From Symbiodinium sp. CCMP2592 (lineage: Eukaryota > Sar > Dinophyceae > Suessiales > Symbiodiniaceae), in assembly GCA_905221615.1 (NCBI GenBank), contig CAJNDT010001224.1, forward strand, positions 1,858,902 to 1,922,901: a stretch of DNA of 64,000 nucleotides. The letters are read 5' to 3'. The notes beneath the pieces were generated by a model, which saw only the letters and a list, made by a program, of their open reading frames with translations, did no database searches and was not told the DNA's origin. This document shows, in pieces, positions 1 to 64,000 of the stretch. The translations under genes and the position numbers were made by a program. The number at the start of each line of letters is the position of its first letter. Position 1 is the first letter of the stretch.

Positions 1-562
1 GATCTTATTTACTAATATTTTTCAAAGGATTAAAAGCCCCACCTAGTATAGAAGGCTCACTACAGGAGTATTTGTTACGATAGGAGTTCCTACAGATCCC
101 TGAATCGGTCGTCTAATACTTTCCTCGGGCTCCATCACATTTATTGCATCAGCCCTTGCCCCCAATCCCTGTTCGATTTATTGCGGCCCCCAAACTAGAC
201 CCTTTAAGGGTTCCTTTAAGGGTTTAGGATCGTTTAGGATTTAAGAATTCCTGCAAGGGTTCCTTTCTGGGACGCTTATAGGTTTCTGTCAAGGCACTTG
301 TAGTGCAACTATGCTTTCTTCAAACGAGCCCTTCAAAGAACCGTCTAAGCTCTAAATCCTTATACCCATACCCTACATCTTAAACCCTAAACCCCTGGAA
401 TCTTCGGGTAGGCAACTTTGTTCAGCTCGCAGCTGACCTCATGGAGCCCTCATTCAACAGGCTGGATCCGGTGTAGGGGTTTTAGGATTTAGAGTCTCGG
501 ATGTGGAGACTCTTGAGTTTTCGGATGTGGAGACTTTTGGGGTTTAGGATTTAGGATTTAGG
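1..562. other. Host flank with degenerate telomere-like repeats
   Basis: No gene is recognised here. The stretch contains scattered TTTAGG/TTTAGGG and CCCTAAA-like units (about 205-245, 380-395 and 475-562). The last 20 bases before the retrotransposon are three imperfect TTTAGGR units, so the large element appears to have entered telomere-like sequence. Confidence 0.6.
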
Positions 563-574
563 GTTTTTGTTCGG
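563..574. repeat. Left copy of 12-bp putative target-site duplication
   Basis: GTTTTTGTTCGG sits directly after the TTTAGG-like units and directly before the GC-rich 5' region of the giant element. The identical 12-mer occurs at 25722-25733, directly after a short (GAA)n tail. A direct repeat at both ends of a LINE is the expected footprint of target-primed reverse transcription. Confidence 0.7.
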
Positions 575-1034
575 AGGCGTTGTGGCTCGAGCCCGTTTCG
601 GCCCCTGTCTCCCTTAGGAGTAGGGTCCGTACCGGCATTCCCAACCCTAGCGGTTTCTGTGGACGCCGCGCTGAGATCTTCCCGTGGAGGGAAACTCCTG
701 CACCCTGCTTTTCGATAAGCGGTGCAGCTGTTGGCCTATTTGGACCTGGTTTGGGCTGGTCCCTTGGCTTTTGGTCGCTGCTATTAACTTAGCCGACACT
801 GGGAGGGCGCCCTCCCTCTTTTATTTCGGTCTCCGGACCTTATGCCCTCGAGGTCTCCGATCTGGGTTATCGCTTTTCTGGGCCTTCTGGGCATTTCTTT
901 GATTTGGTGGGGCTCCGTAACGAGCCAACATACCGCGGACGCGCAGTCCGCCCTGGCACCGCAGACTCCGCCGACAAAGGAGTGCTGCACGCGCCCGTCT
1001 TCGATCTGGACGAGGTCGGCCTCGGGACAAGGCC
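575..1034 (+). other. 5' untranslated region of the giant retrotransposon
   Basis: GC-rich sequence between the putative target-site duplication and the first ATG of ORF1 at 1035. It contains a pyrimidine-rich tract near 800-840. An internal promoter would be expected here by analogy with other LINEs, but no motif is recognised. Confidence 0.45.
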
Positions 1035-2540
1035 TTGTTGAACAATCATCACGGCAGTCGCGCTCCTATGGCGCCGAAGACTGCCCCAAAATCGGGCAAG
1101 CAGCCGGCCAAGGGCTCCGGCAAAGGTCAGGAATTCCCCTCTTCCAAGTTGGAGTTTGGATATCCTGCGGCACTGAACACGGCGCTTCAAGCTATTGGGG
1201 CCAGAGCAACCCAAGATCTTTGGCGTGGGCCCCAGCTTGGCGATGGGGATGCAACTGCCGAGCAACTCGCCCAGAGGCGGGCCAACCTGGTGTCCAAGCT
1301 GGCCAAGCGTGTGGAGGGCGATGCTCGTGCCAAGCAAGCGCTCAAGGAAGCGCTAGCGGCTTGGAGTATTTCGCTCGGCAACCACCTCGAACAGCTCCTC
1401 ACTCGCGTCCGTGCTCTCAGCCACAAACTCGACGAGGACCTCGTCGAAGCGTGCGGGGAGCTCGAAGCCCAGACCAGGGATGTGGCTTCCTCCTCTACGG
1501 ACGACAGGATCGCGGCTGCCAAGGCATCGCTCGGGCCTGCTTGGAATGTCATACAAGAAGCCGAGGTACTTCGGCTTGCGGCCGGTCTACGTGCCTTCGG
1601 CAGTGTGACGGCCGATGGAATGGCTGGCGGGCTGCTAACAGGACCTGCCACCAGTCATGCCCCATTCCCGGCCAGCGTCGAGGACTCCGAGATCAGTTTT
1701 GGTGGATGGATCCCAGAGCTGGTGCCACCCTCAGGGCAGGACTCCGGCGCAAGTTCGGCCAGCATCACGGGTGGTGCTCCTTCCCCCCCGGCAAGTTCAG
1801 CCTTGTTCCTTGCCGGGGATCGACCGGCCACTCGTTGGAGGAAGAGAGGCAGCGGAGCTGTGGAACGCCCCTCCAAAAGCCCCCGTCGTGGACCTGCACC
1901 GGACACCGAAGTCGGCGAGCCGTGGGTGAGGACTACAACTGGCCTTACCCCTCAGGGAGTTTCCCGCCCACGCCAAACAGCAGTGGAGGAGGACCCCGAG
2001 CTGATCCCGGACAAGGGCGCGCTGCAGGAGGCATGGTGCCGCGCTTGGATGGCTATCCTAGCGATGGTAGCGGAAAGCGGCGACGATGTTGTCGGAGAGC
2101 TCTCTGTGTGCGACGAGCAGGAGACAGCGCTACCACGGCACGAGGACGACCAATCAGTGGACAAGGTGGTTGCTGCGGCAGACGAGCTGTGGAAGTTTCT
2201 GGTGCAGGTGGTGGCTGCCCCCTCCCTGGAACAGCTGGCAGCTCTACATGCACGTCTGCTAACCTTGCTCTGCGACCTTCGAAGCTGTTCCGGTGCCCTT
2301 CCTCGCATCCGCCAGGGACTGTTGGTCGCCATCCATGCAGCGCTCGGCAGTCTGCTCGACCCGTTCAGTTACGCGCCTGGCACTCTGCAGGAATGGTTAC
2401 ACCCATCCCTTGTGGTGGAGCAGGGCTTGATCAGACAAGGATATCTGGCGACCGAGATGTCCTCCAATGCCCATGCCCAGATCCTGTGCAGAATGCCTTG
2501 TCCGTTTCCCTTGGCCACAACAACTCAGCCCAGCTCTTGA
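1035..2540 (+). CDS. ORF1 of the giant retrotransposon, gag-like, left-contig copy
   Basis: 501 codons starting at an ATG. The N-terminus is basic (APKTAPKSGKQPAKGSGKG), followed by a charged helical part rich in Ala, Leu, Glu and Lys that looks like coiled coil (about residues 60-190), a Pro/Ser/Gly-rich middle, and a second helical part. No CCHC knuckle was seen. The composition is protein-like, whereas the overlapping open frame that starts at 842 is rich in Cys, Trp and Ser here and looks like a shadow. By position it is the ORF1 or nucleic-acid-binding protein of the LINE; no family is recognised. It ends about 60 bp after the ORF2 frame becomes protein-like. Confidence 0.6.
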   Translation: MLNNHHGSRAPMAPKTAPKSGKQPAKGSGKGQEFPSSKLEFGYPAALNTALQAIGARATQDLWRGPQLGDGDATAEQLAQRRANLVSKLAKRVEGDARAKQALKEALAAWSISLGNHLEQLLTRVRALSHKLDEDLVEACGELEAQTRDVASSSTDDRIAAAKASLGPAWNVIQEAEVLRLAAGLRAFGSVTADGMAGGLLTGPATSHAPFPASVEDSEISFGGWIPELVPPSGQDSGASSASITGGAPSPPASSALFLAGDRPATRWRKRGSGAVERPSKSPRRGPAPDTEVGEPWVRTTTGLTPQGVSRPRQTAVEEDPELIPDKGALQEAWCRAWMAILAMVAESGDDVVGELSVCDEQETALPRHEDDQSVDKVVAAADELWKFLVQVVAAPSLEQLAALHARLLTLLCDLRSCSGALPRIRQGLLVAIHAALGSLLDPFSYAPGTLQEWLHPSLVVEQGLIRQGYLATEMSSNAHAQILCRMPCPFPLATTTQPSS

Positions 2541-5500
2541 GCGATGGAGTCTCTGTTGACATCGACCCTGCTAGTCGCGATCTTGGGGGATACGTTTGCT
2601 CGTATCTCCCATGGATCGCGGCTAGCCTTTTCCTCGGGCGATGTCTGATTCTGTACATAGCTCTGTGCAGAGTTGTAGCGGTTTCAGGGAGGTTTATTTC
2701 GGCATATGGTCCCCGCCTTTCTTGGCGCCGAGCGTGGCAGCTTGGCTGTGTTCTCTCAGCAACCGCTTGGTGGGTTGCTGCAGCAATCGGACCGCCTGCC
2801 TCCATGATGCTGTGTGCCATAATCAGCGAGCTCCTGGCTGGCCTTCCTGGACTTGCCTTGGACTTTGGCTCTGCCCTAAGTTCGGCCACTCAGCACTGTG
2901 TTCGAGTCCTCCCTGCCATCGTTTCTGGACTTGCTGGCGTGTGGGACCGTTGCTGGACTTGGCTCCGCGGCAACGGGCACTCTGATGGCGACGGTGAGCT
3001 GACATGGCCTTTCCTCTCTTTCTGGCATTCCCCTTTCGCCTTGTGTGGATGTGCTATGCCGGCTGGGGCCCGCTCTGCCGGTCGCAAGGTAAGTGGGGTG
3101 CGGTACTGTGCGAAAGTGCGACCACGGGGGTCCTGTGGCCCTAACTTCCATGTGACCTTGCTCCTGCTCTACCTCTCGGTTGCTGACGGAGCTACTCTCC
3201 GTCTGGGTGCTGCTGTCCTTTCCTCTTACCTTGTGCAGCCCCCCGAAGCAGTGCAGTTGCATGCGCATGGTTTCCATGAAGGCCTCCCTGTTCTCAGCAC
3301 AGGTCCTGTCCTTCCCACTCCCAGTGCTGATGAGATGTGTGACGTCTATCCAGTTGGCCGGACTGGTAACTTGCTGTTACCACGTACTGACCGTAGCCGC
3401 AGGCATCTCGCTGTGTTTGTGGGGACACCTCCTGGAGCGCCTGTCCTCGACCCATGTCCCATTCCCTTTCTGGTTGATGAATGGCTGCATGGGCCGCTGC
3501 TTCATGCTAGGTTAGCCGCCGCTCTTGGTTTCCCTACTGGGGTCTTCGCTGTATCTGGGGTCCGCGGAGTTCTTCCTGGGTTGCCGAGTGAACAGCTTCT
3601 CCTCACGCCAGCTACTTGTTCATGGCGGCAAGTGTGGCTGCCCGTCGATTTGCGACAGCTTGGTGGCCGAGTGTGTATGATACAGTGTCCTCGTGACTCC
3701 ACATGCAGGGCAATCGCTCAACTCGCCCTTGCTGCTCAATCCCTGACGGCGGAGGTTGACCTTCTTCTTGCTCGTTGCACGTGGGGCTGGTTGACCCTTG
3801 CCTCCCAGCCTCTCTTCTTGCAAGATGTTGACACGCTGCAGTTTCAGATCGGTCCGGCTGTCGAGGCTCTTCAGGGTCCTGTCGGATCGTCCCTTGATCC
3901 TCCCCTGTCTCTCTTTTCTGCGATGCAGGTGAGCCTCCCTACTGCTCCGGCCGCCTACGACGCCTTTCCGGGTCACTCGCATAACCAGGCCGTTCTAATC
4001 ACACCCAATGGGTTAGTATACGTTGAAGCCCCGGTTTTTGCTGACGCCGCGACCTTCCGACGCATCGTGTCTACGCGGGCTTCCCCTGCCGCTACTGGTG
4101 GCGTTTTGCGGATCTGGCACCCACTTCCCTCGCTCCCTCTTGTCCAGTTTCTTGAGGTTCATTGTGCTGAGGGGGAGGTGCCGTGCATTTTGGATTTCCG
4201 TCCTGTGGGCTGGAGGCTGACTACTGTCTGCATCTCGCCCCCTGTCACTGCGCTCTCCGCTGTCACCGCAGCTTCACGTCGGGATCGCAGCAGTCTTCCC
4301 CACGAATGGGTAGATCAGTGTGCCAGGGGTGGCTTCGGTCTTCTTCACAGGGAATTTTCTGTGCTTCCGGATCAGGTCATTTCAGGGAGCTTTCCGTTGG
4401 TTATCATGTTCTTCCCGCATGTTTTTCGCCAGGACTCCTCGTCTTCCTCGGAGGACCAGGTCGGCGGGTGGGACACTCCAGGTACTTCGGATACCATTTC
4501 CGCCCTTCAGCACACCTTGTTGCCTTCACCCGCGAGATCTTCCGCTCCCGCCAGTATACCTGCCTGCACCGGAGTTACACCCTCTGCTTTCCTTAATTCT
4601 TCGGTCCCTCGCGCTGCTGAGCACATTGAGGAGCCGGCTTCGGACACGTCTGCTGCTGCCCGCATTTTGCGAAGGCCCTGGGTAATCCTTCCTGTCTTGG
4701 GGGTCTTAGGTGGGCACGCCGGAAAGCAACCTGGACTTGGCACGTTGAGTGTTGCGTGCTTCCTGCTGCACCTTTCCCCTGTTGCAGCGGTTCAAATCCA
4801 CAGTGAACCTGCATCGCCACGTGATGCTGTTCTTTCTGCTGCCAGAGCTCCAGACCGCCAGATTGCTGCTCCTGCTGGAGCCCACTCTCACCTGCAGTCC
4901 AAGTGGCTCCTGACTGGTGACTTCGGTGATGGTCCTCTTTGGTTGTCGCTTCCGTCACCTGACTCGGTCTTCCTTATAACTTGCCGTCTTTGGCTGCCGG
5001 GCTCCGATGTGCGCCTTGAGTTTTCTAGCACCGATCGGGCCCGTGATGTGTCTGCGGAGCTGTACCGCCAAGCCATTCGACTTGGACGATCTCAGATTGT
5101 TGCGGCGTCGGTCGGGCTTACGCTTGAAGCTGTTCACCTTGTGTCCCTGCCATCGCACCCGGAAGCAATTACGGTCCTTTTTGATCTAGGCAGGGAGGTT
5201 GTTTGCAGCGAACTTCCGTTCGACTATAGTCCGAATCAGGTTATTACTGCCGCTCAGGAAGCAGCCTCTAGCAGTGACATCCAAATCTTGAAGGGCCTGG
5301 CACACAGACTTCGCCACGGTGATGTCATTCGGGTGATTGTTAACTCCGAGCAACGTACGCTTGATGTCTCGGCGTTCACTCTCCCGCCTCATGTCACCTC
5401 TGCCTCTCGGTGGCTTCGGGAGTCGAGGGTGGTGTCCTTCCTTCATTCTGTCGAAGGGGTGCTCTCTTTCGAGGTTCCGAGGTCGTACGCCCTTGACATC

Positions 5501-5999
5501 ACCGTGCTGAGTACCCTCCTGCATAGTGTCATCCCTGGCCGTCATGTCTTTGTTGAGATCCCTGGGGCGGATGCTCTCCCACATGCAGCGTTCTGTGTTG
5601 CTCGTCCGGGCCAAGACTGTGTTACTTATCGCCTGACTGATGCCTCTGATCCTTCCGCTGCAGGCCTTTTTCTTGCCTTTGCAGGCGTGTTCGAGTCCTT
5701 CCCTGTCTTTCTCGACAGCCTTCTTTACAGCAATCGCCCTGCAGCTGTCTTGCTACGTCGGTTGCAGCCTTTTGGCTTGTCGGTGTTGTCTTGGGAATGT
5801 ACCGTTATCCCCGGCCGAGGGGATTGTCACTATTGGCATGTTCATGTCCAGGCTGACCTTGCAAGGGCTCGCGACTACCTACTTCATTTGCATTGGGAGC
5901 CTAGGATTGTTCGTAGTCCCCCGCCCCTGCCGCCGCCTCGGGTTCGAGTCTCTCATAGTGTTGGGGTTCAGACTAACGCTCCCTTTATCTCCGCTAGCA
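2480..5999 (+). CDS. ORF2 of the giant retrotransposon, left-contig copy, cut by the gap
   Basis: Open frame in the -1 phase relative to ORF1. It becomes protein-like from about 2480 and stays open to the N run. Its content is the same as described for 7735-11487. There is no obvious start codon at the junction, so it would be reached by frameshifting, by splicing, or through an indel. Both contigs show the same phase change, which argues against a random base-calling error in one of them. Confidence 0.55.
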
Positions 6000-6099
6000 N
6001 NNNNNNNNNNNNNNNNNNNNNNNNNNNNNNNNNNNNNNNNNNNNNNNNNNNNNNNNNNNNNNNNNNNNNNNNNNNNNNNNNNNNNNNNNNNNNNNNNNN
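6000..6099. other. Scaffold gap of 100 N
   Basis: Exactly 100 N, a common placeholder for a gap of unknown size. It joins two contigs that overlap by at least 5,155 bp, so the true gap is probably negative. Any reading frame crossing it is artificial. Confidence 0.98.
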
Positions 6100-9000
6100 C
6101 CCTCGAGGTCTCCGATCTGGGTTATCGCTTTTCTGGGCCTTCTGGGCATTTCTTTGATTTGGTGGGGCTCCGTAACGAGCCAACATACCGCGGACGCGCA
6201 GTCCGCCCTGGCACCGCAGACTCCGCCGACAAAGGAGTGCTGCACGCGCCCGTCTTCGATCTGGACGAGGTCGGCCTCGGGACAAGGCCTTGTTGAACAA
6301 TCATCACGGCAGTCGCGCTCCTATGGCGCCGAAGACTGCCCCAAAATCGGGCAAGCAGCCGGCCAAGGGCTCCGGCAAAGGTCAGGAATTCCCCTCTTCC
6401 AAGTTGGAGTTTGGATATCCTGCGGCACTGAACACGGCGCTTCAAGCTATTGGGGCCAGAGCAACCCAAGATCTTTGGCGTGGGCCCCAGCTTGGCGATG
6501 GGGATGCAACTGCCGAGCAACTCGCCCAGAGGCGGGCCAACCTGGTGTCCAAGCTGGCCAAGCGTGTGGAGGGCGATGCTCGTGCCAAGCAAGCGCTCAA
6601 GGAAGCGCTAGCGGCTTGGAGTATTTCGCTCGGCAACCACCTCGAACAGCTCCTCACTCGCGTCCGTGCTCTCAGCCACAAACTCGACGAGGACCTCGTC
6701 GAAGCGTGCGGGGAGCTCGAAGCCCAGACCAGGGATGTGGCTTCCTCCTCTACGGACGACAGGATCGCGGCTGCCAAGGCATCGCTCGGGCCTGCTTGGA
6801 ATGTCATACAAGAAGCCGAGGTACTTCGGCTTGCGGCCGGTCTACGTGCCTTCGGCAGTGTGACGGCCGATGGAATGGCTGGCGGGCTGCTAACAGGACC
6901 TGCCACCAGTCATGCCCCATTCCCGGCCAGCGTCGAGGACTCCGAGATCAGTTTTGGTGGATGGATCCCAGAGCTGGTGCCACCCTCAGGGCAGGACTCC
7001 GGCGCAAGTTCGGCCAGCATCACGGGTGGTGCTCCTTCCCCCCCGGCAAGTTCAGCCTTGTTCCTTGCCGGGGATCGACCGGCCACTCGTTGGAGGAAGA
7101 GAGGCAGCGGAGCTGTGGAACGCCCCTCCAAAAGCCCCCGTCGTGGACCTGCACCGGACACCGAAGTCGGCGAGCCGTGGGTGAGGACTACAACTGGCCT
7201 TACCCCTCAGGGAGTTTCCCGCCCACGCCAAACAGCAGTGGAGGAGGACCCCGAGCTGATCCCGGACAAGGGCGCGCTGCAGGAGGCATGGTGCCGCGCT
7301 TGGATGGCTATCCTAGCGATGGTAGCGGAAAGCGGCGACGATGTTGTCGGAGAGCTCTCTGTGTGCGACGAGCAGGAGACAGCGCTACCACGGCACGAGG
7401 ACGACCAATCAGTGGACAAGGTGGTTGCTGCGGCAGACGAGCTGTGGAAGTTTCTGGTGCAGGTGGTGGCTGCCCCCTCCCTGGAACAGCTGGCAGCTCT
7501 ACATGCACGTCTGCTAACCTTGCTCTGCGACCTTCGAAGCTGTTCCGGTGCCCTTCCTCGCATCCGCCAGGGACTGTTGGTCGCCATCCATGCAGCGCTC
7601 GGCAGTCTGCTCGACCCGTTCAGTTACGCGCCTGGCACTCTGCAGGAATGGTTACACCCATCCCTTGTGGTGGAGCAGGGCTTGATCAGACAAGGATATC
7701 TGGCGACCGAGATGTCCTCCAATGCCCATGCCCAGATCCTGTGCAGAATGCCTTGTCCGTTCCCCTTGGCCACAACAACTCAGCCCAGCTCGTGAGCGAT
7801 GGAGTCTCTGTTGACATCGACCCTGCTAGTCGCGATCTTGGGGGCTACGTTTGTTCGTATCTCCCATGGATCGCGGCTAGCCTTTTCCTCGGGCGATGTC
7901 TGATTCTGTACATAGCTCTGTGCAGAGTTGTAGCGGTTTCAGGGAGGTTTATTTCGGCATATGGTCCCCGCCTTTCTTGGCGCCGAGCGTGGCAGCTTGG
8001 CTGTGTTCTCTCAGCAACCGCTTGGTGGGTTGCTGCAGCAATCGGACCGCCTGCCTCCATGATGCTGTGTGCCATAATCAGCGAGCTCCTGGCTGGCCTT
8101 CCTGGACTTGCCTTGGACTTTGGCTCTGCCCTAAGTTCGGCCACTCAGCACTGTGTTCGAGTCCTCCCTGCCATCGTTTCTGGACTTGCTGGCGTGTGGG
8201 ACCGTTGCTGGACTTGGCTCCGCGGCAACGGGCACTCTGATGGCGACGGTGAGCTGACATGGCCTTTCCTCTCTTTCTGGCATTCCCCTTTCGCCTTGTG
8301 TGGATGTGCTATGCCGGCTGGGGCCCGCTCTGCCGGTCGCAAGGTAAGTGGGGTGCGGTACTGTGCGAAAGTGCGACCACGGGGGTCCTGTGGCCCTAAC
8401 TTCCATGTGACCTTGCTCCTGCTCTACCTCTCGGTTGCTGACGGAGCTACTCTCCGTCTGGGTGCTGCTGTCCTTTCCTCTTACCTTGTGCAGCCCCCCG
8501 AAGCAGTGCAGTTGCATGCGCATGGTTTCCATGAAGGCCTCCCTGTTCTCAGCACAGGTCCTGTCCTTCCCACTCCCAGTGCTGATGAGATGTGTGACGT
8601 CTATCCAGTTGGCCGGACTGGTAACTTGCTGTTACCACGTACTGACCGTAGCCGCAGGCATCTCGCTGTGTTTGTGGGGACACCTCCTGGAGCGCCTGTC
8701 CTCGACCCATGTCCCATTCCCTTTCTGGTTGATGAATGGCTGCATGGGCCGCTGCTTCATGCTAGGTTAGCCGCCGCTCTTGGTTTCCCTACTGGGGTCT
8801 TCGCTGTATCTGGGGTCCGCGGAGTTCTTCCTGGGTTGCCGAGTGAACAGCTTCTCCTCACGCCAGCTACTTGTTCATGGCGGCAAGTGTGGCTGCCCGT
8901 CGATTTGCGACAGCTTGGTGGCCGAGTGTGTATGATACAGTGTCCTCGTGACTCCACATGCAGGGCAATCGCTCAACTCGCCCTTGCTGCTCAATCCCTG

Positions 9001-11254
9001 ACGGCGGAGGTTGACCTTCTTCTTGCTCGTTGCACGTGGGGCTGGTTGACCCTTGCCTCCCAGCCTCTCTTCTTGCAAGATGTTGACACGCTGCAGTTTC
9101 AGATCGGTCCGGCTGTCGAGGCTCTTCAGGGTCCTGTCGGATCGTCCCTTGATCCTCCCCTGTCTCTCTTTTCTGCGATGCAGGTGAGCCTCCCTACTGC
9201 TCCGGCCGCCTACGACGCCTTTCCGGGTCACTCGCATAACCAGGCCGTTCTAATCACACCCAATGGGTTAGTATACGTTGAAGCCCCGGTTTTTGCTGAC
9301 GCCGCGACCTTCCGACGCATCGTGTCTACGCGGGCTTCCCCTGCCGCTACTGGTGGCGTTTTGCGGATCTGGCACCCACTTCCCTCGCTCCCTCTTGTCC
9401 AGTTTCTTGAGGTTCATTGTGCTGAGGGGGAGGTGCCGTGCATTTTGGATTTCCGTCCTGTGGGCTGGAGGCTGACTACTGTCTGCATCTCGCCCCCTGT
9501 CACTGCGCTCTCCGCTGTCACCGCAGCTTCACGTCGGGATCGCAGCAGTCTTCCCCACGAATGGGTAGATCAGTGTGCCAGGGGTGGCTTCGGTCTTCTT
9601 CACAGGGAATTTTCTGTGCTTCCGGATCAGGTCATTTCAGGGAGCTTTCCGTTGGTTATCATGTTCTTCCCGCATGTTTTTCGCCAGGACTCCTCGTCTT
9701 CCTCGGAGGACCAGGTCGGCGGGTGGGACACTCCAGGTACTTCGGATACCATTTCCGCCCTTCAGCACACCTTGTTGCCTTCACCCGCGAGATCTTCCGC
9801 TCCCGCCAGTATACCTGCCTGCACCGGAGTTACACCCTCTGCTTTCCTTAATTCTTCGGTCCCTCGCGCTGCTGAGCACATTGAGGAGCCGGCTTCGGAC
9901 ACGTCTGCTGCTGCCCGCATTTTGCGAAGGCCCTGGGTAATCCTTCCTGTCTTGGGGGTCTTAGGTGGGCACGCCGGAAAGCAACCTGGACTTGGCACGT
10001 TGAGTGTTGCGTGCTTCCTGCTGCACCTTTCCCCTGTTGCAGCGGTTCAAATCCACAGTGAACCTGCATCGCCACGTGATGCTGTTCTTTCTGCTGCCAG
10101 AGCTCCAGACCGCCAGATTGCTGCTCCTGCTGGAGCCCACTCTCACCTGCAGTCCAAGTGGCTCCTGACTGGTGACTTCGGTGATGGTCCTCTTTGGTTG
10201 TCGCTTCCGTCACCTGACTCGGTCTTCCTTATAACTTGCCGTCTTTGGCTGCCGGGCTCCGATGTGCGCCTTGAGTTTTCTAGCACCGATCGGGCCCGTG
10301 ATGTGTCTGCGGAGCTGTACCGCCAAGCCATTCGACTTGGACGATCTCAGATTGTTGCGGCGTCGGTCGGGCTTACGCTTGAAGCTGTTCACCTTGTGTC
10401 CCTGCCATCGCACCCGGAAGCAATTACGGTCCTTTTTGATCTAGGCAGGGAGGTTGTTTGCAGCGAACTTCCGTTCGACTATAGTCCGAATCAGGTTATT
10501 ACTGCCGCTCAGGAAGCAGCCTCTAGCAGTGACATCCAAATCTTGAAGGGCCTGGCACACAGACTTCGCCACGGTGATGTCATTCGGGTGATTGTTAACT
10601 CCGAGCAACGTACGCTTGATGTCTCGGCGTTCACTCTCCCGCCTCATGTCACCTCTGCCTCTCGGTGGCTTCGGGAGTCGAGGGTGGTGTCCTTCCTTCA
10701 TTCTGTCGAAGGGGTGCTCTCTTTCGAGGTTCCGAGGTCGTACGCCCTTGACATCACCGTGCTGAGTACCCTCCTGCATAGTGTCATCCCTGGCCGTCAT
10801 GTCTTTGTTGAGATCCCTGGGGCGGATGCTCTCCCACATGCAGCGTTCTGTGTTGCTCGTCCGGGCCAAGACTGTGTTACTTATCGCCTGACTGATGCCT
10901 CTGATCCTTCCGCTGCAGGCCTTTTTCTTGCCTTTGCAGGCGTGTTCGAGTCCTTCCCTGTCTTTCTCGACAGCCTTCTTTACAGCAATCGCCCTGCAGC
11001 TGTCTTGCTACGTCGGTTGCAGCCTTTTGGCTTGTCGGTGTTGTCTTGGGAATGTACCGTTATCCCCGGCCGAGGGGATTGTCACTATTGGCATGTTCAT
11101 GTCCAGGCTGACCTTGCAAGGGCTCGCGACTACCTCCTTCATTTGCATTGGGAGCCTAGGATTGTTCGTAGTCCCCCGCCCCTGCCGACGCCTCGGGTTC
11201 GAGTCTCTCATAGTGTTGGGGTTCAGACTAACGCTCCCTTTATCTCCGCTAGCA
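6100..11254 (+). repeat. Second copy of the 5,155-bp duplicated segment (start of right contig)
   Basis: Counterpart of 845-5999. The right contig begins inside the element and continues uninterrupted to its 3' end, so this is the copy to use when reading the element. The substitutions cluster at 7762-7854 and 11136-11188, which would fit allelic differences or consensus errors. Confidence 0.9.
6290..7795 (+). CDS. ORF1 of the giant retrotransposon, gag-like, right-contig copy
   Basis: Same 501-codon protein as at 1035-2540; the two substitutions inside the frame (7762 and 7792) do not change the product. It starts at ATG 6290 and ends at TGA 7793-7795. It carries a basic N-terminus, a predicted coiled-coil central part and low-complexity Pro/Gly/Ser linkers. 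The role is inferred from position only: RNA binding and particle assembly, as for other LINE ORF1 proteins. No recognised domain. Confidence 0.6.
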   Translation: MLNNHHGSRAPMAPKTAPKSGKQPAKGSGKGQEFPSSKLEFGYPAALNTALQAIGARATQDLWRGPQLGDGDATAEQLAQRRANLVSKLAKRVEGDARAKQALKEALAAWSISLGNHLEQLLTRVRALSHKLDEDLVEACGELEAQTRDVASSSTDDRIAAAKASLGPAWNVIQEAEVLRLAAGLRAFGSVTADGMAGGLLTGPATSHAPFPASVEDSEISFGGWIPELVPPSGQDSGASSASITGGAPSPPASSALFLAGDRPATRWRKRGSGAVERPSKSPRRGPAPDTEVGEPWVRTTTGLTPQGVSRPRQTAVEEDPELIPDKGALQEAWCRAWMAILAMVAESGDDVVGELSVCDEQETALPRHEDDQSVDKVVAAADELWKFLVQVVAAPSLEQLAALHARLLTLLCDLRSCSGALPRIRQGLLVAIHAALGSLLDPFSYAPGTLQEWLHPSLVVEQGLIRQGYLATEMSSNAHAQILCRMPCPFPLATTTQPSS

Positions 11255-11487
11255 CACCTGCGGCTGTTCTGCAAGCACCCCCGACCCTCTGTGGCGCCGG
11301 GGTTACACCAGATTCCGCTTCCGAGCTTGTTGATCTCTGGTGCGATGCTTGGCACGTAAAGTGTCTTGTGGCCTGCGTGCCTGGATTCGCTGTTTGGGCC
11401 CTTCGTGAGGGGGGTCGCCTTGTTGGCATGTGCACACCTGTTCCTACATGGGAGGCCGTTGCCCAAGCGCTTTCTCTCTCCCTCTGA
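7735..11487 (+). CDS. ORF2 of the giant retrotransposon: repeated-module protein, part 1
   Basis: Protein-like from about 7735 to the stop at 11487, roughly 1,250 codons. There are several hydrophobic stretches: a cluster near the start (about 7830-8260), one near 8400-8500, and another near 9930-10050. Between them are units with a repeated pattern: a W-P strand motif (RIWHP near 9366, RLWLPG near 10244) and one RxGD strand motif, RLRHGDVIRVIV at 10561-10600. The same patterns recur in ORF3 and ORF4, so this looks like the first part of one very long modular protein. The frame passes to ORF3 by +1 inside a CT-rich run near 11470-11485. Function is unknown. There is no similarity to known LINE proteins that I can recognise. 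Confidence 0.55.
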   Translation, partial: DPVQNALSVPLGHNNSAQLVSDGVSVDIDPASRDLGGYVCSYLPWIAASLFLGRCLILYIALCRVVAVSGRFISAYGPRLSWRRAWQLGCVLSATAWWVAAAIGPPASMMLCAIISELLAGLPGLALDFGSALSSATQHCVRVLPAIVSGLAGVWDRCWTWLRGNGHSDGDGELTWPFLSFWHSPFALCGCAMPAGARSAGRKVSGVRYCAKVRPRGSCGPNFHVTLLLLYLSVADGATLRLGAAVLSSYLVQPPEAVQLHAHGFHEGLPVLSTGPVLPTPSADEMCDVYPVGRTGNLLLPRTDRSRRHLAVFVGTPPGAPVLDPCPIPFLVDEWLHGPLLHARLAAALGFPTGVFAVSGVRGVLPGLPSEQLLLTPATCSWRQVWLPVDLRQLGGRVCMIQCPRDSTCRAIAQLALAAQSLTAEVDLLLARCTWGWLTLASQPLFLQDVDTLQFQIGPAVEALQGPVGSSLDPPLSLFSAMQVSLPTAPAAYDAFPGHSHNQAVLITPNGLVYVEAPVFADAATFRRIVSTRASPAATGGVLRIWHPLPSLPLVQFLEVHCAEGEVPCILDFRPVGWRLTTVCISPPVTALSAVTAASRRDRSSLPHEWVDQCARGGFGLLHREFSVLPDQVISGSFPLVIMFFPHVFRQDSSSSSEDQVGGWDTPGTSDTISALQHTLLPSPARSSAPASIPACTGVTPSAFLNSSVPRAAEHIEEPASDTSAAARILRRPWVILPVLGVLGGHAGKQPGLGTLSVACFLLHLSPVAAVQIHSEPASPRDAVLSAARAPDRQIAAPAGAHSHLQSKWLLTGDFGDGPLWLSLPSPDSVFLITCRLWLPGSDVRLEFSSTDRARDVSAELYRQAIRLGRSQIVAASVGLTLEAVHLVSLPSHPEAITVLFDLGREVVCSELPFDYSPNQVITAAQEAASSSDIQILKGLAHRLRHGDVIRVIVNSEQRTLDVSAFTLPPHVTSASRWLRESRVVSFLHSVEGVLSFEVPRSYALDITVLSTLLHSVIPGRHVFVEIPGADALPHAAFCVARPGQDCVTYRLTDASDPSAAGLFLAFAGVFESFPVFLDSLLYSNRPAAVLLRRLQPFGLSVLSWECTVIPGRGDCHYWHVHVQADLARARDYLLHLHWEPRIVRSPPPLPTPRVRVSHSVGVQTNAPFISASTPAAVLQAPPTLCGAGVTPDSASELVDLWCDAWHVKCLVACVPGFAVWALREGGRLVGMCTPVPTWEAVAQALSLSL

Positions 11488-14400
11488 GACCTTTTTGTCG
11501 GATAGTAATCAGATCTGGCCATTTCCCCGGGACCTTGCCAGTGTCGTTGGGAGGTGTGTTAGTGTAGGCTATGACTCGCCTGAAGGGATCTCGCAGTTAG
11601 CGCATAATTGCCATTCACCGGTTCCGAGCCCACCACCCGCTCCACCGACTCTTGTGTCTCTTGCACTTGGGCTGACTTGTCCCTGGCGCAGCTTGGTCTT
11701 GTGCTTGCTGGGTCTCCTGGCAATCCCTGTTGATTCGGTGCAGCTGCCTCTTGAGCCCGCCACTCTTGTTCCTCGGCGCTCTGCTGACGACATTTTGCAT
11801 ACTCGTCGTGACTTCACGCGGCCCTGCACCATGTCTTGGACGCACGAGCTTGGGCGACAAACGCATGGTTTTGCAGTCGCGGCGCCTCAGTTAGGCGCCT
11901 ACGTTGAGCGCACTTCGCCACAGTATGAAATCCAGTTGCATCTGTGGTTACCCGGGCAAGGCCCGATCCACCTGCGTGTTCTCGCGCGTCACCTTGACCT
12001 GCATCTTAGTGCATATCTTGGAGCCTTCTTGCCTGACTGTGAATATGGGCTCCATGTTGCCTTTGACTCGAACCCGCAGGTCTTGGACATTTTGGTTACC
12101 CCGCCATCCCCACCAGTTTGGTGGATCCTTAGGGATTCCATTGGGTGTGAGTTGCTACGGCCAGTTGTCCAGCACTTTACCTCTCACTGCTCTTTCTTCT
12201 TTTGTGCCATTGAGCCTGATGGGGTTGTGCACAGTGTCGAACCCTCGGCTGAGGTGCGTCATATGTCACCGAGCCCCCAAGGAGCTAGGGCTCTCATTGG
12301 CCGTGCTCTCCCAGGGTTGGTCGGCCGATTTGTTGATGGCGTCCTTCATGTCGTAGCGGCGAGAGCTTGCTCGCCGGCTATCTTCGGCGGCCTGACCCTG
12401 TTTCTTCTTGGGGGGCAATCAGCTGCTATGCACCCGCCTTATAGCACTGCCCTGGCTACAGTCGCTGACGTTCCCCCGCCTGCACCTACTACCATGCGGA
12501 TCTGGACACTCAATGTCCCCGTGCCTGTCGATCTGCCTTGGCGGCCACAGGGTTACCCAACCCGTTGGCTTCGCGAATTGATGTGCCGGTTACACCACAT
12601 TGACGACCCTGGTGAATTCCGGTCTACTCTCTCCTCACCCGGCGGGACCGTGCAGCACGTTCTTTTTGTGCCGATAGTGCCCACCACGCATCCTACTGCT
12701 AGATTCTGGCTGTTGCACTGGGGAGACGCGGCTGTTGTTACTTTTGGGCATACCCCTTTTCATTGGGATGTTGTCTCCGCTCACATCCGAGCCCTGTTTC
12801 CAGGGGGACCTTTGCCAGACCGTTGCCCAGCTCTTTCCTTTGCTGGCCAGTTTTACCCGCCTGGAGCTCCCTTGCCCGACTTTCCCTCTGGAGCTGTCAT
12901 TCAGATCATCATTGGCGCTCTTGCAAGAATACCGGGAGACGATGATCCCTGGAACCCTGACCCGTTAGTCATAGATAGCCCCTTCTTCCGGCATGTTCCC
13001 AGTCGTGGCCCTGCTCTGGAACCGGCCATCCGGCTTGACGGGCGTGGTAATCAACTTGCTGCTGGCGCCTTGCAACACCCCTTGGTCGATCAAGGTGTCC
13101 AGACTGACCTCTCAGGTAACGGCACTGGTCTCGACCATGCCACTGTTTCCCGGGTTCATCTACTGTCCCGTGAACTCTCTTTCCATACGTCACGACTGTG
13201 GGCGGGGCTTGCGGAGCCTGACGCTGAGCCTGTTGGAGACTCCCCCTCCGTTCTGAGGCTTTCCTCCCAAAGCAATTGCGCTGCCGCCTCGGCCCCGAAT
13301 GTCGATCTGCTTGATATCGGGGGTACTTCTGGCAGCCACAAGCTGGCTCTCCCGTCTCCCGTTAGCTGGTTCTTAGTTGGGGCTCTTCTCGGTCTTAGGG
13401 GGGTTGCTTTTAGGAGCGTTCTTGCTCTTGCCACTGTGAGCGAAGGCTCTATTATCTTCCCCCCGCCTGATTGCTCGGCCGAGGAGTCGTCTGATGAAGA
13501 AGGTCCCCCTCCTGTCCAAGCTGAGAACATGTCGGACGCTTCTGGGGCACCAGTCCCTTTCACCACTCCGGCTGGACCCCCTCCACCGGAGCCGGTGAAC
13601 GCCCCCTTCCAGCCTCGTTTGCGCTACCTTCGTGCGGCCCGCCCTCTTGAGGGTTATGCTCTGGGACTTTGGCCCTCCACTCTTGACAGGGAGCCGGCTG
13701 CCGATGAGGATGTTATTCGCCGGGTCCAAGCTGATTTGCTTGGACTCCAACGCGGCCTACGCACATTTGCCGCTGCCATCCCATTGGGCACGCCCTTTTG
13801 TATCCACAATCCCTTCACTGCCCGCCAGCAATGTGACATTGTTGAATACTCTGCTGGGCCTGAACTTAATCCCTTTGTCCTGTTTCAAGGCCATGCACGC
13901 AGCCGTGGTTGGGCCGGGATAGTCTTGCTCATGCCGCAGCCTGATGCCACAGCTGTGCATCTAATTGGTTGCCCCCAAGCACCTGGCAATGTCGCGGTGG
14001 GTGTCGTCATTGACGGACGCCTCATTCCTTGCTGCCTTCCTGCATGTGTAGCTTGTGAGGCGCTCCGAGAGCTTCACCTAGACGGCCAAGCATATGATCT
14101 CCGACCTCCGGAAGTCCATGAAGAAACTGCTGTTGTCCAATTTCGCAACGGCGATTGTTTGGCGGCAGGGCGCCGACCCTCCCGCCAGCCTCCCTCCCAG
14201 CGGGATGTGCAAGCCGCCACCGCAGAAACCTTGGGGCGTGACACCGATGCTGCAACCTCGGCCCCCGGAACTACTTCTGCTGCAGTCAGAGCCGCATGGT
14301 TGTGGCTTGGGCTCGTTGTCACCTCCGCCAGATCGCCTGGGGTGGCTCCTGCCATGCTAGCTCTCTGTCTCTGGCACGCAGAGGTTCTAGGTATGCATAG

Positions 14401-17400
14401 GCCGGGTGGCTTCCCTTGGGGTACTGATCCGGTTAACCGGAGGTTCTCTGGCATTACGAGTGAGGACCCGGTTGAAGTTGTCTTGCATAGCCCCTTTTTG
14501 GGGGGTTTTTCCGCCCTTTACAGCCTCCCAGGACACTTGCCACACTCAGGCCTGGGCCCAGTTTCGCAATGATGACCCGGGTTGGGCGGCAGACTACTTT
14601 CCGGTCTGGCCGGGGCCCGCATTCAATGAACTTTCCGTCGTTCCTGTCGGCCATGACCCCGCCCTTGTCACTATCATGCTTGTCTGGGGAGGTCACCATC
14701 GGGCCACACTCACGCCTCGAACTATGACGGTTGCGTGGCTGACTTCCTTTGTTGCCCGTCATATCAACAGTGAAGTTGGTGGGCTTTCACTTCCCCACGG
14801 TTTGGCGGTTTGCGAATATTTTGATATCCCGCCTGCTGCTTTTCGGTTCCGCAATGGGGACGTTGTTTATATCCATGATCCCCCAGCGGACCCTGATGAG
14901 CCGTTAGAGTTTGTAGAGCCGTGGCACCTCCAGGATGGACTCGCGGCACACCACGCTCCCTGGGCAGTGGGGTTCCAACTTATGTTTCCGATTTCGGTGC
15001 ACTTGCTCCGTCCTGCGAAACCGCCACTTCTCACGAGCATTCCGGCTGGCGAATCATGGTGTCCTGAAGCATTTTCATTTTCAGGGGACTTTAGACACCA
15101 ATTCCCTGGCTTTTGGACGCCGGTCCAGTGGACGAGTGCCCGTGCCCTGCAATTGATGGCGGTTAACGAGGTTGCAGCTAAGGTTAATGTCGTAGCGGCT
15201 ACTCCTGAAGGGCGGTTGTGCCGATCGGTTGACCGTGTTGTGTCTCGTGCCAGCCTCGCCGCTCAACTGAGGTTTTGCCCTGCGACGGTGCAGGTTGGCG
15301 GGATCCCGCCATATGCCCTGGAGCAAGCGTGCGAACTCCGCAACGGGGATGTTGTTTTTGGGGAGTTCGCTCGCGGTGGCTGTGCGACTGCCTCCTGCCG
15401 CCTAGGGTTGTGGCTAGGAACTGCACTTGCTTTCTCACAGCTGCCCGTGGCACGCCAGTTCTTGCTTGTCCTCGCTGTTGGACTCTTTTATGGTGGTCAT
15501 CCTGTGAGTTTCGGGGCCAGCGCTCTGCTCTTCATGACGCCCGCGGCGGCCATGATTCCACAGGCTCCTGCAACATCTGTGGCAACCCCGGATATCCCTG
15601 CTGCCACTGTTAATCGAGTCACCCTCACTCTTGCCAATCCTTTTGCACCCTGGCAACGTGTTGAGGTTGACCCCAGTCACGCCTTTGAGGAGATCATTGC
15701 AGATGCACATCACACCCTGACGTCGTGGCATCGGGGGTTTGTTGAATCCGGGTTGGTGGCCGATGGTTCGCATGTTCTGGTCCCGAGACCCGGAGGGAGG
15801 CTCACATGCATACTGGTCACGGGTCTAGGGCAGCTTCTTTGTGTGGTTGTGCCCTCCTTTCTTACTCCCCGCGATCTAACCCAGGCCTTACAGCTGCGCT
15901 TTGGCCGCAGGGTCAGTGTGCACCTATCGCCCGGTCTAGCTGCGTCAACCCGGGATACCAGACCCGTGCTCGCTTTGCGCTCAGGTGACTTGATAGCTGT
16001 ACGGCTTTTCCAGTCGGACCCTTCAGCGGGGCCACGTGAAACGCCCGTCTTCCTGACCTGGGGAGCTGCGCATGCCGCATCAGCATGGCATTCCGACTTT
16101 ATTGTGGCACACGCCTCCTGTGTGCTGTTGTGGTCACCCAGCCGACCCGCTCGGGTTGCTCTCCTCCGACACCAAGCGAGGTGGAATGCTGCCGAGGCCA
16201 CCGTTTGCCAACACGAGGATGCCTTGGGCGTATACCGGTGGGCGCCGTGCCACGGACACCTCGGGACGCCTCCTTGGCTTGTTGAGCAAGCCACTGCTTT
16301 TGGGCGTGTCAATATCATTCAGCCTCGTGGCTCCACTAGGTGTGTCGAGATTGATAGAGGCGCTGCACACGACCTGTATGTTCACGGGTTTTCCCTCCGC
16401 CCCGCCTCTAGTCAGGCTACTGAGGAAGCCAGTGTCCGCGATGGCGATTGGTGGGTTCACTCCCTTGCAGCTGGACTGTTTGGCCGTCGGTTCCCCGCGC
16501 TAGCCAGACTTTTGCTCCTTGTGTATGGTTTCAGTGGGCCCGCCTGGGCGGTGTCCTCAGGATCTTCGGACCGATGTTCCAGTGTCGACTCTTCGGAAGC
16601 CCGCACCATTCGCACCAGGATGCCGCCTCGGCGGAGTCGCTCCCGTGGCCAGGACAGCTCTCACCGCTATTTTCCTGCGCGAGTCGATTTCAGCAGTGGC
16701 GAACCCTATGTCCTGCAGGCGGGGTGGCAGCCTGATTGTACTGACGGTCAGCTGTGTTTTGACCGCTGCTTTCCCGGTCCAAGGCCTCTTACCACCCGAG
16801 TCCTCTGCCCCCTGAGGGGTTGGAGTGAATTTCATTTTGCTCGGTTGGAAGGACCATGGTCCCTGTTTGAAGCTGTTGGATCCCGACACTGTGGGGCCTG
16901 GGCAACCCGCTTCTTTCCCGTCCGTGGGGCATTTCCGTTTGCCCAAGTTACGCTTGCCCCGGTTGCTCCCTTCGGGATGGCAAGTGTAGTCTTCCACACC
17001 CTCAGTGGCACTGCAGTTGCCTTAGCGTCGGTTGATGCGTCGCTCGAGGACATTCAGCGGCTGGCCGCCCGTCTCATTCCCTGTACACGGTTTTGGGTTG
17101 TCATTCCGCCTCCTTCCATCCGCGCCGCTAATATGCACACGCACATCCGCCTTCGCAACGGTGATGCTTTTGGCTTTCTGCCTGACTCTTCTCAACCCGG
17201 TTCTACGCGGTTCCCTGCTCTGCACTATCCATCCCTTGATCGGGCGCGGCAGGTTGCCAGCTGGTCGTTGTCCTTCAGGTTTGACACCGGCGGCCCCGTC
17301 ACCCTGTGGACAACCTCCAACCGTTTTGGCCAGTTGGTGTATGTACGTGACAATGCGTATTGGGATCCTCTAGGCCCCACTTTTCGAAGCTTAGGCGGAG

Positions 17401-19857
17401 AGACCCTAACAGGTTCCTGGGTACCAGTCCTTACAGGCGACCTTTCGGACCTTCATCTAATGTCCCGCACCTCAATTTCTGAAGCGCATGTGCTCTTCCT
17501 TCTGCCGCCAGAGCAGACACCGGTGGGGGTCTTCCTAGCTGGCTGCAACACCCACCGCATTCCCTTGGGCTGGCAACTGTTACCTGCCATCCGTTATGTG
17601 CGTGCTGGTAGCACGCTGAGGGACGGGGACGTCTTGGTTATCGCCCCGACTGCTGATCTTGTTTGGGACCCTTTCAGTATCCGGCCTCCCAGTTTAGATG
17701 ATGTGCAGCCGCAGAGTGCCCAGCACACTTGGCATCAATCTCTGACCTCTGCCTCGCCCGGCCCTACGGCTCTGCTAGGCTTTCTCGCGGTTTCGGTTGG
17801 TCGCGCTCCATGGTGGTTAGGGCTTGCCCTCGGGGTTGTGCTAGGGTCTGGCATGGTGCCATCTTACGAGCTCCCCGATCCGCCCATCCGAGTCGGGCTG
17901 TACCCATGGCGCGCGCGTCCTGGTGAGGGCGACCTCCTCGATCTTTCGGTCCGCCCTGAATTGGATGTTGTTCTGCTTAGTCCTTTCACAGGGCCTCGGG
18001 AGGCCGGTCGTCTGTACACCTCCGCTGCCATTACGGAGCTTCACACCTTGACGCAGGCCTGTGAGCCGGCATGGGGTGCGGATGCTGTGCCTGTCTGGCC
18101 GACTGCCGCCCTTCCTGCCTTGTTGGTCGTTCCTCGACCCCCTGACCCCAGCCTCGTGTGTCTGGCGGTGTCCTCGTTGGACCGGCATTTCTCGGTCCTG
18201 ATTCCCTGCTCCTCCACCCTGTCATGGTTGGGGGAGGCTCTCCGTTTCCTTCAACCCCTTCAGGCGCTCTCCCTGCGGGCACCTAGCTCCTTGGCCGCGT
18301 CGACGCCCCCTGACGGCGTTATCCGATGGCGTTCAGGCGATCTTGTTGTCGCCCTGCCTCCGGCAGCCTTCGAGCCTACCTACCAGCCCCCGTGCTTCCA
18401 CACTGACGCACAGGTTCGGCATTGTGCTGTCTGGGCCGTCGACTTCTCGGTCTCTGCCCGGATAAACTTTATACTCTGGCGACCTGGGGTCCGTGCAACC
18501 CGGGGACATGCACCCGAAGGGGCACAGTGGCGGGCCCTCGACTTTACATTTGCCGGGGAATTCTGTCAGCACTATCCTGGGCGTTGGGTGCCGGTACCCT
18601 GGATTGCCCAAGATCATGCCCATTTAGTTGTGGTGTCCGAGGACCCGACATATGTCAATGTTGTCATTGAAGCTGACGGTAAGTGCTGGTGTGCACCAGT
18701 CACTGCCGTGACGGACGCCTGGCAGTTATGGACTGATGTGCCCTCAATCCCCACTCAACCACGAGTGCTGGGTCTTTCACACCAGGAACTGCGCCAAGGC
18801 ACTGTCCTCCGCAATGGTGACATTGTGTCAGGAGCGCCCAAGGTCGCCCCGCTATCGGGTGGCGTTTGGGTTCTCCTCGCTTTCTTTCTCTCTGCCCGAT
18901 TTCTACCGACTTTCCCGAGCTCCTTGGTTCTGCTTGCTGGCTTGGTTTTCGGGTGGCACCATGAGGCTGTTGGTGCCCGTCACCTTTCCATCACAGTTGG
19001 CCTCGCTGCCGCCGGGCAGGGTCACGTTAGGGCAGTTAGAATGCATGACACACCTTATCCTATAGGGGAATATCACCGCCTTTGGGAGCCCTCCGGCTCT
19101 GTGTCAGGGCCGTTTTCTGGTCCTGTTGATCGCCCGCCGGAGGAGTTGCGTCATGCTGCTGTTGCGTGGTCTGACTTTACTCAAGTCCTGCCACCTCAAG
19201 ATCCTCGCATAGTTGATTGGGTACCTGTCCCTTCGGATCCACTCTTTGTTGTTGTCTTGCTTCAGTGCCCGCCTGCGACTCGAGCAGCAATCTTGCCAGC
19301 CACCTGTCATGCTGCTGACCTTATCCGTGCATGTCGGCGGTCGGTTCCTGATTTAGCTTGTGTTTTAGCCTCGCCTGAAATCTGGTGTGGCACCGCCGCT
19401 TCCTTTACCCCAACTCTTTTCCTTCGGTCAGGGGACGTGCTGACCCTGGCATGTGCCGGCTGGGTTCCACGCCTGCGCTCTCCCAGTGGCCGCTTTTGGG
19501 ATACCTTCTATCAGGCCCGTAAATTTGCATTTTGGGGTAGCCCCTTTCAGATTCGTACGCCGGGCCTTCTGTTTGCGTGGTCGGCCGGTGATCCTGTTCC
19601 CTTGACGGTTCACACCGTTCAAAATGAAGTGTGGGACCCGGAACACTGCACATTCCGTCCCTCCTTGGCCCGGTACAGTGTCGACCGTTGGGTCCCGGCA
19701 GCCCGCTGTGATCTGCTAGGTCTCCACCTCGTTCCTGAGAGTCTTCATCCGCATCGTGCACATGTTCTGCCTATTCGGCCACCCCTTCGGTTGTTGGAGG
19801 TCTCCCGTTACAGCACGCGGGGTCTGATTCGGGATGGTGATAGCGGCTCTCTTGGTA
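10561..19857 (+). repeat. Array of RxGD strand motifs in the retrotransposon polyprotein
   Basis: Thirteen occurrences of a hydrophobic-R-x-G-D-hydrophobic motif (one is degenerate, SGAV) at about 10561, 12885, 14140, 14841, 15331, 15975, 16435, 17148, 17611, 18322, 18806, 19421 and 19825. In ORF4 they come in pairs, with a hydrophobic segment after each pair. The form LRNGDVV resembles the last strand of small beta-grasp folds (ThiS, MoaD and TGS type), but that is only a visual likeness. Confidence 0.6.
11366..14572 (+). CDS. ORF3 of the giant retrotransposon: repeated-module protein, part 2
   Basis: Open frame of 1,068 codons. Only about 11483-14510 is likely to be used, because its first 120 bp overlap the end of ORF2 and its last part overlaps ORF4. 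It has a hydrophobic segment near 11660-11740, W-P strand motifs (LHLWLPG near 11940, RIWTL near 12500), an RxGD-like motif (FPSGAVIQII, about 12885), another hydrophobic segment near 13350-13440, an acidic Ser/Pro linker (EESSDEEG near 13480) and QFRNGDCLAAG near 14140. The start of the next module (EVVLHSPF) is in this frame and its continuation is in ORF4, so the two are one protein interrupted by a +1 phase change at a run of C, T and G (14491-14512). Confidence 0.55.
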   Translation: MWPACLDSLFGPFVRGVALLACAHLFLHGRPLPKRFLSPSETFLSDSNQIWPFPRDLASVVGRCVSVGYDSPEGISQLAHNCHSPVPSPPPAPPTLVSLALGLTCPWRSLVLCLLGLLAIPVDSVQLPLEPATLVPRRSADDILHTRRDFTRPCTMSWTHELGRQTHGFAVAAPQLGAYVERTSPQYEIQLHLWLPGQGPIHLRVLARHLDLHLSAYLGAFLPDCEYGLHVAFDSNPQVLDILVTPPSPPVWWILRDSIGCELLRPVVQHFTSHCSFFFCAIEPDGVVHSVEPSAEVRHMSPSPQGARALIGRALPGLVGRFVDGVLHVVAARACSPAIFGGLTLFLLGGQSAAMHPPYSTALATVADVPPPAPTTMRIWTLNVPVPVDLPWRPQGYPTRWLRELMCRLHHIDDPGEFRSTLSSPGGTVQHVLFVPIVPTTHPTARFWLLHWGDAAVVTFGHTPFHWDVVSAHIRALFPGGPLPDRCPALSFAGQFYPPGAPLPDFPSGAVIQIIIGALARIPGDDDPWNPDPLVIDSPFFRHVPSRGPALEPAIRLDGRGNQLAAGALQHPLVDQGVQTDLSGNGTGLDHATVSRVHLLSRELSFHTSRLWAGLAEPDAEPVGDSPSVLRLSSQSNCAAASAPNVDLLDIGGTSGSHKLALPSPVSWFLVGALLGLRGVAFRSVLALATVSEGSIIFPPPDCSAEESSDEEGPPPVQAENMSDASGAPVPFTTPAGPPPPEPVNAPFQPRLRYLRAARPLEGYALGLWPSTLDREPAADEDVIRRVQADLLGLQRGLRTFAAAIPLGTPFCIHNPFTARQQCDIVEYSAGPELNPFVLFQGHARSRGWAGIVLLMPQPDATAVHLIGCPQAPGNVAVGVVIDGRLIPCCLPACVACEALRELHLDGQAYDLRPPEVHEETAVVQFRNGDCLAAGRRPSRQPPSQRDVQAATAETLGRDTDAATSAPGTTSAAVRAAWLWLGLVVTSARSPGVAPAMLALCLWHAEVLGMHRPGGFPWGTDPVNRRFSGITSEDPVEVVLHSPFLGGFSALYSLPGHLPHSGLGPVSQ

Positions 19858-22800
19858 GCAGCGCTCCCTCCCCCCGTCTTATGCTGTGCCTTGTTGGCCT
19901 TCTGCTGGCGCGGAATGCATTGCCGCTCTGGCCCAGTGGAGGAGCTCTCCTTTTTGCAGGGGCCTCGTTTGGGGCGTTTCCCTTCAGTGACACCCTTGTC
20001 TTACCGACTGTTTCTCCTGTTGCGATGCCGGTTTCTGCCCAGAATCTTCGGGTGGTGTCGCCCAGGTGGCCGCCGATTGCGCCAAGCCGGGGTTCTTTTA
20101 CCGTTGTCGGGGGACCTCGCCGTGGAGGAGCGCTGCCCTTTTGGCTTGCTGCCCCTGAGCCAGCTGTGAGGCCTGTTGCCCGGACTGCTCCTGTTCCACC
20201 GGCATGGTCCGCGTCCTTGCTTGACTGTTATGGCCGTGCGTGGGGAGCGCCGGCTGATGACCGCGACTTCGCCGGTTCTCCCGCGACTCCTGCGACTCAT
20301 TGTCTCGATTTGCAGGACGCCGGGTATCATTATGCCGGCTTTGCCGCACATTATCTGTTTAAGCCCCTTCTCACCGACCTTCCTTCGTCACTGGCTTCCC
20401 TGCTCCATCAGGGATGGGGCCGGTTTCCCCGTTGGCCAGGCGGTGTTCCGGACGAAGTGTTCATTGCCACTGATGGTAGTGGGTTAGGCAAGGGTGGTTG
20501 GGCCCTAGCTGTGTGGGTCTCGTGGAAGGGCAATTGGTACCGCCTCGGCTGGGACGCCGGCAGCCTCGCATCTACACCGTGGCTTCCCTCGTTTCCTGCA
20601 ACCCATCTCGACCTTCGTTCTTACCTGGGGGAGCTGAGCGCTTTAGTGTCTGCTGCCGCATGGTTTACGGTGTGGTGGGACAACATGCAGCTCCTGACCG
20701 GGAACGCGCCCGCCAGGATTACCTTAGCTGTTGACAACAGTGCAGCGCTTCAAGTCGCAGGGGGCCATGCTTCGGCGACAACGCCGCATGCCCGTGTCTG
20801 CCGGGCTCTGTGGCAGTCGATCCAGTCCCGATGTTCGACGCACTTCAGGCATGTGCCAGGCCATACTGGCAACCTCGTCAATGAAATTGCCGATGCCTTG
20901 GCGGGGTACGGCACTGCTCATGACTGTTGTGCGTCTGTCGGGTGGTGCCGTCTGCCGACTACATTTGGGGACTCACTTTTAGAGTGTGCCCCGCTCATGT
21001 GGCTCTTGCCGCAAGCTTGCCTGCAAGAAGGCCGGTTGTGTTGGCGCTCACCGGGATGGGTTGATTGCCCCCGCACGTCCATTCAAGAGCCCCCGCAGAT
21101 ACAGCCGCAGGTGCGGCAAGATGACGAGCAGGTCAAGCCTCTTCGTACCACTGTCACTCTTGTGCAAGCCAACATCCAGACAATTAAAGATGTTGATGTG
21201 TCCTTCTTCAATAGGGATGGACACGGACAGCGCCGCATCTACCTCGCTAAACAGCTTCGAGCTCTGGGGGTTCATATTGCCTTTCTTCAAGAGTGCCGCA
21301 GCCGCCCGGGCCGGTGGTCCTCCCACGGCTTTCTCAGCTTCCGTTCGGGAGCCGAGAAAGGGCTGTTCGGGGTCGAAATTTGGATCCGCCCCGACCTGCT
21401 GCACCCTGCTTTGAGTCTGGATGACTTCCGCATCCGTTTTGCCAGCCCGAAAATTCTGTTAGTGCAGTGTCAACGTGCTGAGCTCCCGGTTACTCTGGTT
21501 GCAGCCCATGCACCTCATGCTGAGAGGCCGGACGCTGAGATTCGGCGGTTTTGGCATGATCTCAAGACGCAACTTCTTCCTGCCTGCAATCGCGGTACTG
21601 TTCTGTTAGGTATTGATGCCAATGCTGACTTTACGGGCCGTGATGAGGAAGAGACCCTCGTTGGCGACCTTCTTAATCTCCGCCCAGCCAGGCTTGGTGA
21701 CGATCTCCTTCTTGCCTGTGCTCATGACACGGCGCTGGCTGCCCCTGGCACTTGGTCTGAGGTCTGCACTGGACCCACTTGGACCTGGCAGCACACAGGC
21801 GGGAAGACCCAACGCTTGGACCACCTGCTTATTACCCATGGCACTCGGGTCTCTCAGTATCGCCAATTTCCTGAATTTGACATCTTGAATGGCGAAGCCA
21901 GGGATCATATGCCCATTGTCATTACTGTTGACGTTTCCGGGAAGTCCGCAGGTAAAATGCATCCGCGCTGTCCCTACTCGGCTGACTCTGGTGCCGCTGT
22001 CGCTGAAGCTGTCTGGGACGCGCTTCACCAGTCCACACCTGGTAGTAGTGCGGAGAGAGTTCAGCAACTTTGTGCTGCCCACGCCCGTGCGATCCGCTGC
22101 CTTCCTGCCCGGCCCCCTCTTCAAAAACGGCAACCTTACCTGTCCGAAGTTGCTGCCGGCCTTCTTGACACTCTTCGTGATGCACGGGCCGAGGTTAGGC
22201 GGCTTCGCACCCTCTATCACCGGCAACTCTGTTTGGTTGCCTTTCGGACATGGTGCCGCCGCCGAGTTGAGTCCCCAGCCCTCCCCTGGGAACTTCATCA
22301 GGTTCGCATGATGATGGCGCATTTTGCACACGTTTGTTTCCGGCTTCGAGCTCAGGCTCATGCACAGGCACGGCTTGATAAGCAGGCCTACTTCGAATCC
22401 ATGCTCCTCGGCGCAGTCGATCACTGGCATGCCACCGGGCGCCCTCTCGAGGCGGTGGCCAAGCTGTCTTGGGCGTCCAAAGGTGCCAAGCAAAAACGTG
22501 ATGTTAGGGCCGCAAGTGGGTTTGACATCGATGAGCAACTCCAGCTACAATTCCAGCAGCAGGAAGATGGCCGCCCGGTGTCGGATGCCCAATTGAGTGC
22601 GGCCTTTTCTCTTTGGGCTGCTGAACCGCGTGGCGTTTGTCTTTCGGCCTTACCCACCCTTCTTGATGTTGAACACATGTGTCGACTCCAGCGCCGAGGC
22701 AAGGCCCCTGGCCCGGATCACATTCGTAATGAGGTCTGGCGAACCCACCCCGATCGCGCCGGCCGATGGTTGTGGCCTATGTGGGTTCACCTCGCTTGGG

Positions 22801-24149
22801 GCGAGGCCGAGCCACTTCACTTTAAAGCTTCTACTGTGGGAGCTCTCCACAAAAAAGGCCCAGCTCACATTCCCGCCAACTTCCGGTCCATTGCCATGCT
22901 GAACGGAGTGGCTAAGTTGTGGCACTCCCAACTTCGGGCCACCCTGGGTCAGGAAGTTATTGCTCACTACTTTCCGACCCAGCTCGGGGGTAGGCGAGGC
23001 GTGGACACGGGCCTTGCCCTCACTGTCTTCCGCTCTGCTGTCGACTTGGCTTCCGTTCATGGCCGGTCCTGGGCTGCCTTGTTTGTCGATATTCAGGCCG
23101 CATATTATGAGGCAGACCGAACCTTGCTTTTCCACGGTCGTGACCTTGAACCAGCTCTTGCGGGCCTGCAGCTGCCTCGTCATGTTCATGGCCTGATTCA
23201 GGATGGCGTCCTAGCGGGTCTCGGGGTTCCCGCTGACCAGATTGCTCTCCTGCGTGACTGCGTTGAATGCTCGTACTGGCGCCTTGTCGGCCAGCACCAA
23301 GCTATTATGGCAGGTCGAGGGTCCCGGCCCGGGGACGGACTGGCCGATGTCCTGTTCGGAGCCTTGTTCGCAGTGATTTTACAGTGCCTCCATTTTGCGC
23401 TCAAGGCTGAAGCAATTGTTCATGCCGCTTCCTCTGATGCCCTTGGCCGACCTGATGCGTCCCTTCAAATCGCATGGGCTGATGACCTTTGCCTGCTTGT
23501 TGATTTCATCCGAGCCACTTGGGCTGTCTCGAAGTTGCGTCGCCTTTGCACTATTGTTCTCCAAGTTTTCGAAGCCTTTCGGTTCCGCGTCAACCTTGGA
23601 GCAGGTAAGACCGAAGCGCTCGTTCACCTGCAAGGAGCGCTTCTTGCCCTCAGTGATGGTAGAGGCATTAGGGTAGTCCCTGAATATAAGTACCTCGGGG
23701 TTGTGCAGCGCTGCCGTGACACTGGTCGACGGGATGTCGAGGCCGCCGCCGCGCGTGGCAACTCTATCTGGACTCAAGCCTCTGGACTTGTCCATTCTGA
23801 GAAGTTGCCGTGGATGCTCAAGTCCGTATGGCTGCAGGGAAGGACTCTCCCTGCAGCGTACTCCTCCCTTGCCACGACTTTGGCTCGTTCTGACCGAGCT
23901 TGGGGACCCCTGAATGGTTTCTACGACAAATGCCTTCGCCAGCTCGTTGGGTCTTGGGATGCTGGGCACCATGTGGCCTCAGTCCAACTGCGAGCCTGTA
24001 CAGGGGTTCTTGATGTTGAATGTGCTACGGTTATCGCTCGTGTGCGCCTGCTCTGCCGCATTGCCTCGGGCCGTTCACCTGAGGTCTTTGAATTGTTCCA
24101 GGCCAGCTGGGATCGCGGCGGGGAATGGTCTTCCCTCCTTGCTTGCTGA
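14406..24149 (+). CDS. ORF4 of the giant retrotransposon: five modules, then RNase H, endonuclease and reverse transcriptase
   Basis: 3,247 open codons. From about 14510 to 19950 there are five units of roughly 350-450 residues. Each has two RxGD strand motifs, W-x-P-V signatures (WTPVQW, WVPVPW, WVPVLT) and a hydrophobic segment at its end. RNase H (20450-20930): ATDGSG, GELSAL, VDNSAAL and VPGHTGNLVNEIADAL supply the D-E-D-D residues. Endonuclease (21150-21950): QANI, LQE, GIDANADF, RLDHLL and DHMPI. Reverse transcriptase (about 22690-23720): KAPGPD, FVDIQAAYYEADR (motif A, Asp codon 23088), SRPGDGLAD (motif B), WADDL (motif C, 23475-23489) and VNLGAGKTEAL. RNase H lies before the endonuclease, unlike the usual LINE order. 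It ends at a TGA, and the C-terminal part continues in ORF5 after a +1 shift near 24140. Confidence 0.85.
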   Translation: MASLGVLIRLTGGSLALRVRTRLKLSCIAPFWGVFPPFTASQDTCHTQAWAQFRNDDPGWAADYFPVWPGPAFNELSVVPVGHDPALVTIMLVWGGHHRATLTPRTMTVAWLTSFVARHINSEVGGLSLPHGLAVCEYFDIPPAAFRFRNGDVVYIHDPPADPDEPLEFVEPWHLQDGLAAHHAPWAVGFQLMFPISVHLLRPAKPPLLTSIPAGESWCPEAFSFSGDFRHQFPGFWTPVQWTSARALQLMAVNEVAAKVNVVAATPEGRLCRSVDRVVSRASLAAQLRFCPATVQVGGIPPYALEQACELRNGDVVFGEFARGGCATASCRLGLWLGTALAFSQLPVARQFLLVLAVGLFYGGHPVSFGASALLFMTPAAAMIPQAPATSVATPDIPAATVNRVTLTLANPFAPWQRVEVDPSHAFEEIIADAHHTLTSWHRGFVESGLVADGSHVLVPRPGGRLTCILVTGLGQLLCVVVPSFLTPRDLTQALQLRFGRRVSVHLSPGLAASTRDTRPVLALRSGDLIAVRLFQSDPSAGPRETPVFLTWGAAHAASAWHSDFIVAHASCVLLWSPSRPARVALLRHQARWNAAEATVCQHEDALGVYRWAPCHGHLGTPPWLVEQATAFGRVNIIQPRGSTRCVEIDRGAAHDLYVHGFSLRPASSQATEEASVRDGDWWVHSLAAGLFGRRFPALARLLLLVYGFSGPAWAVSSGSSDRCSSVDSSEARTIRTRMPPRRSRSRGQDSSHRYFPARVDFSSGEPYVLQAGWQPDCTDGQLCFDRCFPGPRPLTTRVLCPLRGWSEFHFARLEGPWSLFEAVGSRHCGAWATRFFPVRGAFPFAQVTLAPVAPFGMASVVFHTLSGTAVALASVDASLEDIQRLAARLIPCTRFWVVIPPPSIRAANMHTHIRLRNGDAFGFLPDSSQPGSTRFPALHYPSLDRARQVASWSLSFRFDTGGPVTLWTTSNRFGQLVYVRDNAYWDPLGPTFRSLGGETLTGSWVPVLTGDLSDLHLMSRTSISEAHVLFLLPPEQTPVGVFLAGCNTHRIPLGWQLLPAIRYVRAGSTLRDGDVLVIAPTADLVWDPFSIRPPSLDDVQPQSAQHTWHQSLTSASPGPTALLGFLAVSVGRAPWWLGLALGVVLGSGMVPSYELPDPPIRVGLYPWRARPGEGDLLDLSVRPELDVVLLSPFTGPREAGRLYTSAAITELHTLTQACEPAWGADAVPVWPTAALPALLVVPRPPDPSLVCLAVSSLDRHFSVLIPCSSTLSWLGEALRFLQPLQALSLRAPSSLAASTPPDGVIRWRSGDLVVALPPAAFEPTYQPPCFHTDAQVRHCAVWAVDFSVSARINFILWRPGVRATRGHAPEGAQWRALDFTFAGEFCQHYPGRWVPVPWIAQDHAHLVVVSEDPTYVNVVIEADGKCWCAPVTAVTDAWQLWTDVPSIPTQPRVLGLSHQELRQGTVLRNGDIVSGAPKVAPLSGGVWVLLAFFLSARFLPTFPSSLVLLAGLVFGWHHEAVGARHLSITVGLAAAGQGHVRAVRMHDTPYPIGEYHRLWEPSGSVSGPFSGPVDRPPEELRHAAVAWSDFTQVLPPQDPRIVDWVPVPSDPLFVVVLLQCPPATRAAILPATCHAADLIRACRRSVPDLACVLASPEIWCGTAASFTPTLFLRSGDVLTLACAGWVPRLRSPSGRFWDTFYQARKFAFWGSPFQIRTPGLLFAWSAGDPVPLTVHTVQNEVWDPEHCTFRPSLARYSVDRWVPAARCDLLGLHLVPESLHPHRAHVLPIRPPLRLLEVSRYSTRGLIRDGDSGSLGSSAPSPRLMLCLVGLLLARNALPLWPSGGALLFAGASFGAFPFSDTLVLPTVSPVAMPVSAQNLRVVSPRWPPIAPSRGSFTVVGGPRRGGALPFWLAAPEPAVRPVARTAPVPPAWSASLLDCYGRAWGAPADDRDFAGSPATPATHCLDLQDAGYHYAGFAAHYLFKPLLTDLPSSLASLLHQGWGRFPRWPGGVPDEVFIATDGSGLGKGGWALAVWVSWKGNWYRLGWDAGSLASTPWLPSFPATHLDLRSYLGELSALVSAAAWFTVWWDNMQLLTGNAPARITLAVDNSAALQVAGGHASATTPHARVCRALWQSIQSRCSTHFRHVPGHTGNLVNEIADALAGYGTAHDCCASVGWCRLPTTFGDSLLECAPLMWLLPQACLQEGRLCWRSPGWVDCPRTSIQEPPQIQPQVRQDDEQVKPLRTTVTLVQANIQTIKDVDVSFFNRDGHGQRRIYLAKQLRALGVHIAFLQECRSRPGRWSSHGFLSFRSGAEKGLFGVEIWIRPDLLHPALSLDDFRIRFASPKILLVQCQRAELPVTLVAAHAPHAERPDAEIRRFWHDLKTQLLPACNRGTVLLGIDANADFTGRDEEETLVGDLLNLRPARLGDDLLLACAHDTALAAPGTWSEVCTGPTWTWQHTGGKTQRLDHLLITHGTRVSQYRQFPEFDILNGEARDHMPIVITVDVSGKSAGKMHPRCPYSADSGAAVAEAVWDALHQSTPGSSAERVQQLCAAHARAIRCLPARPPLQKRQPYLSEVAAGLLDTLRDARAEVRRLRTLYHRQLCLVAFRTWCRRRVESPALPWELHQVRMMMAHFAHVCFRLRAQAHAQARLDKQAYFESMLLGAVDHWHATGRPLEAVAKLSWASKGAKQKRDVRAASGFDIDEQLQLQFQQQEDGRPVSDAQLSAAFSLWAAEPRGVCLSALPTLLDVEHMCRLQRRGKAPGPDHIRNEVWRTHPDRAGRWLWPMWVHLAWGEAEPLHFKASTVGALHKKGPAHIPANFRSIAMLNGVAKLWHSQLRATLGQEVIAHYFPTQLGGRRGVDTGLALTVFRSAVDLASVHGRSWAALFVDIQAAYYEADRTLLFHGRDLEPALAGLQLPRHVHGLIQDGVLAGLGVPADQIALLRDCVECSYWRLVGQHQAIMAGRGSRPGDGLADVLFGALFAVILQCLHFALKAEAIVHAASSDALGRPDASLQIAWADDLCLLVDFIRATWAVSKLRRLCTIVLQVFEAFRFRVNLGAGKTEALVHLQGALLALSDGRGIRVVPEYKYLGVVQRCRDTGRRDVEAAAARGNSIWTQASGLVHSEKLPWMLKSVWLQGRTLPAAYSSLATTLARSDRAWGPLNGFYDKCLRQLVGSWDAGHHVASVQLRACTGVLDVECATVIARVRLLCRIASGRSPEVFELFQASWDRGGEWSSLLAC

Positions 24150-25551
24150 CGCGGTGCGGCGTGTTTGGCCGGCCTGTGGCCTACCGGCACTCCAGACAGG
24201 CGAGCCTACCCTTCTCTGTGTGCGCCGGCATACCAAAGAGATCCTCTCGGCCTGTCGCCGGATCAGTCGGTCCGGCACTATGCTGTTGGCTCTCCATCGG
24301 GCGTGGAGAAGTCATGGCGGTCCGCCGCCCAAGCGGGTGATTGGTCTCGCGTCCCCTCACATTTGCCCGGAGTGTGGTGTGACTCTCCCTTCGGCGCATG
24401 CCCTAGCGGCACATGCCCATCGACTTCATGGGCGCGTTGCTCTGTGCACCCAGTACACGTTGGGGACGACCTGTCTGTGGTGTATGGTCGAATTCCATAA
24501 TGCTGCACGTCTCCGGTACCATCTTTTGCACTCACCGAGCTGCGAGCACGGGCTTCGGTGCTGTGTTGGCCCTGTCTATGAGTATGGTACAGGCACCAAA
24601 CGCCGCGGCAAACAGGGCCATGCCAGGGCCCCGGTTTTCCGTGTTGCAGGCCCGTGTAATGCTACCGCGGCACAGCGTCGTGCCGCCGAGGAGGGGCGTT
24701 GCTGCACGGATGAGGAGCTCGCTGCTGAGTTACGCACTATCGCCCCTGGTCCGGGCTTCTCCGAGGGCACTCGCTCCTCTCCTGTTGTGCCCTTTCGCCG
24801 TGCTGGTGGTTGCTCTACTCTTCCCCCTGGCGAAGAGGCTAGCACGATCTCGTGCCCTGAGGTCTTGCGCTCACCACATGCTCCTGTTGCTTCCCCCACC
24901 GGAGCTTTTGACTTTGGTTCACCCACCACCTCGGTTCGGCTCCCTTCCGATGACACCGCGGCTGCTTCTGCTTGGTACCAGTCGCATCCAACGGAAGGGT
25001 TCTGCACTGTCTATTGTTTCGACGAGGCCCCTGGCGCCTCGTCGTTCTGCGCCCCCTCTTGCCGGTGGTGTGCGGTGCCTCCAGCCATCTGGTGTCTCCC
25101 GCCATCGTGGGCGCGGTGCTGGAAACTCTTTCTTGCCCTTGAGTCGCTTCACCCGTGGGCAGCTGAGACTTGGAGACTATCTGCCTTTCTGCGTCAGGAG
25201 GAACGCCCCTCTCCAAGCGCCGCACTCGGATGCCTGACATGCTTTGAGCAGATCGCGGCACAGCGGATCCTTTTCCTGCGGCGACTGCTCACCTGTCTCC
25301 ACTTGCTTCGTCAGATTTATAAGGCTGGGGCTGCTCTGTGGTGCGCTGTTCCCCTGCCTGGCGCCTTCTGGGAACTTCTGCGCCGTGTCGTACCTCACGC
25401 TGTGGGTACATCGGCTGTCGCCGTGCTTGGTTTTGGCACTGTCGTTAGCCTCCCTGCGGTCGCCCCGCGGGCTCTTTCCTCTCTTGCTTCGGGCTGGCTC
25501 TCTTTGGCCTCTCCCCGTCGCTTGGCGATGCCGCACCAGCTTCCCTTGTAG
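23914..25551 (+). CDS. ORF5 of the giant retrotransposon: C-terminal zinc-finger part
   Basis: Open for 545 codons, with only about 24120-25551 likely to be used. It continues the post-RT region: a helical stretch, then a C2H2 finger (CPECG...HAHRLH, 24358-24429) and a second C2H2/C2HC-like finger (CLWC...HLLHSPSC, 24466-24540). A long variable part follows, ending with a helical, Trp- and Leu-rich segment at about 25090-25410. Fingers after the RT are known in several LINE clades and are thought to bind template RNA or target DNA. The join to ORF4 needs one extra base to be skipped in CTTGCTTGCTGA. The Cys-rich stretch near 25010-25080 could hide another phase change. Confidence 0.6.
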   Translation: MVSTTNAFASSLGLGMLGTMWPQSNCEPVQGFLMLNVLRLSLVCACSAALPRAVHLRSLNCSRPAGIAAGNGLPSLLADAVRRVWPACGLPALQTGEPTLLCVRRHTKEILSACRRISRSGTMLLALHRAWRSHGGPPPKRVIGLASPHICPECGVTLPSAHALAAHAHRLHGRVALCTQYTLGTTCLWCMVEFHNAARLRYHLLHSPSCEHGLRCCVGPVYEYGTGTKRRGKQGHARAPVFRVAGPCNATAAQRRAAEEGRCCTDEELAAELRTIAPGPGFSEGTRSSPVVPFRRAGGCSTLPPGEEASTISCPEVLRSPHAPVASPTGAFDFGSPTTSVRLPSDDTAAASAWYQSHPTEGFCTVYCFDEAPGASSFCAPSCRWCAVPPAIWCLPPSWARCWKLFLALESLHPWAAETWRLSAFLRQEERPSPSAALGCLTCFEQIAAQRILFLRRLLTCLHLLRQIYKAGAALWCAVPLPGAFWELLRRVVPHAVGTSAVAVLGFGTVVSLPAVAPRALSSLASGWLSLASPRRLAMPHQLPL

Positions 25552-25721
25552 TTTTGCGGTCCGAGCCCTTACGCCTGAGGCGTTGGTCTCGCTCCGCCGT
25601 CTTTTCGCTTTGCATGTAGGGCTGTAAGTTCCCGCTTTTCCAGGACCGCGGCCTCGCCGCTTTTCGGTCCGTCTCTTTTCTTGCACAGGACTAGAACCTT
25701 CTACGCAACGAAGAAGAAGAA
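25552..25721 (+). other. 3' untranslated region and (GAA)n tail of the giant retrotransposon
   Basis: Short GC-rich region after the ORF5 stop, ending in four GAA units at 25709-25721 just before the right copy of the 12-bp repeat. No poly-A tract is present. Short microsatellite tails are found in several LINE clades. Confidence 0.55.
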
Positions 25722-25733
25722 GTTTTTGTTCGG
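25722..25733. repeat. Right copy of 12-bp putative target-site duplication
   Basis: This copy is identical to 563-574. It follows ACGAAGAAGAAGAA, which can be read as the microsatellite-type 3' tail of the element. Confidence 0.7.
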
Positions 25734-26750
25734 TTCGACGTGTGGGGCTGTCGGTTTTCCTCTGTTTCATGAGTTGCAAGAGCAGCAACAGCTACGATGT
25801 ACCATCATGTTCTGCTTGAACATTTGTTCGGTTCCGGGACTCGAACGTCGCAGAATCAAAGCTTCACAGCTGCCGCATTGGACGAGCCACTGCCGACATG
25901 CGGCAATCTCGGTAGCTTGAAGTCATGTCACAACATTGATGCGTCCGCGGCGCGGTTGTGCAAGACAGTTGATGTTTCCTGTTCGTTCAACTTTTTGTTC
26001 AACATGCAGTACATGGAGCATGAACCCTTCACTGTCTGTTCACATGTTTCTGAGCAAACCGGAAGCATATCGTTTATTATCTATATTGTTCTTTGGGCAT
26101 ATTGTAAAGTTTTAGTAAAGTATACTGCGAATCCCTAGTCTTACCAGTATGGGCCCTAACTTACCTGCCCACATCCTGATTTATGATCCTCTCGTATCTT
26201 GCTCCGCCGCCATGAATTCATGACCTGCTGGCTGTGCACTCATGAACTGGTGTGCTTAGAGTTACTACAGGGTTAGGATTTAGGGGTTTAGGGTAAAGGC
26301 CTGCATTCCTTTAACTACCGTTTCAAGTTGGTGCGGTGTAATGCCGCTAGGCGATTGTCTTGTTTTCGATTGTAGTGTCGCAATCTGGCTAAGAGGAACT
26401 CGCTCCATGGCAGCATTATCCTATGACAGTATTGCTCGTGTAAGTCAAGGAAATTTTGGACTAGCCATTGAACTTTGATAACTAGGATACTGCAGCTTCC
26501 TTTCTGTTTCTTCACGTGTATTACGTGTACAGACATAGAGCACGGCTGCACGTAGATTCACAAACCATATACGCATTCTCTTATGCCTACAACATGTTTT
26601 GGTCATACGTGTGTCACAGGTACGTGTGGCCGGTGCCATTGCTTGCGCTTCCAAGAGCGATAAAATCCTACACTCCTTCGCCTGGCCAATAGAAGAAGCT
26701 GCTCAAACTGTCATACGTAGATCCGTACACCCAAAACCCTCAACCCTAAA
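25734..26750. other. Host sequence after the insertion, no secure gene
   Basis: No convincing gene. An open frame at 25797-26138 (+) is AT-rich towards its end and lacks domain-like features. A possible minus-strand exon at 26320-26477 (acceptor TCAAAG, containing LVQNFLDLHEQYCHR and LLARLRHYNRKQ) is weakly supported. A TTTAGGG-like unit lies at 26270-26295 and CCCTAAA units at 26735-26755. Confidence 0.4.
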
Positions 26751-26777
26751 CCCTCCGCTCAACCCTCACTCCAAAGG

Positions 26778-26892
26778 CTCGTCGAAGCTGCTCCCGCAGC
26801 TGTCACAGTCCACGCTCACGGACGCCCCTGTGCTGAGCGTCTTTGAGGACTCGGACCTCTTTGCGGCCGAGAAGAGTCAGGGGTTCAACTAA
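26778..26892 (+). CDS. Possible terminal exon of an unknown plus-strand gene
   Basis: A GC-rich island in AT-rich surroundings encodes SSKLLPQLSQS, then VLSVFEDSDLFAAEKSQ, and ends in a stop at 26890-26892. Its composition resembles the real exons further right. There is no recognised domain, and no partner exon was identified. It could also be a chance open stretch. Confidence 0.3.
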
Positions 26893-29495
26893 GAACCAGT
26901 TCAGTGTTAGGATTTCGGTCGAAACAATGTCGGGAAGTAGTGGCAGCAAGAACAAAACCTAGACCAAGAAGTAGCCTTGATACTATTGATGGTCAAAATC
27001 CTGCGGTACCATGCGGTACCCATAATAAGGAATGTACCATAATTCCCGTAGTTTAGGGTTCTTGAGCTAATGCAAGACTTTGACCATCAACCGTAGTTCA
27101 GTCTTTCTTGCCTCCAGGCTCTTTCTTGTCAAGGCCTGCTTGTCACGGCTTGGGCTCTGGTTGAGGATAACTATTAAAGGATCATGGGACTTTGTAAATA
27201 GGTTATAATTGGGGTTATAAGTCCCCAAAGTGGGGTTATCCTACGTATAACTATAACCTACTTATAACTTATTACCTGACTTACTAAGTCCCAGGAGCCT
27301 TTGAGAAGGATTTTACTGGCCGAGCTGAATTGGGTCGTCGTGCTGTCTTTGGAACCGTGCCTCTCGTGGCTTTCTTCCTCCCTCCCCCGGACCGAACCGG
27401 AAGTTCTAAACGTTTCGGGATTAGATGTTGAATTCCGATGTGTAGATTGTGGCGTATGTGCGGGCTCCCACATCGTAACCTCAAAGGCCAAAGGGCACAT
27501 GTATATACTGAAGAGGTACCTGGGCCCTTAGCAAAGGAGAAGCCCGATCGGAGTCAATGCGTCTGGGGTAGTCGCGCAATGTAAGCTGGCATTTTTTCGG
27601 AACCCTAAACCCTAAACCCTAAACGCCAATCCCTAAACCCTATGATATTGTAAGTACTTTTATCTTGGACCCTTAATATTACATCCCTTATAGACCCCTT
27701 AAAAGAACCCGATTCTAACTATTAAGGCCCCCACGTTTGGGTCTTGCAGACTCTCACAAAATGCCGGAAAGCAGAGAGGACGACGAGTACGCCTGGCCAC
27801 CGAAGGCCCGTCGCTGACATCGGGCGCTTCACATGAATGACCCGAGGGCTCCAGTTTAGTTAAATGGTAGGATTGCATGTGTGTATATATATAAATAAAA
27901 AATTCCAGTTTATATGTAACATATATATATAGAGTACAATAATGTATATCATTGCATATTTCATACAGTATAATCTACTATAGTAGAACATGAGAGAATA
28001 CAGTATACCTAGACTATGTCACCCAGTAACCCGTTCGTTTACGTCACTGGAACCCTAGGATCGGGTTTGAATGCTTGGGGGTTTAGGCTCTGATGTGGCA
28101 CTTTTGGCGAGGCGCTTCGGTGTTCCTTCTGGCGAAGTCTACCTGAAAGCATGGGCTTACGGAGCGAAAGCAAGTTTCATTACTGTATTGACCAAGAGTG
28201 CTCTTTATCAAAGCCTGTATGTTCAGGGTTGTGCTGTACAATTTACAGAGACGGCGCAGTGAAAAGCAACTGTATTATTATTATTCACTCATGGCGTACA
28301 GCAAAGCAACGTGTGTCGCCTCACGATGGTTAACAAGCATCATGGCGATTGTAACATGTACTCTATTTGCTCACATCATCGTGATATCGAGCTACATTTC
28401 AGTTTTGTTGGATGTACGGTTTGGGTTTTAGGGTTCAACTTAAACAGGGGAATGACTCACTCGAGTTATTCTGTAAGGGTCAGATACCTGTCCGACAAGT
28501 AAACACCCCACGTCATATATCCTTTCGCCTCAGGTCTCTCAACTTGGTCACCACCGCCTACGAGTGGAAGCCTTGTCCCAAGCAGCACATTGGAGTCGCC
28601 GAGTGGGTTTAGATCATAGTCCGTGTGGGGTTTTGGGTATCTCCTGGGTTTAGTGTTCAGGAATCAGCGTGTTCGGAGCTTCCCCTTTCATTTAAGCGGG
28701 GTTAGGCTGTAGGGCTTTGGGAATATGCTACGACGGAGGTGTTAGGCACGAGGGCTCTTGGATGCCTATACTATAAACCCTTTACCCCTACAGCCCGCGG
28801 CTCAACAAACGTTGGGTTTGGGGTTTAGGTATAGATAGATAGCTGCGTCGATGAGTCATATAGCGAAGCTTCAATCGACATCCGTGGGTGGGGGCAGTTT
28901 AAGCTGCACCTCGAAACTCGAGTCCTGAGTCTCTAGGCGTTCATGGAAGATCTAACCCACACAACTAATCCTATGACTCCAAGTTCCTTACAAGTTTTTC
29001 TCCCCCCAGATCTATCCTAACCCCCAGATCTATCCGAAACCCCAAGCGCTGATTCTTGGCAGCATTCGGTCCCTTAAACCCTATAGCACAACCCTTGTCG
29101 AACCCTTTTGTGAGGGTTTGGGGTTTTGGGGCGCGGTGGCTGGGAGAAGGACGTGTTACAGAGGATCAGGGATCCTGATGTGGACTCTAATTCGCCGTTG
29201 CAGTCCTAATCATGAGGAACCACGAATAATGTACGTACAACACTGAGTATAAGAACCTCGAAGACTGCACCCCTACTTTCCAGAAACGACTTTGTGTGCA
29301 GGGAGGGTTTAGAGTTTCTTGCCGCTTTCCTTTTCGGCAGGAGCTTTACAGCGTCGCAGCTTAAGGCGATCCACATGACATCGCCCACCTAAGCAGTAGG
29401 GAGCTGCACACACCCTCCAGCTTCTGCATGTGAGCTTCGTTTGTTACAGTTTAAGGCTTAGGGTTTAGGGTTTAGGTACTGGAAGTGCCACTCAC
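26893..29495. other. Mostly non-coding stretch with telomere-like units and AT-rich foldbacks
   Basis: No secure gene. Contents: CCCTAAA units at 27600-27640, an imperfect foldback at 27186-27292, AT-rich sequence at 27880-28000, TTTAGGG-like units near 28430, 28625-28700 and 28815-28830, and an open minus stretch at 29206-29388 (KLLPKRKAARNSKP) that might be an exon. Confidence 0.5.
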
Positions 29496-29701
29496 CTGTC
29501 AGCTGCCCCTGCGCAACTGCACTCGTTACAAGCTGCCAAAGAACATTTATTGGCTGTTGGCCACTTTTCCCCCCGTGTGTAGACGATGCATGTTGGCCCA
29601 CCACCCGAGAACTCACTGCAGGTTCGCCACGATCCTGCAGAGCTTTTGCTCGAATCATTTGCACATTTGAGAAAATGTCTTGGGCAATTGAAACGGCATT
29701 C
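29496..29701 (-). CDS. Putative internal exon of an unknown minus-strand gene
   Basis: Bounded by an acceptor CGTCAG|G and a canonical donor CTGACAG|GTGAGT on the minus strand. The open phase encodes NAVSIAQDIFSNVQMIRAKA and INVLWQLVTSAVAQGQLTG, helical and protein-like. Just past the donor the intron contains two CCCTAAA units. No family is recognised. It lies downstream of gene A on the same strand. Confidence 0.5.
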
Positions 29702-30056
29702 CTGACGACATGACTGACCCGATGCACTACATTAAACAGTCGCAGCATCATGTGTAACGCGCTGCACGCTTTGAAACAAATCGCGCAATGCAGCTATGTA
29801 GCAGCATCACGAATCCTTAAATGTGTGGTTTGTCCTTAGACGCAGCGCCGTAGCGCCAGCAGTTTCAATCCTGTTCCTTCGAACGCCATGGCTGAGCTTG
29901 CCGCTTTTGTGTCTCCACAGGCTGGGTTGCTCAGATGTCTAGTGCTTCTGGACTATTCCTAGGAATTCAAGCAATAAGGTAACGCATTAAAGCCTCAAAA
30001 GCTCGGCACCTGGCTCTTGAATCTGAGAGCCTGGAGGCCCTCTGTACTGATGCCTC

Positions 30057-30164
30057 CCTAAGGGTCCATGTGCCCAAATAGTATATACATTGGCCCCAAT
30101 GTGCCTTTTTTAGGGACTACTTTAAGGCCAAAGTATATACTCTTTGAGAACATGGACCCTTAGG
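30057..30164. repeat. Foldback (inverted repeat), arms 32 bp
   Basis: Left arm 30057-30088 pairs with 30133-30164, with about three mismatches. The outer end is CCTAAGGGTCCATG. Confidence 0.8.
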
Positions 30165-30225
30165 GCCTTGCATCCGGGGCATCTGCCGAATCGTCAACAC
30201 CTGCACCTCAAGCCTTAGTTTTGGG

Positions 30226-30334
30226 TAGTAGGGAATGGAGGAATGGTGTACAACTATACTTATAACTACAGTTACTACCATTATTATTATTATTACTACT
30301 ACTACTACTACCACCATTCTTCCATTCCCTACTA
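30226..30334. repeat. Foldback, arms 23 bp
   Basis: Left arm 30226-30248 pairs with 30312-30334 with one mismatch. The centre is rich in TTA and TAC triplets. Confidence 0.8.
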
Positions 30335-31054
30335 GCCAAAGGTAAGAAGCTCCAGAGCTAAGAGCAGACATCAGGCAATATCCTAAACCCGAAGCTAGAA
30401 ATCGATTTGAAATGACTTTCAGTTTCACTTATGGTTTAATGTTTTAGCCGCAATCAAAAATGATGGTAATTTGACGAATTGTAGAAATCGACGCCAAATA
30501 AACCCTTATATAACCCTATGCATTAGTCCCAGTATGTCACGCCGTGTGCGTTCGTCTTGTTGCTGCTCCTAGCCCTCACTGCTATTGAAGTCTTCGATGC
30601 GGTTGCTCAGACAGCCCTGTCAGAAACAATCGCAAGTAAAGCACCTCACAGAATATCAAGGCTCAATAAATCCTAAACCCAGGTAAATCCCCAAAACCCT
30701 GAGCCCTAATCCCTAAACCCCTAAACCCCAAACCCCTAAACCCCTAAACTGAATCGTGACCATGCAAAACTCGACCCAAGGCCTCTGCATGCCCTGAGCA
30801 CTGGACTTGACTTTTCCCTCGCAGCCCCAAATGCCAAAATCGTACCCTCAATTCCCTATTATGAGTCCACAGCCCCCAAACTCCGCACCCGGAACGCACA
30901 ATCCCACGCCGTAGTTCCGAAACCCCTTGAACGTTGAACACATCCAGGCTCTGCCCGCCTGAAATTTCAGACCGCTCTCAGGTTAGGTTAGTTGCCTGCT
31001 CCATTGGAGCTCGCCAACTGTACTGCGGCTGGAAAAAGGTCCTCAACAAAAGAT

Positions 31055-31205
31055 CCAAAACCCCTAAACCCTAAACCCCTAAAACCCTAAGCCCTAAACC
31101 CTAAACCCCTAAACCCCTAAACCCTAAACCCCTAAAGCCCTAAAGCCCTAAAGCCCTAAAGCCCTAAAGCCCTAAAGCCCTAAAGCCCTAAAGCCCCAAA
31201 CCCAA
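31055..31205. repeat. CCCTAAA-type telomere-like array
   Basis: About 20 units of CCCTAAA, CCCCTAAA and CCCTAAAG forms in tandem, ending with eight or so near-identical CCCTAAAG units. The run of one variant suggests recent local expansion by slippage, not telomerase addition. Confidence 0.85.
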
Positions 31206-31317
31206 AACACTAAAGATGATGCTATGTCAGGCCACCCGGCCGCTGAGCTCAGCGCCTTTTCCACAGAAGGCCCTGGCGCCGGCGGTTTTGGGCTCTTCGG
31301 GTTTGGGGCTTCGGGGC

Positions 31318-31475
31318 TCGTAGGGTTTAGGGTTTTGGGGTTTAGGGCTTTAGGAATTTGGGTTTAGGGGTTTAGGTTTGGTTTTAGGGTTTAGGGTTTT
31401 AAGGTTTTAGGGTTTAGGGTTTTACGGTTTTAGGGTTCAGGGTTTTAAAGGTTTTAGAGTTTTAGGGTTCAGGAT
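31318..31475. repeat. TTTAGGG-type telomere-like array in the opposite orientation
   Basis: Degenerate TTTAGGG, TTTTAGGG and TTTAGGGC units. Together with 31055-31205 the strand reads CCCTAAA first and TTTAGGG second, with about 110 bp between. Confidence 0.8.
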
Positions 31476-31827
31476 TTGGTTCTTCGGGCTTAGGGCCTAT
31501 ATGGCTTCTAGCCTCGTAATCGTTTCCCCGTGCTGTAGCATTGAGCGATGGTGGTTTCCCAATTCAAGAACAATTGAAATTCGAAAAGCATTGTGATTAA
31601 TGGGGGGTGTTTGTTTCCGTTCTGTCATGCTTGGGGGTATCTGTAGTGCAGGTACCTTCTAGTTTCAGCCGTGGAGCGTCTAAATGTTCAGCGCTGCCCC
31701 CACACAGAGCCGATCGCACTTACTCCCTCCCTCACTCGCTCAATCAACCCAGTCACTCACTTATCCCCACCCGCCCATCCACTCACACCCCCGCACAAAC
31801 AAACCTGCACAGACACGTGCACATACT

Positions 31828-31936
31828 CCCAAAGGGTCCTATGTACCGATATAGTAGAATGTAGGGTTTCCATATTAGGATTTACTATTATGAATGAGGG
31901 AAGTAATTCCCATAACAGTACACAGGACCCTTTGGG
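31828..31936. repeat. Foldback, perfect outer 13 bp
   Basis: CCCAAAGGGTCCT at 31828-31840 pairs exactly with 31924-31936, and the pairing continues imperfectly inward for about 12 bp. Confidence 0.75.
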
Positions 31937-32274
31937 ACTGTCATACCCACAGCTACACAGTAGTTTAAATGCAAAGCCTTTGGCTGGTAAAGGGACGGAC
32001 GGAGGGACTCCGAGCACCGTTGCAAGAAGAAGACAAACAAGCCTGTTCAGATTATAAGGGGAGTTTCCGAAAATTAGGGGGTACCTCATTTTGGGGTCCT
32101 TATAACAAGGATCCTATGATTTACCTGCGGCCCTCGTGGGGCTAAAGAAACAAGACCTGTTCGATATTATGCATAATTGTGGTTGGTTTGAAAACCCGAA
32201 CGCCCAAACCAACAACTGAACGGGTAAAGTAAATATGGACTTGTTTGGGGTCTTACATGCAGTGGCATATTTCG

Positions 32275-32394
32275 ATCAGGAATCAAGGTACTTTAGATTG
32301 TGCCTATATATATATATATATTATAAATTATACATATATATATATATATAAATATATATATATAGGCACAATCTAAAGTACCTTGATTCCTGAT
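32275..32394. repeat. Foldback, perfect arms of more than 30 bp with AT core
   Basis: 32275-32307 is the exact reverse complement of 32362-32394 (outer end ATCAGGAATCAAGG). The centre is alternating TA, so the whole 120 bp can form one hairpin. Confidence 0.9.
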
Positions 32395-32705
32395 ACAAAC
32401 AAAGCCTAAACACGAACTAAAACTTGCACTTGCAATGGGCGGTGTGAACACACATATAATACCCGAACTGTCAGAAACCCAATAAAGCCTTGCCATCATG
32501 TATCATCAATGAGAACCCATCTTTGGACTACCCTAAACCCTAAAACCTTAAAGTGACGGAGGGCCTGCGATCGCCGGTCGAGTTCGCAGCTGGGTAGGAT
32601 GGCTCGATGAACATTGCCATTATTTGAACAGAATCCTCAAACCATGTAAAGGCCCGCCTTTGAGCCGGGATTTCAACCCGAAGTACGGTACATACCTTTA
32701 GTAGT

Positions 32706-32824
32706 CTACTTGGAGGTTCATGAATAGTTAAGAGTGGGTTATAAATATACTCATTTGAACCCATATATGCATGTATATATAGAGTACTTAACCCACTTAT
32801 AACTGTCCATGAACCTCCAAGTAG
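32706..32824. repeat. Foldback, arms 35 bp
   Basis: Left arm 32706-32740 pairs with 32790-32824 at about 31 of 35 positions. The outer end is CTACTTGGAGGTTCATG. The outer CTACTTGGAGG also occurs in the foldback at 38245-38373. Confidence 0.8.
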
Positions 32825-32991
32825 GGTGTTCGATTGCAATTAAAGGGGTCCATGGCATCGGCGCTGTTTCTGCAAGCAGAGTGGCGGCGCCGTGCTTCCG
32901 AGTCTCGCTTCAAATTGCAACGAACTGATCCCATTCTTTGAAGTTGCAAAGTCAGTAACTATCAGTATGTTGCACTTAATCATCTTTTGGG

Positions 32992-33387
32992 TCAGCTCTC
33001 CGTGTACCATGCATCACGTACTAGCAAGAGGTATCTTTGCAGGGTCCTCATTGCTGTAGCCCTGGGACTCACGGACCGGGCGACGCGGGCTATTCGCCCT
33101 ATCAAGTCTTCGTCTTGACTGCAAGATTCGCAACACGGGTTGCGAGCGAAACCAGTCATGTCGGCTTCCCACTGGATCACTTTGACTATATGATAGAGGA
33201 AGTGGTGCTTAGGAGTGATTGCAAATCTCTCCTCCCCAAGATGAAAGGAGAGAAATGCAAGTCTTGACGAACCCTTCAAGAAATGCATTCCAGATTGAAT
33301 CATCGTGTCTTTGTCCTTCCCACACAGCCACAAATCTCCAGAGTAAAGGCCCTTCATAAACATGTTGAGTGCGCGAGTCGCACTTGC
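32992..33387 (-). CDS. Gene A, last exon (E18)
   Basis: Acceptor CTCAG|GCAAGTGCG. Encodes ALNMFMKGLYSGDLW, PKHHFLYHIVK and DEDLIGRIARVARS, and ends at TGA 32992-32994. The DEDLIGR-type motif followed by a basic helix is the most recognisable part of the family. Confidence 0.65.
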   Translation of the reverse strand, partial: ASATRALNMFMKGLYSGDLWLCGKDKDTMIQSGMHFLKGSSRLAFLSFHLGEERFAITPKHHFLYHIVKVIQWEADMTGFARNPCCESCSQDEDLIGRIARVARSVSPRATAMRTLQRYLLLVRDAWYTES

Positions 33388-36300
33388 CTGAGCTTGCACA
33401 CTCGTGCGCAAGCCTTTACACATATAAATTATTGTATAGAAATATAACCCGATTGAACCCTGGATGAATCGGCACAGCTGCCGTGAGCCGTAGGCGTTCG
33501 TCACAATGTTGTTCTAGGTTGAACCTCTTAGCAAAATCTTCGGCGAACTGAAGTAGCGTCGTGGTCAGGGCACCTTTGTGCCAGTGCCCGTCCGGGCACG
33601 ATGCAATGGATGGCCATCCAAGGAGGTCCTTGGTGATTCCCTTCTTGCCAATGTATTTGGTTTTCTTTGGCACCTTAGATTCATCGATCACCATATAATA
33701 AGGTCGGGCTGGCATTACTTTACCCATACACATAAACCCGAAAATCCCTAAACCCCTAAACCCTAAACCCGAACCCAAAAACCCTGAACCCCAAGCAGAG
33801 CAGCAGAGTTTTGGCAAAACCGAGTATATTCCCGACTCAACGACTGCAGCTTCTCGGGGATAGAGTTCCCATCGACGAAGGGCAAGTAGAGTATAAGTAC
33901 CGATGCCACCCAGGACTTGCCGACCCCCATATTGACACAGTGCCAAACATCAGGTCTGTAATAGGATGCTAGCGAGTTGGTATCTTGAGGAAGCAAATTT
34001 GTGAAGTAGCTTTCGTCGCCTGGCGCCCAAGGAAGCTGCTCATCTACGGTCTCCATGAATTGGGGCCAATCGCTCCTTGGCGGTTCTGGTATCTTCGGTG
34101 CAAGAGTTCTGGTGTAGGGCTTGGGGTGGTATATTTATTATGGTGTGTTCGGGGTTTGCCGTTCAATGCAAATCTACTCAAAATCCAAAACCCGAAATCC
34201 TAAACCTATCCAAAACCCGAAATCCTAAACCTATTTTCGCCCTATAGGGTTTGATTTCGCAGCTCGGGTGACAACCACAGCACACCAGAGATGAGAGCCC
34301 TGAGCAAGCCTCACGAACCCTCTTCTGAAAAGCAGTAGACCGTACAGCTGAAGATATATGAACAGCCTGTGGTTTCGGGTTTAGAAGTGTGCAGGCCTTG
34401 CATGGACGAGTTTTAACAATAGGGCTGTTCGAGTGGATGCATACGTATAATTGCAATTCTAGCGGCATGTCTTCAAAATCCAAACCCGGCTGGCCTGCTC
34501 TGCATAAATGGCAGATGCCCACACCAGGTTTGCCATCGTCTTTCTTCTTGCCGCGCCGGAAGTGCCGCAGCAGGTGTCCGGCAGAAATCTCGGATGGAAG
34601 GTTTAAGGTTTACAGGGTTCCATAAAATATCTACAGGGTTTATATCAGGAAAATTAAGGACGGGTTTGCTATATGAACTCGATCAAGCTTTCTTGCTGCT
34701 ATATTATAGATCCCGAGACCCCAAAACCTTAATTGTTCAATCATCCTGAGATATATCGAAGCCTAGCTTCCAAGAAAGGCCAATCGCCTTTCACACCTAT
34801 CGGCACCAGGTGTAATTTCGATCCGTCCTCCAACGTGACCCCCGACAGGTATGCTTCTCGTAGATCCGAACAAATGTGCTGGAAAACATCCTCAAGAGAC
34901 TCTCCATCCTCGCCATAATGTTCCTTGACAATAAAACTAGGGATGCTTAAGCAACTATATGGTTCATAGGGTTTAGGGTATTATATATACTTTTTATAAG
35001 TTATAAGGTTTAGAGTTTAGGGTTTTATGGGGGTATAGGGTTCGTGACATAGAAAGTTTATGGGTTTGGGGTTTAGGAGCATGTCACGGCCCAGAGGTTG
35101 GTAATCATTTGTGATGGCTGTGTAGCACAAAATGTAAAAGCTTGCTAGATTGCAAGAATCTTTCGGCATCACTGCATAAACGAAGCGGGTCGCCAGAGTA
35201 ATACCCCGCTGATTGACAAAGTATTTTTTCTCCGACAGGTTGCCATGGATGTTGGGGTTATTCAAGCTGGTTCCCCGGCCAAAAACGCTCTGCCATTGTA
35301 TGACCATGACCGCCGCCTTTTTGTAATGCTGCCCCTCATCTCCGTGTATGTAAATCGGGAGGCAACGGCTCAGTGGCAGGTTTGTGTTGAAGAGGTCGAA
35401 GTTTGGGTATAGCTTCCGATATTTGCACCAATAATCATAGCACATCTGTTCACCCCTTTCCAGGTTCGGGGTACCAAAGATCTTGTCCCAAAACCCACAC
35501 CGATCCATACACTTCACGAAATCCCCTGCCCGCAGAATAGGAAATTCTGAATCGCCATGAATAGAAACGGTGCTGATGGGGACATCAAGTCGCAAATGTT
35601 GCAGACACCTGTGAACAGCATCTTCCTAAGCAGAAGCTCCGAACAAAGGAGTTAATCATAGTTATATATATACCCATTACCAACCCCACAAAAAAATCCA
35701 GATGACCCGAGTATCAGACTTGGTTTCTGATCCCTTGCTCAGCTTCCTGAGCGTGTTGCAAGCCCCAAAACCGAAATCCTTCGTGACAGCCTTCGCCATC
35801 CGAATTGCACCACGAGCTGTTGAAGAGCCACGCCCGACGTCACCAGCCAGAAGCTTGGCGGTCTCTGAAGTACCTGGCAATTGGGGTGGCAGGTTACTCG
35901 GGGATCGTGTTTACATTGCTTGGGGCTTTGGGGTTTCCCGAAGATCGGATGCTTTGGTTTAGGGTTTAGGGATGGGAACAGACTGGAGTTTGAGGTCGTG
36001 TGCAGTTCTCATGGGGCTCGATGAGGATGGTTAGGGACATATAGGCGTTGTAAGGTTGAGCGATAGCGGAGTGTACGGTTGTTGGTTCCGGGAATTTAGA
36101 GGCGAGGGCTCATTGAGTGATAGCGGTGTGTAGGGTTTTTGGTTCCGGGATCATTTAAAGGGCGAGGGTTCATGTAAGATCGAGCGATAGCGGAGTGTAG
36201 GGTTTGTGGTTCCGGGTAAACCTATAGTCTCCATTGTATATATGTTCCTTTTTCGGTTAACCAACATATTATATATATATATATACATATATAGGGTCCT

Positions 36301-36663
36301 AACGTTAACAAAAAAGGAGCTATATATAACAATGGAGACTATAGGTAGAGATCTGCAGGTTTCTCTACATAGCTGGGAATACCACTCGGGATTTCCTGCC
36401 TCCGGCTTTACGATTGTTTCTGGGGTGTGTGCCAAGGTAAGGCTCTGGCCGTTTAGGGGCTGAAACTGGTGTTGTGGGTTAACGTGAGTTTGGGGACCAT
36501 AGAAGACTTTCTGTAACGGTTTCGGGTTTAATAGTGGCATCATTAAGGGGGCTTTTTTCGGGGTTTATTATTATACTCAGAGTGAAGATCGCAGACATTG
36601 ATATTCCTCGCAGAGTGACACTTCATGTCCCATCGAGATTCGAGCGCATGCATGTGTGTATAT

Positions 36664-36703
<40 letters not shown>

Positions 36704-37050
36704 AAAGGTGCGCGGCTACCGCGCAAGATGCTGCCCCCCAAAACTTCAGTGGCCCGAGCTTAAGCACAAGGATTATTCAATGCATGCTTTCATATGCAAT
36801 GCCACTGCCATCTGCACGCAGCTGGTGCATGTCTGGGGCATACGATCTATGTTGCGCTCTTCTGCCTGACCCGCCTTGGCGGGGTTTTGACGGGCGTAGC
36901 CTTTGCTGCTGCAGCACCCTTGCCCTTGCGGCGCCTCTGCCGAGGATTCTTAGGCTCGGGGACTTGCTCAGGCTCCTCATCCTGATCCGCCTTGCTCGCT
37001 TTGCGAGCCAGGTTCACACCCTTCATGACGAGCCTGGGTTTTAAATCTGC

Positions 37051-37132
<82 letters not shown>

Positions 37133-38008
37133 CGAGGGAGCGAGGGAGGGAGGGAGGGAGGGAGGGATCGAGAGAGAAAGAGTGCATGAGTGAAAGAGCG
37201 AGAGCGAAGGAGAGAGCCAGAGAGAGACACACACACACACACACACACACGAACAGTTTACAAATCGGTAAGCACCATGAACAAACATATAGGGTCGTAG
37301 GGCCGAGGGGTTGGGGAATGCGATCAGGCCACTTGTGCTGGGCATCCTTTGACAGCAGGTCGGCACACCTTGTATACAAGTCCATATATCATGTCACGGT
37401 GCTATAATCTGACGCAGCACCGGAGAGTTATTTGATGCAGTCGGGCCACGGCTTGGCGATCGACTCACGGATAGTCGTGAATTCCACCTTCACCCTTCAG
37501 GGCTTCTATAAATATCTAGACAAATACCGGGGTCACGGGTTCTACAGGGTTTCGGAGGCAAGCGACCCGTCTGAAAGCCTCGCCCCGCCTCTGGATTCCA
37601 GCATGATCCACATCCTCCATCTCCAGCTTGGAAACCAGGCCGGCCATCTGCTCGTACGCCCCCGAGATGGGCGTGGCGATGCTCATCAGCTCCTCAGCCA
37701 ACCTTGGAGATTTTAAGGCTCATGTACTATATTATTATAGAGTTGTCGTCATATATATGTAGAGGCAAGTTGCTTGACTGTTCCTTCGGTCGGCTTGGGG
37801 TTGTAGGGCTCGTTGAGCTGCTCAATCATTCGCGTCACAGTCCGGCTTTTCGCCAACAGGGCATCCATGTAGCGCTTAAGCTCATCTTTAACCTGCATCA
37901 GCCCGTAAGAACAGATCGAAGCCCAACGTGACCGCACTATTTGTCATCGCATATATAATATACTTCAAAGCATCAACCCCAATGTCTCGGTATATGTCCC
38001 CTCTTTCA

Positions 38009-38070
<62 letters not shown>

Positions 38071-38106
38071 ATCTCTTTCTCCTCTCTCTTCTCTCGCTCT
38101 CACACG

Positions 38107-38156
<50 letters not shown>

Positions 38157-38586
38157 GTCTCTCACTCTGCTTGAAAGCCAAAGCCGAAGTACGGTGAGGT
38201 TCTCAAGTTGTATTCCTGTTATAGGGTTTGGTGGGATAGCATTCTACTTGGAGGGGCAGGGGACTTGTGTGGTTATATATGTATATAATGTATAAGTATA
38301 GAGCTTTAAGTAGCCTAAATGGAGTTGCCCCAATTATACCCCTACTTATACAAGTCCCCTGCCCCTCCAAGTAATATCCCAGCGCTAGCCTTCGTCTGCT
38401 CCGCATTCGCCTTCGGCGGCTCCCGGCCATTCTCCCTGTCCAAAGTCGGGTCACCGATAAACCCCGATGCAACGCCGGAAGCCACATCGACAGGGTGCTC
38501 GGCTGTTCCTTCCTGGCAGAATTCGGGGAGCGGTTTGGAGAGCCCTTGGCTTATGATGGATCGATCGATACGGTAACATTGGGGTG

Positions 38587-38638
<52 letters not shown>

Positions 38639-41237
38639 TGCATATGCAGTAAGATATATATATATATATATAATATTATATATATACCGCATCTATATCA
38701 CAACGATCGAGGACCTAAAATATTCCCTCATCCCGAACCCAAGAAATGCGCCAGTGCACGCTGGCCAGGTTTCGGGCGGCAGGGTTTGGGGTTAAGGGTT
38801 CAGGCCCGCGTCAAGGGTTCAGGCCTGCATTGAGGGTTCAGGGTTTAGGGCGTTATAGGGCTACTTGCGATCCCCACCATCAACAGATCGATCCGAAACC
38901 GGACCCAACACACTGCGAGTTATAGAACCCGGCCTGACCTTTAGCATCATCGATACATCCTCGTTCCCCTCACCATAGCACCTATGCATAGGATATCATC
39001 CTGACTAGCATCACCAAAACAGATGCCGTCATCAAGCTTGCCATCATCACCTCACGATGCTGTCACCATGCACCACTCTGATCTCTTTACCATCTATAAT
39101 GCCTTCATGGCCGTCATCACCATCACCTTAAATGAGGCCATCAGAACCATCATGACATAAATTTCCGACCCATCATATACCCGAAGCTACAAACCACCCA
39201 GAACCCAAAAGCCCTATTTCGGTTGATAGCTTTGGATTCGCGGAGCCAAGGATCCTGGGGCCGATCTATCTATATGCTGGCTGCCAAGGTGCGTGATGGG
39301 ATGATTTGTAAGAGAAGGAATCCAGATAGGGACCCTAGGTATTCTAATCTTAATATCCGATACTAGGTTCTATATATGGTTGATATATATATATATATAT
39401 ATTATACATGTATATGTTTAGGAGGCCCGAGCTATAAGCTTCTGAAAGGGTTTCCCACCGGTCCTGAGCTGACTCATGCAAGTACTTGTCCAGCTCGCTT
39501 TGCTTGATTTTCGAAGTAGACTCCAACTCCACAAAATATTCTGTCACGCTGGTGTTGTACTTCCAAGGCCTCCCATTGCAGTTATGATCTGGAAAGTAGA
39601 CTGTACCCTAGACATGCATGTTATCGATCTTGCCAATACAATCGCACAATACAGTAAGCGAACCTCGTGAGTGTGGCCGGGAACTTCAGGCAGTACTGAA
39701 CCACTTGCTTGATCATGTCCCTGAGTGGGGACGTCCACTAGGAAAGTTGATTCAAGTTTTGCGAAATATACAAATCATGATTGCAAACACGGTGCTTGCC
39801 CCAGCTGTGTTTGTTCTTCATTCTTTCCTCCGTCAACCATTCTCCGGTCACCTCCTTCTCGCGTTGAAGGATGCGCTCCTTCACGAAGGTAACCTTGCAA
39901 ACGAAGGCCGCCTCGGTTCAGATATGGCCCCACGCTTGAAACCACAATGGGTACTCATGCACATATAATGCGTCACAGGCACCCGCATTTTCTGATGCGG
40001 GGCATCCGCCCCCAGTTCCTTGATCGTTTCGAGCAGGGCGATTTCCAAGGCCTCTCTCGAGGATCCTCCGGACTTCCAATCGGCAGTTAGCTCCTCCGAC
40101 ACCCACGCTTTGCCGCTTTTCTTTTTTTCACAAAGTCGTTTCAATCTCATTCGTAGTGCGTCGTGGCTAATTACCTTTGTTCCGTCCGGCATTATGATGC
40201 TGTCAGCATCCAGGCTCTCACCGGACTCGCCGGCCTTCGCACCATCGCCCGACACCGAGTCGGGAGGAGCGGCATTCTTCGGAGCCTTCGGCATCGGAAC
40301 GGGAGCCGTTCCAGCCTGGTGCTGCTTGATGATCTCGGCCTGCTTGTGAAGCTGCTCCTCCAGCAAGCGGATCTTCTCTGTCATCGGATCCACGGGCTTC
40401 GTGTCAGCCTTCTGGAAGCCTGCAATCAAGCTGGCTTGCTCCTGAAGCTGTCTCTGCATAGCCGCGAGCTGCTTCTCCAATGGATTGGTCCTGCGTGCAG
40501 TTGGCTGCGTCGTCTTGTCGCCTGTGCTTGGGCTCGGCTTTCCTGTGTGGGCTGGTGGCGTGACCGTTGTTGTGCTTGGGCTCGGCTTTCCTGCGTGGGC
40601 TGGTGGCGTGACCGTTGTTGTGCTTGGGCTCGGCTTTCCCTGGTGGGCTGGTGGCGTGACCGTTGTTGTGCTTGGGCCCGGCTTTCCCTCGTGGGCTGGC
40701 GGCGTCACTGTTCGGCTCTTTCCCACCGGCGGCGCGGGCTTTTCCGGGGAGGCTACACTCTCGAAGGTGGCTGTCAATCCAGTCCGAACCTAAGCTATTG
40801 ATGTGCATGCAACCAAGTGGTTTAAGACAATACACACACATTCTCCGCCCCAAATTATGACACGGTACTTCTCCAATACCTCCACCATCATCCTCTGAAG
40901 CTCCCGGCTCGGTAGCCTCTGAATCAGAGACCTCCTGAGCCTGCTCATCCTCCTCACCCGGGAGGCCAGCCAGCTCTGCGAACTCTGGCTCCTGACGCGG
41001 TGTTGGGCGTGGGCTGCTCTTCATCGTGCCCTGTGGGTGTTTGGGATATGGCCTGTAGCACCGTGCAATGCAGGGGTTCTGAAAGGGCTTTCGGATTGCA
41101 AGGGGTGTGCGGAGTATAGGTTCAAGCCGGCCGTTCGGGTGTTGCGGGGCCATACAGGGGGCTGGAAGGGCTCTCTCCATATATACCCCGAACCCAGCCT
41201 CAGACCTATATAATATATATATATATATAATATATAT

Positions 41238-41285
<48 letters not shown>

Positions 41286-42041
41286 TAGTGTATATATAGG
41301 TCTGAGGCTGGGTTCGGGGTTGCAGGTTCTGCATGGTACTCTACCCCTGGCGAATCCTTGGGGCACATGGACAAGGTAGCACTGCATGTTTAATAATATG
41401 TTGCTAGGCTTTCCCGGATCGAATTACGAAAACCCGGCCTAAACTATAGTATAATTCGAAAATGTATAAAATAGGGGCTTTCCAATCTGCATGACCCTTT
41501 GCACTGTGCAGCCCTATACTGCCCTGAGCGGACCCTAGACTTTCAATTCGCAGGAATGAACCGATCCCCAAATCCGAAGCTGACCGTGCAACCAAGCCCC
41601 CGGACCCATCGGATTTAATTTAGGATTTGGGGTGTAGGGACATGTAGGGATAGGTTTTTGCGCGTGGGGATCAATACATATACCCGAAGCCCCAAACCCC
41701 CCAAACCTGTACAATCCCAAGCCCTTTCCGGCAGTCCGCAACAGCCCAAGCCCCAAACCTTTCCCAAAAACCCGATAATATAATATTCCCAAACCCGAAA
41801 CTCCAAGCCCATAGCGATCGACGGACTGTTCCCTGTATGTACGGCGCCGGCACCGCCTCCGAAACCACTGGCTCAGCGAGCACTGGCTTCTGCTGGCGGC
41901 GGGTCTGCGGTGGCGGTGTCATGTCCTGCCAAGTGGGGATTATATATATGCTCGACACACACACACAATCCCACACATTATCATACGCTCCTCCTTCTTC
42001 ACTTTCTCTTGCTTGATGTGGCTCAGCTCAGACTCGGCTGC
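32992..42041 (-). CDS. Gene A: multi-exon gene of a dinoflagellate-type expanded family, span of recognised exons
   Basis: At least 18 exons can be followed on the minus strand, most beginning right after AG with G as the first base and encoding short protein-like blocks in compatible phases. In order, the protein has a Lys/Glu-rich start, a 4x18-residue Pro/Ser/Thr repeat with coiled coil, a conserved block ending GEWLTEERMK, helical linkers, a block with HGDEG and GVGICHLC, a block with VWHCVNMGVGKSW, and a C-terminus with PKHHFLYHI and DEDLIGRIARVAR. I associate these last blocks with a highly repeated, uncharacterised family in dinoflagellate genomes. That is from memory and unverified. 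No enzyme class can be named. Introns carry foldbacks, CCCTAAA units and long microsatellites. The 5' end is not seen; 42041 is an internal acceptor. Confidence 0.6.
33440..33722 (-). CDS. Gene A, exon E17
   Basis: Protein-like block with YYMVIDESKVPKKTKY, DLLGWPSIASCPDGHWHKGA and LLQFAEDFAKRFN. The upstream border lies near an AG at 33714, and the intron before it contains CCCTAAA units at 33733-33785. Ends are approximate. Confidence 0.55.
33818..34075 (-). CDS. Gene A, exon E16
   Basis: Acceptor GCCAAG|GAGCGATTGG. Encodes DWPQFMETVDEQLPW, DVWHCVNMGVGKSWVAS and SIPEKLQSLSREYTRFCQ. The GKSW stretch is not a P-loop. The donor was not resolved. Confidence 0.6.
34455..34588 (-). CDS. Gene A, exon E15
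   Basis: Acceptor CCGAG|ATTTCTGCC. Encodes HLLRHFRRGKKKDDGKPG, then GICHLCRAGQPG and LDFEDMPL. The CHLC pair may be part of a zinc site. It is followed in the intron by a 26-bp direct duplication at 34178-34232. Confidence 0.6.
34765..34936 (-). CDS. Gene A, exon E14
   Basis: Acceptor CCCTAG|TTTTATTG. Encodes VKEHYGEDGESLEDVFQHI, SDLREAYLSGVTLEDG and GVKGDWPFLEA. The GxKGDWPFL motif is distinctive. A stop follows a few codons after the likely donor. Confidence 0.65.
35095..35625 (-). CDS. Gene A, exon E13
   Basis: The largest exon after E4. Acceptor GCTTAG|GAAGATGC. Encodes AVHRCLQHLRLDVP, PIYIHGDEGQHYKKAAV, FVNQRGITLATRFVYAVMPK and ITNDYQPLGRDM. There is no ATG at its beginning, which fits an internal exon. 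Confidence 0.65.
35707..35873 (-). CDS. Gene A, exon E12
   Basis: Acceptor TGCCAG|GTACTTCAG. Encodes ETAKLLAGDVGRGSS, GAIRMAKAVTKDFGFG and NTLRKLSKG. Phase is compatible with a continuing protein; the border towards E13 is uncertain. Confidence 0.55.
35880..36840. other. Large intron of gene A, with foldback and microsatellites
   Basis: No exon recognised. Contents: telomere-like unit at 35955-35970, a repeated TAGGGTTTxTGGTTCCGGG phrase near 36070, 36130 and 36200, a foldback at 36220-36346, and an (AC)n run at 36668-36700. Confidence 0.5.
36220..36346. repeat. Foldback, arms about 35 bp
   Basis: ACCTATAGTCTCCATTGT at 36220-36237 pairs with the complement ending at 36346, and the pairing continues with small bulges. 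The centre is (AT)n. Confidence 0.8.
36866..37046 (-). CDS. Gene A, exon E11, basic
   Basis: Acceptor CTCTCTGCAG|ATTTAAAACCC, directly preceded on the minus strand by a long (CT)n run (37051-37126). Encodes DLKPRLVMKGVNLARK, an acidic patch and NPRQRRRKGKGAAAAK, a likely nuclear-localisation or nucleic-acid-binding stretch. Confidence 0.6.
37051..37250. repeat. (GA)n and (AC)n microsatellites
   Basis: (GA)n with few interruptions at 37051-37126, G-rich GAGGG units to about 37166, GA-rich sequence to 37226, then (AC)n at 37227-37250. On the gene strand the first part is a pure polypyrimidine tract ending at the E11 acceptor. Confidence 0.9.
37560..37702 (-). CDS. Gene A, exon E10
   Basis: Acceptor CTCCAAG|GTTGGCTGAGG. 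Encodes LAEELMSIATPISGAYEQM, AGLVSKLEMEDVDHAG and QRRGEAFR. Helical, probably part of a long alpha-helical linker. Confidence 0.6.
37758..37892 (-). CDS. Gene A, exon E9
   Basis: Acceptor GATGCAG|GTTAAAGATG. Encodes VKDELKRYMDALLAKSR, TVTRMIEQLNEPY and PKPTEGTVKQLA. Amphipathic helix pattern. Confidence 0.6.
37985..38165. repeat. (CT)n microsatellite with interruptions
   Basis: Almost uninterrupted CT dinucleotides at about 38010-38067 and 38108-38165, with a CT-rich bridge. It lies in an intron of gene A. Open frames across it (Ser/Leu or Arg/Glu repeats) are artefacts. Confidence 0.9.
38245..38373. repeat. Foldback with perfect 24-bp arms next to exon E8
   Basis: 38245-38268 is the exact reverse complement of 38350-38373 (outer end TACTTGGAGGGGCAGG). 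It abuts the end of E8, so it marks the start of the intron on the gene strand. Confidence 0.9.
38380..38544 (-). CDS. Gene A, exon E8
   Basis: Acceptor GCCAAG|GGCTCTCC. Encodes LSKPLPEFCQEGTAEHPVDV, GDPTLDRENGREPPK and EQTKASAG. Low-complexity acidic linker. The donor is not a clear GT; the exon runs up to a foldback. Confidence 0.5.
38580..39340. other. Intron of gene A
   Basis: (TA)n runs at 38589-38680, telomere-like units near 38780-38860, and a CATCA-rich stretch at 38990-39160 that resembles a degenerate microsatellite. No exon recognised. Confidence 0.5.
39425..39607 (-). CDS. Gene A, exon E7
   Basis: Acceptor GTCTAG|GGTACAG. Encodes NGRPWKYNTSVTEYFVELES, KIKQSELDKYLHESAQDRW and ETLSEAYSSG. 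The reading phase fits E6 if the small border uncertainty is allowed. Confidence 0.6.
39664..39737 (-). CDS. Gene A, exon E6 (74 bp)
   Basis: Acceptor TCCTAG|TGGACGTC and donor ACGAG|GTTCGC. Encodes WTSPLRDMIKQVVQYCLKF and PATLTR. One of the best delimited small exons. Confidence 0.65.
39778..39893 (-). CDS. Gene A, exon E5
   Basis: Acceptor TTGCAAG|GTTACCTTC. Encodes VTFVKERILQREKEVTGEW and LTEERMKNKHSWGK. It continues the conserved N-terminal block begun at the end of E4. Confidence 0.65.
39985..40789 (-). CDS. Gene A, exon E4, with Pro/Thr repeats and coiled coil
   Basis: Acceptor GCTTAG|GTTCGGACTGG. About 265 codons. Four tandem 18-residue units (TVTPPAHxGKPSPSTT form), a coiled-coil stretch (EKQLAAMQRQLQEQASLIAG and LLEEQLHKQAEIIKQHQ), an Ala/Pro/Gly-rich linker, then a conserved-looking block: DALRMRLKRLCEKKKSGKAW, VSEELTADWKSGGSSREALE and LLETIKELG. 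The last block is usual for the start of this gene family as I remember it. Function unknown. Confidence 0.65.
40525..40700. repeat. Tandem repeat of 54 bp inside exon E4
   Basis: Slightly more than three units of a 54-bp sequence that includes GTGACCGTTGTTGTGCTTGG. The length is a multiple of three, so the frame is kept and unit number can vary without breaking the protein. Confidence 0.85.
40869..41030 (-). CDS. Gene A, exon E3, acidic
   Basis: Acceptor CCACAG|GGCACGATG, possible donor GAGAA|GTACCG. Encodes MKSSPRPTPRQEPEFAELAG and an acidic run (GEEDEQAQEVSDSEATEPG). The ATG at 41024 could be a start, but the acceptor suggests an internal exon. Confidence 0.55.
41185..41320. repeat. Foldback with perfect 28-bp arms
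   Basis: 41185-41212 is the exact reverse complement of 41293-41320 (outer end ACCCCGAACCCAGCC). The centre is (AT)n. It sits in the intron between E2 and E3. Confidence 0.9.
41810..41925 (-). CDS. Gene A, exon E2
   Basis: Acceptor CTTGGCAG|GACATGACACC. Encodes DMTPPPQTRRQQKPVLAEP and VVSEAVPAPYIQGTVRR. Pro- and Val-rich linker. Confidence 0.5.
41978..42041 (-). CDS. Gene A, exon E1 (most upstream exon recognised)
   Basis: Acceptor ATACCAG|GCAGCCGAG. Encodes AAESELSHIKQEKVKKEERM, a highly charged helix. Because it follows an acceptor, further 5' exons must exist. Confidence 0.5.
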
Positions 42042-42049
42042 CTGGTATG

Positions 42050-42309
42050 GGATCCGAACGAACATATGATCATATCACTGGATTGTCGTTGGGAAGTTCA
42101 GGGGAAGGTTTAGACTTGGAGGGTCGGTTAAGAGTTTTATGACAAGTTGGGGTGAAAAGCTTCGGTTCTTTGCTGGTCTTTTGAATTGCTATGCTTACGA
42201 TGTGCCAACATTGCATATGTGAGTATATGCTTTGAGATATGTATATAGGTTACAATAGGTATATATAGATAATGATAACTGTGATAATATATGTATACAT
42301 ACACAATAA

Positions 42310-42355
<46 letters not shown>

Positions 42356-43555
42356 GGGGTGTGTCTGGGTGTATGTATGATTTAGACATACATATATATA
42401 TATACATAATTTATATATATATATATATATGTATAAATCATACATACACCCAGACACACCCACACACATACACATGCACATACACATGCATACATGCGTG
42501 TGTATCATGAGTGTCCACAGGGTCGGTTCTGTGTCTTTGGGGTGCTAGCAGCCTACAGCAAGGGTTGGATGGGAGCATCACCCGGGCCCACGAGAAATCT
42601 GAACAGAAGCCCCAGGAAAACCCTCCTGAGCCCAATATATACAATCAGATGTAGCTATCAGCCAGCCCCTAGGCCTGCAAACGTCGCAGTAGCTCCTCTC
42701 GGGAGAGCTCAGCTCGCTTCCCCGTAGACATGGCTGCACAATACTCCAGTACCCGCAGCCAAGGATGCTGCACTCCAAGCCCTGCTAGGAAGGGTCTTCG
42801 GCCTTCGCAAGGCCATCCTACTGATCAATGAAAACCTCTGCGGATTTGCATTCTGTGGCATCGAACCATCCTCCCATGTTGCACAAACGCGAGGCGATTG
42901 TCGACATCACTTCTTTATGGCCGATGCTGGAGTCACCGATTGATGGCTGGCTGTGCAAGGCACCGCGCCTACAGAATGCACTAGCGAGCTGTCCTAGAGG
43001 TACCAAATCCAAGTTTACCGGTCTTGATAGGGGCTAGTTTGGGCCCAGCCGTGAACACCTTTTAGGCGATCAAAGAACGTTCAAAAGGCATCCCCCCGAA
43101 CGCTTTCGAACGCTTTAAGAATGGGTTAAGAATGGGTTGAGAACGGGTTGAGAACGGGTACGGGGTTTGAACGGGGTTTGAACGGGTGCCCCTAGAGTCG
43201 CACTTTGCACGGCCAATGAACGGCCTTTAGGCGCCCCGAACGCCTTCTGAACGGCTTCTCAACGGGTCCTATGTAGCGGTAGCTTACTTTACCTTAGATT
43301 TAGACCAAAATAGCCCCAAATTGCTACATAAACCAATAGAATCGACAATGACCCCTTTCAGACAAAACCAGGAGGATTGTAGGAAGGGTGAAGCACAGCC
43401 GATTGATCGAGCACCGGTGATCTCAGGGAGCACCAATTATATCTGTACATTCTAAGGTTCCGAATTATCGGGACGTGTTCAGTGTCCATATAATTAATAG
43501 CCGCTATCGGGAATGCTACAACATGGGTCTCACCAACACATCCTGATATGTAGCT
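42050..43555. other. Stretch between genes A and B with foldback and one possible exon
   Basis: Mostly non-coding. Contains the foldback at 42341-42471. A possible terminal minus-strand exon at 42818-43010 (SQPSIGDSSIGHKEVMSTIA, GGWFDATECKSAEVF, stop at 42818) is protein-like but in an unclear context. At 43070-43265 there is a phrase repeat of GAACGGGTTTGAACGGG type. Confidence 0.4.
42341..42471. repeat. Foldback with GT-rich arms
   Basis: The left part (42341-42386) pairs with the right part (42431-42471), with a short length difference in the GT run. The inner sequence is (TA)n. Confidence 0.75.
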
Positions 43556-43820
43556 TCACAAACGACGTGGGAATACACTCTTCACATCGACCGGCAAGCA
43601 CAACAGCTTCGACCCGCGAAGATACACGATGGCTTCTAGCAAGTTCGCTTCTGGCCAGTCCCAGCCATCATCCCTGTCATGATCTGCCCTGGTGGAGCAG
43701 TTCTCGATAAACTGAATGGCAGTGAATGAATCAGGAGCCGGCCCCGGCTTCCCCTCTCCCTGAGAAACCAGTTGTGGCATGAGGTCGCGTATTCGGTTTC
43801 CGAATCCAACTGGGTATGAC
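43556..43820 (-). CDS. Gene B, last exon
   Basis: Acceptor ACCTAAG|GTCATACCC. Encodes YPVGFGNRIRDLMPQLV, FTAIQFIENCSTRADHD, WDWPEANLLEAIVYLRGSK and a final VFPRRL before TGA 43556-43558. Confidence 0.65.
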
Positions 43821-45018
43821 CTTAGGTGTCTAGCGTCAGGGTTGCATACCATGGATCAAGATGCAAACTATATATTGGGCACGCACACCTGAGGACTTCA
43901 CTGGCTATCTTTGAGGTGCTTCGGAAGACCCGTCCATTTCTTCTTGCCCGTAGATTGGTCGCTGTCGTATTTGACAAGCTTACGCTTCGTTTTGGAAGCA
44001 CGCACCGCTCGACCAAGCACACCTTTGTCCAGCAACGCCGTGGCCTTGTTGTTCGAGTAGCCATGAGATCTCTTCGGGGTCTCGGCACCGTAGTGCATCA
44101 TCCACCATGCGGAGAGGTGGACCTTAATTGGCAGTTGTTTCAATTTCACGAGGGATCCCTTTTAGTATTATAATGTAGTGCACCAACCCCTGCAACCTCA
44201 AACAGGCAGACCTCACCTGTTTTCGAAAACCGCCCGACCTACTAATGGTAACGGTTTATGTATGGGGTCGAGGTCGCAGGTGACTAGTGCCCTATCTCAC
44301 CTTTATCTTCCGAGAGTCCTACTGGAGGATGAACGACTGGGAGGCTGCCTCAGGCCTTGGAAACCTGGCCTGGTTTGATTATGGTTGGTCAGAATCAGTG
44401 GTTGGCAGCTCAAGATTCGGAGGGTTCGGGATGACCTTAACATATGATTATGCTTGGGCTTCACTGTAGATAATAGAGGCTTTGGGATAACCTAGCCCTG
44501 CCGTTACCTTCAATTTGGGTGGTCCTCTAGTCTGATTGAGGCTGCAAGATGGTAGAGTGCTGGCTGGCAATACAGCCCGGGTCGAAATCAGTTGACTATT
44601 GTATTGTAGGGTGCTATACTAAAGATTTGCGTCAAATATTAAAGATTGGGCTGCGCAGGGTTTCGGGTTAAGGATTTGGGTCCCGACCAGGTGCAAACCC
44701 CATAGTCAAATCCTTTAGAAGCTGCCCCCACCCTGTAATAGTGACTATATAAGGATTAAAAAAGGCCCCTATTATATTCCTATATTATACCACTATTACA
44801 GGGTGGGGGCCCCTTCTAACAAATCCTGTATATACATAACCCTAAACCCCGAAGCCCAAAACCCTCCAAAACCACGATTGCCTTGACGAAACAGGGCCTG
44901 AGCTTCCAAAACTATACACGACTATACAAGTCCCAAGAACAGTCCCAAACTGTAAGGGTTTCAATTATGTGTGCATTTAGGGTGTATATGTGTATAATAT
45001 ATGTATGTGTATGTGTGT

Positions 45019-45064
<46 letters not shown>

Positions 45065-46401
45065 CACCTTTCCAAATGACCTCATAATTGGGTACTTGGG
45101 TTTCGGAGTGTAGCAATTATAAGTTTTGGGGAGTATTTGGGCAGGAGGCAAAAACCCGGGGAAGCATTTTTGGTATGTATGTATATATATATATTATATT
45201 ATATAGGTCGCACATGGTAAAAAAATATGATGACGCGCGGGCATCATATTTTTTTGCCATGCCAAAACCGCATAAACCCCTTCCCGGGCCCATCTCATCA
45301 GGATCTTTGGGCCTGCCCTGTCCCGACCTTCAACGATTGGTGGCGGCTTAATCAGGCCAGGCAACGAATGCTGGCTTGAGGGTTCAGGGCTGACTAGAGA
45401 CCTTTAGAAGCATGGTTTAGGGGTAAGGGTTTGTAGGGGTGTGTGTGTGTATATATATGTATTGTGCAATTGCACATACGTGTGCATGTCTGTACATACC
45501 TACACATGTCTCAAGCGGCACATATGGAGCTCTGCTTACTCTTCCTGTTCTCGAGCCCAGGACCCTGTAGATCAATAACCATAATCCATCGAGCAAGGCA
45601 AATTCCCAAGCCCAGCCCGAAAGCTTAGAGGTTGTTCGACATTTAGCGAAGCATCGAGCAGGCCCGAACAGCTTTACAGATCCCTTGGCGTCCTGCAGCA
45701 AGCAACCCGAAGCCTGATTCAAAACCCGAACCCTGAGCATGGCGCTGGCTACCCAGCCCATTCAGCTGAGAAGCTGCAGAGTCGAGTTGCAAATCCCAGA
45801 AGCGATTGTACCACCGAAGCACACTTGATGAGGGCTGCTCGACCAAGTAGCTCCCCCCACGTGCAATCACGAGCTTCAGTAAGAGGCACATCCTGAGCAG
45901 CACATGGGATCGGGGGATTAACATATACATGCATGCGAATCATGCATTTTTCAAGCAGCGCCCATATTTAGTGCAGCATTGAAACCTCGAGGCCATAGAA
46001 TTCGCGGAAAGGATTCTAGGCTGCGTTACGTCACCTTGTGGCAGGAGAACGGACCTTTTGCTTATGTAGGCATTCGTCCGCACCCAAGACGAGCACACGA
46101 TTCCCCATATGGTAATGAACTCGTCTTCTTTCGCCGCTAGGATAAGCCATATACCAAGCCTCAGTCATTCCGCAGCGGAACAGCCAAACCAATTAGTTGG
46201 CCTATACTGTCACACCGACACATGCAATGCTTCAGGCCCCAGCGCAAGTCCCGAAGCACTCAAGATGTCGAAAGGGTTGGATTGTGTACCCGAAATGCCA
46301 TCGAAGTAGGATATGTCCACGGCACAAGATGGATACCCGGAGTTGGAGACCGAGCGGAAAACATTCGCTTTCCCGGCGAAGAACTCACAGTATTGGATCT
46401 C
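43556..46401 (-). CDS. Gene B: multi-exon gene with methyltransferase-like FAG and CSSW motifs, span of recognised exons
   Basis: Five exons can be followed. The first recognised one has YCEFFAGKANVFRS and AVDISYFDG, resembling the SAM-binding motif I region of class I or cytosine-C5 methyltransferases (F-A-G-x-G type, followed by an acidic residue after a beta strand). The second has WGIVCSSWVRTN, in the place where a catalytic motif would be expected. Later exons have LVEQPSSSV, HYGAETPKRSHGYSNN, and a C-terminus with YLRGSKLL and a stop. The glycine pattern is not canonical (FAGKAN), so enzymatic activity is doubtful. I associate the combination FAG, CSSW, EQPxSS and TPKR with a large uncharacterised dinoflagellate family; this is from memory. 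Upstream exons are not resolved. Confidence 0.55.
43902..44122 (-). CDS. Gene B, exon with the TPKR motif
   Basis: Acceptor ATTAAG|GTCCACCTC, likely donor CCA|GTGAAG. Encodes VHLSAWWMMHYGAETPKRSH, GYSNNKATALLDKGVLGR, a basic stretch and GLPKHLKDS. Confidence 0.65.
44718..44816. repeat. Foldback, arms 26 bp
   Basis: 44718-44743 pairs with 44791-44816 at 24 of 26 positions. The core sequence is CCCCCACCCTGTAATAGTG. Confidence 0.85.
45213..45261. repeat. Compact hairpin, 20-bp arms, 9-base loop
   Basis: CATGGTAAAAAAATATGATG at 45213-45232 pairs with 45242-45261 at 19 of 20 positions. The loop is ACGCGCGGG. It has a T run on either strand but no terminator role is implied for a eukaryote. Confidence 0.85.
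45790..45892 (-). CDS. Gene B, exon with the EQPSSS motif
   Basis: Acceptor GCTCAG|GATGTGCC. Encodes CLLLKLVIARGGSYLVEQP, then SSSVLRWYNRFWDLQ. A hydrophobic helix followed by a short conserved-looking motif. Confidence 0.55.
46032..46136 (-). CDS. Gene B, exon with the CSSW motif
   Basis: Acceptor ATCCTAG|CGGCGAAAG, likely donor GGTGAC|GTAACG. Encodes KEDEFITIWGIVCSSWVRTN, AYISKRSVLLPQGD. The IVCSSW strand-turn is where class I methyltransferases place their catalytic motif, but PC or DPPY is absent. Confidence 0.6.
46225..46401 (-). CDS. Gene B, exon with the FAG motif
   Basis: Acceptor GCACCAG|GAGATCCAATAC. Encodes YCEFFAGKANVFRSVSNSGY, PSCAVDISYFDG and NPFDILSASGLAL. Resembles a nucleotide- or SAM-binding beta-alpha-beta unit. 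Confidence 0.6.
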
Positions 46402-47005
46402 CTGGTGCATATCGGTTTCTATCGAGTTTCCAATTTAGGATTTCGCAAATTCCTCTGAAGCACATGTCCTGGTTCAGCATCCCAAGCTTGGTGTAATAGA
46501 CAAGAACCACACATAGGATGAACACCTAAGTTGCCGTTTCTCTTTGGAGGACTAGATGATTCGTGGGTATATATACTGCAGCTCGGGGACAGCTGGGCAC
46601 TTCAATTCCTTCAGCCGCCAAACCAATTGGTCAATGTATGCCATCGTCAGAAGGCGACCGCTAGAAACCTCTAGACTTGTACGATATGCCAGCAATGCTG
46701 CTAGCTGTAATTTGTGAGATGCACATGTATATTCATAAAAAGCGCCTGCGTGTGTCCGGCCTTCGCAGGAAAACTGCGAGCGGTGGAGAGGCCGTCAGTT
46801 TAAGGACGTATATATAGGGCTTAGGGAATTGAGTTCGGGTGTGGGTTCAGAAAGTTGGCGTTCTCGGGCTTGGAGTTTAGAGTTAAGGGTTTAGGGTGTG
46901 GGGCTTGGGTTAGTATATAGGGATTTATGATCTGATTTAAGCTTTGGGCGCCTGTTTTCTGTAGGGACTTTATTGGGGCACAACATGTACACTATACTTA
47001 TCCCT

Positions 47006-47104
47006 AAGGCTCCATGTACCTATATATATATACATATATATATATATAGGGACCCCTTTAAATAAGTATATATATATATATAAGATAAAGGTACATGGAG
47101 CCTT
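47006..47104. repeat. Foldback, perfect 16-bp arms with TA core
   Basis: AAGGCTCCATGTACCT at 47006-47021 is the exact reverse complement of 47089-47104. The region between is (TA)n with a short GC patch. Confidence 0.85.
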
Positions 47105-47149
47105 TGGGAAGGGCCCTGGAGCTGGTCTTGATAATGATTTGGACTGCTA

Positions 47150-47258
47150 AGAGACTCCAATATCCCTTTAGTTAAGGAAATTTAATACTTTTTAGATAGT
47201 AGGACCCCTAATAGGATTTATATAAGGAATCATTAATTTAAGGGATGTTGGAGTCTCT
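47150..47258. repeat. Foldback, arms about 20 bp
   Basis: AGAGACTCCAATATCC at 47150-47165 pairs with 47239-47258 with about two mismatches. It lies only 46 bp from the preceding foldback. Confidence 0.75.
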
Positions 47259-47473
47259 GGGCTCGGCCTTGTGAGGGTTATTCGGCTTCGGGGGTTTCGG
47301 CGCTCACACTCCGACAATCCAGGCTTTGGGGGTTTAAGGGCTTAGAGTTCAGGGTTCCTATATATAGTGCTGCTACTCTACTACTATACGACTACTACTA
47401 CTGGTACTACTTCGACTGCTACTTGTTCTACAATACTCCTACTCCTACTCTTACTCCTACTCCTACTACTACG

Positions 47474-47528
<55 letters not shown>

Positions 47529-47544
47529 AAGGACTGCTACTTTC

Positions 47545-47707
47545 GGTGCTACTCCTACGATAAATACAACGAAAGCTTCGCACGAGTCACCTGTTTTCGC
47601 TGTCCAAACAGTGCATGGGTCAGACTGGACGAACTTAATTACAAACTTGTGCCGGCCTTGCATGTATACATCAGATTTACCATTCGACGAATTGAAGAAT
47701 TCGCCTG
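47545..47707 (-). CDS. Putative exon, minus strand
   Basis: Acceptor CTGGCACAG|GCGAATTC. Encodes GEFFNSSNGKSDVYMQGRHK, FVIKFVQSDPCTVW and GDSCEAFVVFIVG. No family recognised. It is in a different phase from the exon just to its right and separated by a short in-frame stop, so a very small intron or two unrelated pieces are possible. Confidence 0.4.
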
Positions 47708-47734
47708 TGCCAGCCACATTTAGATGTACAGATC

Positions 47735-47990
47735 TCTAGCCATGTCCACCTTGAGTTTCCACCACGGTGTTGTCAGCGCTTCGTACATAGAATTGATCTT
47801 GGACTTCCACACGAAAGTTTCTCTTTCACGAACGCTTTTCGCGCACTCCACTGGTAACCGAGGAGTCACAGGAGGAGATATATCAGCCATCGAAGCCCAA
47901 TTCTGTTTTCGCAGGAATTGGTACCTATGCGTGCTCTTCACAGACTCGATAAATATCTGGCGTTTTTCCCAGCGGTGGCTCATCTGCACG
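47735..47990 (-). CDS. Putative exon, minus strand
   Basis: Encodes HRWEKRQIFIESVKSTHRYQ, FLRKQNWASMADISPPV, CAKSVRERETFVWKSK and EALTTPWWKLKVDMARD. Strongly charged and protein-like. Borders not resolved, no family recognised. Confidence 0.45.
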
Positions 47991-48029
47991 TCACTTTCAG
48001 GGAGCAACGTCGGTGGCGGGCAAGACATC

Positions 48030-48235
48030 GCGAAAAGAAGCTTCTTGTATACTATACTACTATACTACTGTACTACTATACTACACTACTATAGTACTAT
48101 ACATGTACTATAGGTCATGTATACTATATGCACGTATAATATATCTATATATGGGAATATGTACTCTACTAGGCTATACTGTAGTGTACTAGACTATAGT
48201 TATATTATATATAATTACCATACTACTCCTACTAG

Positions 48236-48293
<58 letters not shown>

Positions 48294-49320
48294 GCTACTG
48301 AGCGCCCGTGGGGCTTCTGGGCCTGGTTTTGGGTGGCCAAAATGTAGTTCAGCAGCTAAACTACACTGTCTTGCGGGTTCTGGAAGGCTCTTGGGAGGGT
48401 CCTTGCTGGTGTGACATGTCGTCTGGCAATCCTTTCGCATAGTCTTTATCAATCCTACTGCTACTGTACTGCTACTGCTACTACTATATACTACTATTAT
48501 TATTACTACTACTACTACTACTACTATACTACTATATATAACATACTAATACTATACTGACAGTTGCCACGTCTGACAAGATTTTGCCAAATGCCATTGA
48601 TTATATATACTGCTGCTATACGACGACGACTACACTAACACTATACTAGTCATACATTCTACCATCGTACCACAATATTTGTATGATTGCGGCCATTCGT
48701 AATATGCTACTCGTCGCGCTAAACACTGCTACCAACACATATCTGTCGGCATTGTGGATCCGAAAGCAGCACAGGGTGTGGATCAGAAATGAGACGTTAT
48801 CTCGAAGCCAAGATGCCTCTTTGAGCCTCGTTAGGGTTTTGGGCAGTTAAGGTTAAGGGCTCCGGGGTGATAGTACAGGGACCCAATTACACACATGGTC
48901 GCCAAGATTCCCTAAGCCCGACACCCTAGTATACAACCCCTGTGGGCACCTTTCCGACGACCTGAGCCTTTTGGAATTTCAGGTTTTCACAGTTTAAGAT
49001 TGGGCCTCAAGTTTACATACCGGCAGGTATATATAGGAATATGCTAGCTGTAACAGCAGCGGTGTAGCAGCTTAAATGTAGTGGTGGCATTACAGGCATT
49101 GATTCGAATAATATATATATCGACCCAAGGATAAGCATCCACCCCAGAGGCTCAAAAACCCGGAAGCCCAAGCGTAGTCCCCAGAATGCTGGGGCATTCA
49201 TCCCAGAGAATAATGCCCCATGATCCCATGCTATAGAAGATAACCGAGCACTTCCAAAGCAGCACCCCAAACCCGTTCGCCCAAACCCGTGAAGGCAGGA
49301 GACTCGCTAAAATCGAATCG
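48030..49320. other. Region rich in TAC triplets, no secure gene
   Basis: (TAC)n and TACTAx runs at 48045-48115, 48220-48292 and 48455-48545, separated by unique sequence. A weak minus-strand open stretch at 49160-49268 (GSARLSSIAWDHGALFSGM) may be an exon. Poly-Leu and poly-Ser frames here come from the triplets. Confidence 0.5.
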
Positions 49321-49344
49321 ATCAATCATGGCAGCTTGACCCTT

Positions 49345-49414
49345 AACCTTGAGGATGCCCCGTCGGAGCTGCAGTCGATTGCCAGAAAGACCTGCGAGGC
49401 GTCGTTTGTAAGAT
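49345..49414 (-). CDS. Possible small exon, minus strand
   Basis: In one phase it reads NDASQVFLAIDCSSDGASSR, which looks coding and is GC-rich compared with its flanks. Borders are not secure. Confidence 0.3.
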
Positions 49415-49639
49415 CACACAATGTGGGCAAAGCGGGCTGTTGAAAGGTATCGGGGGTGGCAGGCTAGGACTTGGGGTTCGAGGATTTGGGGGTTGCTTGA
49501 GATTGAGGTTATCGTGTTGCAGAAGGCGTGTGCTTCTAAAGTATAATAGGAAGTGCAAGTAACCAAGCATATGCGCATCTTCCACACACGCTCGCATGTG
49601 TACGTATACATACACAACCACATGATGCACAGGACTGCT

Positions 49640-49833
49640 CGGACCCTCTGGCAAACTTGAATCATTTCGCTCGAAGGTGCTCTAAGCTTTCGAAGCGGTG
49701 GGCTTTGCTCACCCAGAACCCCTTTGGAAATTTGCAGGATCTCCCGCAATAAGATTAAGGCACATGACACAAATTGTGTCACCAGCCAGCTTTCCCCAGC
49801 AGCAGCTTGAAACTGCCATGCCTTGCATGGCAT
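49640..49833 (-). CDS. Possible exon, minus strand
   Basis: Encodes KAWQFQAAAGESWLVTQFVS, CALILLREILQISKGVLGE and LRKLRAPSSEMIQVCQ. Helical and protein-like; no family recognised. Next to it lies non-coding sequence with CA-rich patches. Confidence 0.4.
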
Positions 49834-50026
49834 GCGTCATGTGTGTTGCAAATTATGTCATCCTGCATATATGATTATCACACTGCTGCTGCTTCCCATC
49901 TGCCTTGCCGTTGCATTGCACCAAAATTATGAACACATCAGCTGGATCCTATGTGCGAAATGGCGCACATGATTCAATGCTCCGCACCAATCCAGCTTTC
50001 AGCTCGCACCCCGAGTCGAGAGATCA

Positions 50027-50161
50027 CTCATCATTCTCGCCAGTGAAGGTCCGCACCGCGCTGGTGTGAGCCTGCATCAGCATGTCCTTCAGCTCGTTGA
50101 CTTTGCGATCCCTCTGGTTATCCCTCTGGACAGTGTACCACCACTCTGCATTGCCCTCGGT
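50027..50161 (-). CDS. Gene C, last exon
   Basis: Encodes EGNAEWWYTVQRDNQRDRKV, NELKDMLMQAHTSAVRTF, TGENDE and a TGA at 50027-50029. It begins just after an AG near the GAGGGCAAT sequence. Confidence 0.6.
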
Positions 50162-52013
50162 TCGACATGTTGTTTAAATATTATATTATAAGCCCATAAC
50201 AAAAAACATTAAATATTATCGCATGACAAACCCAAACACTTTCGAAACAAAACCTGGGCACAAGCTGGGAAGCTACATAGATCTGTGTGCAGATGCAAGG
50301 TGACTTCCAAGACACAAAATGCAACTGGGGCGTCTTGACGACACAACCTTCGAATCTCTCAACCTTGACCCCAACGGCGGGCTTCTTCCAATAAACGCTC
50401 AATCGAACAGGAGCTTTGAGAGGAAACTGAGGGGATGTGTTCGGTGTGTGGCCCCCCGCCCTTGTGCACTCATGCATAATCTCCAACAGCTTCCCGGCCG
50501 CTGCTTCCATGGAGTTGACGGGGCTATCGAGCTTGAGGTTGGACTGGAAGTCTTCCGGTCCGAAGCCGGAAGCAAACCTCGGCACCTTCCCGCCCCTCCC
50601 TAAGCCTTTGGGCGCCGTCACACTTGGCTCCTCAATCTCACGAGTGGGAGGCGCAGCTCTGCGCTTCGGGGCCGGATCCTCAATCTCACGGGTGGGAGGC
50701 GCAGCTCTGCGCTTCGGGGCCGGATCCTCAATCTCACGGGTGGGCGGCAAGGCTTTGCGCTTCGGGGCCCTCTTCTTTGGCTGCGGATCCTCAATCATCT
50801 CACGGGTGGGTGGCAAGGCTTTGCGCTTCGGGGCCCTCTTTGGCTGCGGATCCTCAATCTCCGGGGTGGGCGGCAAGGCTTTGCGCTTCGGGGCCTTCTT
50901 TGGCTTGGGCATGGAGCTGGAAGAAGGCTCTGAAGGCATCGCGTCTTCCACGGCACCAGCACCGAGCTCGTCGCCTTCATCCTCAAAGGCCTGATTGGAC
51001 TTGGCGTTCATACGCTTGAGCTTGCCAAGCTTCTTGCTCGACTTTGTCCGAGAGAGCTTTGCAGGCTTGGAGCTTTCACCTTTGCCCTTCTTTGCACCCT
51101 TACCCTTGCCCTTGCCCTTGTCCTTTTTGGGACGCATCGCAAGCTGATCCCGCCTCGTCACATAGCCATCCGGGACTTCGGGGAAAAGGTTAACGGCTAC
51201 ACAGGAAGAAACCTCCGTGTCTGGCTCACCCCCTGATGTCATGGAACCAGAGGGGGTCCCATTGGGGGTCGGAGTGACGGTCGGCTCGGTGTCCGTGGTT
51301 CCAAGTGCCTCGGTGGCTTCGGGGTTCGTGACGGTTCCATCGGTGATCGCGGTTCCAAGTGCCTCGGGCTCTGGGTCCGTGACGGTTGCAAGTGCCTCGG
51401 TGTCCGGCTCGTCGATCTGTGTCTCATCCGTGTCCATTGCGTACTGGAAAGGTCGTACTGGGGACTCGTCCACAAAGGTTACCTTCGGGCCCTTGTGTGG
51501 TCGAGAGAGCAGGCCCTCGACTCGTTTCTTGCATGCATGGAACTTGAAGTGCCTTTTCAGCTGCCTCATCCTGATATGTTTTCTCGGAACGATCCCTTAA
51601 ATTATCACACGGAATAGAGACAGAAATGAAATCATGCTAATGTTCCGGAGCCTTGCCGAATGAAGCTGCTTTGACGTTGTGTCCAAACGCCTCTGCAATT
51701 CCTCGAGGGGAAGATCTTCCAGCGAGGGCCTCGCGGGTGTGTCACCCACCACCATCACTTCATCATCCTCGGAAGCCTCATCCCGAGAGGCTTCCGCTTG
51801 CGACTCGTCCATGGCACCACTGTCGAGAGACATGGCTGCCACACCACCAAGCACCTCATCATCAGTAGTCACAGGTGTCGCGGTCTCAGGCTCGGCCGTG
51901 GTGTCTGAGGAGAACGAGTTTGCACGTGAATCAGAAGATAGCGTGCTGTCAGCATCATCGTCTGCTGCACCCATGGCTTTCACCTTTGTCCGGATCTCCA
52001 CCCAGGTTTGCAC
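50027..52013 (-). CDS. Gene C: low-complexity basic protein with Pro-rich repeats, span of recognised exons
   Basis: Three exons on the minus strand. The first (about 51650-52013) is acidic and Ser/Asp/Thr-rich, with LEDLPLEELQRRLDTTSKQL near its end. The second (about 50290-51569) has KGKGKGKGAKKGKGESSK and then five repeated units of the form KRKALPPTREIEDPxP, followed by GKLLEIMHECTRAGGHTPNT and SVYWKKPAVGVKVERF. The third (50027-50161) ends the protein. The long Lys/Gly/Pro content suggests a nuclear or nucleic-acid-associated protein, but no domain is recognised. The YWKKPAVGVKV block resembles one I associate with an expanded dinoflagellate gene family. Confidence 0.55.
50290..51569 (-). 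CDS. Gene C, main exon with KRKALPPT repeats
   Basis: Continuous open frame of about 425 codons with composition unlike its surroundings. The frame stays open past 50290 to 50181, but the last 30 codons are hydrophobic and AT-rich and are probably intron. Starts with KRHFKFHACKKRVEGLLSR. Confidence 0.6.
50629..50913. repeat. Tandem repeat, five units of 48-63 bp, coding
   Basis: Each unit begins TCCTCAATCTC and contains TGCGCTTCGGGGCC. The units differ by multiples of three bases, so the reading frame of gene C is preserved. Confidence 0.85.
51645..52013 (-). CDS. Gene C, upstream acidic exon
   Basis: Encodes WVEIRTKVKAMGAADDDADS, a Ser/Thr/Glu/Asp-rich middle, DEVMVVGDTPARPSLEDLP and a short helix. 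The frame runs on to 51597, but the last part is AT-rich. Confidence 0.5.
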
Positions 52014-52562
52014 CAGCTCCTGCTATACTCGAAATGTTTTGGAAAGAATCATGTCCAGTTACAAAGCTTCCCCCTCACCACCCCCGACACTCTCACACTC
52101 GTATTGCACCCCCCCCACACTCACACACACACACACAAACAATATATGTATATGCTGTGCAGTATAACCTTTAGACTGTATAAATGCAAGCGACAGGACG
52201 ATGCATCAGCACAGCTATTAGTATGCAAGCCAAAACACTAAAATGGCACTGGAGTATGTAGCCTGGAATACAAACACCGACACAATAACTTGATATATAG
52301 CCTGCATTGAGCTGGCGGCGAAACAGCAGAAAGCATGCGTAATCGACCGGCGTACTTGCATGAGCACATTTGATTAAATCTCTCAACCGTGAACCCAATC
52401 CCAGAAACGGAGCAGAACATGCAAGAACAACGGCAGCCTCAACGCTGCAGGCCATCAGAACGGCGAGGAGGTCCAAGAGAATCTGATCCTGACGGGCTGC
52501 CGTGATTGCCGGGTTTAGGGTAATTATAAGTGTAGCATAGGCCGGGTATATATAATAGTAGA

Positions 52563-52937
52563 TCAGTCCTTCGGAGGGGTCTTCTTGTAGAGCCTGGCTT
52601 TAACCAATTGGCATAGCTTTCGCACGCCCCAGCTCTCTTGATAGATTTTCGAAGAGATCAGCTCCAGCTTGTTCTTTTTGTAAACACCCTCAACCGCAGC
52701 CATAACCATGTCAATACACGGAAGTGCAATAGATGACTCGGCCATGTGTTGCAGCATAACCGTGAGGACACGAATATTCAACCGAACGTTGGCAACACTT
52801 CTAGGGATCACTTCCGAGGGACCCGGGACGACGGTGGAACCATCTTCACCAATTGCCAAAAGTAGCCTTCCTGAGTTCCGAAGACGCTCCCGGGTATCGT
52901 CGTCCTTATCCCACATCTGAGTGATGTGGACTGCCAT
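52563..52937 (-). CDS. Gene D: terminal exon of an unknown gene
   Basis: About 125 codons ending in a stop at 52563. Encodes AVHITQMWDKDDDTRERLRN, SGRLLLAIGEDGSTVVPGPS, SVANVRLNIRVLTVMLQHMA, CIDMVMAAVEGVYKKNKLEL and SWGVRKLCQLVKARLYKK. Strongly helical, evenly coding-like. The frame is open further up to 53162 but that part contains a CA/GT run and looks intronic. No family recognised. Confidence 0.5.
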   Translation of the reverse strand: MAVHITQMWDKDDDTRERLRNSGRLLLAIGEDGSTVVPGPSEVIPRSVANVRLNIRVLTVMLQHMAESSIALPCIDMVMAAVEGVYKKNKLELISSKIYQESWGVRKLCQLVKARLYKKTPPKD

Positions 52938-53162
52938 GGCCCACACACACACACGCACACAAACACTGTGGGGAGACTTGAGGTGCGAGCTCGATACATG
53001 CATGCAATCATTTTGGAGCACAGCTGTGAACATGCTGGCAGCACGAATGCACATGACCGATCCTGCAGTATACAGCATATTATGATCACGGAGGGGAGGG
53101 CGCACCTTGATATCTGACTGCACGCTTGCAGTCACGCACCATGCTGCCCACAGCCAGCGCAA

Positions 53163-53765
53163 GCCAGACCAAGTGCCAGCAATAGATCCGCTTCATGACA
53201 TCATGGCGGGAGCTTGAATAAACTCACGGTTCGTCTAGCACAATGAGAATGCGTACATGCATCCAGCAGTCACTAGAGACGTGGGTCTTCTAAACCCGGC
53301 CTTAGAGTTAGACGCTCGAGATATACTGTCACAAAGCTCGTATCCTGTGGAAAAAGAGTGGCCGAGTGATGCCTGATAGCATCGTGAACGGTACCTTTCA
53401 TCACTTAAGATAATATCGAATAATGAGTCTCTATCCTTTGCTCTTCGGTCTCTGTCGGAAGATGCTACTTTCGGGTTTGATCTGCCGGTTCACAATAGGT
53501 ATATCCGACAGTAATGACTGAAAAAGTCTGCAAAGGCTCTTGAAGCTTCGGTGCCTAGCTTAACGGTTCGTCACCACATGCTCCGATCGACAATGACCCT
53601 GGCGAGAAGGAGCATTTCGGGTTGCATTTGCAGCCCCTATACTACCCCATACCAATATATAACCTGCATAACTATACCCATATATTCCTTGTTTACACAC
53701 TACGTTTCCCGCAATTCCTATAAATATAATCCTGTATTAATTTATATATGTTGCCCTTTTATCCT
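53163..53765. other. Stretch without recognised gene
   Basis: Moderate GC content and no convincing open frame. A short open stretch at 53551-53790 (+) becomes AT-rich. Nothing else noticed. Confidence 0.4.
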
Positions 53766-53768
53766 ATT

Positions 53769-54025
53769 CCCCATCTTGTTCTCGATTTAAGACCTGCCTG
53801 AAACCACAAAACCCCCTTCTTGTTCTCGATCCAAGACCTGCCTGAAACTACAAATCCCCATCTTGCTCTCGATTTAAGACCTGCCTGAAACCACAACATC
53901 CCCATCTCGTTCTCGATTTATAAGACCACCTGAAACCGCATAATCCCAAACTTGTTCTCGATTTCAGACCTACCTGAAACCACGTAATCCCCATCTTGTT
54001 CTTGATTTAAGACCTGCCTGGCATT
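53769..54025. repeat. Tandem repeat, about 49-bp unit, five copies
   Basis: Units contain TTGTTCTCGATTTAAGACC followed by TGCCTGAAACCACA and a CCCCATC stretch. The copies differ by a few substitutions and short indels. Confidence 0.85.
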
Positions 54026-54653
54026 GTCCATGCCGGACCCACACGAATCGCCGAACGGGCATTTCAACACCGGACTTAAAATTCCCACGACTCGGGTTGA
54101 ATTACTACAATCTAGTGGGCGTTACAAGTTTCCGGAGCCGAAGCAGGGCGGCAGGTAAGAGCTTCCGTAGGTTCTGGTGCCGCCGTCTGTTGCGAAATAC
54201 CAGGAGGAGCTGTTGGTGAGTCAGTGGGCGACGGGGTGGCCATGGCGTCCGCGGGCGCTGGCGCCGTTGCCATGGCTAACGTAAGTTCCACCTAACTTAA
54301 GTAAAATCAAAACTGTGGAGCCCTAAGGGCAAATAAAGCTGTGTAACCCCTAGGGCTGTAAAGAATTGTAATAAAACGCTAAGCGCAGAGCGCCGCTTGG
54401 GAAAAGTGTGTGCGCTAAGCGCTACGCGCCCTAAAGGCGAATGCCACGATGGCGTGAAGCTGTGATACCCCTTGGGCTGTGAAAGTGTGTGACGTAGACG
54501 CATGTCATGTTTGCGCAGAGCGCTGTGGCTCGCTACGCCCGGATTTCCGGGCGGGGGCTTCCCCGGGCTGGGGACGTCCTGCTGCTCGAGCCTAGACTTT
54601 CGATACAGTACAATTAACTATTACTAGTAGCCATGACACCATGATGATGTGTT

Positions 54654-54722
54654 TTTCTGTCTGTCTGTCTGTCTGTCTGCCTGTCTGTCTGTCTGTCTGT
54701 CTCTGTCTGTCTGTCTGTCTGC
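54654..54722. repeat. (TGTC)n microsatellite
   Basis: About 17 tetranucleotide units with two interruptions, ending shortly before the GCGTTGAATC array. Confidence 0.9.
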
Positions 54723-54774
54723 CCCCGACTGTAACACTGAAGGTGTTGCGGTCACAGACAATTCAATTCAGAGG

Positions 54775-55115
54775 AGTTTGCGTTGAATCTGTCTGTCCGA
54801 CGCGAAAAAGTTTGCGTTGAATCCGTCCGACGCGACAGGCGTTTGCGTTGAATCCGTCCGATGCGAGAGGAGTTTGCGTTGAATCTGTCTGTCCGACGCG
54901 ACAGGCGTTTGCGTTGAATCCGTCCGACGCGACAGGCGTTTGCGTTGAATCCGTCCGACGCGAGAGGCGTTTGCGTTGAATCTGTCTGTCCGACGCGAAA
55001 AAAATTTGCGTTGAATCCGTCCGATGCGAGAGGCGTTTGCGTTGAATCCGTCCGACGCGAGAGGCGTTTGCGTTGAATCCGTCCGACGCGACAGGCGTTT
55101 GCGTCGAATCCGTCT
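54775..55115. repeat. Tandem array of about 31 bp with a three-unit higher-order pattern
   Basis: Eleven units of the form TTTGCGTTGAATCCGTCCGA plus a variable CGCGACAGG part. Units 1, 4 and 7 carry an extra TGTC (CTGTCTGTCC), the others do not, giving a repeated A-B-B pattern of about 97 bp. Confidence 0.85.
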
Positions 55116-55437
55116 AACGTCGGTTGGCTAAAGCCCAATTTGCGTTGAATCACAGGTAGGATTCGACTCAAATTGGGGCTTCGGCGAGAGAGCCGATTTG
55201 TGATGAATCCCAGGTGGGATTCAACTCAAAATGGGCCTCTGGGCCAGGTTTCACTACTCCTGTAAAATTTCAGGGGTAGTCCAACCTGGCCCAGAGGCCC
55301 AGTTTGAGTTGAATCCCACCTGGGATTCATCACAAATCGGCTCTCTCGCCGAAGCCCCAATTTGAGTCGAATCCTACCTGTGATTCAACGCAAATTGGGC
55401 TTTGGCCAACCGACGTTATATAGAAGGATTCGACGCG
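55101..55437. repeat. Long near-loopless palindrome (about 335 bp)
   Basis: Position 55115 pairs with 55418, and the pairing continues to the centre at 55266/55267 with few mismatches. Outside that, GCGTCGAATCC at 55101-55111 pairs with 55426-55436 after a small bulge. The centre is TAAAATTT. The arms contain a repeated phrase (GATTCxACTCAAA, GAATCCCACCTGGG). No gene inside. Confidence 0.9.
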
Positions 55438-55439
55438 AC

Positions 55440-56100
55440 AGGCGTTGGACAGAGGGATTCCGTGCTAAACGCTTCTCGCGACGCAGGACCGCGGGAGCGA
55501 TTTGAGTTGAAAAGCACCTGGGTTTCAACACAAATCGGTGGTTCCTCCTGGCCGGCCATTTCAATAGGTTTCCACTCTAACACGCAAAATCTGCTGAACA
55601 ATGGGCGTTTCCGCGATTCTGAGGGGTTTCTAGGCTCCAGGAGCCTAGAAATCCGCCACCCGCCAGCCGCCAGGCTGGGCGGGTGTCCGCGCCAGAAATG
55701 TTTACTCCAACCCCGACAAGTTTCTCCTAACTCAATGCCGCACCCCAATTTTTTTGCATTTTCGTGCGGCGAAAAGTGGATACGCACGCTACTAGCACCT
55801 TCCCGGGGAGAATGACCGGCCACGGCCGGACCGTCATCAAATTTAGGTTTTTGAAGATCGAACTCGTAATTCAGAATCTATGAAAAACCCAGCGAATAAG
55901 ACCGAAATCGACCAGAGCAAGAAATGTTTCTAGCCTATAATTTCGTTGCAGCCAAGCCATGGAACTCTATTTTTAGGTTTAGGATCGTCTCAAGGCCCCT
56001 AAATTTAGATAATGGCTGCAGAACATCCCTCGTTCGGGCAACCCCTTCTGTATTTGGGTTATAAAAGAATCACTCCATTTCTAATTACGGTGCTTTTGGA
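55440..56100. other. Unique stretch with no secure gene
   Basis: Overlapping open frames exist on both strands at 55402-55823, but neither looks like a protein and the left end lies in the palindrome. Nothing recognised. Confidence 0.4.
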
Positions 56101-56141
56101 TCTCTATGACTCTATGACCCACCTCGGTCGACGAGTGATTG

Positions 56142-56375
56142 TCAGGCCGCCGCGCCAGCAGCGACTGCAGAAGCTCGCCCTTTGCCACGTGGCCCACCCT
56201 GCTTTCCGCGGCCTTTACCGGCGACCCGATCACGCCTTGCAGACGCAGCTTCGGCACGCTCCTGAGCGACTTCTGCCATGTGAAGAGCTTCTGCCCAGGG
56301 TACTCCATCAGCCCACGCTGTCGCGGCTGAACGCAGCACGATCGATCGCTCGGCCCGTTGATCGTACTCACGGAC
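56142..56375 (-). CDS. Possible C-terminal exon with Gly/Lys/Arg-rich tail
   Basis: Encodes LVREYDQRAERSIVLRSAAT, WADGVPWAEALHMAEVAQER and GKGRGKQGGPRGKGR before a stop at 56142. Helical part followed by a basic Gly-rich tail, as in gag-like or RNA-binding proteins. GC-rich. Borders not secure. Confidence 0.4.
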   Translation of the reverse strand, partial: VREYDQRAERSIVLRSAATAWADGVPWAEALHMAEVAQERAEAASARRDRVAGKGRGKQGGPRGKGRASAVAAGAAA

Positions 56376-56507
56376 GAGTTTTGTGTGATCCTTCGGACGG
56401 CCAAGCCTGCTCAGAGTCCAGGGGATTGCAAAATGCCAATGGGCCCCGTGTATACATCATTCATTATATGTGCATGCCCCGATCGTGCAAAACAACAAGA
56501 GCACCAA

Positions 56508-56514
56508 CAGCACC

Positions 56515-56569
<55 letters not shown>

Positions 56570-56571
56570 TT
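56508..56571. repeat. (CAA)n microsatellite at the 3' side of the second LINE
   Basis: About 20 CAA units. On the element strand this is (TTG)n directly after the element end, so it is either its tail or the target microsatellite. Confidence 0.85.
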
Positions 56572-56826
56572 TCATTCACACGCAGCGGGGGAGGACTGTC
56601 TGTGGTGAAACTTATCGTCCACACTTTGCGAGGGATCGACCTAGTGCCCTGCTTTCTACTTGCGCGGTCACTCTTCACTCTTCACGGCAAGCCGTGCCTC
56701 AGCGCTGCACTTGCACACGCTCCGCCCCTCAGGGCTGCAAGCTGTGAAGTGGGAAGCGAATGTGTCTTCAGAGACTTATGCGGCGTTATGATTTCGGCAC
56801 TAGCTTGAAGCTAACCGGCTTGACGA

Positions 56827-57235
56827 GGGGAGAAGCTCCACCTGATGTTCTCCTACTGTTTAAAAACCCCTGGGGAGAAACTCCACCAGCTGTACACACA
56901 TGGCAAGGGGAGAAACTCCTCCGATTGTTGGGGAGAGTCTCCTCCTAAGGGAGCATCTCCGCAAGGCGTCTGGCTCAGGAAGAGGCTGCCATGGCAAGGG
57001 CTGTAATTTGCTCGTCATGTCGGAGTGCTAACCGCGCTATGGCATTGATCAACTCTTTCGATACATTGCCTAGTCCCTGCTGAGTGTTGCCACTGTTCCC
57101 ATTTTGGTTTCTGGCTGCTCCATTCCCTCGGCCTCCGCTTCCTCGTCCCCTGCTTTTGCCCCCTCGCTGTTGTCCTCTGCCTCGTTGCTGGGGAGTACCT
57201 CCACCACGCTGTCGCTTCAGGGGAGAATCTCCACC
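56827..57235. repeat. Six copies of a 16-bp mini-hairpin motif
   Basis: GGGGAGnnnCTCCACC-like copies at 56827, 56872, 56907, 56930, 57190 and 57220, plus a partial one at 56949. GGAG and CTCC can pair around three bases. The variable triplets differ (AAG, AAA, AGT, TAC, AAT). Confidence 0.8.
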
Positions 57236-57313
57236 TGACGGACCTGCGTCTCCCCGTTTAGGGGCAGAGCTTTCATCCATCGATGCTCGCTGGAAGAGCT
57301 CTTGCAGAGACAT
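56975..57313 (-). CDS. Gly/Arg-rich small ORF overlapping the end of the RT-USP ORF
   Basis: 112 codons from ATG 57313, overlapping the preceding ORF by 41 bases in another phase. An RG-rich stretch (QRGRGQQRGGKSRGRGSGG) suggests RNA binding, followed by a helix with INAIARLALRHDEQITALAM. Might be a second product of the element or the start of another element. The mini-hairpin motif occurs twice inside it. Confidence 0.5.
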   Translation of the reverse strand: MSLQELFQRASMDESSAPKRGDAGPSGGDSPLKRQRGGGTPQQRGRGQQRGGKSRGRGSGGRGNGAARNQNGNSGNTQQGLGNVSKELINAIARLALRHDEQITALAMAASS

Positions 57314-59552
57314 TACTCGGGAGATTGGCTACGTCCTGGGGCTCGTGAGAGACGGCGCTGCGAGCTAAGAAGATGACGTAGCTATTTTCTTGAAGCAGGG
57401 GATCTTCGAGGGTACAGGGACTAGGGGGGTGGGAGTCATCACCAACATACCAGGCATCTGCTGTGCGTACAGCTGCACGGTAATGGCCGCTAGTGGACTC
57501 CATTCCTAGGTGAATGATCACTGCCTCTACTGTGTAGGTACAGAACGAAACTCGGGATGTGTGGTCCAGGAAGACAGGGATCTGGACTTGCTGTGGGATT
57601 GTGATGCGAGTGTGATCCTTAGCTTCACCTGCGAATCTCGGCAAGGCTAAGCACACCTGCTGTGCAGCTTCTATGAGAGCACAAGAGCGCTCCTGAGACG
57701 ACCATGCCACTAGCATGTCCTGTAGGTTGGTATTGATCGCCGTGGCAAGATGAATGGGAGAGCCCCCTTCTTCGTCCACTATCACGCCTTCCGGTACTGA
57801 GGCTCTAGTTTCCCACTGTCCAAATCTTGATACAGAGAGATTCCGAAACACTTGCTGCAGGAACTCAGCAGAGTCGTGCTGGCCTCCATCAAAGAGCCAG
57901 CCCATGGTGAGCTCCGAGAAGACTCTGTGTTCAGGGGTTATTCTCGCAAGCTGACTGATCCGGGATGCCTCTTGAAAAGTCGCCTCTGAAGGATCTGATA
58001 GCCAGTGGAGACACTGCAGATAGCAGTGGTTGCGAGTATTGGCTAGCAGGAGAAAGCCTTCCAGTCTAAACACGGGGTGAGGAATTCCTGGCGTTGAATC
58101 TGAAGGCTGCTGTGTGGCTGTCTTCGCCGATGCCGTGGACTTTGCTCGAGTATATTCGCGGGGCTGCTTGCTGAGCTGCTGGCGCGCTACCTCCTGCAGT
58201 ACGTGCACCTGCAGTAATGGAACGCACTGCTGAGCATGTCTACCCGGGGCATCCACACGAAGTTTGCAGTATCGACAGCTATCTCCTTTGTGGAAGAAGA
58301 CCTTGAATTGATTGAGTCTTGGTTGGAGAGTTTTCTCCAGCTTGGCCATCACCTCAGGATGCTGCTTGTTTAAATGCTGTTTGGCTCCTTTCTGGCCTAC
58401 GAGGACCTGACCACAGAGTGCGCAGTGTTCCATCAGGTAATCATGGAACGCCGGATTTCGAGCGGCGCCTTCTGGATTGTCCTGGGCATCAGACTGTAGA
58501 CTTTCTACGAGTGAGATCCGGTTCTGTGCTTCTAAGGGTAGCTCTTCCTGCTGTCTAAGCAAAAGCTCTACCCTAGGGCAGGTAGATGCTTCGACATGTT
58601 TGCGCAGATAAAACACTGTTCGGAATGTTGCTCGACAGGCGATGCAAGTTGCTGACCCTGGCATTGAATGCAAAATAGGATCAAATTTGGGTCCTTTCAG
58701 GCACTGCTGAGAATCTGGGTGAGCCTTCTGCAGGTGGCGACGGAGTGCTCCGGTGCCAGAGAGACATGCTCCACATTCACCGCAGGTCAGAAGCCTATCC
58801 TCCACATGGTGCGAGGAAAAGTCCGTGGAGAGGCCTTCCAATGCCTGGCTAACTGCCTCAGCACGCAACTTATAGTGTGGGAGAAGCTGGGGATCGGAGT
58901 GTTGCTGTCTCTTTATAAACTGGGTCATTCTCTTTTGCAGCTGCTCCTTCACGTGAGGAATCCGTAATCTCCGGAGTAACTCCTGGATTGATTCCTTCGT
59001 TTCCTGGGAGTAACTCCGCAGGACGAATCTGAGTTGGTACATCATGTGTGAATGGAGCTTTTGCAATCCCTGCTGTGTCACCCCCACCACGTGAAGTGCA
59101 TACAGGGCAGAGGCCCACGCAGTTATTGTCCAAATCGACAGACGACGTCTGTCTGATAAGACTCGGTGGTTCCGAACTGCATGGGCTACTTCTGACATTG
59201 CAAGCTTACTGGATGACAGCCGATGTTTGAGAGTCTTCATTTCATAGTCGTGATAAGAAAGAATGACCCCCAAGTATGGGACCTGATAGCGCAGCGATAT
59301 CAGCCTGCCCGAAGGGAGTTCAACATACTTCTCTCCCTCGACCTGGCGAAAGAGTTTCTTCCTAATGGTCGAGGCTGAGCCCCCTTGCAGCTGTAGCAGA
59401 ATTGCTGACTTGGACGGATTGACCTTGAACCCAAGCTCTACCAGCTGATCCAGAAGCATGTCGCAGTACCCTAGTGCTGTCATGAGGCCGGCCTCAGAGT
59501 CGAAATGCGACTGGATCAAGCTATCGTCAGCGTACATTGTGAGGAGCTTCAC
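57273..59552 (-). CDS. RT C-terminus, four zinc fingers and ubiquitin-specific protease domain
   Basis: 759 codons, intact. Open sequence extends upstream to about 59645, taking in motif B. RT: MYADDSLIQSH (motif C), FKVNPSKSAIL (motif D) and thumb. Fingers at about residues 258-460: CGECG...HLQKAH, CIACR...HVEASTC, CALCG...HLNKQH and CRYCK...HAQQC. USP (C19) domain, residues about 500-745: Cys box NTRNHCYLQCLHWL (Cys codon 58023-58025), GGQHDSAEFLQQVF, His box TSGHYRAAVRTADAWYVGDD (His codon 57483-57485) and NSYVIFLARS. USPs cleave ubiquitin from proteins. Whether this domain is active is unknown; the Cys, His and following Asp positions are present. Fusion of RT and USP in one ORF is directly visible. 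Confidence 0.85.
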   Translation of the reverse strand: MKLLTMYADDSLIQSHFDSEAGLMTALGYCDMLLDQLVELGFKVNPSKSAILLQLQGGSASTIRKKLFRQVEGEKYVELPSGRLISLRYQVPYLGVILSYHDYEMKTLKHRLSSSKLAMSEVAHAVRNHRVLSDRRRLSIWTITAWASALYALHVVGVTQQGLQKLHSHMMYQLRFVLRSYSQETKESIQELLRRLRIPHVKEQLQKRMTQFIKRQQHSDPQLLPHYKLRAEAVSQALEGLSTDFSSHHVEDRLLTCGECGACLSGTGALRRHLQKAHPDSQQCLKGPKFDPILHSMPGSATCIACRATFRTVFYLRKHVEASTCPRVELLLRQQEELPLEAQNRISLVESLQSDAQDNPEGAARNPAFHDYLMEHCALCGQVLVGQKGAKQHLNKQHPEVMAKLEKTLQPRLNQFKVFFHKGDSCRYCKLRVDAPGRHAQQCVPLLQVHVLQEVARQQLSKQPREYTRAKSTASAKTATQQPSDSTPGIPHPVFRLEGFLLLANTRNHCYLQCLHWLSDPSEATFQEASRISQLARITPEHRVFSELTMGWLFDGGQHDSAEFLQQVFRNLSVSRFGQWETRASVPEGVIVDEEGGSPIHLATAINTNLQDMLVAWSSQERSCALIEAAQQVCLALPRFAGEAKDHTRITIPQQVQIPVFLDHTSRVSFCTYTVEAVIIHLGMESTSGHYRAAVRTADAWYVGDDSHPPSPCTLEDPLLQENSYVIFLARSAVSHEPQDVANLPSNVSARALPASIDG

Positions 59553-59626
59553 TAGTTCTGCTGGGCTGATTTTCCCCGAGAGCTTCCTAAAGAGAAGCCC
59601 TGGTGCAAAGGCGAATAAAGAGGGTG

Positions 59627-60030
59627 CTAGCTTACATCCCTGCTTGCTTTGATGTGGAGATGGCCTACCACCTCTATCAGAAGAGGATCTGCTTGTTCGG
59701 CTTCCAGGGCCTCTCTTAATCGCAGCCTGTTTACAGTGTCAAAAGCTTTGCTCATGTCCACGCTCATGGTGAGACTGCCTCTGAGCTTGAGCCCCTGTTG
59801 TCCCTTACCTGCAGCCCTAGTGGTGAGGGCCTGTCTGAACCTGGCCTGGTCCACATGTGTGAGGGCCTTGCAGATAGCCTCCTCTGTGCCCCTGCCTGGG
59901 ACAAAGCCGAACTGAGAGACGCCGGTCATTGCTAGCTGGAGGGTAGACTTGAGTCTCTTCCTCACGAGTCCGGCTAGGACCTTACCCTCAGGTGCTATCA
60001 CCCCGATCGGACGGTTGAGGTTGGTTTGTC
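59627..60030 (-). pseudogene. RT palm, motif A region of the second LINE
   Basis: Encodes IAPEGKVLAGLVRKRLKS, QFGFVPGRGTEEAICKAL and MSVDMSKAFDTVNR (motif A, with the first catalytic Asp). It ends in KASRDVS plus stop; the true continuation KQGCKLAPSLFAFAPG (motif B) is one phase away at about 59640. Confidence 0.7.
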
Positions 60031-60835
60031 TGGCTTCTTGGGAGGCTTTGGGAGCCAGGAGATCTGTGACGAGGTGACACTGTCCGAGAGCCTTCCTGCA
60101 GTGACTTCCCTATTAAGGGTGTCCGAGATTAGCCGGATTGCTTGGGGACCTAGGGAGCGCCAGGCTACTACGGGAGGACTCTCTTTAGGAACCGCCTTGC
60201 CCAGCTTTATTGTGCCAAGCTGTTCTTGCACTTCTTGCTCAGTGATGTGCAGGCTGCCTTGTATCCCTGAAAGCGGGAAGTCATCCCCTGCTCCAAACAG
60301 GTCTAGGGAATATTCCTCTAATTGTCTTCTTTCTTCCTTGGCAGTAAGGAAGCGACCCTCAGAATCACGAAGCTGAACTCTTTCCTGGGGCCTCCCCGAC
60401 CTGAAGCGCTTGATTACCTTGTAAAGGGAATGACTCCCGTCCTGCTTGGACTTAAGCTCTGCCTGCTGGAGTTGTTCATCTATTTCCTGCCGCCGCCGCT
60501 CCTGCTTGTGACGCTTTGCTACCCTCGCCTGTGCACTTTGCTGGGAGAACGAGCACCAGCATCGGAACACCATAGGGACCTGCAGCTCGGGCAAGAACTC
60601 TGCTAAGACCTTGACTGCTAGTGGGAGTGAGCGCAATGCAGAGCGCTCTTCCCAGATGCTGAGATCTGATCTTTGTGCTGCTTCCTTTCTCTTGGGAAAA
60701 TGAGTCGCGAGGGCTGAGTTCATTGCTTGATGGAGACTCTGCCAGGTTTGGGGATGATCCTGAAGGAGGGATCGAGTCTACCTCCCTGGCAAATGCCTGT
60801 ATTTTCGGGGAGCGGTGTCTGTAGCAGTCCTCCAT
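59998..60835 (-). pseudogene. RT N-terminal part of the second LINE, with phase change
   Basis: Protein-like blocks in two phases: QAMEDCYRHRSPKIQAFARE (to about 60780), then LLQDHPQTWQSLHQAMNSAL, KRHKQERRRQEIDEQLQQ, LYKVIKRFRSGRP, LGKAVPKESPP and WLPKPPKKPDKP, which is RT motif 1-2 material. The frame breaks again near 60010, where NLNRPIGVIAPEGK continues in the next phase. Confidence 0.65.
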
Positions 60836-60979
60836 TGCCTGCTGGTCATAGGGTTTTGAGGCTTGGGCGGAGTATCTCCTGCTGTGCCTCAGTTTACCAA
60901 GAAGAAGGAAATGCCTACTACCATCCCTCCAGGATGCAACTGAGAAGGTCCTTAGTGGCCGGCAAAACCTGGCGGGGCC

Positions 60980-61879
60980 TTAGGACTGTGCAATCCTGAC
61001 AAACGAGAAGTCAATCTGTGAAACAGAATTGCCTTGTTCGTGGGTGGCTGGTCTACGCACTCCCCAAGTGTTGGTTGCGACTAGCTGGTGCTCCGACAAT
61101 AGGGTCTGGAGATCCTTAGATCCGCGATGCCCGAGTCTGCAAGCCTGGATCGTGCATGGCCCTACGTGTTTGTTGTCGGTTTTGAGCGAGGAGTTAAAAT
61201 CTCCTAGCACAAGGAGAGTGTTGCGATTGGGAACAGCTCGGATGGACTTACTTAGGGCGTGAAGGGTCTGCTTCCGGGTTTCCTTATTCTGAGCGACTGT
61301 CTCCTTAGAGCGCCAAACGTATTGATAGCAGCTGAAGACGTCCAGTGAGATGCCGTTGCTCGGCACCCGGACCTGGAGAACTCTTCCTGGAACAACCTCG
61401 TTGTAGCGAAGATCCTGTGACTTGCACAGCGTGGAGTGCACCATTATGAGGACCCCGGCTCCCTTCTCCCCTGTGGAACCAGAGCTGATCACGTGCCAGC
61501 CTGACTTGCTGAATTGCCAAGAACCCCTCCAGTGTGTTTCCTGAATTGCTACCAGCTTCACATCCTGAAATGCGGCACTTTGCAGTACGGAGAGTAACTC
61601 TTCCCAAACTGCTGTTGTGAGAGATCCTGCGTTCCAGGATAGATAGCTGAGATTCTTATCTTCTGTAAATTTTGAAGGCCGAGTCCTTCTGCCGGGATTG
61701 GTGGGCTTTACATGTGCCGGAGCAACTCCAAGCTCTGTTGACGACATCGTCCTTCCCTTGTAGACCGCACTACCTTCAAGCAGAGCTTTACGTGCTGCCC
61801 TTTGATAAGAGCGTTTACCCTTCCCTTTAGGAACGGGCTGATGCTTGGTCGAACCACTAGGCTGTTTCGCAGCACTCAT
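60980..61879 (-). CDS. Endonuclease part of the second LINE, ends at a premature stop
   Basis: Starts at ATG 61877-61879 and has a basic N-terminal tail (GKGKRSYQRAARKALLEG). Exo-endo-phos signatures: LSWNAGSL, AIQETHWRG, LVLGDFNSS and QIDFSFVR. The frame stops at 60980, but the sequence stays protein-like in the same phase (PLRTFSVASWRDGSRHF), so the TAA is probably a disabling mutation. A GTG at 61924 is an upstream open position with no support as a start. Confidence 0.75.
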   Translation of the reverse strand: MSAAKQPSGSTKHQPVPKGKGKRSYQRAARKALLEGSAVYKGRTMSSTELGVAPAHVKPTNPGRRTRPSKFTEDKNLSYLSWNAGSLTTAVWEELLSVLQSAAFQDVKLVAIQETHWRGSWQFSKSGWHVISSGSTGEKGAGVLIMVHSTLCKSQDLRYNEVVPGRVLQVRVPSNGISLDVFSCYQYVWRSKETVAQNKETRKQTLHALSKSIRAVPNRNTLLVLGDFNSSLKTDNKHVGPCTIQACRLGHRGSKDLQTLLSEHQLVATNTWGVRRPATHEQGNSVSQIDFSFVRIAQS

Positions 61880-62064
61880 GTTGAGTACGGCTCCTGTCGG
61901 CTTCGCAATACCGACAACCCTCACCTCTGGGAGATGTTAGAGAGCTGTAAATCTAATACTCCCTCCCGGACTTGGGACCGGGACTGCTCAGGCGCTGACA
62001 AATGCCATGGCAAGAAAGGAAAAAGGCAACTGTACTAGCCTGACCTTTCCTGAGCCGAGAGGCT

Positions 62065-62222
62065 TACAACAACAACAACAACACCAACACCAACACCAAC
62101 ACCAACACCAACACCAACAACAACACCAACAACACCAACAACACCAACAACACCAACAACACCAACAACACCAACAACACCAACAACACCAACACCACCA
62201 CCACCACCACCACCACCAACAA
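62065..62222. repeat. (CAA)n and (CACCAA)n compound microsatellite
   Basis: CAA units followed by CACCAA, CAACAACAC and CAC units. It lies on the 5' side of the second LINE and separates minus-strand from plus-strand open frames. Frames through it (poly-Gln/His, poly-Trp/Cys, poly-Val/Leu) are artefacts. Confidence 0.9.
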
Positions 62223-62734
62223 TTTTTCAATTGAACGCTGTGCGAGCGGGCTCAGCACATAGCGGGCGATTGCCGCGGTGCACTTTGCAGCAGAGCAGCA
62301 GCGACCGGCGGCAGGCGAGAGCTTGTTTTTCCAAACTGACAGCTGCGGCATCCGGCAAAAGGGCTGTCAGTCCTTTCCGGAAGAGACAAAGGAAAAGCAG
62401 GCACCCGCCACCTTATCCATCTTACTCACTCAGTACTTCGCAGGCAAAGTTCAGCATCTGGCGGGTCCTAACACACATGCTCTTGCTCAAACTTCGCACA
62501 ATCGTTCAGTGCAAACAAAGGCTGAACACCTGAGAGCTTGCAGAAGTGCGAGATTTCCAGATCCGTGTTTCAATACAGGTCGAATGGAGCAAAAGGTTTG
62601 TGCTGTATGGTTTGCAGTTTCAGGCTCTGGAAGGTGTGTGCACGTGTGTGCGTGTGTGCAAAGCCTTGTGGACGCGTTTGGGCTCCGATTCGGCTCAGCT
62701 TGCTTGGTAGGCGCTTTCCCTCTTTGCAGCTGTC
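62223..62734. other. Stretch without secure gene
   Basis: A plus-strand open frame (62278-62883) exists but has no recognised content. GT-rich patch at 62636-62660. Nothing else noticed. Confidence 0.35.
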
Positions 62735-62962
62735 ATGGACGCTTACGCTTTGAAGCGCTTCAACAGATTGAAGAAGGCCGCGAAGTTGAGCCAGGCAGAC
62801 TTGGTGGAGTTACTCCGTGTCAAGAAAGCGCAGGTTCATCAAGAGCTCCGAAAGTCAAAGCCGCAGCGGCGCCTCCGCTTTGAAGTCTGCACCTTCTTCC
62901 TTCTCCGACTGAGCAGGATGCAGGTCGCCGTTTCACGAGTGTGTACAGAACGGACCTCGTGA
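62735..62962 (+). CDS. Small ORF with a helical basic N-terminus
   Basis: ATG 62735. The first 42 residues (AYALKRFNRLKKAAKLSQAD, then LVELLRVKKAQVHQELRKSK) look like a real helical, basic segment. The last part is less convincing, so the frame may be spliced or broken after about 62865. No family recognised. Confidence 0.35.
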   Translation: MDAYALKRFNRLKKAAKLSQADLVELLRVKKAQVHQELRKSKPQRRLRFEVCTFFLLRLSRMQVAVSRVCTERTS

Positions 62963-63039
62963 AACGGCAGGATGGTGATATGAGGGCCCAAAACAAGGGC
63001 CGTAAACGCTTTCTGGAATGGGTTTTGCAGGCTGGCCCT

Positions 63040-63130
63040 CCAGCGTTGCTGTCCTTACTTGTGTGCCTCTCATGCTGTTGGCTTTCACACAAACTGTTGC
63101 TGCTCTTACTTGTGTGCCTCTCATGCTGTT
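63040..63130. repeat. Short direct repeat, 26-bp unit twice
   Basis: CTTACTTGTGTGCCTCTCATGCTGTT occurs at 63055-63080 and again at 63104-63129, with a related CACAAACTGTTGCTGCTCTTA spacer. Confidence 0.8.
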
Positions 63131-63232
63131 AGTTGTGTTTTCAGACAAATGTACGACCGGAGCAAGCTTGGCAGTCAAAGTTTCCTTGCGAAGTGAGAGA
63201 GATGTTGCTGCCAGTGGCCGCTGCCCTGAATC

Positions 63233-63767
63233 ATGGATGCGTCGGCCTGTATGCGTCGTGAAATCCGGCGCTTACAAGAGCAGCAGCGGCGTGCCCGCGT
63301 TGTGCAAGCGCGCTTGGGCTTGACAAGAACAGATCGTCTGGTGGCCGTGGGATGTTGCACTCAGAGCAATTACAACCTGCCTTTGGCGATTACTTTTGTT
63401 AAGCAACGTGCCCCGACATCGTGGCTGCCGTTCACAGAGCATCCAGAAACCCGCGCAGAAGCAGCTGCGCTCACGTGTGGAAAAGTTTTTGGCAGAGTGC
63501 GCAACTGTCAATTTCATCAAAACGTGCAATTTCACGAATGGCTACGCCCCAAGCTCGAGTGAAGTCGCATCACAGTTTGTCGAGACCTTGCGAGGACGCG
63601 AGGAGCTGGCGACCCACCAAGGCTTGGAACATGCTTCGCGCTGGCAGCGACGTTGGTGCTCTCGGTTTTGTGGTCGCTGGGGGCTTCGCCTCCGAAGTCT
63701 TGGCCACATCGCGACTCCGAAACGCATCTTCGTGCCAAGGCCAGGCTTGAAAGATGGCTTGTTTTGA
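63233..63767 (+). pseudogene. Possible transposase-like N-terminal fragment with a frameshift
   Basis: From ATG 63233: RREIRRLQEQQRRARVVQAR and LGLTRTDRLVAVGC, helical and basic. After about 63465 the protein-like reading moves +1 to RSRVEKFLAECATVNFIK, GYAPSSSEVASQFVETL and RWQRRWCSRFCGRWGL, then stops at 63767. I associate this order of blocks with N-terminal regions of transposase-like proteins in dinoflagellate genomes (memory, unverified). No catalytic domain is inside the window. Confidence 0.35.
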
Positions 63768-64000
63768 CTAGTGTAGCGTCGTTCATGAAGTGCATGTCCG
63801 CATGCTTACTCTGCTCCCGTCACCTGTGGCCAACTCCAGACACATGACGGTGGCCGCCGGCCTCCGAGCCCGCTGTTGGGGTCATTTTCTGACCCTTTTT
63901 TTCGGGGTCGTTTTCTGGCTCCTTTTCGGTGGCATTTTGAGTGCGGTGTCGACTGCCGCATGTGGAAAGGGCCCCACTCGTGGCCAGTTTTCGGGCCCAA
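63768..64000. other. Right end of the window, no secure gene
   Basis: Contains a phrase repeat (GGGGTCATTTTCTGACCC and GGGGTCGTTTTCTGGCTCC forms). Open frames on both strands look accidental. Confidence 0.35.

What the first reader, a model, noticed from the sequence alone, without database searches (positions are those of the whole stretch)
575..25721. A retrotransposon of about 20 kb with a very long modular polyprotein before the RT
Seen: ORF1, then roughly 4,000 codons of repeated modules, then RNase H, endonuclease, RT and zinc fingers, all on one strand with overlapping ends, between a 12-bp direct repeat. LINEs usually have one ORF1 and one EN-RT ORF within 4-8 kb. A modular, partly hydrophobic cargo of this size upstream of the RT is not part of any LINE clade I know. 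This may be a new giant lineage.
Basis: partly seen in the sequence, partly recalled or inferred. Interest (0 to 1): 0.88.

Follow-up and report, generated by a model that had tools for sequence, protein, structure and literature searches.

The report
Giant ubiquitin-like-chain LINE in Symbiodinium
A coral-symbiont alga carries a 20,000-letter jumping gene that inserts at a telomere-like DNA sequence and carries, in front of its copying enzyme, a huge conserved chain of domains that probably fold like ubiquitin, an arrangement I have not seen described.

Summary
The window is from Symbiodinium sp. CCMP2592. Bases 845-5999 and 6100-11254 are overlapping contig ends across an N gap, so the element is 19.9 kb, not 25 kb. 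It is a LINE: ORF1, a modular region, RNase H, AP-type endonuclease, RT, zinc finger. The overlaps inside ORF2 are frame changes of this copy; another copy keeps 6,517 codons open.

It probably moves like an ordinary LINE, by TPRT (inferred). The role of the ubiquitin-like chain is unproven. New variant of a known kind.

The parts
550..562 (+). Target motif TTTAGGATTTAGG directly left of the TSD
   Evidence: At most 1 mismatch in 7 of 7 copies with both ends; 0 exact and 21 with <=1 mismatch among 83,972 background 13-mers; consensus read from the same 7 copies
563..574 (+). Left target-site duplication GTTTTTGTTCGG
575..844 (+). 5' UTR start of the element (left contig only)
   Evidence: 270-base search: 15 matches in the genome, 14 of which begin at query base 1
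845..5999 (+). Left contig end, duplicate of 6100-11254 (assembly overlap; not a second copy)
   Evidence: 6 mismatches in 5,155 bp, then N gap
6000..6099 (.). Assembly gap (100 N)
6323..7795 (+). ORF1 (490 aa; duplicate at 1068-2540)
   Evidence: dN/dS 0.10 in this frame, 5.15 in the overlapping ORF2 frame, 6 pairs
7648..11487 (+). ORF2, first frame block; ATG 7648 inside ORF1 is a candidate start; unit-X domain at about 10339-10587
   Evidence: start is inferred
11360..14572 (+). ORF2, second frame block: modelled stretch 11747-12994 and unit-X domain at about 13901-14164
14391..24149 (+). ORF2, third frame block, 3,252 aa: five X+Y supermodules, RNase H, EN, RT
14490..19880 (+). Five supermodules (unit X + unit Y + hydrophobic linker); dN/dS 0.15
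17838..18875 (+). Supermodule 4, modelled: pLDDT 90.6, pTM 0.88; probable chain of ubiquitin-like domains
20418..20930 (+). RNase H domain, upstream of EN
21153..21890 (+). AP-type endonuclease (Exo_endo_phos)
22488..23705 (+). Reverse transcriptase (FVDIQAAYY, RGSRPGD, WADDL in this copy)
23914..25551 (+). ORF2, last frame block: C-terminal region with C2H2-type zinc finger
   Evidence: Pfam zf-C2H2 0.39 in this copy; relatives continuous across the junction; A4 profile matches zinc fingers
25552..25721 (+). 3' UTR with (GAA)n tail, no poly(A)
25722..25733 (+). Right target-site duplication

Best explanation
A full-length, autonomous-type non-LTR retrotransposon of about 19.9 kb from Symbiodinium (this copy is frameshifted). 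Shown by sequence: two ORFs under purifying selection; ORF2 (about 5,980 aa in another copy if it starts at the candidate ATG) carries a long array of modules, separated by hydrophobic linkers, then RNase H, AP-type EN, RT and zinc finger; insertion leaves duplications of about 12 bp next to TTTAGGATTTAGG. Predicted: the modules have a ubiquitin-like (beta-grasp) fold. Inferred: EN cuts the bottom strand in telomere-like repeats of that variant, the freed end primes reverse transcription from the RNA's (GAA)n 3' end (TPRT), and RNase H clears the template. ORF2 is reached by re-initiation or frameshifting at the end of ORF1. Most likely, though weakly supported, the ubiquitin-like chain works as a scaffold that docks the particle on host ubiquitin/UBL-binding factors or membranes, and the polyprotein is cut in the linkers so that the C-terminal EN-RT is released.
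For: TSDs and target motif 7 of 7; 3' flanks telomere-like in the first 30 nt 19 of 24 versus 6.9% of background windows (8.0%); fixed 5' end 14 of 15; open frame of 6,517 codons; dN/dS ORF1 0.10, module regions 0.11-0.16, RH-EN-RT 0.05; EN, RT, RNase H; linear tetra-ubiquitin as best PDB match of both models; modules in 47 of 47 of P0006-P0052, of which 40 of 47 also hold the RT box ADDL (the search query held modules, so the 47 of 47 is partly by construction); hydrophobic Y-to-X linkers 44 of 97 versus 0 of 133 X-to-Y and 4 of 240 control windows.
Confidence: 0.85

Rival explanations
1. The modules are a separate host gene family or a nested/captured sequence into which a normal LINE inserted, and the long frame is chance read-through.
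For: The EN-RT core exists without modules in distant relatives; 26 of 59 scored module hits had no scored RT hit next to them and 18 of these were not followed up; P0130-P0133 hold modules and no RT.
Against: TSDs flank modules and RT together in 7 of 7 copies; one frame runs through both; 7 of 8 unpaired module hits that were fetched have RT at the expected place; modules lie upstream of the RT in gene models at 25-98% identity.
Confidence: 0.05
2. The ubiquitin-like chain is a decoy or mimic that binds host ubiquitin/SUMO machinery to protect or route the RNP, rather than a structural scaffold.
For: Predicted ubiquitin fold; another LINE in the same window has a ubiquitin C-terminal hydrolase domain at the end of its RT frame.
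Against: No binding data; no check of surface residues; no Pfam ubiquitin match at E <= 1 in 23 of 23 scanned members.
Confidence: 0.3
3. The hydrophobic linkers are signal/anchor segments and the polyprotein enters the secretory pathway, giving a membrane-bound, virus-like replication or export stage.
For: Hydrophobic linkers lie between supermodules, often followed by small residues and Met (54 of 83 linkers have a Met there).
Against: Met enrichment is modest (0.0179 versus 0.0105); no signal-peptide program was run; the EN-RT must reach the nucleus.
Confidence: 0.15
4. Assembly artefact: a chimera of unrelated contigs.
For: A real artefact exists at 845-11254, and N gaps occur in the fetched stretches of C2112, C5172, C5273 and C5329.
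Against: The stretch on C1779 runs 22,000 bases without N and aligns with the right contig over 19.7 kb at 97.4%.
Confidence: 0.01

Closest known systems
SART1 / TRAS1 telomere-repeat-specific LINEs of silkworm (PMC7265360, passages seen)
   Same: LINE with its own endonuclease that inserts at a fixed place in telomere-type repeats
   Different: They use (TTAGG)n and SART1 needs a poly(A) tail for accurate insertion; here the site is TTTAGGATTTAGG in interstitial telomere-like DNA, the tail is (GAA)n, and the element is about three times longer (their length of about 7 kb is recalled)
SymbioLINE-Dnmt of Symbiodinium (PMC5890265, passages and one section seen)
   Same: Symbiodinium LINE with extra protein cargo upstream of the RT, TSDs, no poly(A)
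   Different: Cargo there is a cytosine methyltransferase in an ORF upstream; no such Pfam match here, and the cargo here is within ORF2
LINEs with RNase H (I, Dualen and others; recalled)
   Same: EN, RT and RNase H in one protein
   Different: There RNase H follows the RT (recalled); here it precedes the EN
R2 and LINE-1 ORF2p
   Same: Best-scoring named LINE RTs of the PDB by profile
   Different: No modules; R2 has a different endonuclease (recalled)
Linear polyubiquitin, USP7 UBL domains, OASL/ISG15
   Same: Best structural matches of the module models
   Different: No sequence match to a ubiquitin family in Pfam; identity about 10% in the structural alignments

Membership tests
Non-LTR retrotransposon (LINE, AP-endonuclease type) | AP-type endonuclease with catalytic residues | tested here: met
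   PF03372 2.7e-9; N, QE, D-N and DH positions among the invariant columns of the 8-row alignment (their catalytic role is recalled)
Non-LTR retrotransposon (LINE, AP-endonuclease type) | LINE-type RT | tested here: met
   Invariant RT columns; profile matches R2 and L1 ORF2p; Pfam RVT_1 not reported for this copy and in 1 of 8 rows at 0.018
Non-LTR retrotransposon (LINE, AP-endonuclease type) | No LTRs; target-site duplications | tested here: met
   Direct repeats of 20 nt or more in 1-30000: only the contig overlap and a 24-nt tandem repeat outside the element; TSD 7 of 7
Non-LTR retrotransposon (LINE, AP-endonuclease type) | ORF1 upstream of ORF2 | tested here: met
   dN/dS 0.10 in the ORF1 frame
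SART/TRAS telomere-specific LINEs (R1 clade) | Fixed insertion point in telomere-type repeat | tested here: met
   7 of 7 next to TTTAGGATTTAGG; interstitial, variant repeat
SART/TRAS telomere-specific LINEs (R1 clade) | RT falls in the R1 clade | not tested
   No reference set of LINE RTs at hand
SART/TRAS telomere-specific LINEs (R1 clade) | Poly(A) 3' tail (SART1) | tested here: not met
   GAA-type tail in the 24 of 25 3' ends where a tail was recognised
SymbioLINE-Dnmt | DNA methyltransferase encoded upstream of the RT | tested here: not met
   No methylase among Pfam matches at E <= 1 for the frames scanned
Ubiquitin-like (beta-grasp) domains | Beta-grasp fold | tested here: met
Ubiquitin-like (beta-grasp) domains | Sequence match to a known ubiquitin family | tested here: not met
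   No ubiquitin family at E <= 1 in 23 of 23 members
Ubiquitin-like (beta-grasp) domains | Conjugation through a C-terminal Gly-Gly | not tested
   No test run

The most novel reading that the evidence does not exclude
A distinct lineage of giant, sequence-specific LINEs in which a polyprotein of some 20 to 40 ubiquitin-like domains with hydrophobic linkers forms a host-interacting or membrane-bound assembly needed for transposition. The module block is exchanged between lineages as a cassette, which would make it a LINE with a virus-like polyprotein strategy.
Probability: 0.35. Interest if true: 0.95.

Novelty: new variant of a known kind. Interest (0 to 1): 0.86.

Why it matters
A 20-kb LINE whose largest part is a conserved, probably ubiquitin-like chain shows that target-primed retrotransposons can carry a polyprotein of viral or giant-gene size and still copy it full length, which makes processivity and the need for accessory domains testable. 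Its insertion next to a defined telomere-like sequence adds a site-specific LINE in an alga. PMC8045281 (passages) describes Symbiodinium LINEs as largely divergent remnants but also infers enhanced retrotransposition in S. tridacnidorum, and PMC5890265 (passages) reports some young, active LINE lineages. The copies here, 97.0-97.8% identical in DNA over their long alignments, one with 6,517 open codons, give such a lineage a concrete shape.

Tried and rejected
Two copies in the window (845-5999 and 6100-11254): rejected as a contig overlap. Overlapping ORFs as a translation strategy: rejected for the three junctions inside ORF2; still open between ORF1 and ORF2. ORF2 starting upstream of ORF1 in the open frame: rejected, dN/dS 5.15 there versus 0.10 in the ORF1 frame. 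Separate ORF2 at RNase H: not supported, short relatives start at scattered positions. dN/dS against the 76-79% copies: not usable; synonymous sites saturated, and four of the five loci (L016, L017, L019, L020) were apparently read on the wrong strand in my script. Module profile in PDB by sequence: best E 0.041, not used. EN-RT single sequences in PDB: no match. BFVD: no match at E <= 0.001. DinoSL motif in the window: no match. Rfam: no match. VIA-align's rows cover mainly one stretch of each model (103-181 and 314-393), so the fold of the other parts rests on Foldseek's full-length alignment, homology of units X and Y and secondary-structure order. In one search the printed 0 for D154-D1314 and D317-D1474 is probably a cut-off 100.0 in my parser. 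In one search the C5273 5' flank is marked False by a slip of my script; the printed flank holds TTTAGGG. In one search one of eight fetched loci (L063, C879) had no RT. In one search, two bins after the ORF1 stop (copy bases 3055 and 3175) show no clear coding frame. The target consensus was read from the same 7 copies that it is scored on, and where repeats blur the TSD edge I chose the edge.

Literature: ten searches (open-licence PMC only; only part of the matching papers was listed). Nothing in the listings that I saw describes this element.
Full report
What is in the window. The host is the assembly of Symbiodinium sp. CCMP2592: the window is G000:C1224:1858902-1922901 of a 1.098-Gb assembly, and contig lengths in that assembly (C646 1,233,160; C5329 1,444,356) equal those of the CCMP2592 proteins P0008 and P0006. 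PMC8045281 (passages) names CCMP2592 as S. tridacnidorum. The left 26 kb has 57-60% GC against 46-56% beyond it (2-kb windows).

Assembly correction. A 100-N gap lies at 6000-6099, and 845-5999 equals 6100-11254 with 6 mismatches in 5,155 bp. These are two overlapping contig ends. The element is therefore 575-844 plus 6100-25721, 19,892 bp. N gaps also lie in the fetched stretches of C2112, C5172, C5273 and C5329, on C5273 outside the element, so copy counts in this assembly are rough.

Ends and target. GTTTTTGTTCGG stands at 563-574 and 25722-25733. I fetched both ends of seven copies (window, C1779 twice, C5273, C4962, C5321, C2224). All seven have a shared stretch of 12-15 bp at the junctions; in C5321 and the first C1779 copy the repeats blur its edge. 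All seven have TTTAGGATTTAGG with at most one mismatch directly left of the duplication. In 42 kb of background on both strands there were 0 exact and 21 matches with at most one mismatch among 83,972 13-mers, and none of 19 background TTTAGGNTTYAGG had A at the middle position. This motif was read from the same seven copies. Of 24 usable 3' flanks (25 examined; L054 was dropped because no tail was recognised), 19 hold a TTTAGGG-type hexamer in the first 30 nt, against 6.9% of windows and 8.0% of 8,365 30-mers; 5 do not, this copy among them; 0 of 24 have it in reverse orientation within 60 nt. The first 270 bases had 15 matches in the genome, 14 of which begin at base 1, so the 5' end is fixed. 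The 3' end carries (GAA)n, not poly(A).

Coding. The relatives examined at the three junctions inside ORF2 (7, 10 and 9 gene models) read continuously there, so the overlaps are frame changes of this copy. The copy on C1779 keeps 6,517 codons open; gene models alone could hide introns, this frame does not. Among six copies, dN/dS is 0.10 for ORF1 in its own frame and 5.15 in the overlapping frame (6 pairs), 0.20 for the first kilobase after ORF1 (10 pairs), and, with 15 pairs each, 0.11, 0.16 and 0.15 for the following module regions, 0.05 for RNase H-EN-RT and 0.24 for the zinc-finger end. Pairs are not independent. The synonymous excess moves to the ORF2 frame in the bins right after the ORF1 stop, though two later bins are unclear. 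An ATG in the ORF2 frame lies inside ORF1 at window 7648; the next is at 8059. If it is the start, ORF2 has about 5,980 codons in C1779 (my arithmetic). Frameshifting or re-initiation is inferred.

Enzymes. Pfam finds the endonuclease (2.7e-9) and RNase H (0.01; 0.0018 in the shorter piece) but reports no RVT_1 in this copy. An eight-row alignment with close and distant relatives keeps RT and EN positions invariant; its profile matches R2 (1.1e-8), LINE-1 ORF2p (1e-6), an exodeoxyribonuclease (2e-4) and an RNase H (1e-3) in the PDB. RNase H lies before EN, also in the distant relative P0127.

Modules. Twelve units ending in R-x-G-D were compared as profiles. Two types, X and Y, alternate in the 3,252-aa frame with a period of about 380 aa; within type the probabilities are 96-100 (two printed 0, see Tried and rejected), and all unit-versus-control pairs gave 0-1 except one at 4. 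HMMs find 10 units in this frame and one each in the two earlier frames. Of the 128 proteins of the three searches, 47 of 47 in P0006-P0052 have at least one unit, but the query held modules, so this is partly by construction; 40 of these 47 also hold the RT box ADDL. 0 of 9 in P0053-P0061 have a unit. Of P0062-P0129, found with the enzyme part alone and limited in length by the search, 4 of 68 have a unit and 64 do not; most of them begin at or after the RNase H. P0130-P0133, found with modules, have units and no ADDL. Linkers from Y to X are hydrophobic (44 of 97 at 1.6 or more on the Kyte-Doolittle scale; X to Y 0 of 133; control windows 4 of 240). Pfam lists only single-member matches at E 0.02-0.15 for the modules, none a ubiquitin family.

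Do modules travel with the RT? Of 40 scored RT hits in the genome, 30 have a module hit within 3.2 kb upstream on the same strand; 10 do not, and of these 9 have open frames of 1,958 aa or more, longer than RNase H-EN-RT-zinc finger alone. Of 26 unpaired module hits, 8 were fetched at the expected RT position and 7 of 8 have RT at 44-51% identity; 18 were not followed up. Only the best candidates were scored, 40 of 1,566 and 59 of 481.

Mosaic evolution. Relative to the window, P0013, P0016, P0017 and P0021 have 70-72% identity in supermodule 4 and 50-52% in RT, while P0018, P0019, P0020 and P0025 have 43-45% and 60-65%. The trees disagree in the same way: the supermodule-4 tree joins the window group with the P0013 group against the rest (92/99, just short of the tool's strong mark), the RT tree joins the window group with the P0018 group (100/99, strong). 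Long branches were flagged in both. The simplest reading is that module block and enzyme block have been exchanged between lineages.

Known context. Telomere-specific LINEs SART1 and TRAS1 insert into (TTAGG)n (PMC7265360, passages). Dinoflagellate telomeres are (TTTAGGG)n (PMC11453091, passages). SymbioLINE-Dnmt shows that Symbiodinium LINEs can carry cargo (PMC5890265, passages and one section), and TRAS elements can carry helicases (PMC6338049, passages). Nothing in the listings of ten literature searches describes this element.

Verdict. What is added: one long polyprotein, probably ubiquitin-like modules under purifying selection, a specific target, and likely block exchange. The function of the modules is the open question.

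Noticed in passing
57273-61936, - strand: Another LINE with endonuclease (2.1e-4), RT (1.8e-8), zinc-finger-like matches and a ubiquitin hydrolase domain (UCH 2.4e-8) at the end of the RT frame
   Followed up: partly
27601-34234: Several degenerate TTTAGGG / CCCTAAA arrays in ordinary sequence, far from a contig end
   Followed up: partly
G000 C2112 and C5172 copies: Element sequence partly repeated across an N gap, the same contig-overlap artefact as in the window
   Followed up: partly
L035 (C2112 copy), first 1.1 kb: The 5' region differs from the window copy and holds a repeated segment; the rest is 97.6% identical, so the 5' UTR seems to have been exchanged
   Followed up: no
P0053-P0061, P0126-P0129: Distant relatives with RNaseH-EN-RT similarity but no module match; several have over 1,000 aa of other sequence upstream
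   Followed up: partly
C1779 copy, bases 2575-2695 (window about 7633-7753): No difference among the copies in the 120 bases where ORF1 and the candidate ORF2 start overlap
   Followed up: no
53768-54020 and 54770-55114: Two minisatellites with units of about 44 and 31 bp
   Followed up: no
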